This document shows positions 1 to 64,000 of a stretch of 64,000 nt of DNA, one piece after another; within the stretch, counting starts at the first letter, position 1, and every line of letters starts with the position of its first letter. Origin of the DNA: Hyphococcus luteus (GTDB taxonomy: Bacteria; Pseudomonadota; Alphaproteobacteria; Caulobacterales; Parvularculaceae); the NCBI RefSeq assembly GCF_002943565.1, contig NZ_PJCH01000015.1, forward strand, positions 372,001 through 436,000, given 5' to 3'. The position numbers were made by a program, and so were the translations under genes. Below the pieces are notes generated by a model, which had not been told where the DNA came from, searched no databases, and was given only the letters and a program-made list of their open reading frames with translations.

Positions 1-548
1 TGATGGTTGACCGCAACCCAGTCGAGGCGCGTGCCAAGATCGCGCTCCGCCGCCGCCATGACGGCGCGCGTGTAGCCGTTGAGATCGTCGAGTTCGCCAC
101 CGTCTTCCGGCGACAGGATGATCCGGAATTGATGGCGGTCGCCGCGCCCTTCCTCCAGAAACGCCTTGCCGTCCGCTGCGTCGCGATCCGGACCGTAGAG
201 CTTGCCGGGCGCGCCATCTTTCTCGGCGCCGTCGCGCTGGATATAGCGCAAATGCGCGCGCGCCTTACCGAGGCCGTTGGCGCCGAGGCGGACCGAACGG
301 ATCTTCACGGCGGCGCGCCGCATGTGATGGCGAGCAAACGCCCGCCCGTTCGCAATGAACGCCGCGCCGAGCCCGGCGCCGCGGCCGATCTGGGCGCCCA
401 CAAAACGTCTCGAACCGCGCCGTGCGAAGACGCCGGGCCGCGCCTTTTCCATGCTTGCGTAAAGACGCGCCAGATAGCGCTTGGAGGCCTTGCCGCCCTG
501 GGCGCGAATGCGCCCCAAGCGTGGTTGGAAATCGCTGTCAGCGCGCAT
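1..548 (-). CDS. VirD2-like relaxase (DUF3363 type), N-terminal part
   Basis: This is an open minus-strand frame that runs off the left edge, so only about 182 residues are visible. The product would nick the transfer origin and pilot DNA in conjugation. The N-terminus starts MRADSDFQPRLGRIRAQGG and the frame later reads RIILSPEDGGELDDLNGYT and DLGTRLDWVAV, a pattern I recognise from alphaproteobacterial relaxases annotated DUF3363. The ATG at 548 gives the N-terminus usual for this family. The upstream TraF-type peptidase and HTH protein are the usual neighbours in such transfer modules. The catalytic histidine cluster would lie mostly beyond the edge. The family call is confident; completeness cannot be judged. 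Confidence 0.85.
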   Translation of the reverse strand, partial: MRADSDFQPRLGRIRAQGGKASKRYLARLYASMEKARPGVFARRGSRRFVGAQIGRGAGLGAAFIANGRAFARHHMRRAAVKIRSVRLGANGLGKARAHLRYIQRDGAEKDGAPGKLYGPDRDAADGKAFLEEGRGDRHQFRIILSPEDGGELDDLNGYTRAVMAAAERDLGTRLDWVAVNH

Positions 549-688
549 ACCGCATCCGCCGCATTTTGGCGCCGCCGCTGTCAAGGCGGCGCCACCTAAA
601 AAGATGTGCAGACAAGGGCTTAGCCGCATAGCGGCGTCGCCCGTTTAATCTTGCCCTTCCCGCCTTATTCCGTACCCGTCTCATTTCT

Positions 689-1222
689 TCATTCCATTTC
701 CTGAAATTGGTTCCGCTCGCCGCGCGTCCAGACAGGACGCGCGACGCCGATCACGAAAGCGGTTTTGGTCGCTCCGAAATACCGTCCATCCAGGGACTGA
801 GCGTGATCGTTGAGAAGAAAGATTTCATCGGCTTCGAGGGTCTTGCAGCCGCTCCAGACCGGCAGTGTGCGGCCTTCGGAATCGCGAAGCAGCGCATGGG
901 CGACAACAGCGCCGTCAATTGAAATAGTGTCTTCGTTACGGCAAATACGGGCGCCGGAACGCGCCGCAACACGCTTCAAAAGCGGCGTCGCCGGCGGCAG
1001 ATAACCGCGTTCGTCGATCAGCGCCTGAATGCGTGGCGTCGGCGCTACGATGACAAAATCGCCGCGCTCAAGCCTCTCTTGCAATACCGAATAAAGCCCA
1101 ATGGGCGCGCTGGCGCTGGCGTTCCAGACGAGGCGCGGCGCAAATTCGGCGGCGCTTGCAACGCCGAGCGCAGCAACCGCCACGGCGCCAATAATGAGAG
1201 GTTTCTTGCGGCCCCTCTTCAT
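689..1222 (-). CDS. traF: TraF-type S26 signal peptidase (conjugative transfer)
   Basis: The 177-residue protein has one N-terminal membrane anchor (residues 8-25, hydrophobic alanine/valine-rich) followed by a periplasmic S26 domain. The motif SAPIGLY carries the likely catalytic serine, and LLKRVAARSG carries the general-base lysine. The C-terminal DGRYFG box is also typical of TraF and LepB relatives. In conjugation systems TraF matures pilin or other transfer proteins. A longer open frame extends upstream to 1474, but the start at 1222 places the anchor directly at the N-terminus and makes the usual 4-base ATGA overlap with the preceding HTH gene. The relaxase begins about 140 bp downstream. 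Confidence 0.88.
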   Translation of the reverse strand: MKRGRKKPLIIGAVAVAALGVASAAEFAPRLVWNASASAPIGLYSVLQERLERGDFVIVAPTPRIQALIDERGYLPPATPLLKRVAARSGARICRNEDTISIDGAVVAHALLRDSEGRTLPVWSGCKTLEADEIFLLNDHAQSLDGRYFGATKTAFVIGVARPVWTRGERNQFQEME

Positions 1223-1470
1223 GATTGCCCAGCCGCTCTGTCGCGATCCGGCGACCCGGCGCCGCCGGTCGACGTATATTTGCGTCCCTGCGACCAGCCG
1301 TCGAGATCGGCGCGATGATAGAGAATGCGGTTGCCATGTTTGCGATAGACAGGCCCGCCGCCGTAAATCCGGTAATATTCGAGCGTGCGTTCGCTTAATC
1401 TCAAATATTGCGCCGCTTCCGCTGCATAGAGAAACGGGCTTTCGGGGCTCTTTTGCGTCCCGGTCATCAT
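1219..1470 (-). CDS. Helix-turn-helix DNA-binding protein (excisionase/MerR-like)
   Basis: This small protein of 83 residues contains a MerR/excisionase-type winged helix. Residues FLYAAEAAQYLRLSERTLEYYR form the helix-turn-helix, and GGPVYRKHGNRILYHRADLDGW is the wing with the DLDGW ending common in Xis-like proteins. Such proteins occur just upstream of the traF peptidase in alphaproteobacterial transfer modules and may control transfer or excision. Two adjacent ATG codons (1470 and 1467) are possible starts. The upstream extension to 1542 is arginine-rich and unlike the family. Its end overlaps traF by 4 bases, so the two are probably translationally coupled. Confidence 0.82.
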   Translation of the reverse strand: MMTGTQKSPESPFLYAAEAAQYLRLSERTLEYYRIYGGGPVYRKHGNRILYHRADLDGWSQGRKYTSTGGAGSPDRDRAAGQS

Positions 1471-1630
1471 CCATCGCCTTTCCGCGAAGCGTCTTGCTCG
1501 CCGCTTTACGGGAGGTCGTGCAACCAATCCCACGAAGGTCACAATGAACGGGCGAAGACCAAGCGCCCAGAGTCGAATTTACGATGACGCAAAATCGACT
1601 CGGATGACGCAGAAATGATTCCGGATAATG

Positions 1631-1661
1631 AAAACCCCCGCGCGGAAGTTCCGCGCGGGGG
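1631..1661 (-). terminator. Rho-independent terminator after the DUF736 gene
   Basis: A very strong GC hairpin has arms CCCCCGCGCGGA (1635-1646) and TCCGCGCGGGGG (1650-1661) with a 3-base loop. On the minus strand it is followed by TTTT. It lies 27 bp past the DUF736 stop and separates that gene from the HTH/traF/relaxase operon. Confidence 0.8.
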
Positions 1662-1687
1662 GGCGTTAATGCAATGGAACCCTCGCG

Positions 1688-2017
1688 TTAGTTTTGCGGA
1701 TTCCAGAGAATGGCGAGGACGCGCTCGTCTTCCTGCCCGGCGGCGCGGGCGAGGTTCGCGAAAACGCGTTTCTCGCCAAAGGCCGGATGCGCGAAGGTGA
1801 GCGAGACGTAGGGCTTGCCGGAATTTTTCCCGACGCGGTTCCAGCCGCCGCCGATCTCATTGCCGCGCGCGGCGTAGATGCGGAAATCGGGCTGGCGCTC
1901 ATTGTCCTTCGCCTCGTTGGGAACGATGGTGATCTTGGTATTCAAGGTCATCATCGCCAGCGTGCCTTCAAAGCCGCCATTCTCGCGTTTCGTTACGGTT
2001 CCAAGTGATTGAGCCAT
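1688..2017 (-). CDS. DUF736 family protein
   Basis: A 109-residue protein of a family carried almost only by conjugative and integrative elements of Proteobacteria; its biochemical role is unknown. The family is recognisable from the start MAQSLGTVTKRENGGFEG, the central KITIVPNEAKDNERQPDFRI and the YVSLTFAHPAFG segment. A good ribosome site (AAGGAG, 8 bases upstream) supports the ATG at 2017. It stands as a single gene, with a strong terminator downstream and about 420 bp of non-coding DNA upstream. It is predicted soluble, with no signal peptide. Confidence 0.88.
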   Translation of the reverse strand: MAQSLGTVTKRENGGFEGTLAMMTLNTKITIVPNEAKDNERQPDFRIYAARGNEIGGGWNRVGKNSGKPYVSLTFAHPAFGEKRVFANLARAAGQEDERVLAILWNPQN

Positions 2018-2437
2018 CTTTTCGTCTCCTTATTGCTTGGCCGGAGAACCATTCCCCGGCCTGACGCGAAACGATGAGAACGGCGCGCCGGACCGCCTGA
2101 ACCCCCTCTTTCACTTTTGGGGGCCGAAGCGCAGCGGAGGACCGGCGGGGACGGATTTTTTGTTTCGCGATGAAGGCCGAAGGCCGAGGAAAAAATTCGT
2201 CAACGCCGGTTTCGGGCGGGCCGGTCGTCGTTCAGTTTCGCGCGATAAAGGCCGGGAATGGTCGTCGTCGCTCAAGCGAAATCGAGAGAGACGAATGGCG
2301 TTCTGAGCGCCGGAACTGAAGCGCGCAAATTGAACGCATCGCTGATTGAAGGCGTGGCTTTGATGACCTGAATATCGCACTAATCAGTTCCTAAAATGAC
2401 GAGGCGAAGCGCGAAATGCGCCCCGCCCCGTGATCGC
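2018..2437. other. Intergenic region between DUF736 and parB-like gene
   Basis: I see no convincing gene in these 420 bases; open frames on both strands look like random GC-rich translations. A long imperfect inverted repeat at about 2151-2202 pairs GACGGATTTTTT with its near-complement GAAAAAATTCGTC, around a spacer that contains the tandem AAGGCCGAAGGCCGA. It probably holds the end of the parB transcript and the promoter of the DUF736 gene. Confidence 0.4.
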
Positions 2438-4132
2438 CTAGCCCGCAAAAAGCGGCGCAATTTTCTCGGCGCGTTTGACCGCGCCGGGCTTTCCGACGTC
2501 GCCATAGGACAGCGCCGGAAACTGCAGCCAGCGCGGGCGCCAGTTCTGCGTTTTTTCGCGACCGTTCCGGCCGTCGAGGCAGTCGCGAATGATCGCTTTC
2601 TGGGCTTTCGCCGTCGCATCGCTGTTCGCCTTCGCAACGCTGTCGCCTGCAATGTCGGCGAGCATGGCGTTGGTCATGTTTTTGTCGCGCAAAAGCTCAA
2701 AAAACGCATCGTCGGGCGTCATCCAGTCGGCGATATCAATAGGCACAACGCGCGCGAGACAGTCCACCGCCTCGTGACCGGCGGCGATGATTTCCGCCGT
2801 GACGAAAGTCAGAATACGGGTGATGTCTGTATCCGAAAGCGTCATTATTTTTGCGAAAACGCAAGCCATTCGCCAGCCGTCTTCATTGCCGCCCGTGATA
2901 AAGGACGGCTCGTCAAGATCGAGCAATTTGCCGATGTCGGCGCGCTCTTTCTCAAATGCTATTTGCCCTTTCGACGCCGCAACGCTCGCCGCCGTTTCCT
3001 CTTTCCGCGTCGCCTGCCGGTCGGGCTGACAACGGATATTCGGCGCGCCTGCGATCAGATGCGCCGCCAGCAAACGCATCGCAATTTGTTGGTGTTTCAA
3101 GAGCACGACGCGCGCGGCGGCATGGCGGTGAAGGTCCACATAATTCTCCAAGGGCGCTGAGCATTCGGGTCGCTCAGTGCGCTTTTCTGTTTTCGCCGCG
3201 CTCTTTTTCCGCCGGGGCGCGTAGCCCTTGATGAAGGCGACTTCGCCGGAATGGCGCACTTCGACGAACACTTCGCCGCCCTCTTTTTTGGGGAGTTGAT
3301 CGTACTCCCATGAATGGAAAAACTCTCCGCGCGGCAGGACCGTCACTTTGCTCCAGCCGCTTGAAATCAGCTTTTCGCGCTCGACTTCAATCGCCGCTTC
3401 CTGACGCGCCCAGAACTTTTCGGCGTCAGCGAAAACCGACCGCTCGCCGAACAAATCCTCGAAGATATCGCCGTCATAATCTTCTAGGGAAAAGAGCGCG
3501 GCGCTGGTTTCGATCTCGCCGCCGCCCAAGAGCCAGCGCTTTAACGCGGGTCCACGTGGAGCCCGCATGTCCTCCGATTTGAACATTTCGAACCATTCGC
3601 GCTGCTTAGCAACGCTCGCTAGGGTGAGCGCGGTGATGCTGGCCCCGTCGATGTCGTCGTCGGCATAGGCCTTGCGGATGCCGGGAATGAGGCTCGCCAA
3701 GGCGAAGCGGCGCTTCACTGTGAGTTCCGTCAACCCGAATATGCGGGCGATCTCGTCAACGCTCTTGCCTTTGTCGTTGAGATTTTTGAACGCCTCGAAT
3801 TCCTGCATTTCGTCGGGCTCGAGCCGGGCGGTGTTTTCAAGAATCGAGGCCTCCACGGCGGCGGCGTCATCGCCCTCGGCCAACACCCGGCAGGGCAATT
3901 CGCGCGCCTCGCCGGTTTCCTTTTCGATTGTCTTCGAGGCCAGAAATCGCCGCCGTCCGGCGACGATTTCGAAGTGGTCTGGCTCGCCATTGGGACGCAC
4001 GAGCAGCGGCACCAATACGCCGCGTTCGCGGATCGACGGCAATATATCGTCGAGATATGGCTTTTTGCGCGACGCTCTCATATTGAGCGCTGAGACCGCC
4101 AATCGGTCGAGCGGGATTGTTTGCAGTTCCAT
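2438..4132 (-). CDS. ParB-like nuclease-domain protein (plasmid/ICE type)
   Basis: A 564-residue protein with a ParB/Srx fold at the N-terminus (residues about 3-110; motifs PLLVRPNGEPDHFEIVAGRRRF and LENTARLEPDEMQEFEAF). A helix-turn-helix follows (about 120-150, SVDEIARIFGLTELTVKRRFALASLIP). The remaining 400 residues form a long C-terminal region of unknown fold that is typical of the ParB-like proteins of alphaproteobacterial conjugative elements and longer than chromosomal ParB. It may help maintain or replicate the element. The ATG at 4132 has an AGGAG site and lies 3 bases after the stop of the preceding small gene, so ardC, the hypothetical and this gene form one operon. No ParA partner is in view. 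Confidence 0.85.
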   Translation of the reverse strand: MELQTIPLDRLAVSALNMRASRKKPYLDDILPSIRERGVLVPLLVRPNGEPDHFEIVAGRRRFLASKTIEKETGEARELPCRVLAEGDDAAAVEASILENTARLEPDEMQEFEAFKNLNDKGKSVDEIARIFGLTELTVKRRFALASLIPGIRKAYADDDIDGASITALTLASVAKQREWFEMFKSEDMRAPRGPALKRWLLGGGEIETSAALFSLEDYDGDIFEDLFGERSVFADAEKFWARQEAAIEVEREKLISSGWSKVTVLPRGEFFHSWEYDQLPKKEGGEVFVEVRHSGEVAFIKGYAPRRKKSAAKTEKRTERPECSAPLENYVDLHRHAAARVVLLKHQQIAMRLLAAHLIAGAPNIRCQPDRQATRKEETAASVAASKGQIAFEKERADIGKLLDLDEPSFITGGNEDGWRMACVFAKIMTLSDTDITRILTFVTAEIIAAGHEAVDCLARVVPIDIADWMTPDDAFFELLRDKNMTNAMLADIAGDSVAKANSDATAKAQKAIIRDCLDGRNGREKTQNWRPRWLQFPALSYGDVGKPGAVKRAEKIAPLFAG

Positions 4133-4135
4133 CTT

Positions 4136-4399
4136 TCATTCTCCTGTTGCTGATGGTTTGGATTGAGACGCCGCTTCGCGGTCGAGACGGCGCAATTCAT
4201 CGATAAGGTCGATCTGGCAGCGGAATTCCAAATCGAAGAGTCCCATGTCGCAGCTTTTTTGCGCGGCGCGGGGCGCCAAGGGCGCCGCCGCCAACACGCC
4301 AAGCCGGTCGCGCAACGTGATCGGCGCGACGCCGCACATCAGCGATTGCGTTCCGGCACCCGTTTCTTCTGCTTCCGGCTTTTCGTCGCGCGCGCTCAT
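4136..4399 (-). CDS. Small hypothetical protein of the ardC-parB operon
   Basis: An 87-residue protein. I do not recognise a named domain. The sequence has a polar, glutamate-rich N-terminus (20 residues), then MCGVAPITLRDRLGVLAAA and a C-terminal CDMGLFDLEFRCQIDLIDEL segment. A similar short protein is often seen beside parB-like genes on alphaproteobacterial plasmids. Its ATG overlaps the ardC stop by 4 bases and its stop lies 3 bases before the parB-like ATG, so it is translated as the middle member of the operon. A shorter start at residue 21 (Met-Cys-Gly) is possible. Confidence 0.7.
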   Translation of the reverse strand: MSARDEKPEAEETGAGTQSLMCGVAPITLRDRLGVLAAAPLAPRAAQKSCDMGLFDLEFRCQIDLIDELRRLDREAASQSKPSATGE

Positions 4400-5451
4400 G
4401 CCGCGCGCTCCATCGCAGATGCGTCAGCGTCCGGCGCCGGATTCTCAAAGGCGAGAATAAACTCCGCCGCTTTGGAGGCGAGCGACGCCGCGTTGAAAAT
4501 TGCGCGGTTGTCTTCCTTCAAGACCTCAAGCCATGCACCCAGATAATCCGCATGGCGCACGGTCGGCGTGATGGATAGCGACGCGCAGATAAACGCGCTC
4601 GCCATTTCGGCGACCAGTTCCTCGCGGGCATAAGCGTGGCTTCCGTAGCGGCCCTTGAATTCACGGTTCAGGCGCGAGGCGTGGCCGGTCCAGTGGCCAA
4701 GCTCGTGAAAGCATGTGCGATAATAGTTGATCTGCTCGAAGAACGCCGGTTGCGGCGGAACGCGAATAAAGTCTTGGCTCGGTACATAAAACGCCCTGTC
4801 GCCGCCGATCCGAAAATCGGCGCCGGTCGCCTTGATAAGATTTTCCGCGCGCGGGATCGCATCGCATTCCGGCAGTGGCTTGGCGCCCGCCGTCAGTTCT
4901 TCGGCCAAGCCCTCGCATTGCGCGGCGTTAAAGACCGTATAGCGTTTGAGGAATGGCACGAATGACGCCTCGTCGCCGTCTTTCGCCGCTCGCTCCTGCT
5001 CGTCCCTCGGGATAAATTTGTCGGCGTAAACGACCATGGCGCCGCGCTCGCCTTTCATGACAGAACCGCCCAAGGCTTTCGCCTGTTTGAAAGTCAGCCA
5101 TGTCTGGTCAGAAAAGCCGTTATCGATGGCGGCGCCCCAGAGCAACAGAATATTGATCCCGGAATAGGCGCGGCCTGTCTGGGCATTTTTCGGCAGGCCT
5201 GCAGCGATGGTTGCGGGTTCACCGCGCGCGGCCCAAGGCTGCGCCCATGGAAAGCGCCCGGCCTCAAGTTCCCGAACGATCTTCGCCGTTACCTCGTCAT
5301 AAATGTTAGTGCGCGGCTCGCCATTCTTGCCGCGGCGTCGTTTGCGCGCTCGTTTGTTTTGCTGAGCGTTTTGCGACTCGCCATGCCGGACGCCATTGAC
5401 GTCCGCTTCTGCGGCCTCTCCGCTTGCTTTAATGTTTGTCTGTTTTTCCAT
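4396..5451 (-). CDS. ardC: ArdC-type antirestriction protein with zincin motif
   Basis: A 351-residue ArdC family protein. Residues about 45-175 form the N-terminal ssDNA-binding ArdC domain (TNIYDEVTAKIVRELEAG, PWAQPWAARGEP, YSGINILLLW, TFKQAKALGG). The C-terminal zinc metallopeptidase-like domain contains HELGHWTGH, followed by an EELVAEMASAF helix that would supply the third metal ligand. ArdC proteins protect incoming conjugative DNA from host restriction. The first 35 residues are low-complexity, basic and probably disordered. It is the first gene of the ardC-hypothetical-parB operon. The promoter should lie in the hairpin-rich region upstream. Confidence 0.93.
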   Translation of the reverse strand: MEKQTNIKASGEAAEADVNGVRHGESQNAQQNKRARKRRRGKNGEPRTNIYDEVTAKIVRELEAGRFPWAQPWAARGEPATIAAGLPKNAQTGRAYSGINILLLWGAAIDNGFSDQTWLTFKQAKALGGSVMKGERGAMVVYADKFIPRDEQERAAKDGDEASFVPFLKRYTVFNAAQCEGLAEELTAGAKPLPECDAIPRAENLIKATGADFRIGGDRAFYVPSQDFIRVPPQPAFFEQINYYRTCFHELGHWTGHASRLNREFKGRYGSHAYAREELVAEMASAFICASLSITPTVRHADYLGAWLEVLKEDNRAIFNAASLASKAAEFILAFENPAPDADASAMERAA

Positions 5452-5692
5452 CGCTCGCCGCTCCTTTCCGGACTTCGCCCCGCCGCAAATTTCCCCAGAC
5501 GGCGGGGGCGGCGGAAACGGGGCGCGGAGAAGCGCCGGGTTTTAAGGACGGGCCGCAATGGTTTTGGTAGGAGAAGGAAAACGACTTAGACGGATCAAAA
5601 TCCAAAACGGTTGCGGACCGGCCGCCCGGCGCTACCCGCCCCCGTCTTCCGTTCCGCCGCCCCCGACCGTCCCAGGGGAATTCGTAAAAGTC

Positions 5693-5828
5693 GCGGGGGC
5701 CTGCCCCCGCGTCCGTATCCCGACCAACGGTCGGGCAAGCGGCAGGGATCGTCACCCGAAGGGCGAAGACGGCGAATTCATTTTTTGAATTTGTCGTCTT
5801 CGGGCCGCCGATCACCCTTTGATCGGCG
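5693..5828. repeat. Cluster of four hairpins between ardC and the abiE operon
   Basis: Four inverted repeats lie within 136 bases. A: GCGGGGGC/GCCCCCGC (5693-5700, 5703-5710). B: CCCGACC/GGTCGGG (5719-5725, 5729-5735). C: a long imperfect pair from about 5764 to 5802 (CGAAGAC...GAATTCA against TGAATT...GTCTTCG). D: CGCCGATCA/TGATCGGCG (5806-5814, 5820-5828). No convincing gene covers them. They sit between divergent operons on a mobile element, so a regulatory leader, a bidirectional terminator or a replication/transfer site are all possible. The structure is seen directly; the role is not known. Confidence 0.55.
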
Positions 5829-5890
5829 CGCCTAGAGCCCGGCACCGCCAGGCGGCCGCCCGCGGCAAGCAACTTTACTAAAATGGTGAT

Positions 5891-5970
5891 TTATTGGTTA
5901 TTAACCCCTGAAAAGGCATGTTGTCAAACCAAAGCCTTGCCAGAACTTTGAAAATACTATATTTTATTGG
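5891..5970 (+). promoter_or_regulatory. Promoter and possible AbiEi operators upstream of abiE
   Basis: A candidate promoter has TTGCCA (5937-5942) and TATTTT (5960-5965) with a 17-base spacer. It would start transcription almost at the abiEi ATG (5973), and no Shine-Dalgarno sequence is visible, so a leaderless message is likely. The direct repeat TTATTGG occurs at 5891-5897 and 5964-5970, flanking the promoter. AbiEi antitoxins are known to repress their own promoters, so these are candidate operators. Confidence 0.45.
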
Positions 5971-5972
5971 CT

Positions 5973-6812
5973 ATGACCCAACAACGTCAGGAACGGTTAA
6001 AGCCCCTACTCGACGACTTGCCGCCCGGCTATGTCGCCGACGCCGCATGGCTGACGGCTCGCGGAATCGACCGCAAATCGATCCTGCAATATGAGCAACG
6101 CGGCTGGCTCGAAAAGCTCGCCCGCGGCGTTTACCGCCGGCCTGACACGAACCGCGATGTCAGCGCCGCCGACGACTGGCGCCGCCTCGTCCTCTCTCTG
6201 CAGCGGGTTATGGGCTACGACGTTCATGTGGGCGGGCGCACCGCCCTGTCGCTGCACGGCTTTGAGCACTATCTGCGCCTCGGCGCCGAGGCGCCGCGCG
6301 TCTATCTTTATGGCGATGTCCCGTCATGGCTTGCGCGGCTGCCGGGTGCGGACCGGTTCGAAACGAGAACCCTTAGCCTGTTCAGCGGATCAAAAACCGG
6401 CGTCGATGGCGTAGACGACAAAAAGCAATCATCCCCGAAGCAACGACGATTGAACGATCTCGTCGTCTCAACGCCCGAACGGGCGATCCTCGAAATGCTG
6501 AATGAACTGCCGGTCCATGAAAGCTTTCACAATGTCGATGCAATATTCGAAGGTCTCGCCAATCTTCGCCCGCGGCTTCTCGAAGCCCTGCTCCAGGAAT
6601 GCCGCAGCGTGAAAGTCAAACGGCTGTTCTTCGTCTACGCCGACCAGCACGATCACGCCTGGCGAAAATATCTGAACCCGGACGATTTCGATCTCGGATC
6701 GGGTCCGCGCGCGCTTGTTGAAGGCGGCCGCCTGCATCCGCGCTACGCCATCACGATCCCGCCCGATCTGATAGACGACGCGCAAAACGAGAGACCCGAC
6801 GATGGCCCGTGA
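5973..6812 (+). CDS. abiEi: AbiEi antitoxin (type IV toxin-antitoxin)
   Basis: The antitoxin and autorepressor of a type IV system. It is a 279-residue protein with an N-terminal winged-helix domain (residues about 5-60: LKPLLDDLPPGYVADAAWL, LEKLARGVYRR) of the AbiEi_3_N kind, followed by the AbiEi antitoxin domain (VHVGGRTALSLHGFEHYL, then STPERAILEMLNELP). A TTG at 5967 is also in frame; I chose the ATG at 5973, which matches a likely leaderless transcript. The 3' end overlaps the toxin gene by 11 bases, as is usual for coupled expression. It is divergent from the transfer genes, so it may stabilise the element or act as a phage-abortive system. Confidence 0.9.
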   Translation: MTQQRQERLKPLLDDLPPGYVADAAWLTARGIDRKSILQYEQRGWLEKLARGVYRRPDTNRDVSAADDWRRLVLSLQRVMGYDVHVGGRTALSLHGFEHYLRLGAEAPRVYLYGDVPSWLARLPGADRFETRTLSLFSGSKTGVDGVDDKKQSSPKQRRLNDLVVSTPERAILEMLNELPVHESFHNVDAIFEGLANLRPRLLEALLQECRSVKVKRLFFVYADQHDHAWRKYLNPDDFDLGSGPRALVEGGRLHPRYAITIPPDLIDDAQNERPDDGP

Positions 6813-7725
6813 GACCTATCTGGCGCAGGTGCGGCTCTTGGTGCGGCTGTTGCCGCTCCTCGCTGACGAACCCGACTTTGCACTCAAAGGCGGCACGGCG
6901 ATCAATCTCTTTTATCGCGACATGCCGCGGCTGTCGGTAGATATCGACCTCGCCTATCTCCCTATCGCCGAACGCGCGCCGTCGTTGGAAGCGATTGACG
7001 AGGCGTTCGATCGCCTCACAGCGCGCATCAACGCTCTGCCCGGTGCAAAGGCTGGGCGCATCGCCGGCGGCGGCGGCGAGACGCGCATCCTTGCGGATGC
7101 TGGCCGCGTTACAGTCAAGATCGAGACCTCGCCCGTCATGCGCGGCGTGATCGGCAAAACGCGCCTCATGCGTGCGGCGCCTGCGGTCGAAGACAGATAT
7201 GGATTCGTGGAAACGAAGGTAGTCTCGTTCGATGATCTTTACGCCAGCAAATTACACGCCGCGCTAGACCGCCAGCACCCGCGCGATCTCTTCGACATAA
7301 AACTCCTCTACGAAAACGAAGGCCTCACCGACGAACTCTTCGGCGCGTTTCTAATTTACATCGCCTGTTCGAGCCGTCCCACCCATGAATTGCTGGCGCC
7401 GAACGAAAAGGATATCGCGGCCGAATTCGAGAAGGAACTCGTCGGGATGACGGCGGCGCCCGTTGCACTCGAAGAATTGACCGGCGCGCGATCGCAGCTG
7501 ATTGCCGACGTTAGGTCGCGCATTAAGGGACCAGCGGCGGAATTCCTGATGACGCTGCAGGCGGGCGAACCTGATTTCTCACTCATCGGTCTGCCGCAGG
7601 CCGCCGCCCTGCCGGCGATCAAATGGAAAATTCTGAACTTAAAAAAGTTGATGGCAGAAAACCCGGACAAGCACCGTGTGCAGCGAGAGCAATTATCCGC
7701 AATTCTCCATACCGCCGAATTATGA
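6802..7725 (+). CDS. abiEii: AbiEii nucleotidyltransferase toxin
   Basis: A 307-residue toxin of the AbiEii/AbiGii family, DUF1814-like nucleotidyltransferases that block growth; characterised relatives modify tRNA 3' ends. The nucleotidyltransferase core is visible: KGGTAINLFY (the GG-T/S motif) followed by LSVDIDLAYL with the two metal-binding aspartates, and then the conserved LYASKLHAALDRQHPRDLFDIKLL with the lysine, aspartate and DLFD box of the family. All catalytic positions I know appear intact, so the toxin is probably active. It is cotranscribed with abiEi. Confidence 0.92.
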   Translation: MARETYLAQVRLLVRLLPLLADEPDFALKGGTAINLFYRDMPRLSVDIDLAYLPIAERAPSLEAIDEAFDRLTARINALPGAKAGRIAGGGGETRILADAGRVTVKIETSPVMRGVIGKTRLMRAAPAVEDRYGFVETKVVSFDDLYASKLHAALDRQHPRDLFDIKLLYENEGLTDELFGAFLIYIACSSRPTHELLAPNEKDIAAEFEKELVGMTAAPVALEELTGARSQLIADVRSRIKGPAAEFLMTLQAGEPDFSLIGLPQAAALPAIKWKILNLKKLMAENPDKHRVQREQLSAILHTAEL

Positions 7726-7866
7726 GCAGCACATAATCAAGGAAATTCCGGCCGAAATTTTGCCCGGTGTGCATCCGGCGATGGAGACTTCAGAAACATC
7801 CTCAAAGCAGACTTCCAAATGCATTTGCGCTGGTTCGGCGCCGTTTTTCGTCGATCAGCGATCATG

Positions 7867-8832
7867 CTAGAATTTTGCCGATAGCGAAAGCGCGCCGAAC
7901 TCATGCCGCGTGTCCTGTGTTGCAAACTCCTTCGTCCGCCAAACATAAGTATAGGCGATCTGGAACGATTTGATTTGGATCACGGCGCCGGCCTGGACGT
8001 CGGCGACGAGATGGCGTTTTTCGACCGAAAGACTTGCGCGCCAGGTATTCCCGTCAAGAAAAATATTGCGCGCGACCGCACGCCCTTCCGCGCCGGCGAA
8101 CAGGTACCACGATGCGGCGTCGACGCCGCGATAATATCCGGCGCCTGCAAGGCTGGGCCGAATGCGCGGCGGCCAGTAGTTTCCTTCAAGATTTTGGCCG
8201 ACGTGAAATGTCAGGCCGGTCTTGCCTTGCGTCAACACATTGCCGACGGAGATGCCCGCATTGGGCGATGCATCGATTCCGACGCCGGGGCGAGATACGC
8301 GAAAAAAACGGCCGCCAGCGCCGTTCATAGGACAGAATTAAACCGGGCTCGTTGCAGAGCTGGTTGTCCCATCCGTTGACCCTGTCGCCCTTGATAAGTC
8401 GATGGAAATTGTACTGCACGTTGTCGCCGAGCACGGCAGGCCCGATTACACCGGCCAAAACGGTGAGCATGTCGAACATATCATTGTCGCGTTCAACCAG
8501 CACGGAATATTCCCCGTAGAGCCAAACGGCGTATGTATGCTGATCAGGAAGCGGTTCAATCGCCTCTGTATCTTGCGGGGTAAAATGCTGTGACTGAGAG
8601 CGAAGCCAATTCGCGTAACGTCAGCCGGCGACGCCCGCAAAAACCGTCTCGCGATTTCTTTACCGCGCCCCGGCGTCGACAGATAACCAAACCGCACGCC
8701 GTTTGTGTGGTTGCTATCAGTCGAACCGAAATAGTCATTCTCAAGAAGCACGCTCCATGTCGCTTTTTCTTCCGCAAAGGTGCATGGAGCCCATAGCGCT
8801 GCAATGAAAATGGCGAGTAATGGAATCTTCAT
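7867..8832 (-). pseudogene. lpxR: LpxR-like lipid A 3'-O-deacylase, frameshifted twice
   Basis: The 966-base coding region matches an outer-membrane LpxR/DUF2219 beta-barrel: signal peptide (residues 1-20), WSVLLENDYFGSTDSNHTNG with the catalytic ENDYF, then GWDNQLCNEPG and SYERRW. It is read in frame 0 from 8832, shifts frame at a TTTT run (plus strand 8582-8585, one base short), and returns to frame 0 at a run of seven T (8313-8319, one base long). Between the shifts the correct frame reads TPQDTEAIEPLPDQHTYAVW and so on. No other stop interrupts it. Either the gene is a recent pseudogene or both indels are homopolymer sequencing errors. LpxR removes the 3'-acyloxyacyl chain of lipid A. Confidence 0.85.
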
Positions 8833-9289
8833 CGGGCCAGCGCTCGACCCATCGCCTCTCGCCAGAAATGCAAGAACTATTCTTCATTGAGTTCTCCCAT
8901 TACGCTTCATTCAATCTCTTGGCCCCCGCCAGCACGGTCGTCAATCCGGGACGTCAAGATACCAATGGCGGCCGTCAACGGCGGTGCAAAATGGAGCCAC
9001 GCGGCAAAAGCGGAACAGACATAATCATTTTGAAGATTAAGTTAGGCAACATGCACTCTTGTTTGACACGCGTCGTGGCAAGCACAAAAATAAAGAACGC
9101 AGAGATTACAGAATTCGGCTCACTACGTCAGATTTGATCTAATGTCTTCCTTTTCTATACGCTCGTAGCAATCTCCGAATACGCGCTCATAGCCATTCTT
9201 TGCCTGCTGCCGCTAGCGAGTGCGGCTGGCGCTTTCATGATCGCGAGCGGTGGGCCGGACTTTGCACGGCTCGGGAAAAGGCAACCGGC
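8833..9289. other. Intergenic region without a convincing gene
   Basis: Nothing clearly coding is visible in these 457 bases. From 9213 onward the sequence is a copy of the end of the thioesterase gene at 36279-36782. A TTGACA at 9063-9068 has only a poor -10 match behind it. Confidence 0.5.
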
Positions 9290-9590
9290 ATGACGCAATT
9301 TGCGAACTTGCCGCTTCGCCAGTGGTTCCGGTTTGATGTCGAGGAAACCGAAAACGGCGCCCTTTATTCAACTTCACCGGATGACGCTCACTTCGGCAAT
9401 CCGCTGATCAAAGCGCTCCGTGGCGGGGTTGTGTCAACTTTTCTGGAACTTGCCGCGCTGCATGAATTGCGGCGCGCCCTTGGTTTCGATCCAGCTGGCG
9501 AGGCGATCAACATTAATGTGGAATATCTGAAATCCGTCAGGCTTTCGCCACTCTTCGCCAGAGCGCACATTGCAAAAGCCGGGCTGCGGC
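9213..9590 (+). repeat. Diverged duplicate of 36702-37079
   Basis: These 378 bases align without a single gap to 36702-37079 (constant offset 27489) with a few percent substitutions. The copy covers the last codons of the first hotdog thioesterase and the first 100 or so codons of the second. Similarity ends abruptly on the right, within GGGCTGCGGC versus GGGCGCCGGC, and on the left near CTAGCGAG. No transposase or flanking repeat is visible at either end. Confidence 0.9.
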
Positions 9591-9640
9591 GGCTTCAAGG
9601 GAAAGCCTCATTGAGGTCGACCGGAAAATCTGGATGCTGA
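9290..9640 (+). pseudogene. Truncated duplicate of a hotdog thioesterase
   Basis: From the ATG at 9290 the frame encodes about 100 residues almost identical to the PaaI-like protein at 36779 (start MTQFANLPLRQWFRFDVEE; GGVVSTFLELAALHELRRAL). It then loses the last beta strands of the hotdog fold and ends in an unrelated tail (LRRLQGKASLRSTGKSGC). The reading frame overlaps the 3' end of the eda gene on the other strand. It is very unlikely to make a working enzyme. The intact copy lies in the MarR operon 27.5 kb away. Confidence 0.8.
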
Positions 9641-10258
9641 CTGTAAGTCCACAGCGGTTCTGGCATTGTCTTCAATCACCACCCAGGCGCTCTCTGCAAT
9701 CAGTTGTTTCGTCGCAACCCACGAACCGCCGACGCAAGCGACGTTGGGAAGCGCGAGATAGTCCAGCGCACGGGCGGCGCTGACGCCGCCTGTCGGGCAA
9801 AACCTGACGTCAGGCAATGGTCCCGCGAGGGCCTTGAGATAGGAAACCCCGCCCGCCAGCTCAGCCGGAAAAAATTTCTGCGCTTTAAATCCCGCCTCAA
9901 ATGCGGCGATTGATTCAGATGCGGTCGCAACACCGGGCATCGACGGCGCGCCGGATGCCGCCAGCTCACCAAGAAGGGTCTCGCTTGCGCCAGGGCTGAC
10001 CAGGAACGCCGCGCCGGCGTCTATCGCTGCAACGACATCGCTAGGTTTACAGATCGTCCCGACGCCAACGATCAACTCGGGCGCCGCGGATCGCATTGCG
10101 GCGACCACCTCTAGGGCACAGGGCGTTCGCAGGGTCACCTCAACGACCTGCATGCCGCCTCGGGCAAGCGCTTTGGCCAGCGGCGTCGCCTTTTCAAGGG
10201 AGGAAACTTCGAGAACCGGGATGATCTTCGCAACGTCGAGAATGTCGTCGATATTCAA
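9608..10258 (-). CDS. eda: 2-keto-3-deoxy-6-phosphogluconate aldolase
   Basis: The last Entner-Doudoroff enzyme, a class I aldolase that splits KDPG to pyruvate and glyceraldehyde 3-phosphate. The 216-residue protein has the TIM-barrel motifs of the family: VVEVTLRTPCALEVV with the active-site glutamate, VGVGTICKPSDV, and AQKFFPAELAGG with the Schiff-base lysine. Length is normal. The start is the TTG at 10258, which overlaps the glk stop codon as TTGA; the longer frame to 10372 only reads antisense-like sequence inside glk. It is the last gene of the zwf-pgl-edd-glk-eda run. Confidence 0.95.
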   Translation of the reverse strand: MNIDDILDVAKIIPVLEVSSLEKATPLAKALARGGMQVVEVTLRTPCALEVVAAMRSAAPELIVGVGTICKPSDVVAAIDAGAAFLVSPGASETLLGELAASGAPSMPGVATASESIAAFEAGFKAQKFFPAELAGGVSYLKALAGPLPDVRFCPTGGVSAARALDYLALPNVACVGGSWVATKQLIAESAWVVIEDNARTAVDLQSASRFSGRPQ

Positions 10259-11223
10259 TTGTCTGTCTCCATAGACGCCGCCGCGCCGAATAGCGCCGCG
10301 TTTTCTGTGATGATCAATTGCACAGGAACGGCGCCGACGTAATCGGACATCCGCCCCTTGTCCTTGAAACACCGGAGAAAATCGCTGTTAAGAAAAACTT
10401 CCTTCATTTTTGGTAGGATGCCGCCGCCCAGAACAACGCCGCCGCGCGCGCCCGTCGCCAGTACGGCGTCGCCCGCGACCCGGCCTAAAATGGCGCAGAA
10501 CATCTCTACCGCTTTCACAGCGATCATATGTCCACCCGTGGTCGCGGCGCTGGTGATTTCGTGCGCCTGCATGAAATCGCAACCAGCTCCCTCGATTGCG
10601 CAAAGAGCGCGATGGATCCGGACAAGTCCGCCACCAGACAATAGCCGCTCGACCGACACGCGCGGATGGTCCCGGCTGATCAGGTTCCTGATTTCGATTT
10701 CGTCTTGCGTATACGGCGCAAAAGCAACGTGACCGCCTTCAGTGGCGATGACCTTGCGACCCCAGCTTGTTGGCGCAATCAGCGCCTGGCCGAGACCTGT
10801 GCCGGGGCCGATGACAAGCTGCGGCGCATCTGTCATAGGTGAACCGTCCTTGACCTTGAGAACGCTGTCGCCGGGAAGATGCGCGAAGCCTGCCGCCAGA
10901 GCGAAAAAATCGTTGACGATGCGCAACTGCTCGATACCCAAAGGCCGCGCGATCTCGGGCCCGCACAACGTCCAGTGCGAATTGGTGAAATCAACTTTAC
11001 CATCGACGACCGGGCCAGCGGCTGCAAAGCACGCGCGCTTCGGTTTTGCTGCAACGGTGTCGAGATAGGCGGTGGCCGCATCAAGTACGTTTTCGAAGTC
11101 CATAGCGCGATAAACCATCGCATCGCGAACCGCGTACTTCTCGCCGATCTCAACCGCAATGGCGAAACGGGCATTCGTTCCCCCGATATCGGCAACCAAA
11201 AAGGGGTCAGCCACGATCCGCAT
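10255..11223 (-). CDS. glk: Glucokinase (ROK-independent Glk family)
   Basis: A 322-residue cytoplasmic kinase making glucose 6-phosphate from ATP and glucose. The phosphate-binding loop [10 protein letters not shown] lies at residues about 12-21, the catalytic aspartate sits in [13 protein letters not shown], and [13 protein letters not shown] and EGGHVAF are the other Glk signatures. Length is typical of bacterial Glk. It overlaps edd by 17 bases upstream and eda by 4 downstream, so the three are translated from one message. Its product feeds zwf in the same cluster, which suggests that the sugar brought in by the neighbouring symporter is glucose or is converted to it. Confidence 0.94.
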
Positions 11224-13033
11224 CCAGATTAACAGTCATCGCGCCTGTCTCCGCGGGACCAACCAACGCCCGAAATCCGGCGAAGAGTTCACGGCCGGTT
11301 CCCCAGTGGTCCGGATCGAGCTTGTGCGCCAACATCTGGCGGCCATTAAGATCGGCATCGGTTGTGAGGACGCCGGCCTGCGCATCGAGGCGAATCATGT
11401 CGCCGTCGCGAAGTTTTCCGATCGCGCCGCCGTCGACGGCCTCTGGGGTTACATGGATCGCGGCGGCCACCTTTCCGCTGGCCCCTGACATGCGGCCGTC
11501 CGTGATCAGAGCCACTTTAAATCCTTTCTCCTGAAGGACAGCGAGAGGCGGCGTCAGGCGGTGAAGCTCCGGCATGCCGTTCGCCTTGGGACCTTGAAAT
11601 GGAACAACGGCGACGAAATTGCGGTTCAGCTCGCCCGCCCGAAATCGATCGATCAATTCCTGCTGGCTACGAAACACGATCGCCGGCGCGGCAAGGGTTC
11701 GCTTTTTCGGCTCAACCGCCGAGACTTTGATTACGGCCCGGCCGAGGTTGCCCTTGAGTATGCGAAGCCCGCCAGTTTTCGAAAATGGATTTTGCGCCGG
11801 CCGCAATGTCTCGCCGTCGCCGGACCGGGCGGGCGGGGAGCGCCAGCCGAATGCGCCGTTCTCAAGATGCGGCTCGGCGGCGAAGCGGCGAAGCCCCTTC
11901 CCCATGACGGTCGTCACGTCCTCATGCATAAGCCCGGCGTCGAGCAGTTCGCGAATGACGAACCCCAACCCTCCTGCGGCGTGAAAGCGATTCACGTCCG
12001 CCATGCCGTTCGGGTAAATGCGCGCCAGCAACGGCGTTACATCGGAAAGCGCGGAAAAATCATCCCAGTCAATGACAATGCCGCACGCCCGCGCCATGGC
12101 CACAAGATGAATCGTGTGGTTGGTCGACCCCCCAGTGGCGTGGAGGCCGACCATCGCGTTGACGATCGCGCGTTCATCGACGACGTGGCAGAATGGAATA
12201 TACGTGTTGCCGAGCGCAGTCACGGACGCCGCCTGCAGCGCGGTTTTTCTGACAATGGCTTCGCGCAGAGGCGTTCCAGGATTGACGAAGGCGGATCCAG
12301 GGACGTGCAGCCCCATCGCCTCCATCATCATCTGGTTGGAGTTGGCGGTGCCATAAAACGTGCAAGTGCCAGGCGAATGATAACTCTCGCTTTCAGCCCT
12401 CAAGAGCGCATCGCGGCCGACCTTTCCTTCGGCGTGCAGTTGTCGCACGCGTGCCTTCTCGTTGTTCTCCAGGCCGGACGTCATCGGCCCGGCCGGTAGG
12501 AACAAAATGGGAAGATGACCGAAACGCGCGCCTCCAATAAACATGCCCGGCACTATCTTGTCGCAGACGCCCAACATGAGCGCGCCGTCAAACACATTGT
12601 GCGAAAGCGAGACCGCTGTAGCCATGGCGATTACGTCGCGGGAAAACAGCGACAAGTCCATGCCGGGCTGTCCCTGCGTAACGCCGTCGCACATGGCTGG
12701 CACGCCGCCGGCGATCTGCCCCGTGGCGCCGATTTCGCCAAGCGCCGCCTTAATGACGTCGGGATATGCGCCGAGCGGCTGATGCGCGGACAGCATGTCG
12801 TTATGGGCCGTGACGATGCCTATATTTGGGCAGACGCCCTCGGCGAGGCGTTTCTTGGCGACGGCATCGCACGCCGCCGCCGCATGCGCCAGGTTTCCGC
12901 ATGATAAATGAGATCTGTGGGGTCCTTTCGAGGCGGCGACGCGCATCAGTTTCAAATAGGCGTTGCGCGTCTTTTCGCTGCGTTCGCAGATGCGATCGGT
13001 AACGCGCGTTACAACGTGATTCAGCTTCACCAC
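11207..13033 (-). CDS. edd: 6-phosphogluconate dehydratase
   Basis: A 608-residue member of the IlvD/Edd family that dehydrates 6-phosphogluconate to KDPG using an iron-sulfur cluster. Visible signatures are [48 protein letters not shown] and, near the C-terminus, [18 protein letters not shown]. The cluster cysteines in the MCDG, GVCDK and PGTCTFYG segments are present. Length is typical. It lies between pgl (10 bp gap) and glk (17-bp overlap) in an Entner-Doudoroff operon. Confidence 0.96.
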
Positions 13034-13043
13034 AGCTTTTTCC

Positions 13044-13742
13044 TCATGGCGCCCAGCAGACTAAAAGGTCGGGCCGCGCCCGCAAAATGGCTCGGACCGG
13101 CATGTCCTCAACCGGACCGTCCGCCATCGCCGCCTCGAAAGCAGCGCGTTTTTCCCCGCCTGCTATAGTCAAGATCACGAGCGGCGCTTTGGCGATCGCG
13201 GAAAGCGACATCGTGATGCGCTCGACTTCGTCGCCGGTCGCTTCGCTTCGGCGCGCCGTCACGGCGCATACGGGTTTATCGCTCCGGAGCGCATTCGCAA
13301 GGCCCTGTGCCTGGGGAAACCATGAGGCCGTATGCCCGTCCTCGCCCATGCCGAGCACCACTACATTGAATGCAGGTCGATCCCCGGCTGCACAGATCCT
13401 GCCAGCGGCCTTTTCAGCCGACACGCCGTCTTGATAGAGCCCACTGATCCGCGCACAGGTCGCGGCAGCGAACGCATTGCGCACAAAGGTCTCGTTGGAA
13501 CGGGGATGATCCGGCGGGACCCAGCGCTCATCGATTAACGCAACCGCAATGCGCCCCCAGGGTAGGTCCCGCTCGGCCAGCGCCTCGTAAAGCGGTTTCG
13601 GCGTCGTCCCCCCGGAAACGGCGATCGCCGCGCTACCGTTAAGGCGCGCCCCACGGTCAAGCTCCGTTGCGATCAGGGCACTGATCCGCATTGCAAGCGC
13701 TTCGCGTGATGTGAATGCGGTCATCGCCGGCTCAAGCGCCAT
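13044..13742 (-). CDS. pgl: 6-phosphogluconolactonase (SOL/DevB type)
   Basis: A 232-residue soluble lactonase that opens 6-phosphogluconolactone. It shows the DevB/SOL pattern: [20 protein letters not shown] near residue 42, then [23 protein letters not shown] and [17 protein letters not shown]. It overlaps the end of zwf by 11 bases and precedes edd by 10, so the three consecutive oxidative steps are arranged in order. The frame has the usual length and no missing core motif. Confidence 0.94.
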
Positions 13743-15219
13743 TGAACCACTCCCGTCCTTCGCGATCGAGCATCATGGCGGCCTGCGCCGGCCCTTCCGT
13801 GCCCGCAGCGTAATTGTAGACAGGCGTGTCATCCTGTGCCCATGCGTCGCGGATTCCATCGACCCAACGCCACGCGGCCTCAACCTCGTCGCGGCGCATG
13901 AACAGACCGAGATCACCGCGCACCACAGCCATCAGGAGCCGCTCATAGGCGTCAGGATAGCGAGCCTCAAACTGTTCCGCGTAAGAAAGATTCAGAGGCA
14001 CATAGCGAAGCCGCATACCGCCGGGGCCGGGATCTTTTGTCACGAGGAGCAATTTGACGCCTTCATCCGGCTGGAGCCTGATCACCATTCGCGTCGGTGG
14101 CAGAGGCTCGTCATCAACCAGGGCGTGCGCAATATCCTTAAACTGAATAATGATCTCGGAATAACGAGACGCCATCCGCTTTCCCGTGCGCAAATAGAAC
14201 GGGACGCCTTTCCAGCGCCAGTTATCGACATTAGCCCTAATCGCGACAAACGTTTCGGTATCGGACGGGCCCCCAAGCTCTTCACAGTAACCGGCAGCCA
14301 CTTCGCCGTCGATAGCGCCCTTACCGTACTGGCCTCTGACCGTAGACGAACGCACATTCACGCGCGAAATCGGGCGCAGGGCGCGCAATACCTTTATCTT
14401 TTCATCGCGTAGCGTATCGGAATCAAGATCAAGCGGCGGCTCCATCGCCACAAGACACAGCAATTGCAGCAGGTGGTTCTGCACCATGTCGCGTAGCGCG
14501 CCAGCGGCGTCATAATAGCTGGCCCGTCCGCCGGCTCCAATTGTTTCCGCGACGGTAATTTCCACGTGGTCGATAGCGTTGGCATTCCACACCGGTTCAA
14601 ATAACGAGTTCATGAACCGCAAAACGATCAGATTCTGGACGGTCTCCTTTCCGAGATAATGGTCGATCCGGTAAATTTCGTCTTCGTTGAATACGGCGCC
14701 GACCGCGGCGTTAATATCGCGGGCGCTTTGCAAACCCGCGCCGATTGGCTTTTCCAGAACGATACGCGCGCCGGCCTGGTTCAGGCCAGCGGCGGCGATA
14801 TTGGCGCTGACCGCGCCGTAAAGCGCCGGCGGCAGCGCAAGATAAAAAATGCGTTGTTTGTCGCCGGCGCCCTTCAGCGCGTTGCGTACGTATGACCAAT
14901 CGGCTTCGGCATGCGCCGCATCAAGTCCGCAATAGCGGAGGTTGTTCGTAAAGGCGCCCCACTCCGCCTCGTCAACTCTCTCGCTTGGATGAAATTCCCG
15001 AAAGCTCCCAAGCGCCAGCTTGCTAAAGCCAACGCAATCCATTTCGGCGCGCGATACGCCGACAATCCTCGAAGTCTTCGATATCTGTCCGTCGCGCCAC
15101 CGATGAAACAATGATGGAATCAGTTTTCGAAGCGCAAGATCGCCCGTAGCCCCGAACACTATTATATCAAATTCAGGTACTGGAACTAATGCCGACCTTG
15201 CTGAGAAATGACCACCCAT
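13732..15219 (-). CDS. zwf: Glucose-6-phosphate 1-dehydrogenase
   Basis: A 495-residue enzyme oxidising glucose 6-phosphate with NAD(P)+. The Rossmann motif FGATGDLALRKLIPSLF lies near residue 20, and the active-site peptide RIDHYLGKETVQNL is intact, including the catalytic histidine. I chose the ATG at 15219, giving MGGHFSARSALVPVPEFD, because it follows the stop of the FGE-like gene by 8 bases with a purine-rich ribosome site. The longer frame to 15333 lies inside that gene. It begins the Entner-Doudoroff block, directly behind the sulfatase-maturation gene. Confidence 0.95.
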   Translation of the reverse strand: MGGHFSARSALVPVPEFDIIVFGATGDLALRKLIPSLFHRWRDGQISKTSRIVGVSRAEMDCVGFSKLALGSFREFHPSERVDEAEWGAFTNNLRYCGLDAAHAEADWSYVRNALKGAGDKQRIFYLALPPALYGAVSANIAAAGLNQAGARIVLEKPIGAGLQSARDINAAVGAVFNEDEIYRIDHYLGKETVQNLIVLRFMNSLFEPVWNANAIDHVEITVAETIGAGGRASYYDAAGALRDMVQNHLLQLLCLVAMEPPLDLDSDTLRDEKIKVLRALRPISRVNVRSSTVRGQYGKGAIDGEVAAGYCEELGGPSDTETFVAIRANVDNWRWKGVPFYLRTGKRMASRYSEIIIQFKDIAHALVDDEPLPPTRMVIRLQPDEGVKLLLVTKDPGPGGMRLRYVPLNLSYAEQFEARYPDAYERLLMAVVRGDLGLFMRRDEVEAAWRWVDGIRDAWAQDDTPVYNYAAGTEGPAQAAMMLDREGREWFNGA

Positions 15220-15227
15220 CGTCCCGT

Positions 15228-16295
15228 TCACAGCCGCTTCACCGTACGAAATCCCACATGCGAGGTCGCTAGATAAGCGTCCTGCGGCTGGCGCGATTGC
15301 GGACGGTAACGGAAACAGAAATTCTTTGCGCAAAGATAAGAGCCGCCCTTTATGACATTGACGGGTATCCCAGGTTGCTCCGGTGCGTATCCTTGAGGAA
15401 ATTCATCCCGTAACCCATCCGCTGCGTGGCGTGGATAATAGGGACTGGCAGTCAACTCCCAGACATTGCCGACCATATCGTAAAGGCCGTGCTTGTTCGC
15501 CTTGAAACAGCCCACGGGCGCGAGTCCCGTAAAACCATCCTCGCCGCTGTTGATAAACGGAAACATACCCTGCCAGTAATTGGCCGAAGGCGCGGCGGGG
15601 TTGGCGCCAGCGTCGCGAGCGGCGGCGTATTCCCATTCCGCCTCCGTTGGCAGCCGACGTCCTTTCCAGTTCGCATAAGCGATCGCGTCCTCGATCGCGA
15701 TGTGAACGACCGGGTACTGGTCTTTGCCTTCGATCGTGCTGCCTGGCCCGTACGGATGGCGCCAGTCTGCGCCCGGCGTAAAGCGCCACCAAGCGGAAGG
15801 CGTCATAGCTTCCCGCGCCTCCGGCGGCGAGAAAACCAGCGAACCGGGTTGACGGAGTTCCTCAGGCAATTCAGCCGCAACGGTCGTATCGAGACCGCGT
15901 TCAGCACGGGTGACATAGCCGGTTGCATCGACAAATTCACTGAACGCCTGATTGGTCACTTCGGTGCGGTCGATTTCGAAGGCCTCAATGCTGACTTCCC
16001 GCACGAGGCCTTCTTCACGGTAAAGCCCTCCTTCCCCAAGCCGCACCGTTCCGGCCGGTATGGCGACGGAACCATCCGCGCCCTCTCTCGGCGCCAAACA
16101 GTGGGCATCGGCATCAGGCACCGTAACGACGGCCCTGTCGCAGGCAACAGCCATCAGGCTCGCAAGGGAGATGCAAAATATTTTTAGGGCTCTGATGCTC
16201 GGAGACAATTGATCTGTTTCCAAATCAATTTTGACTGTAGCTCGAGTGGAGCAATTTATTAAACCTCCAGCCGACATAAGCATATTCACATTCAC
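15228..16295 (-). CDS. Formylglycine-generating enzyme (sulfatase maturase)
   Basis: A 355-residue FGE-sulfatase (SUMF1) domain protein. It oxidises the active-site cysteine of sulfatases to formylglycine. The domain runs from about residue 75 to the end: EVTNQAFSEFVDATGYVT, RLPTEAEWEYAAR, GNVWELTASPYY, and finally GGSYLCAKNFCFRYR, which keeps the catalytic pair Cys322 and Cys327 with the same C-x4-C spacing as human FGE. An N-terminal segment ending LASLMAVAC suggests a lipoprotein, or at least an exported protein. The GTG at 16295 abuts the symporter stop; a TTG at 16208 would place the signal peptide closer to the N-terminus. Three Cys-type sulfatases in this window are likely clients. Confidence 0.88.
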   Translation of the reverse strand: MNVNMLMSAGGLINCSTRATVKIDLETDQLSPSIRALKIFCISLASLMAVACDRAVVTVPDADAHCLAPREGADGSVAIPAGTVRLGEGGLYREEGLVREVSIEAFEIDRTEVTNQAFSEFVDATGYVTRAERGLDTTVAAELPEELRQPGSLVFSPPEAREAMTPSAWWRFTPGADWRHPYGPGSTIEGKDQYPVVHIAIEDAIAYANWKGRRLPTEAEWEYAAARDAGANPAAPSANYWQGMFPFINSGEDGFTGLAPVGCFKANKHGLYDMVGNVWELTASPYYPRHAADGLRDEFPQGYAPEQPGIPVNVIKGGSYLCAKNFCFRYRPQSRQPQDAYLATSHVGFRTVKRL

Positions 16296-17858
16296 TCACC
16301 AGTAGAATGCATAAAGGAAAATCAGAGTGGAGGCGACGACAACGGAGCCGAGATTGAATACCGGGCCCGTTCTAAAGGAAATGTCGCCGAGCCGCACCGC
16401 TTTCTCCTCACAGTCTGGCTTCTGCATATATGACAGCGCGACACCGACCGCGAGACAGGAGAGAAAAACCAGGCCGACGCGATCAATAAATGGCATTTCG
16501 GGAAGCTGGATCTTGAAGGCAAGCGACAGGGCGAACGATCCTATGACAGCCGCGATCACGCCAAACTCCGTCGCCCGCTTCCAAAACATGCCGAGCACGA
16601 AGATGGCGACAATACCGGGTGTGAAGAAACCGGTGTATTCCTGAATAACCTGAAAGACCTGATCAGCGCCGTCGAGCAGCGGCCGCGCCGCGAGGACAGC
16701 GATGGCAAGCGCCGAAAAGCTGGTGATGCGGCCGACGCGCACCAGCTCGCGCTCGGATCTGTCTTTACCTAGCAATGGCCGGTAGAGGTCCATCGTAAAG
16801 ATCGTCGAAATCGAATTCATCATCGAGCCAAGCGAAGACACAATCGCAGCGATCAACGCAGCGAAGATCAACCCGCGAATCCCCGCTGGCACGAGCTTCA
16901 TCATCTCCGGATATGCTTGGTCCGGCTTTGCCAGATCTGGCGCCAAGGACACGGCGGCGATTCCTGGCACGACAATAATAAAAGGCGTCACTACTTTCAG
17001 GAAAGCGGCGAACATAACCCCCTTTTGCGCTTCCGCTACGCTCTTCGCCGCCAGCGCACGCTGGATGATATATTGATTGAAGCCCCAATACGAAAAATGC
17101 ATGATCCACATCCCGCCCAGGATAACGCCGAGACCGGGCAAATTAGCGTATTGCGGATTATCTTTTGAAAGGATCATGTCGAAGCGTTCAGGAAACTCAG
17201 CCACAAGCTCCTGATATCCGCCCCACACGGAACCGTCGCCTACTTGCGTCAGCGTCACATGCGTGATCAGGGCGCCGCCGAGAACGAGCAGCACAACCTG
17301 AATGATATCGGTAAGCGCCACCGCTTTCAGTCCTCCATAAAGAGAATACGCTGCGGCGAACATCGCAAGCAGCACCATGCCGAGCATCATTTCGGCACCA
17401 GCAAGCGCGTTGATCGCCGTCGCCCCAAGCCACAAAATGGTCGTCAAATTGACGAAAGTATATATGCCGATCCAGAAGACCGACATCACATATTTGACGC
17501 CGCTGCCGAAGCGCTGCTCCAGAAACTGCGGCATCGTATAAATGCCGCGCTGTAAAAAGATCGGCAAAAAGTACTTGCCGACAACGATCAGCGTGATGGC
17601 GGCGAGCCACTCATAAGAGGCAATCGCCAGACCGATGGCGTAACCCGAACCGGACATGCCGATGATCTGTTCCGCCGAAATATTGGCGGCAATGAGCGAC
17701 GCCCCGATCGCCCACCACGGCAGCGCCTTGCCCGCAAGGAAATAATCCGCAGTATCCTTCTTGTGACCGGCCGCTTCGCGGCTGACCAGCGTTGCAATTG
17801 CGATAAGCGCCAGAGCGTAACCAGCAATAATAACAATATCCAGAAACTCAAGCGCCAT
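16296..17858 (-). CDS. Sodium/solute symporter, SGLT-like (SSS family)
   Basis: An inner-membrane protein of 520 residues with about 13-14 hydrophobic helices, of the sodium:solute symporter family. It resembles the sugar-transporting vSGLT branch: an early DYFLAGKALPWWAIGASLIAAN segment, the FNQYIIQRALAAKS segment in the middle, and SSLGSMMNSISTIFTMDLYRP later. The start at 17858 (MALEFLDIV) removes five residues of the longer frame. Downstream come the FGE gene with no gap and then zwf. The context, with glk and zwf in the same run, points to a neutral hexose. The exact sugar cannot be read from sequence. Confidence 0.88.
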   Translation of the reverse strand: MALEFLDIVIIAGYALALIAIATLVSREAAGHKKDTADYFLAGKALPWWAIGASLIAANISAEQIIGMSGSGYAIGLAIASYEWLAAITLIVVGKYFLPIFLQRGIYTMPQFLEQRFGSGVKYVMSVFWIGIYTFVNLTTILWLGATAINALAGAEMMLGMVLLAMFAAAYSLYGGLKAVALTDIIQVVLLVLGGALITHVTLTQVGDGSVWGGYQELVAEFPERFDMILSKDNPQYANLPGLGVILGGMWIMHFSYWGFNQYIIQRALAAKSVAEAQKGVMFAAFLKVVTPFIIVVPGIAAVSLAPDLAKPDQAYPEMMKLVPAGIRGLIFAALIAAIVSSLGSMMNSISTIFTMDLYRPLLGKDRSERELVRVGRITSFSALAIAVLAARPLLDGADQVFQVIQEYTGFFTPGIVAIFVLGMFWKRATEFGVIAAVIGSFALSLAFKIQLPEMPFIDRVGLVFLSCLAVGVALSYMQKPDCEEKAVRLGDISFRTGPVFNLGSVVVASTLIFLYAFYW

Positions 17859-17978
17859 AATATGTATCCACAAAAGCCGAACTATCGTTGTTCACAGCAG
17901 CCGATTTATTCGCATCACGATCACTGAGGCGGACAATTCCTTTTCTGCACCCCAATACGTCTTCCTTAGTCGCATCTG

Positions 17979-19613
17979 TCATTGATTGTCGCTACTGTTT
18001 CGGCTGACGCTCCGAGCGGCCTCGACCACATCTAGCCTTTGCGCCCACGGATCAGCGCCAGCACTCGCCTCTCCTTCCTGGGTGAACTTCAGCAGGATTT
18101 CGCGCGGGTGGAACGTCGGCCAGTTATTCAGGGCAGCGCCATTGGGATCGCCTGTTTTCGCAAAATTCAACAAATATCCATTGGCCAACCGCTGCACCGA
18201 CAAGTCCTGCGTCGTTGTTTCATCGCCGTAGCGGATGCCGACCGTTCCGAAGAAGTAGGGAATTTCAGACGCGTGTCGAGCGCCATCCCACTTATCGCGA
18301 ACAGCGTCGGCTACATAATGAAACCTGTATAGATAAACAGCGGCGCCGAAATCGGAATGGCGCCGAGCGACATGCCGGGCCGGCTCGTGCATCACACGAT
18401 CAGCGCCTACCATATCCACGAGATTTTTCAGGCCCATTTCTCCAGCCGGATCATAAACCGCTCTCGCTTCTTTCGCATACTGACCAAATGTAGCGAACAA
18501 TAGAGGCTTAGTCGGAGCGGCCGCAAACCCCATATCCGCGCTCGTCGTGCCGATCATCAGCGGTCCGCTAAAGGCGTTTTCGCCACCGATCAGGTCTTCG
18601 ATCTCTCCGGTGATGATTCCGTCGTCCACGAAAGGCCCGCCGGGAAATTGCGGCGAAAGCGGATCTTGCACAAACAACGTCCGCAGATTCAGATCGCCGA
18701 GAACCTTTTCCGCTGTCAATGCGCGCAGTGCTTCCAGCACGGCCTTTCCTTCACTGTTAATTCCCGCCGCGCGCGCGAAATTGACGCCGATTTCCTCCGC
18801 CGACGCCACGCCAATCCGACTTTCGCGTATATGGCGACCGCCGAAGCCGCGAATGGTCCTGCCGCCGCCCGACATGACGACAGCGCGTTGGAACAAGCCG
18901 CGGGCGGCGGGAGAAACCATCAGATTCAAAACCGAAACGCCGCCCGCAGATTCTCCGATAACTGTCACATTGTCCGGGTCGCCGCCGAATGCAGAGATAT
19001 TACCTTTCACCCAGTTCAGGGCGGCGATCTGATCCATGAAGCCGTAATTTCCGGAGGGTCCTTTGCCCTCCGCGCTCAGGGCGGGGTGGGCGAAAAATCC
19101 GAAACGTCCGAGACGGTAATTAAAGGTCACAAAGATGACATCGCCGCGCGCCATGGCGGCGCCGTCGTAAATATCCTGCGAGGAGCCGCCATTAACGAAC
19201 CCACCGCCGTGAATCCACACAATGACAGGAAGGTTGGCGCCGACGTCCGTGTCAGCCGGGCGCCAGACATTGAGATATAAGCAGTCTTCGGACGGCTCCG
19301 TATTGATAGGAGTGCCGACAATACTTTCGAAAGGGATCTGCATGCAGTCGGAGCGGAAAGCGCGAGCCTCATACGACTGCGACTGCGGCAAATCGGACGG
19401 CGGCTGTGGCGGGCGCCATCGCAAATCGCCGACCGGGGGCGCGGCGTAGGGAATCCCCTTGAAGGACTGTGCGCCGTCCTCGACGCTCCCTTCAAGACGG
19501 ACGGATCCTAGCTCCACGACAGGTGTATTCTTCCCGGCGGCTTCAACATGAGAACATGCCGAAAGAAACGCCGCGGCAACCAGGAATACCGCTCTCAACG
19601 CTGGGTCAGCCAT
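17979..19613 (-). CDS. Type B carboxylesterase, lipoprotein
   Basis: An exported alpha/beta-hydrolase of 544 residues in the carboxylesterase/para-nitrobenzyl-esterase family. The signal peptide ends in AAFLSAC, a lipobox. The nucleophile elbow GESAGGVSVLNLMVSPAARG, the oxyanion motif WIHGGGFVNGGSS and the EDCLYLNVWRP box are present; the histidine is probably in ARHASEIPYFFG. The start at 19613 removes 25 upstream residues of unlikely sequence. It lies between a sulfatase and the symporter, so it probably strips acyl or aryl esters from the imported substrate. The substrate is unknown. Confidence 0.88.
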   Translation of the reverse strand: MADPALRAVFLVAAAFLSACSHVEAAGKNTPVVELGSVRLEGSVEDGAQSFKGIPYAAPPVGDLRWRPPQPPSDLPQSQSYEARAFRSDCMQIPFESIVGTPINTEPSEDCLYLNVWRPADTDVGANLPVIVWIHGGGFVNGGSSQDIYDGAAMARGDVIFVTFNYRLGRFGFFAHPALSAEGKGPSGNYGFMDQIAALNWVKGNISAFGGDPDNVTVIGESAGGVSVLNLMVSPAARGLFQRAVVMSGGGRTIRGFGGRHIRESRIGVASAEEIGVNFARAAGINSEGKAVLEALRALTAEKVLGDLNLRTLFVQDPLSPQFPGGPFVDDGIITGEIEDLIGGENAFSGPLMIGTTSADMGFAAAPTKPLLFATFGQYAKEARAVYDPAGEMGLKNLVDMVGADRVMHEPARHVARRHSDFGAAVYLYRFHYVADAVRDKWDGARHASEIPYFFGTVGIRYGDETTTQDLSVQRLANGYLLNFAKTGDPNGAALNNWPTFHPREILLKFTQEGEASAGADPWAQRLDVVEAARSVSRNSSDNQ

Positions 19614-19730
19614 GATTCTAATTCGCCTTGTGCTCCTGACGGCAGTCGAGAGTTTCCGCCTGCCGCATTTCAATCCCGTCCCGCGCACTCGCGGCCAGGG
19701 CTATTGTCGACGCTCACCCGCAAACGCGCG

Positions 19731-21149
19731 TCAGCGATCCAAGGCCAACAGCCATGGATCATTGGTATCAACCATGAACTTGTGAAGATCGTTCTTCATC
19801 CTGTTCAGAATCTCACGATGACCAGGGTCATCGGCGAGATTGTTCAACTCGTCCGGATCCTCAACAAGGTCATAGAGTTCGAACTCCGGTCGATCAAAAA
19901 ATTCTTTTTTGGAACGGTTCGCGTAATGATCATCACCACTGTCAAGAAACGCTCTCCATGTTGAAGACTGCTCAAGATCGAGCGCCATCGGGAAATCGAG
20001 AGTCGGCTCAAGATTATGTATAAGCTTGTAGCGACCTGTGTGAATCATCCGAACCGGATAATACATGTGAATTTCGTGGAAAGAATGCGATCCGAAAATC
20101 GCAGCCCGGTTCATTTTCCCCGATTTCTGAATGTGTTTCTTCAGTGATACGCCGCGCAGCGTTTCACCCTCAGCCGACGCATTTGCATAATCAAGAATTG
20201 TAGGCGTGATATCCATCCATGACACGAGAGCATCGCTGACATCGCCGCCGGCTCGTCGGCTCTTCGGGTCGCGAATGATCAATGGCAAATTGATGCCCGG
20301 CTCATAGAGGGTCGTCTTGGCGCCAGGGAAAGCGACTCCATTATCGGACAGATAAATGATAATCGTGTTTTCGAGCTTCCCATGTTTCTCCAGGACCGCG
20401 CGCAGGGCGCCGACTCCCTGATCGAGCCGCGATACGGATGAATAGTATTGAGCCAGTTCTTCGCGTACCGCCGAAATGTCCGGTAGAAATGCCGGGACTT
20501 TCACGTCTTCCGGCCTATATTCGACGTGAGTGATTCCAGGGTAGCCTTCATTGCGATTACCGAAACTGTTCGGCGCGGGATAAGTGTCGAAGGGAAACGC
20601 GCGGTGCGGATCATCTGTGGCGAAGTAGAGGAAGAAAGTGCCGTCCGCAGCGATAAAATCTTCCGATAACTCAACCATTTCGACCGGGCTGCGCGCGACG
20701 GAGGCCATGTCGTTGGCGGCGCCGTCCGAAAGCGGGCTGTCGAATTTGTAAACCGCGTCCGGCGCAAGATGCACTTTGCCGACCCGCCCGGTTCGATAGC
20801 CGCTATCGGCCAGCATGACTGGCAATGATTTTATATCGTCGAACGAACTGAAATGATGTTCCCAGTGCTGCAATCCGTACATGCCGTTTTCGTGATTCTG
20901 CTTGCCCGTCAGCAGAACAGATCGGCTCGGACTGCAGCTAGAAACCGTCGCATGAGCATTCGTGAACCGGACGCCTTCAGCGGCGAGCCGATCCAAGTTT
21001 GGCGTTTGAACTACATCATTTCCGTATGCGCCGATCGCGTCGAGCCCGTGGTCGTCGGCGACGATCAGGACAATGTTCGGCCGTTCCGCGGCGTAAGCGG
21101 ATGAGATTGCGAATAGAACAATTGTAAAAAATGTGATTGCGGCTCTCAT
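19731..21149 (-). CDS. Sulfatase, N-sulfoglucosamine sulfohydrolase-like
   Basis: A 472-residue type I sulfatase with a signal peptide (cleavage near residue 20, AYA-AE). The modification motif is CSPSR at Cys72, the cysteine form that needs an FGE. It strongly recalls mammalian SGSH: NGMYGLQHWEHHFSSFDDIKSLP, GKVHLAPDAVY, FATDDPHR, RLDQGVG, YLSDNGVAFPGAKTTLYEPG and a C-terminal DPDELNNLADDP box. SulfAtlas family S1_8 would be my guess. The activity could be on N-sulfo or O-sulfo sugars. The start at 21149 follows the stop of the previous sulfatase within a few bases, so the two are coupled. The FGE gene is 3.4 kb downstream. Confidence 0.88.
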   Translation of the reverse strand: MRAAITFFTIVLFAISSAYAAERPNIVLIVADDHGLDAIGAYGNDVVQTPNLDRLAAEGVRFTNAHATVSSCSPSRSVLLTGKQNHENGMYGLQHWEHHFSSFDDIKSLPVMLADSGYRTGRVGKVHLAPDAVYKFDSPLSDGAANDMASVARSPVEMVELSEDFIAADGTFFLYFATDDPHRAFPFDTYPAPNSFGNRNEGYPGITHVEYRPEDVKVPAFLPDISAVREELAQYYSSVSRLDQGVGALRAVLEKHGKLENTIIIYLSDNGVAFPGAKTTLYEPGINLPLIIRDPKSRRAGGDVSDALVSWMDITPTILDYANASAEGETLRGVSLKKHIQKSGKMNRAAIFGSHSFHEIHMYYPVRMIHTGRYKLIHNLEPTLDFPMALDLEQSSTWRAFLDSGDDHYANRSKKEFFDRPEFELYDLVEDPDELNNLADDPGHREILNRMKNDLHKFMVDTNDPWLLALDR

Positions 21150-21151
21150 TT

Positions 21152-22624
21152 CTACTCCTGTGGCCAGTTCTGAACGCGCTGGGGCCATCCCTTGCGGCTC
21201 GGAAGTTTTTTCCAGATCGGCGCTTCGTCGAGGTCCTTGATCAGGATTTTCTGCAGTTCGAGCGCCAGCATCCGCGTCGTCTCGGGCTGAGACTTCGCCA
21301 GATCTTTCGTCTGGCCCGGATCTTTGCGGATATCGTAAAGTTTGAAGGTGTCGAACTCCGACGGCATCCGTCGAATGTCTTCCTGATCTTCAGCGGCGAT
21401 AAAGTGCGTTCGCGCAGTCGAGTCGTCGAAGGACGCGACAAGAACGTAGTCACCGGAACGCAGCGCCGCTTGAGGTTTGTTCCTATAGAAGAACCACGCC
21501 ATCGGCCGAGGGCGATTTGGCGCCGCCTCACGAAGAAATGGCAGGATGCTGACGCCGTCGCGCGACAACCGTGCGGCGTCCTCAACCGAAAGCATCGCAC
21601 TTAGTGTGGGCAACAAATCGACCGCGCCGGCGGGAAAGGTGTAGAGGCCATTTGGCACCCCCGGTCCCGCCATAACGAACGGCACCCGAATTCCGCCTTC
21701 GTAGACCAGGTTTTTCTCGCCAAGCAACCCGCCGGTTTCCCCCGGCTTGATAGGCCCGTTGTCGGACTGAAAGACGATCACAGTGTTTTCAAGAAGGGAT
21801 CGTTCGTCGAGCGCGGCGATGACCCGTCCAATAGCCGAGTCGAGATTTTCTATGTTGGCCAGATATTCCGCTTCGACAGGACCGTATCCTTGCTCGGCAT
21901 ATTTTTCGATCAAGTCTTCGGGCGAAGCGATCGGCGAATGGGGCTCGTGAAAAGCAAGATAATAGAAGAACGGCCGATCGGCGTCGCGCTTGTCCAACTG
22001 CGCAATAACGTCCGATGCGACAATCTGAGCTGAATAGCCTTCGATCTTGCCGAGCGGTTCGCCGTTGCGAAAAAAATTCGTCGGATTGAGATGGCTTGGA
22101 AATGCGTTGTTCGGCGTCCCGAATGTATAGTCGAATCCGTGATCGGCAGGCTGCGGATGCGGATGTGACGCCGTTTTCGGATAAGCCCCGAGATGCCATT
22201 TTCCGAAATGCGCGGTTTGGTAACCGGCGGATTTCAACATTTCAGGCATTGTCAGGAATGACTCTTTGAGCCACACCTGCTCTTCGGCAAGATCCCGACC
22301 TGGCCGGCGCGCGCGGATATAGGTGAATATTCCTGTCGACATCGGGAACCGGCCAGTAAGAAGTCCAGCGCGCGAAGGCGAACACACTGGCGCAGCCGCG
22401 TAATAGTCAGTAAACATCGCGCCGCGATCGGCAAGCTTCTGAATGTTGGGCGATTGCGCTTTTCCGCCATAAGTCGCGAGATCACCATAGCCAAGATCAT
22501 CCGCAAGAAAAATGACTACATTAGGCTTTTTGCCTGGAGCGGCGGCGTAAGCGGACGTGAAGCAACCGATTAGCGTTACAAGGGCCGCCAGAACGGCAGG
22601 CTGTGAAATCTTGAATTTACTCAT
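21152..22624 (-). CDS. Sulfatase, GALNS/arylsulfatase-like
   Basis: A 490-residue exported sulfatase with an N-terminal signal peptide ending near AYA at residue 27. The formylglycine motif is CSPSR at Cys81. Metal ligands are visible in FLADDLGYGDL and VFQSDNGPIK, and substrate-pocket residues in FGKWHLG and AFHEPH. The pattern resembles N-acetylgalactosamine-6-sulfatase and steryl/aryl sulfatases more than the SGSH type next door. The two neighbouring sulfatases are therefore likely to remove sulfate from different positions. The final codons are followed at once by the next sulfatase gene. Confidence 0.9.
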   Translation of the reverse strand: MSKFKISQPAVLAALVTLIGCFTSAYAAAPGKKPNVVIFLADDLGYGDLATYGGKAQSPNIQKLADRGAMFTDYYAAAPVCSPSRAGLLTGRFPMSTGIFTYIRARRPGRDLAEEQVWLKESFLTMPEMLKSAGYQTAHFGKWHLGAYPKTASHPHPQPADHGFDYTFGTPNNAFPSHLNPTNFFRNGEPLGKIEGYSAQIVASDVIAQLDKRDADRPFFYYLAFHEPHSPIASPEDLIEKYAEQGYGPVEAEYLANIENLDSAIGRVIAALDERSLLENTVIVFQSDNGPIKPGETGGLLGEKNLVYEGGIRVPFVMAGPGVPNGLYTFPAGAVDLLPTLSAMLSVEDAARLSRDGVSILPFLREAAPNRPRPMAWFFYRNKPQAALRSGDYVLVASFDDSTARTHFIAAEDQEDIRRMPSEFDTFKLYDIRKDPGQTKDLAKSQPETTRMLALELQKILIKDLDEAPIWKKLPSRKGWPQRVQNWPQE

Positions 22625-22741
22625 TTCCGCACCGTTTCAACCTATCCACTTCCACTCGCCAATACCGCCAAACAGTCTCGTCTCTCAGCCTTGCCGCATT
22701 CGGTGCAGCGCTCTGGCGGATCGCCGCGTCATCCCAATGAA

Positions 22742-23608
22742 CTAACATACGTCGGTTCTGTCGCAGAACGCTGCCGCCAGACGCCACCCCAAGATCCGAT
22801 GCGACTCCGAGTCGAGATGAAGCCCGTCATCACCGGTTTTTAAATTCGAGCTATCGACGACGCTCAAGGCGCTACCGCTGATCTCAGCCTGCATTTTCTG
22901 AACGTCGCTCCAGAATGGATATCGATCGTTAAGCGACGCGCCGAGCTCTGGGAGGGGCACAACGAACACCGGAAGCGCAGAGTTGTCGAGGTCAGCGCGA
23001 AAAGCGCCGATTACGGTTCGAAAAAGCTTCCCCCAGCTGCGCGCGCGTATATCATCTCTCGCATCGCGCTCGCCTTGGTAGAAAAGCAGCGCACGAACTT
23101 CTCCAAATTGGCGCGCTGCCTCAACATTCCCTAGACACCGTTCATAAAGACCTTCCGTCGTCGCGCCCGAAGGTTCGGAAACCCATTCGACAATGCTTGA
23201 TCCGCTAACTGCGCACGGTACAAGAACTATGTCCTGCTTGACGCCCATTGAACGCAAGGCGAGGGCGAAGCTGACGCCAACTCCCTGCGTGTAATTTCCG
23301 GCCTTTCTTGGCCAGGGGTCGTCGAGGCCAGAGCGCGATACGAAATCAGCGATCGGCCGGCGCTCCAGACCCCACACGTAGCTTATGCCTGTCGAACGCA
23401 ATACATCGTCGCGAAACACGTCGTCCAATTTCCCGCGCGAAACCATGTTGGACTGCCCGGCCAGCACAAAAATCATGGGCTGGTCGGCGGTAAGCGCGAT
23501 CACCTCGCTAGAACGCCCCCCGCCAACACACGCAGCCACAAGCGCAAACAGGCACGCCAAACACACTTTGCGGCCCAATAAAGTCAATTCTCTGCGTCTA
23601 TCCATCAT
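22742..23608 (-). CDS. SASA/CE6-type carbohydrate acetylesterase, lipoprotein
   Basis: A 288-residue SGNH-like hydrolase of the sialate O-acetylesterase/CE6 group. Block I is VLAGQSNMVSRG with the nucleophile serine; ALLFYQGERDARDD is the usual QGE block; DDGLHLDSESHRILG is the block with the catalytic Asp and His. The N-terminus holds a signal sequence ending in LVAAC, so it is probably a lipoprotein. It is encoded between the TBDR and the sulfatases, which suggests removal of acetyl groups before or together with desulfation of a glycan. Confidence 0.85.
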   Translation of the reverse strand: MMDRRRELTLLGRKVCLACLFALVAACVGGGRSSEVIALTADQPMIFVLAGQSNMVSRGKLDDVFRDDVLRSTGISYVWGLERRPIADFVSRSGLDDPWPRKAGNYTQGVGVSFALALRSMGVKQDIVLVPCAVSGSSIVEWVSEPSGATTEGLYERCLGNVEAARQFGEVRALLFYQGERDARDDIRARSWGKLFRTVIGAFRADLDNSALPVFVVPLPELGASLNDRYPFWSDVQKMQAEISGSALSVVDSSNLKTGDDGLHLDSESHRILGWRLAAAFCDRTDVC

Positions 23609-23782
23609 CAGTCTTTCTGCGGTTCCCGCCCCACCTGCGAAGATAACTCCCTCGGAGCCACGGGTCGGTTTTCAGCTTTGGCGAGACCGCATCTCATTCT
23701 TCATCGCCGCAGCGGGCGCCCGCAAGGATTGGAAACTTTCGGACTGCCGACGCACCGATCCGGCGATGGATTGAAATTGCTG

Positions 23783-26623
23783 CTAGTAGCTACCACGCAC
23801 GCCGAGAAAGAGACGTCTCCCGGTATATTCGTTGAGCAACACGCGCTCACGAATATCTGCAAAACGGATCGTATTTTCGTTGAGCAGATTGCTCGCTTCG
23901 GCCGTCAGTTCGAAGTGATCATTGATCTTGAACCCGAGGCCCGCATCAAGCTGTCCATAGGCGTCAATGTGACTGGCTATACCTTCGGCGCCGGAGCGGA
24001 ATTCTAGGAATGTGTCGCGCCAGTTCCAGGCGACGCGAGCGCGGAAACGCTCATCTTCGTAGAAGCCCACGATGTTATAGGAATGAGGCGTGAAACCCTC
24101 AAGTCCGTTGTCGGGAAGCGTGGCGAGCGGCAATTCGGCGATTTCATCATTCGCAGCGGCGTCCTCACTGGACACGAAAGTGTAGTTTGCCTGCACACCT
24201 AAATTTCTGGCAAAGCCAGGGAGGAAATCAAAGTTCACCAAAGCGGCGATCTCGAAGCCCTGAATCGTGCCTCCCTGCCGGTTTCGCGGCGCTTGGTCGC
24301 GGATGATAATGTCGCCAAATGTCGGGTGATCGTACCCCGAATCCACAAGAACTGTCTGTTCGGAAATGAACGTCTCGATTTCCTTGTAGAACAGAGAAAT
24401 TGAGAACGCGTTCCCGTTCTCCGCATAATGCTCAAGCGCGCCGTCAAGCTGGAACGCCTCATAAGGGTCAAGGTCAGGGTTGTTCGCGATCCGCTGGAAG
24501 CTTTCGATGCTCCGTGACGGGAAGGTCTGGCCAGGAATGATCTTTCCAAGCGTCGGCCGAGAGATCACTTTCGCAGCAGCGAAACGGAAATAGGTTCCCC
24601 GCGAGAGCTCAAGAGAAAAGTTGAAGCTCGGCAGGAAATTCGAATATTCATTGTCCGCTGTCACAATCTCGCTTGGCGATGTGGTGACTAGCAGACCCGA
24701 CGTCGATCCGTCTGGAGATTCCGGCGCTAAATTCAGCAACGCGGAAAACGGTCCTTCGGACGTCGTTTCAGTGCGTTCATATCGAATTCCGAAGTTCGCC
24801 GTGAAAGGCATCGAGCCAAATTCGCCGGCCAGGTCCATGCGCGCATAGCCGCCAAACACCGTCTCATCAACGCCGGTCCTGAAATCTTGCCGTTCTTGCA
24901 GCGAGCACACATTTTGGTTGAGCGTAGCTTCACGGACGTAATCGCAATAGGCGTCAACATCGATCAGGAGAAAATCCGTCAGAATGGAGGCGTTCTCGCT
25001 GCTAAGCAAATCAGGAACGGACACCGGCGTGAAAATAGCCGCGGGCGCCTGGAAAACGCGGCCCGAAGCATTGGGCCTTCCATACACGGAAAAAGGCGCG
25101 CCGGGCATTATCCAGGCGGGAATGTTGCCGCCGAGCGGGCCGTCTTCACCGTTCGGGCCGACGCCGTTATTAAAAGGCAGCGTCGACTTGCTGCGATCCC
25201 TGTAGAAACCGCCGATACTGAAAGACTTGAAGAGGCCGTGATCCACCTCGAAGGTTCCGTCCAGCCTGGTTTCAAACAGCTCGTCTTCGAGTTCGTCGGC
25301 GAGATGTCTCGCAACATGGATGCGCGCCAGGCTTGGATCTGAGAGATCCAAGCTGTTCGACCAGGACGGCACGTCGCCATTCGTCCAGGTTATGACATTC
25401 TGCTGGAAGGCGGGATCTGCAGCGCCGCCAGGCAAGGGATTATTCAGTGGGTTGTTATTCAAAATGCCTGGCGAAATCAGGATGGACTGATTTGTAGCTG
25501 AGGCGCGGGACCAGGATGCGTCGGCATTAAACGTCACGCGCTCGGTGGGCTCGAACGTTCCATGCCAGCCGATCGCATAAGTATTGCTCGCCGCGTTGTT
25601 TTCTTCATAGCGAATATCCAAGGGCCCGAAGAACTTGGTAAATGAAACGGCCGTGCCGTTCTCGTTCACAACCAGATTCGCCGGATCGAATGTCGGAAAC
25701 TGGAGAGGCGCGATAACTCCCTGCAACGTGCCGTCACGCTGGAAATCGACAAAAAGCCCGTCGACCACCATTTCCACTTTGTCCGACGGGCGCCATTGCA
25801 TGGTGCCATGAACAGCAATCCGGCGACGGTCGTCCTCGGAAAAACTCTGGCCTGAACGAGCCGGAACACGGAATTGGCGGACCTCGGTCCCCGGACCGCC
25901 GACGGGCCCATCGAAAAGAAACCAGCCGTTTCCTTGGCCGAAAGCTTCTCCGTTACGCGATTCTTCCGTCCGGACGACCCTATCCTCATAAGCCGCGCCG
26001 AGCAGTACGCCGAATGAGTCATCCGCGAATGTCTGCCCGATGACAGCCGATAGGCGCGGTCCCCATTTCTCGCCAAGATCTTGATAACGCGCCTGACCTG
26101 ATCCGACCAGTGTAAAACCCGACCCGTCAAGTGGCCGCGCCGTGCGAAGATTGACATTCGCACCGATTGATCCGCCCCACATATCGGCCGTCGGGCTCTT
26201 CACAACATCCGCGCCAACAATCAGTTCCGATGGTAGAATCTGGAAATCAAAGCTCCGTTCCTCCGTCACAGTTGCGAGGGTGCGGTCATTCATCCGCACA
26301 AGATTAAACTCTGGACCAAAACCGCGAACCGTGATCTGCGCACCCTCCCCGGCAACGCGATTGATTGTGACGCCTGTGATTCGCTGCAGCGACTCGGCTA
26401 CGTTTTGATCAGGAAATTTGCCGAGATCCTCTGCAGCGATTCCATCTATGAAGCTGTCTGCCGACCTCTTTCTCTGATTTGCCGTTTGCAGGCTGCCCCT
26501 GATTCCTGTAACAACAATAACATCGTCAGTATCAGCGCTGGTCAGCTCATCCTGAGCCGCAGCCGTCGTCGCTATTGCGCTCGCGCCCACCAACAATCCA
26601 AGCCTCGCTAATCGTCTGCTCAT
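23783..26623 (-). CDS. TonB-dependent receptor (TIGR01782-like), main start
   Basis: An outer-membrane active transporter of about 946 residues. From the ATG at 26623 a full signal peptide is encoded (MSRRLARLGLLVGASAIA, then TTAAAQ), followed by the TonB box DDVIVVTGIRGSL and a plug (DLGKFPDQNVAESLQRITGV, ITVRGFGPEF), then a beta barrel ending in GRRLFLGVRGSY with a terminal aromatic. The ATG has a strong GGGAGG site. The plug wording resembles TIGR01782 receptors used for oligosaccharides. Unusually, the frame stays open upstream for another 324 bases that encode an STN module, listed separately. FecI and FecR genes precede it, so it is probably a transducing receptor. Confidence 0.92.
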   Translation of the reverse strand: MSRRLARLGLLVGASAIATTAAAQDELTSADTDDVIVVTGIRGSLQTANQRKRSADSFIDGIAAEDLGKFPDQNVAESLQRITGVTINRVAGEGAQITVRGFGPEFNLVRMNDRTLATVTEERSFDFQILPSELIVGADVVKSPTADMWGGSIGANVNLRTARPLDGSGFTLVGSGQARYQDLGEKWGPRLSAVIGQTFADDSFGVLLGAAYEDRVVRTEESRNGEAFGQGNGWFLFDGPVGGPGTEVRQFRVPARSGQSFSEDDRRRIAVHGTMQWRPSDKVEMVVDGLFVDFQRDGTLQGVIAPLQFPTFDPANLVVNENGTAVSFTKFFGPLDIRYEENNAASNTYAIGWHGTFEPTERVTFNADASWSRASATNQSILISPGILNNNPLNNPLPGGAADPAFQQNVITWTNGDVPSWSNSLDLSDPSLARIHVARHLADELEDELFETRLDGTFEVDHGLFKSFSIGGFYRDRSKSTLPFNNGVGPNGEDGPLGGNIPAWIMPGAPFSVYGRPNASGRVFQAPAAIFTPVSVPDLLSSENASILTDFLLIDVDAYCDYVREATLNQNVCSLQERQDFRTGVDETVFGGYARMDLAGEFGSMPFTANFGIRYERTETTSEGPFSALLNLAPESPDGSTSGLLVTTSPSEIVTADNEYSNFLPSFNFSLELSRGTYFRFAAAKVISRPTLGKIIPGQTFPSRSIESFQRIANNPDLDPYEAFQLDGALEHYAENGNAFSISLFYKEIETFISEQTVLVDSGYDHPTFGDIIIRDQAPRNRQGGTIQGFEIAALVNFDFLPGFARNLGVQANYTFVSSEDAAANDEIAELPLATLPDNGLEGFTPHSYNIVGFYEDERFRARVAWNWRDTFLEFRSGAEGIASHIDAYGQLDAGLGFKINDHFELTAEASNLLNENTIRFADIRERVLLNEYTGRRLFLGVRGSY

Positions 26624-26947
26624 CTTTCTACCCTCCCGGCTGCCGGCAGGGGCAATCACAATGAAGCCCCCGTCCGTTTGAGCGCCACGCAGAGCAGTAT
26701 CGTCGAGCATAATTGAGAGAGCGTCATTGACGGAGAACTGACCGTTAACCTGGTTGGTCAGCACTTCGCGAACAACATTCAAATCAAACACGATGGAAAC
26801 GCCAGTCGATTCGGCCAATCGCTTTAGCGTATGCTCCGCCGGCCCGCGCTCAATATTTATTTGATGCGAGTTGGCACCGCTCGCAAATGCCGAACAGTGC
26901 GCCAGAATAATTAGCGCGGCGCATAAGCCCCGTAAGATTCGAAAAAT
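26624..26947 (-). CDS. In-frame STN signalling module upstream of the TBDR
   Basis: The receptor frame continues upstream with no stop. Residues read, from 26947, a signal peptide (FRILRGLCAALIILAHCSA, then FA) and a secretin/TonB short N-terminal domain: INIERGPAEHTLKRLAEST, VSIVFDLNVV, VNGQFSVNDALSIML and GGFIVIAPAG. STN domains of transducing receptors contact FecR. No ATG or GTG precedes the signal peptide; the only codon after a ribosome-site-like GGGAGG (4 bases away) is ATT at 26947, and TTG at 26818 would lose the signal peptide. Then comes a second signal peptide at 26623. It is either an unusual fusion or two overlapping products. Confidence 0.65.
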
Positions 26948-27025
26948 GTCGCCTCCCTATGTCGCCGTTTTAGCCTGGTGACTAACCAGAAGTCAGTTTG
27001 GCGAGAAAAATCCTCTACTCATAAT

Positions 27026-28102
27026 CTAAGGTTTTTCGATTTCGGTTTCTTTTTGTGTAATCTGGATAACGCCCTGAGGATTTTCAGTCGCTACCAAACC
27101 CAAACTTTCAACAATGATGTCAACTGCTTGGTCGGCATTGGAAAGCTGGAAGATTCCCGCAACCCGCGTTTGCGCCACGTCTTCACTCTCGATTTCGAAC
27201 GTCAGTCCCGTGTGCCGCGATAACTCTGATAAAACGAAATCAAGTCTTTCTCCGTCAAAATCCAAGAGATTGTCGCGCCATGCTGAACGCCGTTCCAATA
27301 CAGAGAATTCCACTTTATCGATAAGCGTTCCTTTTTCCGGCGCAGTGGTCAATTCCTGCCCAGCAACAATATACGCCTCATACTGAAGCGTCCCCGCATT
27401 TTCTTCCCGCCGCCCGTGTACTGAAGGATTCGACGGTGCTTGCACTTTTTGCGAAAAATGGACAGACCCCTCGAGTACGGAAACATTGAGCTCCTCACCT
27501 TCGTAACGAACGCTAAAAACGGTGCCGACCGCCTGCACAACATGCTCCCCCGCGACCACTATGAATGGTCGGTCCCTATCCTTTGCGACATCAAAAATAG
27601 CCTCGCCGCTTGCGAGGCGCACCTCACGTTTACCGGGGTCAATTTCCACTTCGACCCGGCTTGAAGAATTCACCGTTATGGCGGAGCCGTCCGGCAAAGC
27701 GGCACTCTCCGTTTCGCCGTATCCCGTCGCAATCTTAATGGTCGATACCTCCCGCACAACTGAAAAGCGCACTAAGGCGATCGCTGTGAAAACGATCGCA
27801 GAAGCGACCAATATAGCCGCTGACCAACGTCGCATGCGCCGATACCGAGACTGCCGCAAACTTAGCCGATGCTCACGCACCGCATTCACAAAAAACGGCT
27901 GAAGAATTGATGCGGCGTCTGAATCAACCCAAACGCGAGCGCACTGCAGAAGAGCCGCCCTGTGCGCCGGACTTCTGATGACCCACTCCTTCAAAGCCTT
28001 CTCGTCTTCCGCCGAAATTGGCCCGGATTCGAGCTGCGCAATCCACGATGCCGCTTCGGAAAGAATTTGATCGTTGCTTTCAAATGCTTGGTTTGCAGTC
28101 AT
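27026..28102 (-). CDS. fecR: FecR-like anti-sigma factor / sigma regulator
   Basis: A 358-residue inner-membrane regulator that holds its ECF sigma factor until the STN-bearing receptor signals. The cytoplasmic N-terminal domain (DUF4880-like: SEAASWIAQLESGPIS, LKEWVIRSPAHRAALLQ) ends at a transmembrane segment (about residues 93-112). A periplasmic FecR domain follows (TGYGETESAALPDGSAITVN, GEAIFDVAKDRDRPFIV, VQAVGTVFSVRYEG), then a C-terminal STN-like domain (LSELSRHTGLTFEIE). The gene begins 2 bases after the sigma factor stop and lies just upstream of the receptor. Confidence 0.92.
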   Translation of the reverse strand: MTANQAFESNDQILSEAASWIAQLESGPISAEDEKALKEWVIRSPAHRAALLQCARVWVDSDAASILQPFFVNAVREHRLSLRQSRYRRMRRWSAAILVASAIVFTAIALVRFSVVREVSTIKIATGYGETESAALPDGSAITVNSSSRVEVEIDPGKREVRLASGEAIFDVAKDRDRPFIVVAGEHVVQAVGTVFSVRYEGEELNVSVLEGSVHFSQKVQAPSNPSVHGRREENAGTLQYEAYIVAGQELTTAPEKGTLIDKVEFSVLERRSAWRDNLLDFDGERLDFVLSELSRHTGLTFEIESEDVAQTRVAGIFQLSNADQAVDIIVESLGLVATENPQGVIQITQKETEIEKP

Positions 28103-28104
28103 GT

Positions 28105-28665
28105 CTAGGACCGCTTTCCAGGTCTTAATAGCCGCACCGTGGAAGAACCCGCTTTCGCCGACTGCTGAGCCGTCTTCACCTGAACCAATCTTTTAAGGCC
28201 CGCGGCAACGTGTTTCTCTACGGTACTGGGCGATATGTCGAGTTTCGACGCAATCTCCTTCATCGAATACCCGTAAACCTTTTTCATTACAAAGACCTTT
28301 TGGCATTGTTCCGGCAGCGAATTCACCGCTTCGGCGAAATCCCGCCAAGCAGCCCGCGCCTCGATTGCCTCCTCCAAAGGCAATTCAGTACTGAAGTCCT
28401 CCGAAGCGCCTAAATCCTCTATATAATGAATGATTGACTGTGATTTTTTTGTAACTTCGCTTCGCAAGACATTCCTGGCCACCCCATAAAGAAACGCTCT
28501 GGGTTGTTCAATTTCCTGACGCTCCGCTGCACAGAGCGCTCGAAGAATAACTTCCTGTGTCAAGTCCTCGGCGTCCGCCCGCGAGCTCATGCGTCGCAGG
28601 AAGTAAGCACGCAGTTCTTTCTCATACCTGATGACCGATCGGACAAATGCTTTTCCTTTCGACAT
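28105..28665 (-). CDS. fecI: FecI-type ECF sigma factor
   Basis: A 186-residue extracytoplasmic-function sigma factor. Region 2 is AYFLRRMSSRADAEDLTQEVILRAL with FLYGVARNVL, and region 4 is LPEQCQKVFVMKKVYGYSMKEIASKLDISPSTVEKHVAAGLKRL. I chose the ATG at 28665 (MSKGKAFVRSV); the longer frame to 28743 adds 26 unlikely residues. With the following FecR and the STN/TBDR gene it makes a standard cell-surface signalling trio that probably switches on the sulfatase-sugar locus. Confidence 0.92.
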   Translation of the reverse strand: MSKGKAFVRSVIRYEKELRAYFLRRMSSRADAEDLTQEVILRALCAAERQEIEQPRAFLYGVARNVLRSEVTKKSQSIIHYIEDLGASEDFSTELPLEEAIEARAAWRDFAEAVNSLPEQCQKVFVMKKVYGYSMKEIASKLDISPSTVEKHVAAGLKRLVQVKTAQQSAKAGSSTVRLLRPGKRS

Positions 28666-28798
28666 ATTATTGATTCGCAAAAAGTAATGAGTATTCGCAG
28701 TCAAACTTCGCCTGACTGGCCGACTCTTGCCCATAAAGCGCATAATGCGAACTGTTAAATGTCAAAATAGCCAGTTTCGTGCGCAATGAAGCGCCTCC

Positions 28799-30103
28799 TT
28801 ATTCTTGAAGGTGAATCGCACCGATTGATGCTAGTAGCTCATAAGTCGTAGCCCGCGCATCGCGTTCTGCGTTCGCCAACGCCACTTGCGCGTCAAGATA
28901 TTCTTGTTCAGCATCGAGCACGTCCAACGTAGTGCGCACACCGACCTCGGCTTCGCGCCGTACGCCGTCAAGGGCCAGCGCGTTGGCCCGCACTTGCGTT
29001 CGCGATGACACAATGTTCGCGCGTGCGGCCGTAAGTCGCTGCCAGCCAATCGTCACGCGCGCATCAACCTGCCGTTCGGCCACGGTGATGCGGCGGCGGT
29101 CTGCACTATTGATTGCGCGCGCCTCCCGCACGCGCGAAAGGCGAAGGCCGCCAAGAAAGATCGGCGCGGTCACGCGGACGCCATAAGCGAAACGTTCATC
29201 CTGTTCGATGAATGACGACGGCTCCTCGGCATATTGATATTCCGCCCGCAGGGACACTGTCGGCGAAAACGCGCCTTTTGCGATAGCGACGCCTCGGCGT
29301 GACGCTTCTTCCCGCATTTGCGCCTGCGCGATGACAGGCGAGAGCTCCCGCGCAATGGCCTTTGCCTCATCGAGCGTGGCCGGCGTATCAGGCATGCCCG
29401 GCGCCTCCTCAAGACTCCCGGGCATTTGCCCGATGATTTCAGCAAATGCAGCGCGGCTGATTGCGAGCAGCGCCTGCGCGTTGGTCATCCGGGCTCGCGC
29501 CTGCGCGAGGCGCGCTTCGCTTTGCGCAACATCTGTTTTTGTGACTTCGCCGATTTCAAAACGAAACGCGATCTCTTCGAATTGCTTAATTAAAACCTGA
29601 ACGTTGTTTTCTGTTGCCCTGTAAACGACCATGTCGCGTACGACGTCGAAATATGCCGCCGCCGCACGGTTAAGTACGTCCTGCTCGACAAGGGAAAGCT
29701 GAGCGCCGCCGGCTTTCGCGCGCGCCTTCGCTTGCCGGATGGCGTTGACGTTGCGCAATCCCGCAAAGATTTGCTGCTCGCCCTGCACTTGTGCGGTCGC
29801 CGTAGTCAGATCGAAATTGCGATCCTCCGCCCCGGCGCCGAAAACTTCGCTGCTGATTGACTGGGTATTATCGACCTCCTCATAACCGGCGCCAGCCGTT
29901 ATCTGCGGAAGGCCGCGTGCGCGCGCCTGGGCGACGCCTTCACGCGTTGCGTTAAGCTGCGCGCGTTCTGCAGCGATTTCCGGATTCGCGGCGAAGGCCA
30001 GCAACAGGGCCTCCTCCAGGGTTTCGGCACTCGCAACGCCGTTCACTATCAACAAAAGTATCGACAAAGAGACAGATGTGAACATTCGTATTGCAGATAT
30101 CAT
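28799..30103 (-). CDS. TolC-family outer-membrane efflux protein
   Basis: A 434-residue outer-membrane channel subunit. The signal peptide runs to about residue 27 (LLLIVNGVASA), followed by two repeats of the OEP fold (LEEALLLAFAANPEIAAERAQL..., and from about residue 230 LDEAKAIARELSPVIAQAQM...), and a late GVRTTLDVLDAEQEYLDAQV box typical of TolC. The ATG at 30103 lies just past the stop of the upstream lipoprotein gene; a second ATG at 30085 is possible. It is the last gene of the RND operon and should complete a tripartite pump. Confidence 0.92.
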   Translation of the reverse strand: MISAIRMFTSVSLSILLLIVNGVASAETLEEALLLAFAANPEIAAERAQLNATREGVAQARARGLPQITAGAGYEEVDNTQSISSEVFGAGAEDRNFDLTTATAQVQGEQQIFAGLRNVNAIRQAKARAKAGGAQLSLVEQDVLNRAAAAYFDVVRDMVVYRATENNVQVLIKQFEEIAFRFEIGEVTKTDVAQSEARLAQARARMTNAQALLAISRAAFAEIIGQMPGSLEEAPGMPDTPATLDEAKAIARELSPVIAQAQMREEASRRGVAIAKGAFSPTVSLRAEYQYAEEPSSFIEQDERFAYGVRVTAPIFLGGLRLSRVREARAINSADRRRITVAERQVDARVTIGWQRLTAARANIVSSRTQVRANALALDGVRREAEVGVRTTLDVLDAEQEYLDAQVALANAERDARATTYELLASIGAIHLQE

Positions 30104-30104
30104 A

Positions 30105-31418
30105 TCAATACCCGCCCATTGGCTCGGAGATCTTTTCATCTTTCGCACCAGGGCGATCATCCTGCGTTCGGCGAAGGGCGTTTGCGAGGGCTTTGCGATA
30201 GGACTGCAGGCGATGAGGAAATGGATTGTCCCATTTGATTGTAACTGGTGTCCGCGCTGCAATATCAGGTTCCTCGCCTCGAGGAATAGACACCATCTTG
30301 CCAAAATGATTGCCTTCAACACAATTTATAGACGGTCCTCCTGGGCGCCAAAGATTGGGTACAGGATCGCCTTCCTTGATGATTGAGTACGTAAGATCAG
30401 TTAAACCGTGAACCGTGTAGACATCTATAGGATTGACGGCGCCGCCACTGACCCGATTGCAGCCTTCATCCCGTGGATAAAGTGCAAGGGGCGGCGAATA
30501 AAGATAGGCCGCTCTAACACGAAACGGCCAATTGCGTTCCGGCGCCGCGACAGCCCAGCCGCCTGCAGGCTCTCGGATCCACGTCATGCCGTTGAATGCG
30601 CCAAGCGCGCTTTGCGCAACGCCCGCGCCAAGACTATGTCCGGCGACAACGAGTTCAATTGGATCAGAACGTGTTGGATCGGCAACATCATATGTGCAGA
30701 TAAAGCCGGCGAGCGAAACTGTCTTCCGGTCCGGAGCCCTATCCGATTTGGCTGACTGACTGCATTCTTCCTCAAGCTCCGCAAGCGATTTTGCCTGTAA
30801 GAAAAAACCGTCGTTTATCAAATTTGCGATACCTTCGCGAAAACCGCCGTGCCCGCGAGGAATATATGGTTGTCCTGCGACCGGCTGATCTTCGGCGGCG
30901 CCAGCTTTCAGGCTTTGCAGAAGGTCACCAGGCCCCGCCGCCGCATCTACCCCGGGAAAATACACTATAATGCGATGAGAACTGGGCTTTGAAAGAAGAT
31001 AAACGCTCGGAAACGTAGTTAACGATGAAAATCGGGGACGAAGATAAGCGGCATTATAGGAAAGCGCGCCGAAATCGCTTAGCGCAGCCTGGATTTTCTC
31101 TTCCTCCTCGCCTTCCATGGAATCGCAATAAGCAATCTCGCCAATCACGGCTGAGACAGTCATTTCTGCAAAAATTTTTTCGATTGCATTATCTGGATCG
31201 CGTCTGGTCTGCTCAACGACAGCCAAAGCATCGCGGCCCGCGAGCAAGATTTCGTTATCGACGCAATTAGCACTTCGACTTTCCTGAATGCGGACGGCGT
31301 CAAGCGGAGGCGCCCAATAGTGTTGATCCGTCGCGCACGCCGAAACCAGAATCCCGAGCAAGGCAAACACCGCCGCTCTTACCATCGACGCGCAACCACT
31401 CACTTTAAACATTTGCAT
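30105..31418 (-). CDS. Lipase-like alpha/beta-hydrolase lipoprotein
   Basis: A 437-residue exported protein. A signal sequence with lipobox (ALLGILVSAC) is followed by a large region with the nucleophile elbow VVAGHSLGAGVAQSA, which resembles class 3 lipases and PE-PPE/DUF2974-like hydrolases. RIIVYFPGVDAA may be the strand before the oxyanion hole. The histidine could be the one in CVEGNHFGKM. I cannot name the family more exactly. It overlaps the RND pump gene by 14 bases and precedes tolC by 1 base, so it is a full member of the efflux operon, which is an unusual place for a lipase. Confidence 0.75.
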   Translation of the reverse strand: MQMFKVSGCASMVRAAVFALLGILVSACATDQHYWAPPLDAVRIQESRSANCVDNEILLAGRDALAVVEQTRRDPDNAIEKIFAEMTVSAVIGEIAYCDSMEGEEEEKIQAALSDFGALSYNAAYLRPRFSSLTTFPSVYLLSKPSSHRIIVYFPGVDAAAGPGDLLQSLKAGAAEDQPVAGQPYIPRGHGGFREGIANLINDGFFLQAKSLAELEEECSQSAKSDRAPDRKTVSLAGFICTYDVADPTRSDPIELVVAGHSLGAGVAQSALGAFNGMTWIREPAGGWAVAAPERNWPFRVRAAYLYSPPLALYPRDEGCNRVSGGAVNPIDVYTVHGLTDLTYSIIKEGDPVPNLWRPGGPSINCVEGNHFGKMVSIPRGEEPDIAARTPVTIKWDNPFPHRLQSYRKALANALRRTQDDRPGAKDEKISEPMGGY

Positions 31419-34400
31419 GCTCTCGTGCCCCTCGTCTGCGATAGAACTTAGTAACTACCTGCGAAATAAGTTGCTTGACGTCGCCCGGAACCATATAGGC
31501 GGCCGGCACGACGAGCAGGGTCAGGATTGTCGATGATGAAAGTCCGCCGATGATCAGATAACCGAGTGCGTTTCTCCATTCCGCGCCGTCGGATCCTGAA
31601 AGCGCAACCGGGATCATGCCGAATATGGCGGCGAACGCCGTCATCAGCACCGGCCGCAATCGCTCCGGGCAGGCCTTGAGGATCGCCTCGCGCGCCGGCG
31701 CGCCTTCCTCGCGTAGCTGGTTTGCGCGATCTACGAGCAGAATGCCGTTTTTCATGACGATCCCCATCAGCGCGATGAGGCCGATCTGCGCGAACAGCGA
31801 CATTTCCTGCCCGCCGAAATAAAGCATGGCGAAGGCGCCGGAAAACGACAGCGGCGCCGTCAGCATGATGACGACCGGCTGCACGAAAGAATTGAACTGG
31901 CTTGCAAGTACGATATAGAGCGCGACCATCGCCAATCCGAAGGCGAAAATGATCGCTGAAATCGACTCATTCATCCGCCGCACAGATCCCTCATAGCTTA
32001 TCTGCATGGTCGCAGGCGGGGGGTATTCCGCGATGATCATCTCAAGCGCTTCCGTTGCCGTCCCAAGCGCAACGTTTGAGGCGGTGTTGGCGAGGATCGA
32101 GATTTTGCGCGCCCGGTCCTGACGGTCGATTTGCGACGGCCCGCTGGCGAAGCGCATGGTCGCGACACTGGCGAGATCGATCAACTGACCAGACTCGCTT
32201 CTTATCTGGATGAGCTGCAACTGGTCCCGATTCTGCCGCTGGGACTCCTCAAGGCGTACGCGCACGTCATAACGCCTGCCGCCTTCTTCATAAGTTCCGG
32301 CGTCAACGCCGCCGATCACCGTGCGCGCCGTCGTGGCCAAGTTGCGTGCGGAAACGCCGAGATCGCCGGCGCGCGTGCGGTTGAAATCGATCAGCAGTTC
32401 CGGCCGGCCCTCTTCGAAACTCGAACGCAAATCTGAGTAAAGGTTTGTCTCTCGCATTCTCGCCATGATGGCTTTGACATATGCGTCGATTTCCGGGATC
32501 GAGTCGCCGCGAATGACGAGTTCGATATCGCCGGTGGAAACCCCGCCGCCGGAAATCCACGGCACTTCGGCCACGGTGATTTCGCTCGCCTCGGGAACGG
32601 CCTCGCGAAGCGCACGCCGCGCTTCATCCATGACCTCGAACTGACCGATCCGCCGCTCTTGTTTCGGTGTAATCGACGCATAGAGGTCGATGACATTCGC
32701 TTTTCCCTGGCTACCCGCCCCGGCGGTCAGAAAAATGTTCTTCACATGCTCAACGCCGCGCAACGCTTCATTCGTCGCTGCAATCGCTTTTTTCGATTCA
32801 GCGATTCCCGATCCAAGCGGCAATTCGATCGCCCCCAGAAATTCGCTGCGATCGGCTTTTGAGGTGAAACCGCTCGGTACGCGCGAGGCGAAAAAACCGC
32901 CGATAAAAAGCGAGCCGATCGCGGCGGCCAGCGCAAGATAGCGCCAGCGGACGACAACGCCGACGATAGCGCTGTATGCGCGGTCCAGGCGCCGATGAAA
33001 CTTTTCGATCGGGCGCAGAAGGGCCGGATGCGATTCCGGCTTCAGGAAGCGCGACGCCAGCATAGGCGTCAATGTCAGCGCTACGAGCAAGGACACAGAG
33101 ACGGCGAAGACGATCGCAAGGCCGTATTGAAGGAAAAATCGCCCGACAATGCCTTCCATGAACGCGATCGGCACGAAGACGGCGAGCGTCGCAAAGGTGC
33201 CGGCGAGCACCGCGAGCGCCACGCGCGCGGTTCCCTGTCGTGCAGCAACTTCCCGCTCGATCCCGGCGTCAATATCGCGTTGCACGCTCTCAACGACGAC
33301 GATGGCGTCATCGACAAGCAAGCCTATGGTCACCGTCAGCGCCAGCAATGTCAGCATGTTGATGGTGAAATCGAAGACCTCGAAGGCGAAGAACGCCGAG
33401 ATCAGGGATGTCGGAATGGCGATGGCGACCATCAGCGTGGCGCGCCAGCTTAAGAGAAAGAAAAAGGTGACGATGACGACGAGAACGATCGCGATCTCGA
33501 GTTCGCGGGTGACATCCTCAACCGACGATTCGATGAACCGACTCACATCGCGCGCGACAACAAGTTCATATCCATCGGGGGCGCCCGCCTGCAGTCGCTC
33601 GACCTCGGCATGAACGGCCTCGGCGACTTCGAGCGTATTGCGGCCGGACTGGCGGCGGACTTCTAGCGAAACGCCGGGCCTTCCATTGAATTGCGCATAG
33701 CTGCGTTCGTCCTCCAGCCCGTCCTCGACTCGCGCGACATCGCCGATCCGCGTAGGCGCGCCGCTCTCGCGATAAGCGACCACGAGATCGGCGAACTCCT
33801 GCGGAGTCTTCGCCTCCGACACCGTCTTGGCCCCGAATTCGCGCGCGCCGCCGCCGATCTCAAAGCGCCCGCCGGGCACTTCTGCGTGCTCAGATCTGAC
33901 CGCATGGACAACGTCGTCGGCCGTCACGCCGAATGCGCGCATCTTGTCTGCGTTCAGCCAAATGCGGATTTCGCGGAGACGACCGCCGACGATAGTGACC
34001 GACCCGACACCTGGCAGGCGCTGAACCGCTTCCTTGACGATTTCATCCGCATAGGTCGTGATTTCGCCGATTGACGCGTCTGCGGCGATCATGATGGACA
34101 TGATCGGCGCGGCGTCAGGATCGACTTTCTCAATGACCGGCGGATCGATGTCTTCGGGCAAGTCGCGGCGAGCGATATTGACCTTATCGCGCACGTCCTG
34201 CGCCTTCACATCGACATTTTCTTCGAGTTCGAACTCGATAAAAACCTGCGAGAGGCCATCCGCACTTGTCGAACGCAGTTGCTTGATCCCGGAAATCGTA
34301 TTGACGCTTTCCTCGATCACGTCGGAAACTTCCGTTTCCATCGTGTCGGGACTCGCGCCCTCAAGCGTGGTCGTCACCGCGACATACGGAAACTCGACAT

Positions 34401-34518
34401 CCGGAAAGAGATCAACGCCAAGCCGGCCCATCGAAATCCAGCCGAGCACGACCAATGCGCCGATCATCATCACGGCGAGAACCGGGCGCTTGATGGATAG
34501 ATCGACGAGCCACATCAC
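31405..34518 (-). CDS. RND efflux pump, HAE1-type inner-membrane transporter
   Basis: A 1037-residue proton-driven pump with the usual 12 transmembrane helices in two halves. The N-terminus IKRPVLAVMMIGALVVLGWIS, the helix-4 pair of aspartates in TVTIGLLVDDAIVVVES, and the C-terminal LIALMGIVMKNGILLVDRANQLREEG with RLRPVLMTAFAAIFGMIPVAL are diagnostic of the AcrB/HAE1 group (drug and amphiphile export) rather than heavy-metal pumps. It overlaps the adaptor gene by 4 bases. Substrate range cannot be read from sequence; the linked thioesterases suggest organic acids. Confidence 0.94.
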   Translation of the reverse strand: MMWLVDLSIKRPVLAVMMIGALVVLGWISMGRLGVDLFPDVEFPYVAVTTTLEGASPDTMETEVSDVIEESVNTISGIKQLRSTSADGLSQVFIEFELEENVDVKAQDVRDKVNIARRDLPEDIDPPVIEKVDPDAAPIMSIMIAADASIGEITTYADEIVKEAVQRLPGVGSVTIVGGRLREIRIWLNADKMRAFGVTADDVVHAVRSEHAEVPGGRFEIGGGAREFGAKTVSEAKTPQEFADLVVAYRESGAPTRIGDVARVEDGLEDERSYAQFNGRPGVSLEVRRQSGRNTLEVAEAVHAEVERLQAGAPDGYELVVARDVSRFIESSVEDVTRELEIAIVLVVIVTFFFLLSWRATLMVAIAIPTSLISAFFAFEVFDFTINMLTLLALTVTIGLLVDDAIVVVESVQRDIDAGIEREVAARQGTARVALAVLAGTFATLAVFVPIAFMEGIVGRFFLQYGLAIVFAVSVSLLVALTLTPMLASRFLKPESHPALLRPIEKFHRRLDRAYSAIVGVVVRWRYLALAAAIGSLFIGGFFASRVPSGFTSKADRSEFLGAIELPLGSGIAESKKAIAATNEALRGVEHVKNIFLTAGAGSQGKANVIDLYASITPKQERRIGQFEVMDEARRALREAVPEASEITVAEVPWISGGGVSTGDIELVIRGDSIPEIDAYVKAIMARMRETNLYSDLRSSFEEGRPELLIDFNRTRAGDLGVSARNLATTARTVIGGVDAGTYEEGGRRYDVRVRLEESQRQNRDQLQLIQIRSESGQLIDLASVATMRFASGPSQIDRQDRARKISILANTASNVALGTATEALEMIIAEYPPPATMQISYEGSVRRMNESISAIIFAFGLAMVALYIVLASQFNSFVQPVVIMLTAPLSFSGAFAMLYFGGQEMSLFAQIGLIALMGIVMKNGILLVDRANQLREEGAPAREAILKACPERLRPVLMTAFAAIFGMIPVALSGSDGAEWRNALGYLIIGGLSSSTILTLLVVPAAYMVPGDVKQLISQVVTKFYRRRGAREHANV

Positions 34519-35654
34519 ACGGACTCGGGCGCAACGGGATCGCCGGCGGCGACGGGCTCGCCGTTCGGGACAATGACGTCATCGTCCGCGTCGAGGCCCT
34601 CGAGCACGGCGAATGTTCCGTCGGGACGCTCCTTCGCGACGACGCGCCGCATTTCAGCGCGGCCATCCAGCGAAACCAGAACATAAGCGCCCGACTGGTC
34701 CTGAAAAACCGCTTTTGCCGGGACTGACAATACCGGCTTTTCATCGGTGAATATTTCAGCGCGGGCGAACTGGCCTGATTTCAGCGCGTAATCCGAGTTG
34801 TCGATCGGCAGGCGCAACTCAACCGTACGGGCGCCGACATCGAGCATATCATTCAATACTAAAACGTATGATTCCCGCGGCTCCGGTTGCGTCTCAACGT
34901 AGACGAGCGCTTTTTGTTCAAGCTTCAGCGAACTCAAATGTTGTTCGGGTGCATAAACGACCGCGACGACAATGTGGTTTTCCTGAATTTGCAGAACCGA
35001 GCTTTCAACGCCTCCGCGGAAGACATTCGACAGATATACGCCTTCATCGTTGAAGCGCCGCGTGATGACGCCGTCGTAGGGCGCCCTGACAGTGGTGTCC
35101 TCAAGGTTCTTGCGTGCGGTTTTAAGCTCGGCTTCGCGTTTTTCCGCTTCCGCCGCAGCGACATCCAACGCCGTCCTGGCGTCGTCGAGGCGTGATTGAG
35201 AAGAATAACCTTCTTCTTTCAGCTTTCGAACCCTGTCGAACGCTTGACGGGCGTTGCGCAGGTTCGCTTTCGCAAGCGTAAGATTCGCCTCTGCTTCATC
35301 GACTTCTCTTTCATAACGCGACGGCCGCGTCCGAAAGAGGGGATCGCCTTTGGCAACCCTGTCGCCGACATTGACAAAGATCGTTTCGACAACGCCTTCG
35401 ACAAGCGGGCCGATATTGCTTGTTTGCTTTGAACCGATCGAACCTGTCGCGACGACCGTTTCACGCGTCGTCGCGGATTTCGGCTTGACGATTTTTACGG
35501 ACTTGGCAGGTGCCGGCGCTTCCGTTAACGAACCTTGCGACGGCTCAACGCCCCCGCCGTCGACCGAATCGCAGCCGGCGAGCGTAACGATTGCGGCCGC
35601 GAAAGCCGCCACGCCGATCCGCCAACCGGGCAGAAATTTTACAACCGCACGCAT
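34515..35654 (-). CDS. RND periplasmic adaptor (membrane fusion) lipoprotein
   Basis: A 379-residue HlyD/AcrA-like adaptor that links the RND pump to TolC. The signal peptide ends with the lipobox VTLAGC at about residue 28. A barrel-sandwich segment (VVATGSIGSKQTSNIGPLVEGVVETIFVNVGDRVAKGDPLF) flanks a long alpha-hairpin with heptad pattern (residues about 115-175, EVDEAEANLTLAKANLRNARQAFDRVRKLKEEG), then the second half RAPYDGVITRRFNDEGVYL and a beta-barrel domain. It is the first gene of the operon; its promoter faces the marR promoter in a 100-base divergent region. Confidence 0.93.
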   Translation of the reverse strand: MRAVVKFLPGWRIGVAAFAAAIVTLAGCDSVDGGGVEPSQGSLTEAPAPAKSVKIVKPKSATTRETVVATGSIGSKQTSNIGPLVEGVVETIFVNVGDRVAKGDPLFRTRPSRYEREVDEAEANLTLAKANLRNARQAFDRVRKLKEEGYSSQSRLDDARTALDVAAAEAEKREAELKTARKNLEDTTVRAPYDGVITRRFNDEGVYLSNVFRGGVESSVLQIQENHIVVAVVYAPEQHLSSLKLEQKALVYVETQPEPRESYVLVLNDMLDVGARTVELRLPIDNSDYALKSGQFARAEIFTDEKPVLSVPAKAVFQDQSGAYVLVSLDGRAEMRRVVAKERPDGTFAVLEGLDADDDVIVPNGEPVAAGDPVAPESV

Positions 35655-35686
35655 TATCAGGCCCTACTCTCGGCTGTCTGACATTT

Positions 35687-35724
35687 TTGCTATACTACCA
35701 CTTAATAACTTAGTATATATTAAG
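35687..35724 (+). promoter_or_regulatory. marR promoter with inverted-repeat operator
   Basis: TTGCTA (35687-35692) and TAGTAT (35711-35716), 18 bases apart, form a promoter reading toward marR. An inverted repeat CTTAATA (35701-35707) and TATTAAG (35718-35724) overlaps the -10. This is the usual form of a MarR operator that represses both its own gene and the divergent RND operon. Confidence 0.6.
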
Positions 35725-35754
35725 CGTGGCAATCACAAGGCGCGGGTGCGAAGA

Positions 35755-36282
35755 ATGAACAGGTGGGACAACAGGCTTGAACGCAATCCAGGTTATTTAG
35801 TTCACGACGTAGCGCGCCTGCTCCGGCGCGAATTTGATCGCCGGGTCAAACACTTAGGACTCACGCGGGCGCAATGGTTTGTTTTGGCGCACCTTTACCG
35901 AAATGATGGGCGGACGCAGCGGGCGCTCGCAGATGAGCTCGATATGGAGCCGGCGCCGCTCGGAAGGCTTATTGACCGGCTGGAAGAAAGCGGCTGGGTT
36001 CGCCGTGCGCCATCGGCAGCCGATCGGCGCGCAAATCTTGTTCATCTGACAGACAAGATTATACCTCTAATTGAGGAGATGCGCGCGGCGGCGAACAATC
36101 TCTATAAAGACGCCTTCAAGGGAATGTCGAACAAGAACGTTGAGGACTTCGTCGAGGCGCTCACTATCGCAAAATCCAACCTTAATGATCTCAGCGCCGA
36201 GCCGGTCGGGTATGCTTCCGACAGCGTCGATGAGCTGAATCGCGTCCAGCGCAAAGCCTCCAAAAATAAATCACAGTCATGA
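35755..36282 (+). CDS. MarR-family transcriptional regulator
   Basis: A 175-residue winged-helix repressor. The core runs HDVARLLRREFDRRVKHLGLTRAQWFVLAHLYRNDGRTQRALADELDMEPAPLGRLIDRLEESGWVRRAP with SAADRRANLVHLTDK as the wing. The ATG at 35755 is the natural start. The much longer open frame (from 35350) reads through the non-coding divergent region and the adaptor gene. Its stop overlaps the first thioesterase by 4 bases. It probably represses itself, the thioesterases and the RND operon through the inverted repeat at 35701-35724, in answer to an aromatic or acyl ligand. Confidence 0.92.
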   Translation: MNRWDNRLERNPGYLVHDVARLLRREFDRRVKHLGLTRAQWFVLAHLYRNDGRTQRALADELDMEPAPLGRLIDRLEESGWVRRAPSAADRRANLVHLTDKIIPLIEEMRAAANNLYKDAFKGMSNKNVEDFVEALTIAKSNLNDLSAEPVGYASDSVDELNRVQRKASKNKSQS

Positions 36283-36782
36283 GCAGCCAGCAGAGTGAAA
36301 TGTCGTTTAATGACGGAGGCGGTATGCCGCCTTGGGCGGAGGTGATGAAGTCGTTCTTCTCCGGGGACCATCAATTGTTCGCGGCATTACGGATGGAACC
36401 GAATAAAGTCGACAAAGACGGGGTTTCGGTTTTCGCGACAATACCGGATTTTTTCGCGTATAAGGATGGAGAAAGCAGCGCGCACCCGGGCGCTTATACA
36501 ATCATTCTTGACACGGTATTCGGATTTTCAATTTTTGCAAAAATTCAACAGCCAAAAGCAATTGCTACGATCAATCTGAAGACGGACTATCTCCGCCCCA
36601 TTGAAATCGGTACAAAGATTATATGCAGCGCCGAATGTCACGACGTCAGCGGTAAAATCGCCCGGACGCGAGGAGATATCCTTGATTATGATGGGAGACC
36701 TCTAGCGAGTGCGACTGGCGCTTTCATGATCGCCAGCGGTGGGCCGGACTTTGCACGGCTCGGGAAAAGGCAACCGGCATGA
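36279..36782 (+). CDS. PaaI-like hotdog thioesterase
   Basis: A 167-residue hotdog-fold protein. The segment SSAHPGAYTIILDTVFGFSIFAKI matches the helix of the fold that carries the active residues in PaaI/YbgC-like thioesterases (with His-Pro-Gly in place of HGG), and KTDYLRPIEIGTKIICSAECHDVSGKIARTRGDI forms the central strands. It probably hydrolyses an acyl- or aryl-CoA. Both ends overlap neighbours by 4 bases (MarR before, second thioesterase after), so the three proteins are made together. The last codons are the ones duplicated at 9213. Confidence 0.85.
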   Translation: MSSQQSEMSFNDGGGMPPWAEVMKSFFSGDHQLFAALRMEPNKVDKDGVSVFATIPDFFAYKDGESSAHPGAYTIILDTVFGFSIFAKIQQPKAIATINLKTDYLRPIEIGTKIICSAECHDVSGKIARTRGDILDYDGRPLASATGAFMIASGGPDFARLGKRQPA

Positions 36783-37237
36783 CGCAATTTGCGAACTCGC
36801 CGCTTCGCCACTGGCTCCGGTTTGATGTCGAGGAAACCGAAAACGGCGCCCTTTATTCAATTTCACCGGATGACGCTCACATCGGCAATCCGCTGATCAA
36901 AGCGCTCCATGGCGGGGTTGTGTCGACTTTTCTGGAACTTGCCGCACTGCATGAATTGCGGCGCGCCCTTGGTTCCGATCCAGCGGGCGAGGCGATCAAC
37001 ATCAATGTGGACTATCTGAAATCCGTCAGGCTTTCGCCGCTCTTCGCCAGAGCGCACATTGCAAAAGCCGGGCGCCGGCTCGCCTTTATCGATTGCATCG
37101 TATGGCAAGACAACGAGGACTCACCCGCCGCGAAAGCGGCATGTTCATTTTTGCTACATAATCGGCGCTGCGTCCTCCCTGGTGCACGCCTAACTAGCCC
37201 CGAGGAGGCCGCTCCTCGGGGCATTTTTCGGAATTGA
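36779..37237 (+). CDS. PaaI-like hotdog thioesterase, C-terminus doubtful
   Basis: A second hotdog thioesterase of 152 residues. GGVVSTFLELAALHELRRAL is the helix of the fold with the His-Gly-Gly form (LHGGVVS), and NINVDYLKSVRLSPLFARAHIAKAGRRLAFIDCIVWQ gives the following strands. The fold should end near AAKAACSF. Instead the frame runs on for another 28 residues of odd sequence and crosses a perfect terminator. One extra T in the TTTTT run at about 37148-37152 would put a stop four codons later. So the annotated end may reflect a one-base deletion. It overlaps the first thioesterase by 4 bases. Confidence 0.82.
   Translation: MTQFANSPLRHWLRFDVEETENGALYSISPDDAHIGNPLIKALHGGVVSTFLELAALHELRRALGSDPAGEAININVDYLKSVRLSPLFARAHIAKAGRRLAFIDCIVWQDNEDSPAAKAACSFLLHNRRCVLPGARLTSPEEAAPRGIFRN
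37197..37228 (+). terminator. Rho-independent terminator of the marR-thioesterase operon
   Basis: Perfect 11-bp arms GCCCCGAGGAG (37197-37207) and CTCCTCGGGGC (37212-37222) with loop GCCG, followed by ATTTTT. It lies inside the open frame that ends at 37237, which is odd for a terminator. Confidence 0.92.
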
Positions 37238-38113
37238 ACCTGTATGATCGCTGGGATTAGTTGCACACACATTTCACAAAGAACGGAGTTAGCGCCTAAC
37301 TCCTCCCTGATTTTGATGAGGCGTATGGCGCGCCACTGGGTAAAACGGATTCGCGGCCGCGAGGCGCGTCAATATGTGGTAGCGCGCTTTCCATTGCTTG
37401 ATAGCCCAAGCGCAGGCTACGCAGTTCTCCTTCATGTCGGGAGCTTTCCTAACAGAAACGGGGCCTATGCATAATCGACAATTCCTGGGAATGGGCATCA
37501 GATATTCATGATCAATAAGCAAATAGAAATATCGCGCAGCATCTTAGCAAGAGCGGATATTTTCCGTATCTTGAGCATATCTGTGCGCAGCCACCCCTAA
37601 GCCCTGCAAGTTTAGAATAAGGTTTTCAGTGCGGACCATATAGGGTTGCGCGTAGTGATCAATTAGCGGCGCGAGCAATGTTGAAGCATTCTTGTCAGGC
37701 CCGATAGAATATTTTGCAGGGACAGCCTCTTGCAGAGACTATGACGCGCCATATGACTGAGGGCTCGCGTCCGGATGCGTTCAACTTCTTCCGCCGAAGC
37801 TTGACGCCACCGGCGAGACCTCGACCGCCTGTTTTTGCCCGAGCACGCCATTGACCAAGAGCGCAACACTACAATTGCTGAAGCGGGATTTTGCCACATG
37901 AAGCGGCAAATCGACGTTATGGCTAAAAAATTGCCGCTTCCTCTTATTCGACGTCTACGGTAGTCGCCCAAGATGCCGCCGGCAATCAGGTTGCGGAAAA
38001 GAGCCATACCCGCAACCATTCCAACCTTCGCATTGCTCGTGAACTATCCTAGAATTGTATACTTGAAGACGGCGCAAGCCATGATAGGTCGGGAAAAAAC
38101 GAAAGGTCAGCCG
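37238..38113. other. 876-bp region with possible decayed gene fragments
   Basis: I find no intact gene here. On the minus strand a 64-codon open stretch at about 37535-37730 reads sensibly (for example LLAPLIDHYAQPYMVRTENL and GVAAHRYAQDTENIRSC) but has no start. It is preceded in another frame by ASAEEVERIRTRALSHMARH, so a frameshifted remnant is possible. I cannot name the family. The TetR promoter must lie in the last 100 bases. Confidence 0.35.
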
Positions 38114-38719
38114 ATGAATACCAAAATCTCCCCGCGCGCGGCGCGAATGCGGGAGCGCATATTGGCTGCCGCTTTGGCCGAATTCGCCGCAAAAGGATAT
38201 GATGGCGCAACCATTCGCAACATCGCCGCTGCAAGCGGAGCCAAGCATCCGATCATCGACTATCACTTCGGCAATAAGGAAGGACTGTGGGATGCTGTCA
38301 TAGAGCACTGCGTTGGCGAACTCGCAAAGCGCATTGAGAGTATTTCCAAAAAAGCGGACAGCCGCTCCGTTCTCAAGGAAATCGTCAGGACGTTTTTTGA
38401 ATATGATATGGAGAACAAAGCGTTCCACCGCTTCATGATCCAGGCGAGCGCGCGCATGAGTCTGAAGGGCAGGAAGGCGATCAAGAAACATGTCGCGCCA
38501 ATCATCGAGCTGCAGTCGAAGTGCATCAAAGACTGTCAAAACAGCGGCCAGCTTCCCAAAGGCGATCCTATCTTATTTTCTTATATGCTGATCGGCGTAT
38601 CGGCCGTTCTTTCTAGCCTGACTTCAGAAATAGAATTTGTCGCAAAGAAAAAAGTCGATTCCTCTAAGACTAGGCAAGAATACTGGAAAATTATTGAGGG
38701 TGTGTTTTTTGACAATTAG
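38114..38719 (+). CDS. TetR-family transcriptional regulator
   Basis: A 201-residue regulator. The N-terminal helix-turn-helix is typical: ARMRERILAAALAEFAAKGYDGATIRNIAAASGAKHPIIDYHFGNKEGLWDAV. The rest is all-helical ligand and dimer domain. The ATG at 38114 is chosen; a longer start (38082, MIGREKTKGQP) is possible. It converges on the end of the aromatic operon that finishes at 38771. It is a candidate for binding the perfect palindrome at 45174-45188, which controls that operon, but nothing in the sequence proves the link. Confidence 0.9.
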   Translation: MNTKISPRAARMRERILAAALAEFAAKGYDGATIRNIAAASGAKHPIIDYHFGNKEGLWDAVIEHCVGELAKRIESISKKADSRSVLKEIVRTFFEYDMENKAFHRFMIQASARMSLKGRKAIKKHVAPIIELQSKCIKDCQNSGQLPKGDPILFSYMLIGVSAVLSSLTSEIEFVAKKKVDSSKTRQEYWKIIEGVFFDN

Positions 38720-38770
38720 CGAGCGTCGGCCGCATGCCGGACAGAAGCGGCGTCGTCAGGGTGGTTTCTA

Positions 38771-39166
38771 TCAGAGGCCGGTCTGTTCAATGACCTTGCG
38801 CGCAACTTTCTGTCCTTCGAGTGCTGCAGGAATGCCGCAATAACCTGCTACGTGGATAAAAACCTCTTTGATTTCCTCCTTTGTGAGCCCGTTGCGCAAG
38901 GCGACGCCGACATGAAGCTCCAATTCTGGCAGCCGGCCCATGCATGTCAGCATCCCGAGATTGAGCAGGCTGCGTTGTTTGCGTGTAAGGCCATCGCGTC
39001 CCCAGATGCGTCCCCATCCACATTCGGTGATATATTCCTGAAAATCCCGGTCGAAATCGTTCGCTTCATCGAGCGCCTTGCGAACATAGTCCTCGCCAAG
39101 CAATTCTTCCCGGATTTTCCGCCCTTTTTTGAAAGTATCGCTGTCCATCTTTGCGCCTCCAGTCAC
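38771..39166 (-). CDS. Carboxymuconolactone decarboxylase-family protein
   Basis: A 131-residue protein of the CMD/AhpD-like family. Signatures are GRDGLTRKQRSLLNLGMLTCMGRLPELELHVGVALRNGLTKEEIKEVFIHVAGYCGIPAALEG. The helix pair and the conserved histidine (IHVAGYCG) fit PcaC-like gamma-carboxymuconolactone decarboxylases. Only Cys in the TCMG position is present, not the C-x-x-C of peroxidase members, so a decarboxylase or isomerase role is more likely. The ATG overlaps the FAH gene stop by 4 bases; MDSDTF at 39148 is an alternative. It is the last gene of the operon. Confidence 0.85.
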   Translation of the reverse strand: MTGGAKMDSDTFKKGRKIREELLGEDYVRKALDEANDFDRDFQEYITECGWGRIWGRDGLTRKQRSLLNLGMLTCMGRLPELELHVGVALRNGLTKEEIKEVFIHVAGYCGIPAALEGQKVARKVIEQTGL

Positions 39167-40089
39167 CGGTGCGCCGAAACGCCGCCGGGCGGTGTGCCCT
39201 CCTTGATCATTCGCCGGATGCGGGCTGGCATTTCGTCGTCAATCCGTTTCGGCCAGCGCCGTTTCAGCGGATCTTTCACCTTGACGACGAGCCGGCCGAC
39301 TTGCTCGATTTCGACCGTGACAGTCTCGCCGTCCTGAATCGGGCCTATGCCCTGATGGTTCGTCCCTGTGAAAACCAGATCGCCCGGAAGCAACGGCGTT
39401 ACGGCGCTAATATATGCAATGCACTCCCGGATACGATGCCCCATATCGCTTGTCGAGAAATCGTGCCGGGGTTGATCGTCGACCCACAACCGAATACGCA
39501 GATTCTGCGGGTCGTCAATTTCCTCGGCTGTGACGATCCAAGGGCCGATCGGCGCAAAGGTATCGTGCGACTTGTTGAATAGCGACTGCTGCAAAACCGG
39601 AAACCGCCCCGACACATCAATGCCGACGGTATAACCAAACACGTAATCCAGAGCGTCTTGCGGCGTTACATTCCTGCATTCGCGCCCAATTACAAGCACC
39701 AACTCAGGCTCATGATGAAACACTCTCGCATCCACGTCCGGCAGCTCAACTGTGCCGCCGGGACCAAGGATCGATTCAGGCGACTTGAAGAAGGACCAAA
39801 TGGGCAAAGGCGGTCCATCTGTCCCTTCGAGATAGTTGGCGCCCATCGCAATAATCTTGCCTGGTCTTGGAACCGGCGCTTGAAGACGCGCCTCCGACAA
39901 TGGCCGTCCCGTTCCGCTTTTTTCAAGCTCTTCGAGAGGGGCTTGAAGCGCGCCGAAATCCTTGATGACCGCCTCAACGAGCTCCTGATTTGTCTTCGCC
40001 TTGTAGGACGCCACCAACACCGACGCGTCGATGACTAAATCATCGCGAACAATTCCCAATCCCTGACCTTCAACCAGTGCTAATTTCAT
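39163..40089 (-). CDS. Fumarylacetoacetate hydrolase-family protein
   Basis: A 308-residue FAH-superfamily enzyme (hydrolase, isomerase or decarboxylase of meta-cleavage products). The metal site is visible: FHHEPELVLVIGRECRN (E-x-E) and FGYTVGIDVSGR with the aspartate. IIAMGANYLEGT and MGHRIRECIAYISAVTPLLPGDLVFTGTNHQGIGPI are other family blocks. Start MKLALVEG at 40089 is preferred over 40110 because family members begin at this strand. It probably acts on the ring-fission product made by the extradiol enzymes of the same region. Confidence 0.88.
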   Translation of the reverse strand: MKLALVEGQGLGIVRDDLVIDASVLVASYKAKTNQELVEAVIKDFGALQAPLEELEKSGTGRPLSEARLQAPVPRPGKIIAMGANYLEGTDGPPLPIWSFFKSPESILGPGGTVELPDVDARVFHHEPELVLVIGRECRNVTPQDALDYVFGYTVGIDVSGRFPVLQQSLFNKSHDTFAPIGPWIVTAEEIDDPQNLRIRLWVDDQPRHDFSTSDMGHRIRECIAYISAVTPLLPGDLVFTGTNHQGIGPIQDGETVTVEIEQVGRLVVKVKDPLKRRWPKRIDDEMPARIRRMIKEGTPPGGVSAHR

Positions 40090-40135
40090 GCGGTCTTCCG
40101 TATATTTCAAATCAAGAGTTTCAGCCTCGCTTCAG

Positions 40136-40690
40136 TCAGGCGGCGCCCATTCGCTTGCGCATCTCCGCCTCGCGCTCCGCCGCCAGCATGTAGCCTGGAA
40201 TGTCTTTAACTCTGCGCGCCGTAATCGCGACGATTTCGTCATCCGACTGTTCAAGATCAAGTTCAAGACGACAGGGTTGCGGTACATGCCACGGCGACTT
40301 CGCGTATACTTCAATGACGTTTTCTTCAGGATCATTGAAATAGATCGACCATGCATTGCCATGATCCATTCTGTCGAGCGTTTCTATTCCTTCTCTATCA
40401 AGACGTCGGAGAACCTCCTTCAGTCCGCCGAGAGACCTGACCCGGAATGAGACCTGATTGATTGCGCCGGGCCGCGCAGTTTCCGGCCTTCCGCTCGCCA
40501 GGACGAGTTGATGATGCAGTTCCGGATCGGAACTCATGAAAACGATATCGGCGTTGCTGCGCGACATCTGTCCCTGATCCGTTACGTGCAACCCCATAAC
40601 CCGCGAATAAAAGCCGACCATTGATTTCAGGTCATAGACGTTCAATCCAACATGTTCGAGCATTGGAGGATCATTGCTCGCTTCAATCAT
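40136..40690 (-). CDS. VOC-family protein, probable extradiol dioxygenase
   Basis: A 184-residue glyoxalase/dioxygenase-fold protein. The first VOC strand MLEHVGLNVYDLKSMVGFYSRVMGL carries a histidine ligand, ELHHQLVLASGRP gives a second, and ENVIEVYAKSPW gives the glutamate, so an H-H-E metal triad is possible. FNDPEENVIEVY is the familiar ring-cleavage-enzyme ending. The single-module length and a polar 50-residue C-terminal tail set it apart from two-module BphC/C23O enzymes. It lies between the TBDR and the FAH gene in the same operon. Start could also be residue 10 (MLEHVG). Confidence 0.82.
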   Translation of the reverse strand: MIEASNDPPMLEHVGLNVYDLKSMVGFYSRVMGLHVTDQGQMSRSNADIVFMSSDPELHHQLVLASGRPETARPGAINQVSFRVRSLGGLKEVLRRLDREGIETLDRMDHGNAWSIYFNDPEENVIEVYAKSPWHVPQPCRLELDLEQSDDEIVAITARRVKDIPGYMLAAEREAEMRKRMGAA

Positions 40691-40707
40691 GTGATACGCT
40701 CCTCCCG

Positions 40708-42999
40708 TTAGAAATTGACCCGCACGTCGCCGCCAAATATCGGCACGCCGTCATTTTGGAGGCACTTGATCGATCCAGTATTAGATCGTAACTCCTGAAT
40801 ATTGTCGCAATAGGTTTGACCCGTCAGGTTCTTTCCCCAAAGTCCAAAATCAAGATTGCCCACGACATATGACAGTCTCGCATTCAGAATTGTCCGCTGG
40901 TCCTCGTTGAACTCAGGCTTATTCTCGATGTCGTAGGATTGGTCGCCGACATAAGCGGCGTCGATTTGCGCCGCGAGTACCGCGGAATTCGATAATTCCC
41001 ATTCTTTCCTTACGAGTCCGTTGACCGTCCAATGCGGAGAATATGGAAGCGTGTTGCCTTCGCTGATGGTCGGCAGGCTAGTCGCGTCTTTGACCTCCGA
41101 ATCTAGCCAGCCCACCGCGCCCTGGAATACCAAGCCGTCTTGAGGTTCGAATTGAAGTTCAAGCTCAGCGCCCCAGCTCGCCGCCTTGGGAATATTCAGC
41201 AGAAGCGGCAGAATCTGACCGCCTTCCAGAAGCACGCTGAAAATCTGCATGTCTTTCCAGTCGTTGTAAAAGACGGAGGCGTTTGCGAGCAGCTGCCCGC
41301 CGAACGATCTCGTTTTCAAACCACCCTCATAGGTGAGCAGAGTTTCCTCATCGACCTGCCGCGCGGCCTGACCGATAATCGCCTGCAACGCCGCTGTGCT
41401 GAAGCCGCCGGTCTTGAAACCCCGTGATACGCTGGCAAAAAGCATCGCGTCGTCATTCACGTCATAAGCAATTGCAAACCGCCCACCCCATTCATTCCAG
41501 TCGCCCGACAATGGCGTGCTGGTGACCAACCTGATCGGATCAGTTTCAACTTCCGCTTCACCGAGGAAAGTGCCGATTGGAAACAAGGCCCCGCGTCCGA
41601 TCAACGTGTCATTGAACCCGTCCTTTTCCTCCCAAGAATAGCGACCGCCGACTGTGATGGTCAATTTGTCCGCCACGTCCCAGTCCGCCTGACCGTAAAC
41701 GGATATCGCAGCATCGTCCTGGTCGATGATCGTCGTTGGCACCAGCGTGAAAGCCGCCGCCGGCGAACCCGGCAGCGCACCGCCGATCGGCGGCGGCGCG
41801 CCTGTCGTTCTCGCCGCCGTGACCCATTTCGCCTTTTCGTTGAAGTAAAGCCCCCCGACAATCCAGCGAAACGCCTTGTCGCCGGGCGACGTCAGCCTGA
41901 CCTCCTGGCTCCACTGGTCCGCGTCAGCCGATTGATGCAGCTCAAAGAACGCGTGTGGCCCGCCGTCGACATCATTACTGCGGCGCAGCTTATTGTCTTC
42001 ATAGGCGGTGATGGCGGTGATGTTGGCGAATCCGAGATCCCAGTTGATGTTGAAGAAGCCGCCATACGAATCAATATCGTTCCGCGCGTTTGGCATGTTC
42101 GCGAACACCTCGAGCGCGTCACCCGTGTCAACAAATCCTCCCGCGTCGGCGCAAGGTTGGCCCAAGCCCCAGTCTCCAGGCGGCAAAGCGCAAGGCATGG
42201 TCGGATCGCCTGGATCGCGCGTGCCAATGGTTTTCACGGCGTGATTGCTGCCCCGGTTTAGGCCGAAATGTCCGTTCAGGAGAACTTCGAGCCGATCTGA
42301 GGGTCGCCATAACAACTGTGCGCGAGCGGCGTATTTTTTCTTGTCGAAACCGTCAACGCCAAGGAATTTGTTTTCCTGAATATCATCGCGAATGTTCGCC
42401 ATGCCGGCGATGCGCAGCGCCGCTGTGTCCGAAAGAGGCAAGTTCAGCGCGCTTTCCACATCGAACTGAGAATATCGCCCGGCGGTGAAGCGGCCGAAGC
42501 CGGAGGTTCCACCCTCAAGCGACGGCTTGGCGGAAATGTAGCTGACCGCGCCGCCCGTCGTGTTTCTTCCGAATAATGTGTTCTGCGGCCCGCGCAGCAC
42601 TTCAATTCGTTCCAGATCGAAAAGTGGAAACGACCATGAAACCGGCGAGTTCAGCGTAACCTCGTCGGCGTAAACGCCAATGGCCGTGTTCGAGTTGACG
42701 TGAAAGTTCGAGTCGCCAACGCCGCGAATATAGAAATTAAACTGCGAGTCTCCTGCGGCGACATTGGTTGAGGCGTTAGGAATGAGCGCAAACACCTCAG
42801 TCGACGATGTGACGCCGCGCCGTGCGATTTCGTTCGCAGTAAAAGCCTGCATCGTGATCGGCACAGATTGAATATCCTCCGCGCGCTTTTGCGCCGTGAC
42901 AATAATGACGTCATCGATGTCATCGGCCGAAATGGCGGTTGTCGACATGACTAGGGAGATCAGCCCGGCTCCCGCCATCATCCTTCTCTTATTCCTCAT
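40708..42999 (-). CDS. TonB-dependent receptor of the aromatic operon
   Basis: A 763-residue outer-membrane receptor. Signal peptide 1-25 (GAGLISLVMSTTAISA), TonB box DDVIIVTAQKRAEDIQSVP, plug (EIARRGVTSSTEVFALIPN, FYIRGVGDS, DLERIEVLRGPQNTLFGRNTTGGAVSYI) and a barrel ending in GGDVRVNF. The plug style (EDIQSVP, FGRNTTGG) is the one seen in sphingomonad-type receptors for aromatic and polycyclic compounds. There is no STN domain. It belongs to the minus-strand operon headed by the flavin monooxygenase and probably imports the substrate. Confidence 0.92.
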   Translation of the reverse strand: MRNKRRMMAGAGLISLVMSTTAISADDIDDVIIVTAQKRAEDIQSVPITMQAFTANEIARRGVTSSTEVFALIPNASTNVAAGDSQFNFYIRGVGDSNFHVNSNTAIGVYADEVTLNSPVSWSFPLFDLERIEVLRGPQNTLFGRNTTGGAVSYISAKPSLEGGTSGFGRFTAGRYSQFDVESALNLPLSDTAALRIAGMANIRDDIQENKFLGVDGFDKKKYAARAQLLWRPSDRLEVLLNGHFGLNRGSNHAVKTIGTRDPGDPTMPCALPPGDWGLGQPCADAGGFVDTGDALEVFANMPNARNDIDSYGGFFNINWDLGFANITAITAYEDNKLRRSNDVDGGPHAFFELHQSADADQWSQEVRLTSPGDKAFRWIVGGLYFNEKAKWVTAARTTGAPPPIGGALPGSPAAAFTLVPTTIIDQDDAAISVYGQADWDVADKLTITVGGRYSWEEKDGFNDTLIGRGALFPIGTFLGEAEVETDPIRLVTSTPLSGDWNEWGGRFAIAYDVNDDAMLFASVSRGFKTGGFSTAALQAIIGQAARQVDEETLLTYEGGLKTRSFGGQLLANASVFYNDWKDMQIFSVLLEGGQILPLLLNIPKAASWGAELELQFEPQDGLVFQGAVGWLDSEVKDATSLPTISEGNTLPYSPHWTVNGLVRKEWELSNSAVLAAQIDAAYVGDQSYDIENKPEFNEDQRTILNARLSYVVGNLDFGLWGKNLTGQTYCDNIQELRSNTGSIKCLQNDGVPIFGGDVRVNF

Positions 43000-43072
43000 A
43001 ATTCCCTCCCGATGTGTTTCCTAAAATTCGCGGCACCGTCGGGGAAACACCACCCCGCGGCGGCTCATCGTT

Positions 43073-43921
43073 TTACGGCAGCCCCGCTCCTGGAATTTCG
43101 AGAGGCGCTGCATCGATACGGGCGCGCGACCGTCCGCTCAGAATCTCTGCAGGACTTGACAGCGTCGCCATCATGTAAAGCGTCTTTCTATCTGCTCCAC
43201 CCGTCGCACATGCAGCGGCGAACGGGGCGTCGCTATCGATCCGATGCGTAATTTCCCCGCCCTCCAGGATGCGGACGAATTCGCCGGTTTCGGATGACGC
43301 CACCCAGACCGCTCCTTGTTCGTCGAGACAGATGCCATCCGGCGTTCTCTCACCGAGATCGGCGAAGACGCGCCGCCGCGACAGGGAGCCGCTCGGATCG
43401 ATGTCGAAAGCCGTCAGCCGATGCGCGAATGTCTCCGCCACGATCAATGTGCATCCATCGGGCGTAATCGCCATGCCGTTCGGGAAAATCAAATCGTCAG
43501 CAACCGTTCTCGGCCGACCGTTTTCCACGAAAACGAGATTAGTCGGATGGGGATCGAGCCCCTCAAAGAGGTTGCAGCCCGTATTCCCGACATAAGCGCG
43601 GCCCCTAGCGTCGATCACCATGTCGTTAAGGCTCTTGCCGGCGCAAAGCGCCGACAGGTCGGCATAAGGCTCAACGCGCGTCCCGTCGTAAGACCTGAGT
43701 TCGCAGGACTTCATCGAAACGAAAACCAATCGACCGTCCGGAAGCCAGCCGAGCCCGGACGGCGCTTCGGTCTCAAGGACCGTTTCCACGGCTCCCGCTT
43801 CATTCATGCGTACGATCCGCCCGCCAAACATGTCGGACGCCCAAAGACATCCATCGCGCCAACGCGGGGATTCGCCGAAAACGAGGGCGTCAGCGATCGT
43901 ATGACAAGATATGGGCTTCAT
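43073..43921 (-). CDS. SMP-30/gluconolactonase-family lactonase
   Basis: A 282-residue six-bladed propeller of the SMP-30/LRE family. GESPRWRDGCLWASDMFGGRIVRM carries the metal-binding glutamate, SLNDMVIDARGRAYVGNTG the asparagine, and FPNGMAITPDGCTLIVAETFAHRLTAFDID and TPDGICLDEQGAVWVAS the later ligands. It hydrolyses lactones. In this operon it could open a lactone formed by ring oxidation. It starts 21 bases after the stop of the monooxygenase gene. No signal peptide, so it should act in the cytoplasm. Confidence 0.9.
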   Translation of the reverse strand: MKPISCHTIADALVFGESPRWRDGCLWASDMFGGRIVRMNEAGAVETVLETEAPSGLGWLPDGRLVFVSMKSCELRSYDGTRVEPYADLSALCAGKSLNDMVIDARGRAYVGNTGCNLFEGLDPHPTNLVFVENGRPRTVADDLIFPNGMAITPDGCTLIVAETFAHRLTAFDIDPSGSLSRRRVFADLGERTPDGICLDEQGAVWVASSETGEFVRILEGGEITHRIDSDAPFAAACATGGADRKTLYMMATLSSPAEILSGRSRARIDAAPLEIPGAGLP

Positions 43922-43942
43922 CGCGACTCTCGACAGCCGGCG

Positions 43943-45118
43943 TCAATCAAGTACGCCGAAGATATTCCATTTCGCGTCCTGATTGACGCGCCCCTCAAGC
44001 ACCTGTCCGCAGGCCTGGACGATCTGGTCGGACAGCAAAATGTGCTGCGTGCCGGCGTGAATGTCTCTGAAACAGCGCTGCAACCGGCTTTTGCGTAAGC
44101 TGACGCCGCCACCGTTGATGTGAGCGAATACGGCGTTTTCAGAGATCACGTCGTGAATATGGCGCATCGCAAGACGGATAAGAGCAATTTGTTCAAGCGA
44201 TGCGGGACGGTCTTTCAGCAATACCTCACTCAAATCGTCCCATGCCTCATAGCAGAACGCCCTTGCAGCCCGGTATTTCGCCTCGGCATGCGCGTATTTC
44301 TCCTTGAAACTCGCCGAATCGCCGATGACGCCGAAAGGATTAGCTTTGGTGCGCGCGACTTCGGCAAGCTCATCCAGAGTTCGCCGACCGACGCCGATGG
44401 CCCAGGCTGTATGTCCGAAGGAGGTGAACCCGATCAACCCGAGAGAATACTGGTTACCGCCGCGAACCGGATCCGTCGCCGCGTACTCGTAGCACATGTC
44501 GTCCGGCACGAAGAGATCCTTCGCCGTATAGTCGTAGCTTCCAGTGCCTCGCAGACCCAGAACGTCCCAATTGTGCCCGAGCTCCATATGCTCTCGGTCG
44601 AAATGAGCGAGAATGACAACCGGCGTGCCGTCATCGTATCGTTCCGGCTCACCGTTTTTCATGACAGTGCAGCCGGAATGCACTATCTCCGCATGATAGA
44701 TGCCGCTGCCATAGCTCCAATTTCCTTCAATGACGAAGCCGCCGTCAGCACGACGGGCGAGGCCGCGGGGCACGCCCTGTCCCGCGACTATTCGATTCGG
44801 ACCCTTTCCGTAAATCTTTTCCGCCCCGCCATCGGGTATGTAGGCGCCAACCGTACTGCCAGCGACGCCGGCGACCATTGTGCACCAGCCCGCTGATGCA
44901 TCGGCGTAAGCGACATCCTCAACAACGCGGATCGCATCGGAGAAGGTTATTTGCGCGCCGCCGAGATCCTTTGGCAAGAGCATCGTATACAAACCGGCAT
45001 CCTGCAGCGCCTTTACGGTGGCATCCGTCAAGTGCGTGAGGCGTTCGGCTTCGTCAGCCTCCGCTTCGATCAAAGGCTGCAACTTTTTCGCCGCGGCTTT
45101 TAACTCTGTGTATCCCAT
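43943..45118 (-). CDS. Flavin-dependent monooxygenase, acyl-CoA dehydrogenase fold
   Basis: A 391-residue oxygenase component of a two-component flavin monooxygenase (HpaH/HsaA-like, group D). Blocks seen are GLYTMLLPKDLGGAQITFSDAIRVVEDVAYADASAGWCTMVAG, GNWSYGSGIYHAEIVHSGC, GLRGTGSYDYTAKDLFVPDD and GGGVSLRKSRLQRCFRDIHAGTQHILLSDQ. The reduced flavin should come from the flavin reductase encoded divergently at 45476. HsaA-type enzymes ortho-hydroxylate phenols, including the ring-A phenol of secosteroids. Start MGYTELKAA at 45118 is preferred to the frame start at 45139. It heads a six-gene operon. Confidence 0.88.
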   Translation of the reverse strand: MGYTELKAAAKKLQPLIEAEADEAERLTHLTDATVKALQDAGLYTMLLPKDLGGAQITFSDAIRVVEDVAYADASAGWCTMVAGVAGSTVGAYIPDGGAEKIYGKGPNRIVAGQGVPRGLARRADGGFVIEGNWSYGSGIYHAEIVHSGCTVMKNGEPERYDDGTPVVILAHFDREHMELGHNWDVLGLRGTGSYDYTAKDLFVPDDMCYEYAATDPVRGGNQYSLGLIGFTSFGHTAWAIGVGRRTLDELAEVARTKANPFGVIGDSASFKEKYAHAEAKYRAARAFCYEAWDDLSEVLLKDRPASLEQIALIRLAMRHIHDVISENAVFAHINGGGVSLRKSRLQRCFRDIHAGTQHILLSDQIVQACGQVLEGRVNQDAKWNIFGVLD

Positions 45119-45475
45119 GCTCGCCCTGTACCTTGCCAATGGTGGTTTTTCGCGCTATCTGATTTCTACCATTTGGTCAGTCTGACCATTTGGTAGCCCT
45201 TTGTCAATTGGCGCCGCGGGAAGATTTATGGCGGTTCGGTGCGGCAAAAGAAGGAAATGCGAATGTTCAGTTGCGAAATATCTGAGAGTTCGGGCGGCCG
45301 GACGGAATTGGGCGCTGCAAACGCGCGCATGGCTTTCGCGAATTTTTGTGCGCCGCACACTGCCCATGCCAGGGCGCCCGCCGCCTGGCAACGAAAGGAC
45401 CGCCTCACGGAAATATCCGGGCCCCGCGCCGCGCAACAACCTGATCTTCGACCGCATCAAGTCGAACTGATTTGC
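45119..45475. promoter_or_regulatory. Divergent control region with a perfect palindrome
   Basis: Two copies of ACCATTTGGT (45168-45177, 45185-45194) flank the perfect 15-base palindrome TGGTCAGTCTGACCA (45174-45188). On the minus strand a consensus TTGACA (45207-45202) lies upstream so that the palindrome covers the expected -10 and start of the monooxygenase operon. That is how a repressor would work. The following 280 bases up to the flavin reductase hold no convincing gene and would be an unusually long leader. Confidence 0.65.
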
Positions 45476-45961
45476 ATGGACGATCTGAAAACAGCCTTGC
45501 GCAGCTTCGCAAAAAGCGTGACGGTCATTTCTTGCGCGCATTCAGGAGAGCGTTTTGCAATGACCGCCACCGCAGTCTCGGAGGTTTGCCTCGAACCGCC
45601 CACCATGCTGGTCTGCATAAACAAGTCGGCTTCAATCGCCGCGCCGCTTATCGATGAGAGTCGATTTGCGATCAATGTGCTCGACAGATCCCAGCAGCAG
45701 ATTTCGGAGGATTGTAGCGGGCGAAGGTCAGGCGATGATCGGTTCGCAGATCAAGATTGGACGAGCGATCACCTCGATACACCTTATCTCCAGAACTCGC
45801 AGGCCACCATCTTTTGCCGCGTTGCGAGAACACTGGAATACGGCACGCATTTTGTCGTTTTTGGCGAGGTTCAGGGAGTGCGCGCCAATGACCGACCGAC
45901 TCCTTTGATTTATATTGACCGACGGTATCTTGACGCCTCTTTGGATACGACCGTTCCATGA
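45476..45961 (+). CDS. Flavin reductase (HpaC-like)
   Basis: A 161-residue NAD(P)H:flavin oxidoreductase. The split-barrel pattern is clear: LRSFAKSVTVISCAH, MTATAVSEVCLEPPTMLVCINKSASIAAPLIDESRFAINVLD, then GTHFVVFGEVQGV and PLIYIDRRYL. Length equals HpaC. It supplies reduced FMN or FAD to the divergently encoded monooxygenase at 43943. The ATG at 45476 follows a long open stretch that looks non-coding. Its stop overlaps the arylsulfatase start by 4 bases, so the two are coupled, which is an unusual pair. Confidence 0.88.
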   Translation: MDDLKTALRSFAKSVTVISCAHSGERFAMTATAVSEVCLEPPTMLVCINKSASIAAPLIDESRFAINVLDRSQQQISEDCSGRRSGDDRFADQDWTSDHLDTPYLQNSQATIFCRVARTLEYGTHFVVFGEVQGVRANDRPTPLIYIDRRYLDASLDTTVP

Positions 45962-47778
45962 TGGGGCGGACCGGAGCCTCCGCGACTGATAATAGGCAAG
46001 AGGGAAGCGCTTCGTCCCTGCTGTTTTGGATATTGGCACTCTTGTTCGCCGCAACCCTGTCCGGGTGCGACCGCGACCCAAAACACGTGACCAGGCCCGG
46101 ACCCCCGAATTTCTTGATCATTCTCGCAGATGACCTCGGCTATTCAGACCTGGCGCCCTACGGCGGAGAGATAGAGACGCCCAATATCGCCGCCCTGGCG
46201 CGGGACGGAATTCTTTTCACCGATTTTTATGCCTCGCCGTCCTGCTCGCCGACGCGCGCCATGTTGTTGTCCGGCGCCGACAATCATGTTGCCGGACTCG
46301 GCAATATGGCGTCCATGATGGTGATCGACCAAGATACGCGCCTGGGGCTACCGGGATTTGAAGGGTACTTGAACAGTAGCGTGGCGAGCATATCGGAGAT
46401 CCTGAGCGCCAACGGCTATCACACCTACATGGCGGGCAAATGGCATCTTGGCTTCGACGCTGAGTACGGTCCGAAGGCGCGCGGGTTCAAGCGTTCATTT
46501 ACGCTGCTGCCGGGCGGCGCGGGCCATCTTGGAAACCAGTCCCTTTACGATCCGCGCAAAAGTTCTACCTATCTTGAGGATGGAAACCCGGTAGAATTGC
46601 CGACCGACTTTTATTCAACTCGCTTCTACACAGAAAAACTTATCGAGTACATTGACGAAAATGTCGGCGACAAAAAGCCTTTCTTCGCTTATCTCGCCTA
46701 CACCGCGCCGCATTGGCCGCTCCAGGCGCCAAAATCGTCAATCGCAAGGTTTAAAGGAAAATATGATGCCGGGTATGATGAAATTAGGGCGCAGCGCGTA
46801 AAACAAATGCGCCGCTTGGGATTGATTGACGTCATGCATGAGGCGTCACCGAGGCCGGCGTCTATCCCCTCATGGGATTCGCTTTCTCCCGATGAGCAAA
46901 AACGCCAGGCGCGGCTGATGGAAGTCTATGCCGCGATGATCGCCGACATTGATCGCTATATCGGACGCATTGTGGGCCACCTGAAGAAAATCGGCGAATA
47001 CGATAACACGGTCATCATCATTCTGTCGGACAACGGGCCCGAAGCCGGAATGTTCGAAACCTACTGGCCTGAACTCTTTTCATCCATCGATGGATGTTGC
47101 GACCAGAGCTTTGACGCCATCGGTTCGGCGCAATCCTATGTTTGGAACACGCCTGGCTGGGCATGGGTCAGCGGCACGCCGTTTTCGGGGGTAAAAGGGG
47201 AAACTCGAGAAGGCGGTGTTCGGGTGCCGGCGATCCTCTCCTACGCGGGGGCGCCACGCCAAGCGTGGCTTGAGCGACGTCCCAGCTCAGTTCTCGATAT
47301 TGCCCCGACAGTTCTCGAACTTTCAAAGATCGCTCACCCGGCGCCGGAATTCGCCGGACGAAGCATCGCTGCGCTCGCTGGACGATCCTTCGCTGATCTT
47401 CTAGCTGATGAATCACCCGCTTCGGAAGAAAAAGCGGGTGATGCGGATCGCGCCATAGGCTGGGAGCTTATGGGTTGGCGGGCGCTTCGCCGCGGAAACT
47501 GGAAACTTCTATGGGATCCCTATGATCAATCGGACGGATGGCGGTTGTACAACCTCAAAGCGGATCCGAACGAAGCTTTCGATCTGTCTGAGGTTCGACC
47601 GGAGGAATTATCGCAAATGATTGACGCTTGGAAAACATATGTTGCACAAAACAATGTTATTCTATGGCACGACGTCTCGGAAAACGAGGCTACTGCGGCT
47701 GACCTCGAAAGTCGCGGGGACGGGCAGCCAATTAATGAAAACGCTCCCACGCGGGCGCACAGGCGCTTGCCCCGGTGA
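45958..47778 (+). CDS. Arylsulfatase (AtsA-like), lipoprotein
   Basis: A 606-residue type I sulfatase. The N-terminus has a signal sequence and lipobox LLFAATLSGC (Cys37). ILADDLGYSDLAPYGG gives the calcium aspartates, SCSPTRAMLLSG holds the formylglycine Cys96, and MAGKWHLG, YTAPHWPLQAP and ILSDNGPEAG are later ligand blocks. FVKGETREGG-like sequence (VKGETREGGVRVPA) is typical of the AtsA/S1_4 group, which acts on aryl sulfates. It needs the FGE encoded at 15228 or another. It probably frees a phenol outside the inner membrane before the monooxygenase attacks. Start overlaps the flavin reductase stop. Confidence 0.92.
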   Translation: MMGRTGASATDNRQEGSASSLLFWILALLFAATLSGCDRDPKHVTRPGPPNFLIILADDLGYSDLAPYGGEIETPNIAALARDGILFTDFYASPSCSPTRAMLLSGADNHVAGLGNMASMMVIDQDTRLGLPGFEGYLNSSVASISEILSANGYHTYMAGKWHLGFDAEYGPKARGFKRSFTLLPGGAGHLGNQSLYDPRKSSTYLEDGNPVELPTDFYSTRFYTEKLIEYIDENVGDKKPFFAYLAYTAPHWPLQAPKSSIARFKGKYDAGYDEIRAQRVKQMRRLGLIDVMHEASPRPASIPSWDSLSPDEQKRQARLMEVYAAMIADIDRYIGRIVGHLKKIGEYDNTVIIILSDNGPEAGMFETYWPELFSSIDGCCDQSFDAIGSAQSYVWNTPGWAWVSGTPFSGVKGETREGGVRVPAILSYAGAPRQAWLERRPSSVLDIAPTVLELSKIAHPAPEFAGRSIAALAGRSFADLLADESPASEEKAGDADRAIGWELMGWRALRRGNWKLLWDPYDQSDGWRLYNLKADPNEAFDLSEVRPEELSQMIDAWKTYVAQNNVILWHDVSENEATAADLESRGDGQPINENAPTRAHRRLPR

Positions 47779-47924
47779 CGGCTCGTGGCACGTTTAGCAA
47801 TCCGTCACGCGCGGGATCGCCTCCGCACGAATCAGGTGGTGTTTAGACCACTTAGCGTTTGAAAACGGTATACTAGGCGATATGGCTCTCTCGAGGAACT
47901 TCACTCACGACTGAGCGCTTTTTT

Positions 47925-48187
47925 TTGAACATAATGCTAACTTGGCGCAAAGGATTGGACGCCAAAGCAACAATATTCGAACGAGCAGTTTGCATTTGCG
48001 CAATGTTAGGCAAAACGGGCACGCCAGTCGTGGATTTCTGTGGAAAGATAGGGATTGCCAATCCCACATTTGCCGCGGGAAGAAGGATTTTTCGTTGGTG
48101 CAAGCTTCGGAGATACACCGCTTGAAGCAGCTCGATGAGAAGGACAAGAAACTTAGAGCCGGTCGCCGATCTATCAACGCACAATAG
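47925..48187 (+). pseudogene. Remnant of an IS3-family transposase OrfA
   Basis: Two frames together look like the N-terminal IS3 OrfA (HTH_Tnp_1) protein: GTPVVDFCGKIGIANPTF in one frame, then, after a shift near 48070-48090, FSLVQASEIHRLKQLDEKDKKLRAG in another. The second piece is the usual leucine-rich tail (SELRRLKQLEEEN-like). No start context, no OrfB and no terminal inverted repeats are visible. It is a decayed fragment between the arylsulfatase and pyruvate carboxylase genes. The rest of the gap from 47779 to 48273 shows nothing more. Confidence 0.65.
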
Positions 48188-48273
48188 CATATTGCTGGGT
48201 GATAAAAGAACAGGTATGGTATGACCACTCAGACAACGGAAAATTCCGCAGTCTTCACCGGACACCTACAGCT

Positions 48274-51200
48274 TTATTCTAATTCTACAAGTAGATCTTT
48301 GGCATCGATCTGGTCGCCCGTCTCAATGGCGATGCGTTTGACGACGCCGTCGGTTTCTGCGGCGACTTTCACTTCCATTTTCATGGCTTCAAGGATGACC
48401 AGCGCATCGCCCGCCTTCACCTTGTCGCCGGGCGCGACACGAATCTCGCTGACGGCGCCCGGCATGGGCGCGCCGACAGCCTTCACATCACCGGCTTTCG
48501 CCTTTTCGCGGTGAACGCTTTTATCCTCGCGCGCGGCGTCGCGGATTTTGATGGTGCGCGGCTGACCGTTCAGGGAGAAGAACACCCGCGCCAGCCCTTC
48601 CTCGTCGGCATCCGAGACCGACTGGCATTGAATGATCAGGGTTTTTCCGTGTTCAATTTCGACGGAAATTTCTTTCTCCGGCGGCAAGCCATAGAAAAAC
48701 TCGTCCGTCGGCAACACGCTCATATCGCCATAGTCGCCGCGGAATTTGGCGAACTCTGCAAACACTTTCGGATATAACAAGGCCGAAGCGAGATCATTAT
48801 CGCTAACCCCGGCGCCTGTCGCCTCTGCGGTCTCAGTGCGCTTCGCCTCCAGATCAACCGGCGCCATATGTTTGCCCGGCCGGTCGGTGATCGGCGTCGC
48901 GCCTTTCAGGATTTTCTGTTGCAGCGCTTTGGGGAAGCCGCCATGGGGTTGGCCGAGATCGCCATGGAAGAATGACACGACCGATTCCGGAAAGGAAATA
49001 TCCTTTTTCGGATTTTCGACATCCGCGCGCGTCAGCCCCGCCGACACCATGGAGAGCGCCATGTCGCCGACAACTTTCGAGCTTGGCGTCACCTTGACGA
49101 TGTTGCCGAACATCTCGTTGACGTCAGCATAGGCCTGCGCCACCTCATGCCAGCGTTCGCCCTCGATGCCAAGAGAACGCGCCTGTTCGCGTAAGTTTGT
49201 GAACTGCCCGCCCGGCATCGCATGGAGATAAACCTCCGACGCGCCGGAGCGCACATCGCTTTCAAAAGCGGCGTAAAGATCGCGCACCGCCTCCCAATAA
49301 AAACTCAACTCGCGGATTGCTCCGTCATCGAGACCGGGATCGCGCACATCCCCCTGAAGCGCCGCCACGATAGATCCCAGCGGCGGTTGCGCCGTCAGTC
49401 CGCTCATGGAATCGAGCGCCGCGTCGACCACATCAACGCCCGCATCGACCGCCGCCAGCACCGACGCAGATGAGGCGCCGCTGGTGTCATGGGTGTGGAA
49501 GTGAACAGGCAGCTTTGTTTCTTCCTTGAGCGCCGCCACAAGCAGCTTCGCCGCACGCGGTTTGGCGACGCCCGCCATATCCTTGATCGCCAGCATGTGC
49601 GCGCCATGCGTTTCAAGGTCCTTGGCGAGCTTCAGATAATAGTCGAGCGTGAATTTCTTTTCGTGTTCACTCGTCAGATCGCCGGAATAGCAAATAGCGG
49701 CTTCGCATACGGCGCCGGTTTTTTGCACCGCGTCCATGGCGACATACATGTTCTCCGCCCAGTTGAGCGAATCGAACACGCGGAAGATATCGATGCCCGT
49801 ATCGGCGGCGCGCTCCACAAAATACTGGACGACATTATCCGGATAGTTGGTGTAGCCGACCGCATTGGAAGCGCGCAGGAGCATTTGCAAGGGGATATTC
49901 GGCGCGGCTTCGCGAAGAAGCTCCAGCCGCCGCCACGGATCTTCTTTCAAAAAGCGCATTGCGACATCGAACGTCGCCCCGCCCCAGCATTCCAGCGAAA
50001 AGAGATTGGGCAAACGCCGCGCGTAATGAGGCGCGGCCTGAACCATGTCATAGGTGCGCATGCGTGTCGCCAGCAGCGACTGATGCGCGTCGCGCATAGT
50101 CGTGTCGGTGACGAAGACCTGTTTTTGGTCCCGCACCCATTGGCCGAAGGCGGTGGGGCCAAGCTCTTTCAACTTGTCTCGCAATCCAGGCGGAACAGGG
50201 CTTCCCGCAACGTCCGGCAATTGCGGGTCGACATGGCGCGCCGGCTCCGCCCTGCCCTTCACTTCCGGATTGCCATTGACATTTACGTCTGCGAGGAAGC
50301 GCAAAAGCTTCGTCGCACGGTCTTTGCGCTTCGGGAATGCGAACAGCTCCGGCGTCTCATCAATGAAGCGCGTCGTGTAATCGTTCGAGCGGAACTTCGG
50401 ATGATTGACGAGATTCGCGAGGAACACGAGATTGGTCGCGACGCCGCGAATACGGAACTCGTTTAGGGCCCGCGACATGCGATTGATCGCTTCGTCCGGC
50501 GTCGGTGCCCAGGCAGTCACTTTTTCTAGCAGCGAGTCGTAAAACCGCGTCACCTGCGCGCCCGCATAGGCTGTGCCGCCATCGAGCCGGATGCCAAAGC
50601 CCGTGGCCCCGCGATAGGCGACGATACGCCCATAATCCGGAATGAAGTTTTCTTCCGGGTTTTCCGTCGTCACCCGGCATTGCAGCGCATGACCGTTGAG
50701 ATGGATATCTTCTTGCGTCGGGATGCCGCTTTCCGGCGAACCGATCGCCTGGCCCTCGGCGATGCGAATCTGCGCTTTGACAATGTCGACGCCGGTGACC
50801 TCTTCGGTCACCGTATGCTCAACCTGAATGCGCGGATTGACCTCGATAAAGTAAAAGGCGCTCGTCTCCGCGTCCATCAGGAACTCAACAGTCCCGGCGT
50901 TGTTATAGCTAACCTCGCGGCCGAGCTTTAACGCCAGCGCGCAAAGCGACTGACGCTGTGCGTCATCGAGATAAGGCGCGGGCGCGCGCTCCACAACCTT
51001 CTGATGACGTCGCTGCACCGAACAGTCCCGTTCAAAAAGATGTAAAAGATTCCCGTGGGAATCGCCGATCAGCTGCACTTCCACATGCCGCGCCTGACGC
51101 ACGAGCTTTTCAAGATAGACGTCGCCCTTGCCGAAGGCCGACAAGGCTTCGCGCCGGCCCGTATCGACGGCGGCGAGAAGCTCCGACTCGTCCTCAATAA

Positions 51201-51735
51201 CGCGCATGCCGCGGCCGCCGCCGCCCCAGCTCGCCTTAAGCATCAGGGGATAGCCGACGCCAGCAGCGGCTTTTTTGATTGCCGTTTCGTCATCCGGCAA
51301 AACACCGGTCGCCGGCACTACAGGCACACCGGCTTTCTCGGCGATGGCGCGAGCCGACACCTTGTCGCCAAGTGCGCGCATGATCGACGGCGACGGGCCG
51401 ATAAAGACAATCCCCTCTTCGGCGCAGCGTTCGGCGAAATCGGGGTTTTCCGACAGAAACCCGTAACCGGGATGGATCGCGTCGGCGCCGCATTTGCGGG
51501 CGATGCGCACAATGTCTTCGATGTCGAGATAGGCTTTGACCGGTCCCAGCCCGGCCCCGACCTGATAGCTCTCATCCGCCTTGAAACGGTGCAGCGCGAG
51601 CTTGTCTTCCTCGGCGTAAATCGCAACGGTCTTGATCCCAAGCTCCGCCGCCCCGCGCATCACGCGAATCGCGATCTCACTTCGGTTGGCGACGAGAAGA
51701 GTTTTTATTCCCGCGGGTCTTGTCATATTCGCCAT
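48274..51735 (-). CDS. pyc: Pyruvate carboxylase
   Basis: A full-length 1153-residue biotin enzyme that makes oxaloacetate from pyruvate, ATP and bicarbonate. Domain order: biotin carboxylase (about 10-465: ANRSEIAIRVMRGAAELG, MLKASWGGGGRGMRVI, FIEVNPRIQVEHTVTEEVTG), carboxyltransferase (about 540-815: TDTTMRDAHQSLLATRMRT, with HFHTHDTSGA as a metal-binding site), a central allosteric/PC-OADA part, and a C-terminal biotinyl domain with EAMKMEVKV and the biotinylated lysine. It is a monocistronic housekeeping gene that replenishes the TCA cycle. Entner-Doudoroff growth on sugars yields pyruvate, so the enzyme fits the sugar locus. Confidence 0.97.
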   Translation of the reverse strand: MANMTRPAGIKTLLVANRSEIAIRVMRGAAELGIKTVAIYAEEDKLALHRFKADESYQVGAGLGPVKAYLDIEDIVRIARKCGADAIHPGYGFLSENPDFAERCAEEGIVFIGPSPSIMRALGDKVSARAIAEKAGVPVVPATGVLPDDETAIKKAAAGVGYPLMLKASWGGGGRGMRVIEDESELLAAVDTGRREALSAFGKGDVYLEKLVRQARHVEVQLIGDSHGNLLHLFERDCSVQRRHQKVVERAPAPYLDDAQRQSLCALALKLGREVSYNNAGTVEFLMDAETSAFYFIEVNPRIQVEHTVTEEVTGVDIVKAQIRIAEGQAIGSPESGIPTQEDIHLNGHALQCRVTTENPEENFIPDYGRIVAYRGATGFGIRLDGGTAYAGAQVTRFYDSLLEKVTAWAPTPDEAINRMSRALNEFRIRGVATNLVFLANLVNHPKFRSNDYTTRFIDETPELFAFPKRKDRATKLLRFLADVNVNGNPEVKGRAEPARHVDPQLPDVAGSPVPPGLRDKLKELGPTAFGQWVRDQKQVFVTDTTMRDAHQSLLATRMRTYDMVQAAPHYARRLPNLFSLECWGGATFDVAMRFLKEDPWRRLELLREAAPNIPLQMLLRASNAVGYTNYPDNVVQYFVERAADTGIDIFRVFDSLNWAENMYVAMDAVQKTGAVCEAAICYSGDLTSEHEKKFTLDYYLKLAKDLETHGAHMLAIKDMAGVAKPRAAKLLVAALKEETKLPVHFHTHDTSGASSASVLAAVDAGVDVVDAALDSMSGLTAQPPLGSIVAALQGDVRDPGLDDGAIRELSFYWEAVRDLYAAFESDVRSGASEVYLHAMPGGQFTNLREQARSLGIEGERWHEVAQAYADVNEMFGNIVKVTPSSKVVGDMALSMVSAGLTRADVENPKKDISFPESVVSFFHGDLGQPHGGFPKALQQKILKGATPITDRPGKHMAPVDLEAKRTETAEATGAGVSDNDLASALLYPKVFAEFAKFRGDYGDMSVLPTDEFFYGLPPEKEISVEIEHGKTLIIQCQSVSDADEEGLARVFFSLNGQPRTIKIRDAAREDKSVHREKAKAGDVKAVGAPMPGAVSEIRVAPGDKVKAGDALVILEAMKMEVKVAAETDGVVKRIAIETGDQIDAKDLLVELE

Positions 51736-52226
51736 TTATCGAAGCTTTCGTAATTCCTTCTGGCAAGCCGCCTTAGATTGTTATCACAACTTTTCATTGT
51801 CCCGCCACTATATCTCAAGCCGCAGGCAATAGAACTCGCGCTTGCCTCAACGAAATGCAATGAGCCCTCAACGTTATTGGTTGATACCAAGTATATATTC
51901 ATTGTCCTTCGATTCGTTAAGCTCCACGCGGATTGCCTCCATGTGCGCAGATAAACAGAAAAACCCATTTTAAAATTCATACTATGTATGGTGCTCAGCT
52001 ACCGAAAATGTGTCCGGTCAAGCTTTATGCCATCTGCGGCCACACTATCCCGCAATATGAAAGCGTAAACGCTCCCAGGAACTCGTTGATGACGAGCGCG
52101 CCAAGATTTCTTGAACATTTCGCAAGATAAGAAAAGCCATCATAAACCTGATCGCCGTTGATGAACAACATGTTCTGTCCATCTTGCTTCCTTGAAGGCG
52201 GCTAACTCTGTCCTACGTTATGGATG
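51736..52226. other. Intergenic region upstream of pyc
   Basis: No convincing gene or RNA is visible in these 491 bases. The composition is more AT-rich than its neighbours. It should contain the pyc promoter (minus strand) and the end of the ferredoxin transcript. I could not pick out a clear promoter pair. Confidence 0.45.
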
Positions 52227-52544
52227 TCACTCAGGCTTCTCGATGCACACAAACCCATCGACAACTTGCGCTGAATAGGTTTTCAATGGAACTGAGCACG
52301 GCAAATTCACAACCCCTCCAGTTTTGATTGAAAACGATCCGCCATGGAACGGGCATTCGATCAGGTCACCTTCTTGAAACCCTTCAGTGAGATCTGCATC
52401 TCCGTGCGTACAAGTACGGTTAGTAACGTAGATTTCGTCATCAACGCGATAGACCGCGAGGGGCGGAATGCCTTCGATTTCAACAGAGACAGGCACCCCC
52501 TCGATGACTTCCGACTCGGCGCATAGACGCAACACATTTTTCAT
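52227..52544 (-). CDS. Rieske-type [2Fe-2S] ferredoxin
   Basis: A 105-residue ferredoxin that passes electrons to a ring-hydroxylating oxygenase. The Rieske motif is C-T-H-G (residues about 44-47), followed after 17 residues by C-P-F-H-G-G, so both Cys and both His ligands are intact. The fold matches BphF/CarAc-like oxygenase ferredoxins, and it has no membrane anchor. The ATG at 52544 (MKNVLRLCAESE) has an AAAGGA site. It is the last gene of the dioxygenase operon; no reductase gene follows. Confidence 0.9.
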   Translation of the reverse strand: MKNVLRLCAESEVIEGVPVSVEIEGIPPLAVYRVDDEIYVTNRTCTHGDADLTEGFQEGDLIECPFHGGSFSIKTGGVVNLPCSVPLKTYSAQVVDGFVCIEKPE

Positions 52545-52651
52545 TCTTTTCCTTTCGCTCAAGCCGCATTACCGAAGAGACTCCCCTATTTTTCACGGTC
52601 GAAGTCGGTTTTGGCGCTTTTGTGGATTGTGCTATTGGCTTTTTGATTTAT

Positions 52652-53029
52652 TCAGGCATTCTTGTCGAGCGGCGCCGGAGTGATTGTCAGATCGGAGCGT
52701 GGGAAAATGCAGCAGGCGAGCGCATAGTTTTTCTCTTCGTCGGCGACGGACACTTTCGCCCGACTCATCTTTTTTCGCACGACCTCACCATTGAGAATTC
52801 TGACCCGACAGACACCGCATCCACCCCTTCGGCAGCCGACGGGAATGTGCGTTACGCCAGCATACTCTAGAGCCGAAAGCACATCAGCGCCGACCGAACA
52901 GCCGACAGGCTCTGCGCCCATCACTCGAATCTGAAACGTCGCGCTGCTCTTCGATTCCACAACATGATTACCTGTTATTTGGAAAAATGCATTCGGATTG
53001 CGGCACTCTTCGCGCGGGACGCCAGCCAT
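52652..53029 (-). CDS. Plant-type [2Fe-2S] ferredoxin
   Basis: A 125-residue protein with a plant-type iron-sulfur domain. The cluster binding motif is GCRRGGCGVCRVRILNG (C-x4-C-x2-C) and the fourth ligand is in ALACCIFPRSDLTI. It resembles the ferredoxin domains attached to oxygenase reductases, but no FAD or NAD domain is present. The first 25 residues (MAGVPREECRNPNAFF) are unlike the domain, and a later start is conceivable. It is encoded between the catechol dioxygenase and the Rieske ferredoxin, so it is likely to serve the same dioxygenase. Confidence 0.88.
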   Translation of the reverse strand: MAGVPREECRNPNAFFQITGNHVVESKSSATFQIRVMGAEPVGCSVGADVLSALEYAGVTHIPVGCRRGGCGVCRVRILNGEVVRKKMSRAKVSVADEEKNYALACCIFPRSDLTITPAPLDKNA

Positions 53030-53044
53030 GCAATTTCACTGCAT

Positions 53045-53965
53045 TCACGTCATCACTGAAGTGAATCGATCATGAACTTCTTTTTCGTAATAGAAAATAG
53101 CCTTCCCCATTTGGTCCACCGTCCACTCCCGAACCGGATTATCCGGATAGTGTTGATAACCTCCCGCAAAACACTCGTTCCGATTCCCGGATGGATCAAA
53201 AAAATAAACTGTTTGGCCGCGGGTTATACCATGACGGGTCGGCCCAATATCAAGCGATATATTTCGCTGGGCGATCAGATCGCATGCATGGCCCACATCG
53301 TTCCACGATTCCACAAGGAAAGAAGCATGATGTAACTTCGCGTCGGCGGGGCCTGTTAGGAACGCAATATCATGCGCTTTGTTTGAGCAGGTGAGAAATA
53401 TAGCGATAGCGTTTCCCTCTGGATCAGTCGCGCGCTCGGTTACGACAAAATCAAGCGCCTTTTCGAAAATCTCAGCCGAAGCTGCGATATCCACACCCAG
53501 AACCGCGCAGTGGTCGAATCTTGAAATGCGCATACCCCGCGGTTCGTGTCGCCAGATGTCGGGATTTTTTGTCTGAGGCCCATTGCCAGAAAGCTCCATC
53601 TCTGAATAAAGTTCAATCGTATGCCCCGTTGGAATCGAAAAGCGAACGCGCCTACCGACACCCGGATAAGCACCAGCCGGAACGATAGCCGTCTCGACGC
53701 CAATGCCTTTTAGACGTTTTGCAAAAACGGTGAGCGCCTCCTCGGTGAGGACCTTGAACCCTAATACATCCAGACCTGCTTCATCCGCTTGCCTTAGCAC
53801 GACGGAATGTCGGTCAAATTCATCATACGCCTTCAAAAAGGCGACCTCGCCATCCTGGCTTACCAGGTCCAATCCCAGATTATCCCGGTAATGAACAATT
53901 CCCTCGCCGAGGTCCATGACGCGAATCTGAATGAATCCTGGTCTTAATACACCGGTTACGGCCAT
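53045..53965 (-). CDS. Catechol 2,3-dioxygenase (XylE-like extradiol enzyme)
   Basis: A 306-residue two-module extradiol dioxygenase that opens a catechol ring next to the two hydroxyls. The iron ligands expected for the family are visible: His in RISRFDHCAVLGVDI, His in AKLHHASFLVESWNDV, and Glu in PSGNRNECFAGGYQHYP. The first module (FIQIRVMDLGEGIVHYRDNLGLDLV) is the non-catalytic repeat. The start at 53965 has a GGAGG site and lies 1 base after the DUF35 gene stop. The longer frame to 54070 overlaps that gene. Natural substrate is unknown. Confidence 0.93.
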   Translation of the reverse strand: MAVTGVLRPGFIQIRVMDLGEGIVHYRDNLGLDLVSQDGEVAFLKAYDEFDRHSVVLRQADEAGLDVLGFKVLTEEALTVFAKRLKGIGVETAIVPAGAYPGVGRRVRFSIPTGHTIELYSEMELSGNGPQTKNPDIWRHEPRGMRISRFDHCAVLGVDIAASAEIFEKALDFVVTERATDPEGNAIAIFLTCSNKAHDIAFLTGPADAKLHHASFLVESWNDVGHACDLIAQRNISLDIGPTRHGITRGQTVYFFDPSGNRNECFAGGYQHYPDNPVREWTVDQMGKAIFYYEKEVHDRFTSVMT

Positions 53966-53966
53966 T

Positions 53967-54380
53967 TTAATCCTCCCTCTTCCAGCCTGCTTCATTGACG
54001 ACGGAAAAGCTGAGCGTCGGGCCCTCAGTCGGCGCGACAGACCATACGGCTTCGACGTCATCGCCGACATGCGCCGTTACGCCACCAGTAACGGCGGAAA
54101 CGATCCTCGGCCCCTCTTCGAGCGCAATCAGCGCAACGCCATATGGCGGCGTTTCATTTTCGCTGAATGCCCGGTGATAAACGACAAAACTATGAACTTT
54201 TCCGTATCCAGACGCCTTCATTTCCGTCAATTCACTGGACCAACACTCTGAACAGAAAGTTGCGCCCGGGGCAAGGACGACGCCGCATACGCTGCATTTT
54301 TTCAGCCGCAACTCGTTTCGGGCTACCCCCTCCCAGAAGGCGATATTTTGCTCATCGCGAAAAAATCTTTCTTCCGTCAA
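53967..54380 (-). CDS. DUF35 zinc-ribbon/OB-fold protein, partner of thiolase-like enzyme
   Basis: A 137-residue protein with a rubredoxin-like zinc ribbon (CSVCGVVLAPGATFCSEC, two C-x2-C pairs) and a C-terminal OB fold (GYGKVHSFVVYHRAFSENETPPYGVALIALEEGPRIVSAVTG). In steroid side-chain degradation the DUF35 partner of Ltp2 is needed for retro-aldol cleavage, and similar pairs occur in archaeal HMG-CoA synthesis. Its ATG overlaps the stop of the thiolase-like gene by 4 bases, so the two proteins are made as a pair. Confidence 0.9.
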   Translation of the reverse strand: MTEERFFRDEQNIAFWEGVARNELRLKKCSVCGVVLAPGATFCSECWSSELTEMKASGYGKVHSFVVYHRAFSENETPPYGVALIALEEGPRIVSAVTGGVTAHVGDDVEAVWSVAPTEGPTLSFSVVNEAGWKRED

Positions 54381-55564
54381 CGGACTTTCTCCGGACTAAG
54401 AACTAGGCATGCATGATAATCCATTCGCCCGCCTTGCGCAGTGACCAAGGACCATCCATTATTTCCGATTTGCCGATCACCGGCGCGATTCGCGGCCTGA
54501 AGATAACCTTCTGAAACCTGTGTCATCCCCTGAAGATAATAACCGGAAAGCTGGCCGCCGCCGGTATTAACTGGAAATCGCCCGCCGGGCGCCAAGGCGC
54601 CGTCCGCAACAAAATCCTTGCCCTCGCCGCGCTCGCAAAACCCATATCCTTCAAGACCGAGGAGCGTTGTAACCGTAAAAGCATCATAGATCTGCGCGTG
54701 ATCAATATCACGCGCAGATATTCCGGCCATTCGATAGGCTTTCTTTCCCGCGACCCTGGCCGGAGTGTCAGTCTCGTTTTCGTAATCGGAATAGGCGAGA
54801 TAGCCGCGGTGCCCCTGGCCCATGCCCCAGATAAACGCGGCGCCATTTCGTTCGCCGCCACCGCCTTCCGGAGCGGAAACAATTACGGCGCCGGCGCCGT
54901 TGACTGGGAACGCACAATCGAACATGCGCAGCGGATCGGCGATCAGCTTTGAATTCAGATAATCGTCCATTGACATCGGTTTAGTCTGAAACGCGAGCGG
55001 ACTGCGTCGCGCCCATTGACGCGCCGCCAGCGCCACTTCACCGAATGTCTCCGCGCCGACACCAAACAGTTCCATATAGCGGCGCATCGCAAAACCATAG
55101 GCACCCACTGCGCCGTAAAGTCCGTATTGCCGCTCCCAGCCAGGAATATTCGTCAGCGCTAAATCGATTGCGTAGGCATCACCGCCTCTCCGCTTTGGCA
55201 GGATTGGCGTATCGGCAAAGACACAGACAACATTTTCCGCCATTCCATTCGCAACCGCCATCGCTGCATATTGAATCATCTGCACGCCGCATGCAGCCTG
55301 CGAAGCCAAGACATTGCCAAATGTCAGGTCGCGAAAGCCAAGATCATCGAAAAGCCGTAACGGCAAGTCATCGGATGGGTTCGTATCGCTGCGATTGATT
55401 ACTACGCCATCTACATCGCTTTTCTGAAGGCCGGCGTCAGCAACAGCTGCGATGATAGCGTCGCAAGCTAACGCTTTTTGCGACTTCAAATATTCGCGCG
55501 ATAGTTCGGCAAAACCCAGGCCGCAGATTTTTGCAATTGGCTTATCGACTCGCTTTGACGTCAT
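54377..55564 (-). CDS. Thiolase-superfamily protein, probably an Ltp2-like aldolase
   Basis: A 395-residue thiolase-fold protein of the SCP-x branch. FGNVLASQAACGVQMIQYAAMAVANG is the region of the nucleophile cysteine. The later block that is G-H-P in true thiolases reads NTGGGQLSGYYLQGMTQVSEG, with two tyrosines and no histidine, and YDAFTVTTLLGLEGYGFCERG follows the pattern of aldolase members. That matches Ltp2-type retro-aldolases, which cleave a beta-hydroxy acyl-CoA side chain and need a DUF35 partner. The partner is encoded directly downstream with a 4-base overlap. A thiolase role cannot be excluded. Confidence 0.82.
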   Translation of the reverse strand: MTSKRVDKPIAKICGLGFAELSREYLKSQKALACDAIIAAVADAGLQKSDVDGVVINRSDTNPSDDLPLRLFDDLGFRDLTFGNVLASQAACGVQMIQYAAMAVANGMAENVVCVFADTPILPKRRGGDAYAIDLALTNIPGWERQYGLYGAVGAYGFAMRRYMELFGVGAETFGEVALAARQWARRSPLAFQTKPMSMDDYLNSKLIADPLRMFDCAFPVNGAGAVIVSAPEGGGGERNGAAFIWGMGQGHRGYLAYSDYENETDTPARVAGKKAYRMAGISARDIDHAQIYDAFTVTTLLGLEGYGFCERGEGKDFVADGALAPGGRFPVNTGGGQLSGYYLQGMTQVSEGYLQAANRAGDRQIGNNGWSLVTAQGGRMDYHACLVLSPEKVR

Positions 55565-55619
55565 ATCACTCCAGTTGCCCGATTCCCCGCTGAAACACTC
55601 TAAACCGAAACATCGCCGG

Positions 55620-56108
55620 TTAGATCAGAAAAGCAAGGGAAGGCACAGCCTCTTGGGAGTTAATAAGGTCGACGCGCTTGCGTGCGATTCTCAAGGTTTC
55701 ATCGACGCGCCGGAAAATATGCTCCGTCCGCCCGATCCACCAATGCAGGTCCTTGGTCGATTGAATCTGTAATTCGCCGAGCATGAAAGCAGAGCAAACC
55801 TTATATTCAGACTCGTTGAGAGATTCGACTTCAATATTGGAAATCAGTCGTGTCATTGGTGACGGCGGCACTTGCGCATGGCGAACGCCTGTCTTTAACA
55901 TTCGGATTCTCGTGGAAACGCGCGAACGGTTGTCATAAAGGAGAGAGAGCTGAGTTGCCGGATTTGGATCCTCCCGATTGATTGGAACCCAATACTCCAT
56001 GTCATCAGTCAACAGGCTTTCCCAATCATCGTACTGAGCATTGTCCGCGAAACGCGCCTCTTTGTACAACAGGTTGCAGATGCTTCTGTATTCTTCATCA
56101 GAAACCAT
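55620..56108 (-). CDS. Ring-hydroxylating dioxygenase, small (beta) subunit
   Basis: A 162-residue NTF2-like (SnoaL/RHO-beta fold) protein. The family blocks are EEYRSICNLLYKEARFADNAQYDDWESLLTDDMEYWVPI, STRIRMLKTGVRHAQVPPSPMTRLISNIEV and WWIGRTEHIFRRVDETLRIARKRVDLINSQ. The beta subunit is structural and supports the catalytic alpha subunit. The gene follows the alpha gene after 60 bases and precedes the thiolase-like gene by 55. Length is normal. Confidence 0.92.
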   Translation of the reverse strand: MVSDEEYRSICNLLYKEARFADNAQYDDWESLLTDDMEYWVPINREDPNPATQLSLLYDNRSRVSTRIRMLKTGVRHAQVPPSPMTRLISNIEVESLNESEYKVCSAFMLGELQIQSTKDLHWWIGRTEHIFRRVDETLRIARKRVDLINSQEAVPSLAFLI

Positions 56109-56168
56109 AATTAATCCTCGTAGCTAAGCCGTCATCATGACGGCGCTTTCCGCCGCACCGCTACCTGG

Positions 56169-57431
56169 TCAAGCGACCATCACTTCTTTGTAGCGACTCC
56201 AGAACGCGCGATTCGTCACTTCATCGGTCACATGCGACTCCATCACACCCATACCGTTTCTGTCTTCCCGACCCATGCCCCTTCGAAGGTCAATCTCCAT
56301 GGGACCCCCATCGAAGGCCAAATCCTGACGCTCGGTGATCACGCCATCATCAGGAAGAAAGAAGGATGACGGTCCAAGAGCCGCCTCACAGAGGCGAATA
56401 ATGCGCGTGTTCATTTCGTCAGAAACACCTTCGAGCAGCATTGGCGTGTGGCGCTGCACCGTTACGCCGACCTGATCGACCTCGTAATAAACGATATTGG
56501 TCTCGGCCAGAAACAGGTTTGGAAAGATCAGGGCATGCGGCGGTCCATCATGGATGATTCGCGATGCCCGATTGTCGCCGTAAGCTTCACGAAGCTGGTC
56601 GCAATACGCCTTGGCGAAGGGCTTCATCGGTTTTTTATCGCTGTAACCGAGCCACTCCAGATCGCTTGAGAACCCGGCAGCGAGAAACAGCTCTGAATGC
56701 CCGTTCCCCCAATCGACCGCGGTCGTCTTTAATTCGTCCTCACCAGCGAGAACAGCTTCATTGTAACGTGACTCGATGGAACGTGCGAGCGAAGCGTGAA
56801 CATAGTTCACATGATACCCGTCGATATTGTTCTCACACTGAAGTTTCCAGTTTGTCTTGTACAGAAATTTTGCCCAGCCTGCGTTCAATCGGATTTTCCC
56901 GACAGGCGAACTTTCCACCGCGCGATCTATCAGACTCGCGCCTTCGCCGAGGTAATCCATAAAATCGACGGGATTCGGGTTCAATGTTGCGAAGACAAAC
57001 CCCTTGTAAACACCAACGGTCGCCTTTGGCAGGCACTTGTGATCGAGGTCTTTGGAGCCCGCACCGTAAGGAACCGACTTAAGGTCGCCATTCAAACCAA
57101 ACACCCAGCCGTGATACCAGCAAGTGATCGCACCGCGCACATTACCCCTTTCTTCTTGACATAGAAGCGTGCCGCGGTGCGTGCATTTGTTCGAAATGAC
57201 ATTAACTTCGCCGTCGCGATTGCGGATGACGAGATATGGCTCTCTACCAATGCTGCGACGGACATAATCGCCTGGATTCGGAATTTCCGAGTCATGGGCG
57301 ACGAAGCTCCAGCCGTTATGAAAGATTTTCCTGATTTCGTCTTCGAAAATCTTTTCGTCCTTATAAACGCGGCTGTTGATGATGCCGTCTTTCACAATCG
57401 TCGAATAGTCAATCGCGTTTTGAACACTCAT
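56169..57431 (-). CDS. Ring-hydroxylating dioxygenase, large (alpha) subunit
   Basis: A 420-residue oxygenase that adds both atoms of O2 to an aromatic ring as a cis-dihydrodiol. The N-terminal Rieske domain has CTHRG and, 17 residues later, CWYHGWVFG. The catalytic domain has the bridging aspartate and mononuclear-iron histidines in NNIDGYHVNYVHASLARS (D-x2-H-x4-H). It belongs with the biphenyl/naphthalene/dehydroabietate-type enzymes; the exact group is not clear. It is the first gene of the minus-strand operon, facing LysR across a palindromic region. Electrons must come from the ferredoxins at the operon end. Confidence 0.94.
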   Translation of the reverse strand: MSVQNAIDYSTIVKDGIINSRVYKDEKIFEDEIRKIFHNGWSFVAHDSEIPNPGDYVRRSIGREPYLVIRNRDGEVNVISNKCTHRGTLLCQEERGNVRGAITCWYHGWVFGLNGDLKSVPYGAGSKDLDHKCLPKATVGVYKGFVFATLNPNPVDFMDYLGEGASLIDRAVESSPVGKIRLNAGWAKFLYKTNWKLQCENNIDGYHVNYVHASLARSIESRYNEAVLAGEDELKTTAVDWGNGHSELFLAAGFSSDLEWLGYSDKKPMKPFAKAYCDQLREAYGDNRASRIIHDGPPHALIFPNLFLAETNIVYYEVDQVGVTVQRHTPMLLEGVSDEMNTRIIRLCEAALGPSSFFLPDDGVITERQDLAFDGGPMEIDLRRGMGREDRNGMGVMESHVTDEVTNRAFWSRYKEVMVA

Positions 57432-57480
57432 GCGACTTCCTTTCTATCCTTTCAACGCCATTCGCGTGGCTGGAGCGATT

Positions 57481-57524
57481 ATTGAATTGATGCACATACA
57501 CAATATGCTTGCGCATATTTCAAT
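57481..57524. promoter_or_regulatory. Probable LysR binding site between dioxygenase and lysR
   Basis: AATATGC (57502-57508) and GCATATT (57513-57519) form a perfect 7-bp inverted repeat with a 4-base loop, nested in a wider pair ATTGAA (57481-57486) and TTCAAT (57519-57524). It lies 50-90 bases upstream of the dioxygenase ATG, where a LysR regulator would bind. Confidence 0.55.
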
Positions 57525-57641
57525 CTGTCTCTACTTTCTGGTGCCGAGAACTTCATTTGAATGACGGCATTTAACTTCAACGGGCGCTGCATATCCATCT
57601 TCACGAAACTATTTCCAGGCCCATGAAAGTAAAGAAGTCTG

Positions 57642-58679
57642 ATGCGAATAGATGATATCAGCAAAACGAATATCAGGGGGCTGGACCTGAACCTCCTGCG
57701 CGTGTTCGACGCCGTTATGCGGCTGGGGAGCGTATCACGGGCGGCCGAAGATCTGGGGATGACTCAGCCGTCGACGAGCGGGCAGATTAGCAAGCTTCGC
57801 GAAGCCCTGAACGATCCTCTTTTCGTTCGAGAGAGTCATGGCGTTGCGCCGACGCCCTTTTCGGAGAATCTATACCCCTACATTCGCGACGCGCTTGATA
57901 CGATCGGGCGAGGGCTGAAGGATGTCCGGGAATTTGATCCTCACGCCGACAGCCGCACATTCACAATTATCATGACGGACATTGGAGAGACGACTATTCT
58001 GCCGTCAATAATCCGCGCCTTCTCACGCTTCAGTCCCACAATATCTTTTCGGGCGATCAATCTACCGACCCATGAAACGCCGGACGCCCTTAAGAGCGGG
58101 CTTGCCGAGCTCGCAATCGCATACATGCCCTATCTGGATGTCGGATTTTTTCAGCGCAAACTTTTTTCGACCGATTACATCTGCCTAGCACGGAAAAGCC
58201 ATCCGGAGGTGGCGAAGGGCATCTCGATAGCGGCGTTCAAGGCCGCAGGTCACGTTGTCGCGGAAGCGCGCGGCACCGGGCACTTTTACCTGCTCGAACA
58301 GAATTTCGACGCGCTCGGCATCGATCGCAGGATAAAGGTGCGGGTTCCGAATTTCATGTCGATCCCTCATATCGTTTCAGGCACGGATTTGTTAGCCACC
58401 GTGCCGCGAGCGTTCGGTCTCGCCCTGAAGGACGGGCCGCCCGATTTATGCGGCTACGAACATCCCGTAAGATTGCCGTCGATCGACGTGAAAATGCTCT
58501 GGCATGAACGGTTTCACAAGGATCCGGCTCATCGGTGGCTGCGAGAACAGATTTTTTCAGTCGTTCAGAACATCCACTGGGACGGCAGCGTCGAGAAATT
58601 TATGGGTGGCGCCAAGAAAAACCAGAAGCGACCCGCCGCCATAAAAAAGGCCAGCGGCGAAAGGGAGAAAAGAACCTAA
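57642..58679 (+). CDS. LysR-type transcriptional regulator
   Basis: A 345-residue LTTR of the NodD/NahR/LinR branch. The helix-turn-helix is LDLNLLRVFDAVMRLGSVSRAAEDLGMTQPSTSGQISKLREALNDPLFVRESHGVAPT. The effector domain follows (FTIIMTDIGETTILPSIIRAFSRFSP...). The C-terminal 30 residues are lysine/arginine-rich and look disordered. It is transcribed away from the dioxygenase operon and probably activates it in response to an aromatic intermediate, through the palindrome at 57481-57524. The stop TAA is followed at once by the SDR start. Confidence 0.92.
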   Translation: MRIDDISKTNIRGLDLNLLRVFDAVMRLGSVSRAAEDLGMTQPSTSGQISKLREALNDPLFVRESHGVAPTPFSENLYPYIRDALDTIGRGLKDVREFDPHADSRTFTIIMTDIGETTILPSIIRAFSRFSPTISFRAINLPTHETPDALKSGLAELAIAYMPYLDVGFFQRKLFSTDYICLARKSHPEVAKGISIAAFKAAGHVVAEARGTGHFYLLEQNFDALGIDRRIKVRVPNFMSIPHIVSGTDLLATVPRAFGLALKDGPPDLCGYEHPVRLPSIDVKMLWHERFHKDPAHRWLREQIFSVVQNIHWDGSVEKFMGGAKKNQKRPAAIKKASGEREKRT

Positions 58680-59447
58680 ATGACGACTCCTATCGAGAAG
58701 ACCGGCCGGGCGGCAATCGTTACCGGTTCCACGCGCGGGATCGGCAATGCGATTGCGACTGAATTGGCGAACGCCGGCTATAATGTCGTGATTTCTTCCA
58801 GGCGAAGCGAGGCTTGTGAAACCGCCGCCGATCGGATAAACGAGGCGGAAGGCCGCACCGTTGCCTTTCCTTTCGCAGCCGATATTGCCGACAGGCAGGC
58901 GCTGGAAGGCCTTGTAGAGGCGGCTAACGAAACCTTCGGACGGCTTGATTGTGTCGTCTGTAATGCGGCTTCCTCACCCTATTTCGGACCTATGCGCGAC
59001 GCTCCCGATCCGGACTTCGAAGCTGTGCTGAAAAATAACATTCTTTCAGCCCACTGGCTCACCCGTTCGTCGGTCCCGCATATGCAGAATATCGGCGGCG
59101 GCTCGATCATTTATATCGCATCGATTGGCGGGCTTCGCGCTTATGATCATATCGGCGCTTATTCCGTCTCGAAGGCGGCGATGCTCCAACTGGCGCGCAA
59201 TTACGCTCGTGAACTGGGCCCGAGCAATATCAGAGTCAATGCAATTTCGCCCGGCGTGATCGAAACCGATTTTTCAAAATCGACGATCGCCAACTCGAAA
59301 CTGAAGACCGCTTTTGAACGTGAAACCTTTGTCGGACGCCTAGGTTTGCCCGAGGACATTGCGCCGATGGCGGTATTTCTGGCCGGCCCAGGCTCCACCT
59401 TCTTGACGGGCCAAAATATCGTCATCGACGGCGGCGCGTCAGTTTAG
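58680..59447 (+). CDS. Short-chain dehydrogenase/reductase
   Basis: A 255-residue classical SDR. The cofactor loop is VTGSTRGIGNAIATELA (TGxxxGIG), the segment CVVCNAASSPYFGP replaces the usual NNAG, the serine is in SIIYIASIGG, and the catalytic Tyr-Lys pair is YSVSKAAML. TRGQNIVIDGGAS-like ending (LTGQNIVIDGGASV) is normal. It starts directly after the lysR stop and is translationally coupled. It could oxidise the cis-dihydrodiol made by the neighbouring dioxygenase to a catechol, but dihydrodiol and secondary-alcohol roles cannot be told apart here. Confidence 0.9.
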   Translation: MTTPIEKTGRAAIVTGSTRGIGNAIATELANAGYNVVISSRRSEACETAADRINEAEGRTVAFPFAADIADRQALEGLVEAANETFGRLDCVVCNAASSPYFGPMRDAPDPDFEAVLKNNILSAHWLTRSSVPHMQNIGGGSIIYIASIGGLRAYDHIGAYSVSKAAMLQLARNYARELGPSNIRVNAISPGVIETDFSKSTIANSKLKTAFERETFVGRLGLPEDIAPMAVFLAGPGSTFLTGQNIVIDGGASV

Positions 59448-59790
59448 CTCGCATCGCAGGCCTTGTGTGCCGGATTTTTTAAAGTTTTGCGGCCAGTCAA
59501 TGATTTAGCTCGAAACATCGATTCAGATTGTTCGTTTTTCGTGTTCGGAATTCTCATTTAAAGCGCTGCCCACACCGCTATTTATTGCGCAGTCCCGAAC
59601 ATTAGGCTCGAACCCGGCTAGGTCACGCTCAAAGCCGCGGGCCATTTGAGCGTCGCGAGATATTCCTCTTCCATATATCAGTTATCTCAGCCGGCGCATT
59701 GCGAATTATTTTTAGTTCGTACCAAAATTAACATCAGCGCGCAATTAATAACCAGACGCGTATTACCCTAATATTTCTTGGGAGGGAAAT
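59448..59790. other. Intergenic region upstream of the third TBDR
   Basis: No gene is visible in these 343 bases. The AT content rises towards the receptor gene, and a GGGAGG ribosome site lies 7 bases before its ATG, so the receptor promoter is likely here. No clear palindrome or promoter pair could be picked out by eye. Confidence 0.45.
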
Positions 59791-62082
59791 ATGACGGATC
59801 GGTATGCCTCTATTGCGTTCATTCGGCGTCAACGACGCTTGAGAATGATTCTGGCCGGTTCAATTTTCGCATGCAATGCGGCCAATAGCCTAACGCCTGC
59901 ACTGGCGCAGGCGACAGATGCGCTTCGTGACTCGATCGTCGTTACAGCGACAAAAAAATCAGAAGCCGAAGACGTGCAAGAAGTGCCGCTGGCCGTGACA
60001 GCCTATGGCGAGGCGCAGCTGGACGCTTTATTGGTCAAGGACATATCAGATCTCAGCTTCAGCCAGCCGAATGTGACATTGGAGAACATCAATTCGGTCG
60101 GCGGCGCCTTGAATTTCTCCATTCGCGGCCTAGGCGTGAACAGCTCGATTCCTTCAATCGATCCTGCTGTCGGCGTATTTGTCGATGGCGTTTATCTCGG
60201 CATTACGACAGGCGCGACGTTCGATACTTTCGACCTCGAAGGCATCGAAATCCTCCGCGGACCTCAGGGCGTGCTGTTCGGCCGCAACGTCACGGGTGGC
60301 GCGGTGTTGATTAAATCGAAGCGTCCTTCAGACGAATTTGAATTCAAGGCGAAAGGCCAATGGGAGTCGGGGTTGAACCAAGTCTACCAGGCAGCCGTCT
60401 CCGCTCCACTTATCCCAGGCGTCTTGAATGCTAAAATTTCCGGCATGTTCAATGATGATCAGGGCTGGTTCACCAATCTGGCTACCGGGGAGAAGTTTAA
60501 TCCGGGCCAATCATTTTCCATTCGGCCTTCAATCGAGCTGACTCTCGGCGAATCTTTTGATCTTTACGTCCGCTATGAACATGGCGAAACTGAAGACGGC
60601 CATGGCGTCGGCCAAAATCGCGCGCTTTACGATCGCGATACTTTTGATCTTGAAATCGGCAATCCGGGCTTCCTGAATCAGGAATGGGATATGGTGACGG
60701 CGGAAGCCAACCTCGATGTCGCATTTGGCGAGGGTACGATCACCAATATTTTCGGGTGGCGCAAATTCAACTCTCGCTCGATATTCGACCCGGACAGCAC
60801 CGCAGTCGATTATTTCAAATTTGGCGAATACACCGAGCAAGACCAGATCAGTAACGAACTCCGATACGCTGGAACATTCAGCGACATCGTCGAACTGACA
60901 CTTGGGCTTTACTATTTTAGTCAGGACGTACTTTACGAAGAAGTACGGTTTCTTTTTCAGGACCCGATACTAGCGCCAGGACAAGCCTTGGGAACGGTTC
61001 CGGGACCGCTTTCGTTTTACGGTGGGGGCATCCAAGATCATCAAACTTATGGCGTATTTAGCCATGTTGATATTGCTTTGACCCCTACCTTGTCTCTTCT
61101 CTTGGGGCTTCGATATTCTTATGAAGAAAAGAGCGTCAATATTGCCACGATCGTACCGGGGCCGCCGTCGCCAAATGACTTCGACATCCCACCGGGCGCA
61201 TGTAACCTCCCCGATAACGATTGCGTATTCAACGTCAACGCCGATCCAAATTTTGATCCCGAGAAGGATTTCTCTGCGCTGAGCCCTAAAATTGGTTTCC
61301 AGTGGGATTTTCGTGACGATGCACAAGCCTATTTCCACTGGTCTCGCGGCAATCGATCCGGCGGCTATAACTTGCGCAACACCTCGCCGGTCGCCCTGCC
61401 CGGTCCGTTCGATCAGGAAACAATCGACGCATTCGAGTTCGGCCTGAAGGCCCAAACGCTTTCCGGTCGCGCGACCGTTAACGCGGCGCTGTACTGGAAC
61501 AACGTCTCTGACATGCAGCGCGAAGTAATTTTTCCGGATCCTGTCAGCGGCCTGATCCAGATCATTGAAAACACTGCCGACGCGCGCATTCGCGGTTTCG
61601 AATTGGACGGGCAGATCTTCGTGACTGACAATTTCGTCCTGACCGGATTCGCCGGCCACACGGATGCAGAATACACCAACGTGCTCTTCGACATCACTCA
61701 GGACGGCGTCGTCGACGACGTGGATCTAAATCTCGAACTCCCCCGCGCCCCGAAATGGACATATGGGGTCGGAGCCATTCTAGACCTTCCGGTGAACAAT
61801 ATCGGCCATGCGACGGCGCGTGTGAATTTCAGCCACCGTGACAGGTCATATTATTCAGATAACAATGTAGGCGTCTTGAGCCCGGGCGACATATTAAGCG
61901 CTTCCGTGAGCTTTTCGCCTGTAAATGAGAATATTCGTTTCTCTGTCTACGGCAAAAACCTTCTGAATGATGTGACGGAAGGGTCGGAAAATCCTCTCGG
62001 ATTTCCGCCGGGCCAGCAAGGCACCTATGCCGGTTTGAACAAGGGGCGCGTAGTCGGCGGCGAATTATTGGTCTCTTTCTAG
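59791..62082 (+). CDS. TonB-dependent receptor of the dioxygenase region
   Basis: A 763-residue outer-membrane receptor. The signal peptide is LRMILAGSIFACNAANS and ends near ALAQ; the TonB box is DSIVVTATKKSEAEDVQEVP. Plug blocks are FSIRGLGVNSSIPSIDPAVGVFVDGVYLG and DLEGIEILRGPQGVLFGRNVTGGAVLI, and the barrel ends GRVVGGELLVSF with a terminal phenylalanine. It is again of the sphingomonad aromatic type and lacks an STN domain. Its length equals the receptor at 40708 but the plugs differ. The CoA ligase starts 32 bases downstream. Confidence 0.92.
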   Translation: MTDRYASIAFIRRQRRLRMILAGSIFACNAANSLTPALAQATDALRDSIVVTATKKSEAEDVQEVPLAVTAYGEAQLDALLVKDISDLSFSQPNVTLENINSVGGALNFSIRGLGVNSSIPSIDPAVGVFVDGVYLGITTGATFDTFDLEGIEILRGPQGVLFGRNVTGGAVLIKSKRPSDEFEFKAKGQWESGLNQVYQAAVSAPLIPGVLNAKISGMFNDDQGWFTNLATGEKFNPGQSFSIRPSIELTLGESFDLYVRYEHGETEDGHGVGQNRALYDRDTFDLEIGNPGFLNQEWDMVTAEANLDVAFGEGTITNIFGWRKFNSRSIFDPDSTAVDYFKFGEYTEQDQISNELRYAGTFSDIVELTLGLYYFSQDVLYEEVRFLFQDPILAPGQALGTVPGPLSFYGGGIQDHQTYGVFSHVDIALTPTLSLLLGLRYSYEEKSVNIATIVPGPPSPNDFDIPPGACNLPDNDCVFNVNADPNFDPEKDFSALSPKIGFQWDFRDDAQAYFHWSRGNRSGGYNLRNTSPVALPGPFDQETIDAFEFGLKAQTLSGRATVNAALYWNNVSDMQREVIFPDPVSGLIQIIENTADARIRGFELDGQIFVTDNFVLTGFAGHTDAEYTNVLFDITQDGVVDDVDLNLELPRAPKWTYGVGAILDLPVNNIGHATARVNFSHRDRSYYSDNNVGVLSPGDILSASVSFSPVNENIRFSVYGKNLLNDVTEGSENPLGFPPGQQGTYAGLNKGRVVGGELLVSF

Positions 62083-62114
62083 ATTAGTCCCGCCTATTTT
62101 CTAGGCTGATTTTC

Positions 62115-63743
62115 ATGCACGCCGCTCATGCATCGACGCCGGGCGGCGGCCGCCATCCAACAACGGAAATGCGAATGCTTCGAGATAATCTACGTCGCTG
62201 CGCGGAACATTACCCGGACAAGATCGCCTTTCACCAGGGCGAGCGGACAATTACTTGGTCAGAAATTTATCGCCGGTCTCTCGCCCTCGCCGGCGCCCTT
62301 CAGGCGCGCGGCGTCCGTCCGGGAGACCGGGTAGCCATTCTGGCCAAGGAATGCATCGAGATTTATGAACATTTCTTTGCCTGCATGATCATCGGCGCGG
62401 TCCGAGTGGGCGTAAACTGGCGATATAGTTCGCGTGAAATGCTTCATGTCCTGAAAAACAGCAGCGTTACCGTATGCGTCGTGCAGGACAAGTGTTGGCC
62501 GTTGATTGAACCTCGCAACGATGAATTTAAAGCATTGTCGATTGATATCATCGGCCTGGGTGTAGGTCACGGCTTTGACACGGATTACGAACTTCTAATT
62601 GAAAAGGCGCCAGAACTCGTCGCGACCGATTTCGACGAGAACGCGCCTCTCCTACATACTTACACGTCCGGCGCCACGGCGCATCCCAAGGCTGTCATAT
62701 TGTCTCACAAGGCGATCCTTACTGAAATTACCTACGCGCCCCACTATTATGGCATATCTGCAAACGATCGATATTACATGCCTGCGCAATCTGCATGGGT
62801 CGCCGTTGTCGGCGGACTGTTCGGCCTTGCATCCGGGTCAGGTACAATTATTCCTACGGACGTATTCGACGTCGGGGATTGTGTTGACGACATCAACAGA
62901 CACAAAGCAACGGTCGCGCTGCTCGTTCCTGCTATGATTCCGGCAGTGCTCGATTATCTCAAGGAAAACGATCTCTCCCTCCCCTCGCTGCATACCATCG
63001 CTTATGGATCCGCTCCAACGACACCTGCATTGATCAGGCGCACAACCGATACGCTTGGAGTGAATCTCGTGCAGCTTTACGGAATGACAGAGTGCGTCGC
63101 CTGGGCCTGCTTCCTCCAGCCGGACGACCATCGACGGGCCCTTGCCGGAGAGGAGCATATTTTGCGCTCTTCCGGTCGTTTTGCGGCCTTTATCGACTAC
63201 AAAATATGCAATGATGACGGCGAGGAAGTTCCGGCCGGCGAGGCAGGCGTTATTTACCTCAAAGGCGATACGATAATGAGCGGCTATCTCAATCAGCCGG
63301 AGGAAACGGCGGGTGTGTTGAACGCCGATGGCTGGCTGAAGACAAATGACATTGGTCGCATTGATAAGAATGGGTTTGTCTATCTTCTTGACCGACGAAA
63401 TTTTCTCATCAACACAGGCGGCGTAAATGTATTTCCTGCGCAAGTCGAGGCAGTGCTCGCGGAAAACGAGATTGTTTCCGAATCGTCTGTCGTCGGCGTG
63501 CCCCATCCGCGCTGGGGCGAGGCTGTCATCGCCGCCATTGTGTTGCGAAACGGGGTTCAGCTGAGCGATGAGGATTGTATCGCGCAACTGAACGCCCATT
63601 GCGTTGAGAATCTCAGCAAACAGGAATGCCCAAAACATTTTATATTCATGAACGAGCTTCCAAGAACAATTACCGGCAAGTTGCAAAAACGCGATCTTAA
63701 ATTATATATCTCTGAGAACGTGAAGCTTCCGTGGGATGAGTGA
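62115..63743 (+). CDS. Acyl/aryl-CoA synthetase (AMP-forming)
   Basis: A 542-residue ANL-superfamily ligase. Adenylation blocks are HTYTSGATAHPKAVILSHKAI (P-loop-like A3), QLYGMTECVAWACF (A5), GWLKTNDIGRIDKNGFVYLLDRRNFLINTGGVNVFPAQVE (A7-A8) and ELPRTITGKLQKRDLKLY with the A10 lysine. It activates a carboxylic acid as its CoA thioester, as the thiolase-like enzyme would need. The N-terminus is uncertain: starts at 62169 or 62175 (MRMLRDNLRRC) look closer to the family. It ends in an 8-base overlap with a small ORF. Confidence 0.92.
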   Translation: MHAAHASTPGGGRHPTTEMRMLRDNLRRCAEHYPDKIAFHQGERTITWSEIYRRSLALAGALQARGVRPGDRVAILAKECIEIYEHFFACMIIGAVRVGVNWRYSSREMLHVLKNSSVTVCVVQDKCWPLIEPRNDEFKALSIDIIGLGVGHGFDTDYELLIEKAPELVATDFDENAPLLHTYTSGATAHPKAVILSHKAILTEITYAPHYYGISANDRYYMPAQSAWVAVVGGLFGLASGSGTIIPTDVFDVGDCVDDINRHKATVALLVPAMIPAVLDYLKENDLSLPSLHTIAYGSAPTTPALIRRTTDTLGVNLVQLYGMTECVAWACFLQPDDHRRALAGEEHILRSSGRFAAFIDYKICNDDGEEVPAGEAGVIYLKGDTIMSGYLNQPEETAGVLNADGWLKTNDIGRIDKNGFVYLLDRRNFLINTGGVNVFPAQVEAVLAENEIVSESSVVGVPHPRWGEAVIAAIVLRNGVQLSDEDCIAQLNAHCVENLSKQECPKHFIFMNELPRTITGKLQKRDLKLYISENVKLPWDE

Positions 63744-63885
63744 TTTTGAACCAATACAGATCGTCAAGGAAGACCTTATCGGCATGCTAGGCGCATTGCT
63801 TCCCGAACCGCAATCGCGTAGCGTATTACCGCGAGGAGCACGCAGTGCACGCATGTTCCGTATTCCGCAGACTAGGCGTCAATGA
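63736..63885 (+). CDS. Small coupled ORF, unknown function
   Basis: A 49-codon frame that starts inside the ligase stop region (ATG at 63736, ligase TGA at 63741) and ends with a TGA that shares bases with the next ATG (63882). Its first half reads MSDFEPIQIVKEDLIGMLG, acidic and helix-like; the second half is arginine-rich. Coupling on both sides suggests it is translated, but I recognise no family, and it could be a truncated remnant. Confidence 0.4.
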   Translation: MSDFEPIQIVKEDLIGMLGALLPEPQSRSVLPRGARSARMFRIPQTRRQ

Positions 63886-64000
63886 CGCCATATCAGCAAG
63901 GCGGCGAACCGGAGACAATCGCCATTACCTCATTTGACGGGTGCGCGCTCGTCGCCAGCCAATTCGGCAGGCCCGATAAGGGCGCAATCATACTTTCGCC
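63882..64000 (+). CDS. Alpha/beta-hydrolase, N-terminal fragment
   Basis: The first 39 residues of a protein cut by the right edge. MTPYQQGGEPETIAITSFDG followed by CALVASQFGRPDKGAIILS is the two-strand beginning typical of alpha/beta hydrolases, in which the last strand leads to the oxyanion loop. It overlaps the small ORF by 4 bases. In this setting it could be a meta-cleavage-product hydrolase or a thioesterase; the catalytic residues are outside the window. Confidence 0.6.
   Translation, partial: MTPYQQGGEPETIAITSFDGCALVASQFGRPDKGAIILS

Follow-up and report, generated by a model that had tools for sequence, protein, structure and literature searches.

A one-directional sulfatase, esterase and Entner-Doudoroff gene cluster in Hyphococcus luteus, possibly an operon for a small sulfated and acylated glucose-type compound

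Introduction

Sulfated sugars are a large marine carbon pool, and the systems described for their use mostly combine sulfatases with glycosidases. A locus in the marine bacterium Hyphococcus luteus raises the question of which compound would be consumed through sulfatases, esterases and a complete Entner-Doudoroff (ED) gene set when no glycosidase gene stands among them. The locus lies on contig NZ_PJCH01000015.1, in the 64,000-nt stretch of DNA analysed here (the window), to which all coordinates refer.

Results

Gene content and layout

The locus comprises 14 same-direction genes on the minus strand (28743-9608), listed in the order of transcription together with one candidate regulatory region:

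28105..28743, minus strand: FecI-type ECF sigma factor (Pfam Sigma70_r2/r4_2; NCBIfam sigma70-ECF)
27026..28102, minus strand: FecR anti-sigma/sensor (Pfam FecR E 8e-22, DUF4880)
26950..27025, minus strand: candidate ECF promoter region between FecR and TBDR (blocks in common with the C5 paralog)
23783..26947, minus strand: TBDR with STN-like N-end and probable ATT start (Pfam Plug, barrel, weak STN; TIGR01782)
22742..23608, minus strand: SASA-type acetylesterase (Pfam SASA E 3e-39; lipobox by eye)
21152..22624, minus strand: sulfA, Cys-type sulfatase (Pfam Sulfatase; CSPSR)
19731..21149, minus strand: sulfB, SGSH/S1_8-like Cys-type sulfatase with Lys291 (Pfam Sulfatase; CSPSR; phmmer 4mhx E 4.8e-95)
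17979..19688, minus strand: carboxylesterase, CE (Pfam COesterase E 3e-104; lipobox by eye)
16296..17873, minus strand: Na+/glucose-type SSF symporter (Pfam SSF; phmmer vSGLT 2xq2 E 4e-159)
15228..16295, minus strand: formylglycine-generating enzyme, FGE (Pfam FGE-sulfatase E 6e-66; GGSYLCAKNFC; lipobox by eye)
13732..15219, minus strand: zwf (Pfam G6PD; TIGR00871 above cut-off)
13044..13742, minus strand: pgl (Pfam Glucosamine_iso/6PGL; TIGR01198 above cut-off)
11207..13033, minus strand: edd (Pfam ILVD_EDD; TIGR01196 above cut-off)
10255..11223, minus strand: glk (Pfam Glucokinase; TIGR00749 above cut-off)
9608..10258, minus strand: eda (Pfam KDPG aldolase; PRK05718 and TIGR01182 above cut-off)

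Pfam matches, CSPSR motifs and ORF positions bear out the genes, order and strand given in an earlier, sequence-only reading of this DNA. Its statement that the locus lacks a glycosidase also holds, in that none of the 14 products has a Pfam match to a GH or PL family; nor does any match a sulfate transporter. The start of zwf is probably ATG 15219 (or GTG 15231) instead of 15333, and those of sulfB and eda were set to ATG 21149 and TTG 10258. With the chosen starts the genes are tightly packed, the gaps from fecI to eda being 2, 78, 174, 117, 2, 42, 105, 0, 8, -11, 10, -17 and -4 bp; the widest is 174 bp, and 8 bp separate the FGE stop from the zwf ATG. The run continues beyond FecI, which is reached across a 55-bp gap by an RND efflux operon (28799-35654) on the same strand. 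Simple scans gave background levels: 9 Sigma70-like sites against 7.9 in shuffled sequence, and 28 terminator-like sites against 25.6.

Curated NCBIfam cut-offs were applied to the five ED proteins (zwf, pgl, edd, glk, eda) and to FecI, SSF, TBDR, FGE and sulfB, and are cited below for each.

Sensing and uptake at the surface

The gene set of FecI/FecR signalling is present, with an ECF sigma factor, FecR and a receptor with an N-terminal STN domain adjacent to one another; two of its members score below cut-off, namely the STN domain (E 1.3e-4, with 22.1 bits against a Pfam cut-off of 28.4) and FecI, which passes the general ECF model and not the FecI equivalog. The TBDR is above the TIGR01782 cut-off. 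Its ORF has no ATG, GTG or TTG ahead of the STN domain, and ATT 26947 is probably the start, an in-frame ATT after GGGAGG being found both here and in a second, paralogous locus of the same genome, on contig C5. Upstream of the TBDR the two loci also have in common the blocks TAGAGGATTTT and GGTTAGTCACCA, a candidate ECF promoter region. As in the TBDR-based polysaccharide utilization loci of Proteobacteria, the receptor is linked to sugar-processing enzymes; the GH or PL gene of such loci is what the 14 products lack.

Sulfatases, esterases and the formylglycine-generating enzyme

The products of sulfA and sulfB each carry CSPSR. The nearest solved chains are 3ed4 and 9fo1 for sulfA and, for sulfB, human sulfamidase SGSH (4mhx), with 181 of 447 aligned residues identical (40%). 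Nine of the ten active-site residues named for SGSH are kept in sulfB, with Cys85 at the formylglycine position. However, in an alignment without a bacterial N-sulfamidase of known activity, Lys291 stands at the place of SGSH Arg282, the residue expected of an N-sulfoglucosamine sulfohydrolase, and Ala402 at that of Asp399. Lys is likewise found at the Arg282 place in the O-sulfatases compared in the relevant excerpt of PMC4014121, and at the Lys291 position in an S1_8A sulfatase chain. SGSH itself belongs to S1_8 (excerpt of PMC5066984); in excerpts of PMC12549532, galactose-2-O-sulfatase activity is reported for S1_8B and S1_8C, and galactose-2-sulfate is assigned to S1_8A from structure. 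We call sulfB S1_8-like by its similarity to SGSH and to this one S1_8A chain; it passes no NCBIfam cut-off. Because the O-sulfatase Lys replaces the sulfamidase Arg, the alignment points to a 2-O-sulfated gluco sugar as the predicted substrate of sulfB. The nearest solved protein to the carboxylesterase is a p-nitrobenzyl esterase.

The FGE has the FGE domain and the motif GGSYLCAKNFC, which, after human FGE, we take to hold the catalytic Cys pair. It passes no NCBIfam cut-off, the matches listed (SenA, EgtB and others) all being below. Seven FGE matches in the genome represent six FGE-family proteins, three of which have the catalytic Cys pair, the locus FGE among them; it is not, then, the sole maturase of the genome, which speaks against a dedicated one.

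The symporter and the Entner-Doudoroff genes

The SSF resembles vSGLT, its nearest solved protein, over its full length (residues 7-525), and transport by it is predicted from this likeness; in NCBIfam it passes the superfamily model and nothing narrower. All five ED proteins pass their curated cut-offs, completing the set, and pgl passes the 6-phosphogluconolactonase model while falling far below the glucosamine-6-phosphate deaminase cut-offs. Matches to zwf occur at five places in the genome, four of which lie in one identical 2,468-bp repeat at four contig ends. Most simply, the genome would hold two more zwf copies besides that of the locus; the further matches rule out that the locus ED set is its only one.

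The vSGLT-like symporter and the complete ED set support glucose as the end product, as originally proposed. Relatives tie the SSF to glucose: between their GH97 or GH3 and zwf stands a symporter 57-80% identical to that of the locus. This arrangement of GH97 or GH3, SSF and zwf occurs in five of the ten long zwf loci fetched from Parvularculaceae (L087, L088, L089, L090 and L094), each with a TBDR match no more than about 12.5 kb away, and one of them, L089, the one scanned for it, has a tryptophan-halogenase-like gene. A complete central pathway within a sugar locus is thus not uncommon in this family, contrary to what had been supposed.

The junction between FGE and zwf in other loci

The sequence-only reading took the locus as one unit across FGE and zwf, an assumption to be abandoned should gene order in relatives break there. 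The 8-bp gap and G189, a second Parvularcula genome (a MAG), speak for one unit: in G189 the junction is present, with flanking genes at about 99-100%. A block of about 16 kb is 98-100% identical to the window in 250-base steps, and 10 genes taken together differ at 21 bases, whereas identity around rpoB is 88-89%. This block shows physical linkage rather than joint function. The G189 contig that carries it (C39) could be misbinned, since this MAG has 4% contamination and two matches of the rpoB type. The G+C of C39 is 0.571, whereas three other stretches of G189 have 0.595-0.600.

The break is nevertheless seen in part. In the C5 paralog, the stretch running from fecI to FGE holds only homologs of window genes (FecI 57%, symporter 88%), with no match to SASA, and zwf was not found in the 224 bp left on the contig after FGE. 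A 33-residue zwf-like match at the end of the C5 FGE was not counted as zwf, because it corresponds to a segment of the over-long zwf ORF which overlaps FGE and is upstream of the chosen start. In the relatives' SSF-zwf loci (5 of 30 loci), no sulfatase or FGE match lies within 1.5 kb of zwf. With zwf absent from the 224 bp past the C5 FGE, the sulfatase/esterase head may serve without the ED tail.

At E<=1e-60, three of 398 genomes from the order match sulfB (its own, G189 and one 38% match); at E<=1e-80, one of 385 genomes in a sample of the class does (its own; G189 was not seen in this sample). A pattern-based scan of a named collection gave four loci, one from Parvularcula sp. NAT21 and three from Balneolaceae (45-49%). 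Among plasmids, 779 records match sulfB, all below 60% identity; three were viewed in context, and the one from Marinovum has ABC transporters and a KDG kinase, without an ED set like that of the locus.

Discussion

Which compound does the locus serve?

Our preferred reading, which we hold at about even confidence, is an operon in a single direction for a small sulfated and acylated glucose-type compound, arisen by fusion of two modules. That its substrates are instead sulfated oligosaccharides of a glucose-containing polymer, with the GH or PL encoded elsewhere and the locus confined to desulfation, deacylation, uptake and catabolism, seems somewhat unlikely. The GH97 or GH3 genes in the SSF/ED loci of relatives would fit such a polymer, as would the 11 Sulfatase-family matches in the genome and the sulfB relatives of Catenovulum and Flammeovirga, which lie near GH27 and rhamnosidases or GH2; the lack of GH and PL matches in the locus argues against it, and so does the C5 paralog, in which window-gene homologs alone fill the span from fecI to FGE.

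If sulfB were an N-sulfatase, the locus could serve the use of heparan or N-sulfoglucosamine. Its nearest solved structure and one Hepar_II_III match elsewhere in the genome lean this way, yet that match lies at a distance of about 380 kb on the contig, the locus lacks a deaminase-type gene (pgl scoring far below the deaminase cut-offs), and sulfB has Lys and Ala at the places of Arg282 and Asp399. Heparan fragments, a substrate suggested earlier, are accordingly weakened as candidates, and we consider this use very improbable. Scavenging of sulfate from assorted esters (aryl, lipid, alkyl), with the ED tail placed behind the head by recombination, is less improbable, though still quite so: it would agree with the C5 paralog's lack of zwf in the 224 bp that follow FGE and with the separate relatives of tail and head, but not with a vSGLT-like symporter kept in C5 at 88%, with zwf only 8 bp from FGE, or with the missing sulfate transporter.

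Proposed working and origin

For the operon serving a small glucose-type compound, we infer substrate, cell location, regulation, flux and transfer as follows. The ligand would bind the STN-carrying receptor, which would signal through FecR to FecI, and FecI would drive the receptor gene and those that follow it. Through the receptor the compound would reach the periplasm. Acyl groups would there be stripped by SASA and the carboxylesterase, and sulfate by the two sulfatases, for whose maturation the operon encodes an exported FGE; sulfB would probably act on O-2 in a gluco-configured ring. Glucose released in this way would be imported by the vSGLT-like symporter and phosphorylated by Glk, and Zwf, Pgl, Edd and Eda would carry it to pyruvate and triose phosphate.

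As to origin, a Parvularculaceae glucose-uptake/ED tail and a separate sulfatase/esterase head have most likely come together in the locus. The tail would be the symporter/ED module that the family uses behind glycosidase loci, and the head a sulfatase/esterase/FGE module that is also found without the adjoining tail; the fused unit probably moved between species. In a bolder version, which we regard as unlikely, the operon would be transferable and complete for the breakdown of a glucose monomer bearing sulfate and acyl groups (e.g., a glucose-2-sulfate ester), and sulfB would be the founding member of a group of sulfamidase-like glucose-2-O-sulfatases. The mobile unit would then comprise sensing, de-esterification, a sulfatase maturase, uptake and every step down to pyruvate, and would give G189 the only zwf found in its genome.

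Comparison with known systems

Sulfatases are likewise present in the carrageenan loci of Zobellia galactanivorans (PMC5698469) and Pseudoalteromonas (lambda-carrageenan; PMC12549532), and the Zobellia locus also joins them to catabolism genes for the released sugar; lateral transfer of the locus is suggested by the authors. The carrageenan loci have glycoside hydrolases and yield galactose or anhydrogalactose, whereas in the locus studied here there is no GH match and glucose is the predicted product; an FGE within the operon and the whole zwf-to-eda set are features of the present locus only. Neither an FGE-zwf nor a sulfatase-ED operon like this one came up in the results of a literature search. 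The GH97/GH3-SSF-zwf loci of Parvularculaceae resemble the present locus in a nearby TBDR and a similar SSF followed by zwf, but have a glycosidase where the present locus has FecI/FecR, sulfatases, esterases and FGE. The parts are each of a known kind; what is unusual is a sulfate-removing set ahead of the ED pathway, in place of a sugar-chain cutter.

To judge from this locus, small sulfated glucose compounds may be used by a route that needs nothing beyond de-esterification to release the sugar, and the Parvularculaceae appear to place the same glucose-uptake/ED tail behind heads of different kinds. For sulfB, the Arg/Lys switch provides a concrete, testable prediction on N- versus O-sulfate specificity.

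Organization of the sulfatase/Entner-Doudoroff locus

The window (contig C7 of genome G000, C7:372001-436000) contains 14 minus-strand genes running from fecI to eda, in the order the sequence-only reading had described. Its claim that no glycosidase is present also holds, as the 14 products gave no match to any glycoside hydrolase or lyase family.

28743 to 9608, minus strand: fecI, fecR, TonB-dependent receptor, SASA esterase, sulfA, sulfB, carboxylesterase, SSF symporter, FGE, zwf, pgl, edd, glk, eda
26950-27025 (about 10770-10845 in L020, a stretch of contig C5): blocks TAGAGGATTTT and GGTTAGTCACCA, upstream of the receptor, from paralog conservation

Intergenic gaps are 174 bp at most, with 8 bp between FGE and zwf. 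Both Cys-type sulfatases, sulfA and sulfB, carry the CSPSR motif, and all five Entner-Doudoroff (ED) products score above curated NCBIfam cut-offs. The nearest named relative with the locus is Parvularcula sp. NAT21 (Parvularculaceae). A further Cys-type sulfatase is encoded at 45958-47778, plus strand; an LpxR gene at 7867-8832 looks split, because the matches fall in two separate ORFs.

Between the window and its C5 paralog, identity is only 57% for FecI and 49% for FecR, yet TAGAGGATTTT and GGTTAGTCACCA, between fecR and the receptor, are kept in both; this region is a candidate ECF promoter. No ATG, GTG or TTG precedes the STN domain in the window receptor gene. Both receptor paralogs have an in-frame ATT after GGGAGG (window 26947, minus strand; L020 about 10761), followed by a signal-peptide-like stretch, i.e., a possible conserved ATT start.

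Predicted chemistry of the sulfatases

SulfB is identical to human sulfamidase at 181 of 447 aligned residues, and keeps nine of the ten residues that PMC4014121 names for the active site, with Cys85 at the formylglycine position. Sulfamidase Arg282 and its salt-bridge partner Asp399 are replaced by Lys291 and Ala402. Lys also occupies the Arg282 position in the other nine aligned bacterial sulfatases, distant ones included, none being a bacterial N-sulfamidase of known activity, and in the S1_8A chain, which PMC12549532 assigns to galactose-2-sulfate. This shared Lys makes sulfB more likely a 2-O-sulfatase than an N-sulfatase. For sulfA, the closest solved chains are those of an arylsulfatase (3ed4) and of a carrageenan sulfatase from family S1_16; among solved proteins, vSGLT is nearest to the symporter. 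Because FGE, SASA and the carboxylesterase have lipobox-like N-ends (by eye), we infer that sulfatase maturation and de-esterification would take place in the periplasm.

A block shared with a second Parvularcula genome

On contig C39 of G189, a second Parvularcula genome, near-identity to the window spans from inside SASA through eda. The ten genes sulfA to eda differ by 21 bases in total (overlaps counted twice). Counted in 250-base steps, the stretch between about 7.25 and 23.25 kb is 98-100% identical; the step after it has 89%, and the remaining SASA and receptor 66-78%. The two genomes are less alike elsewhere, i.e., 88-89% over 12.7 kb around rpoB, 91% over the efflux-gene stretch at 31.5-37.1 kb, and short matches only (65-85%) in a further, possibly non-orthologous stretch of 16 kb. 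This is most simply read as a recent exchange of the block, FGE-zwf junction inside. G+C is 0.574 in the block and 0.60-0.61 in the rpoB regions.

C39 could instead be misbinned, because G189, a MAG, has 4% contamination and contains a second contig of rpoB type (71-81% to the window genome); the divergence of its receptor end argues against C39 being simply a stray from the species of the window. Should C39 indeed be part of G189, the locus zwf would be the sole zwf match there at E<=1e-60. Left of the putatively exchanged block, window 689-7725 encodes ArdC, ParB-like, signal peptidase S26 and AbiEi/AbiEii genes, a mobile-element-like flank. A 300-nt direct repeat (96%; 9210-9509 and 36699-36998) lies within thioesterase-like genes flanking the region.

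Paralogous loci in the window genome

Contig C5 carries fecI-fecR-TBDR-sulfA-sulfB-carboxylesterase-SSF-FGE at 49-88% identity to the window locus, with no SASA match. The order FGE-zwf is only partly borne out: the junction is kept in G189, but no zwf follows the C5 FGE in the 224 bp before the contig end, which has 239 bp in common with C15 (98%). Contig C2 has a second zwf-pgl-edd-glk-eda set (zwf 77%, edd 77%, eda 64%, glk 57%, pgl 47%), its zwf inside a 2,468-bp repeat (zwf, pgl, start of edd) identical at four contig ends (C1, C2, C7, C16; L015-L018). The sulfatase/esterase/FGE head and symporter/ED tail appear separable in evolution. The C1 copy comes after a TBDR, an SSF and a BadF/BcrA-type ATPase. 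An RND efflux operon (28799-35654) directly precedes fecI, with a close copy on C5 (L082 11769-17419; AcrB 90%).

ED genes and sugar loci in Parvularculaceae

A zwf match at E<=1e-60 was found in 39 of 60 family genomes. FGE adjoins zwf in 2/30 zwf loci returned (window and G189); in 5/30 the gene immediately ahead of zwf is a window-like SSF and FGE is lacking; two of the 30, with <0.6 kb upstream, could show neither arrangement. Eleven zwf stretches were taken next, ten of them long; a twelfth region is not a zwf locus. Pfam scans covered seven of the ten. The arrangement is GH97-SSF-zwf in four and GH3-SSF-zwf in one, all five having a receptor match no more than about 12.5 kb away, and a GH13 gene adjoins zwf in two. 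With five of ten long loci, joining an ED tail to a sugar locus is therefore a habit of Parvularculaceae rather than a rarity.

The reading of the locus as a self-contained sulfated-glucose system is plausible, but its substrate is inferred, linking such loci to the pathway is habitual in the family, and the two parts seem separable in evolution. We give this reading even chances.
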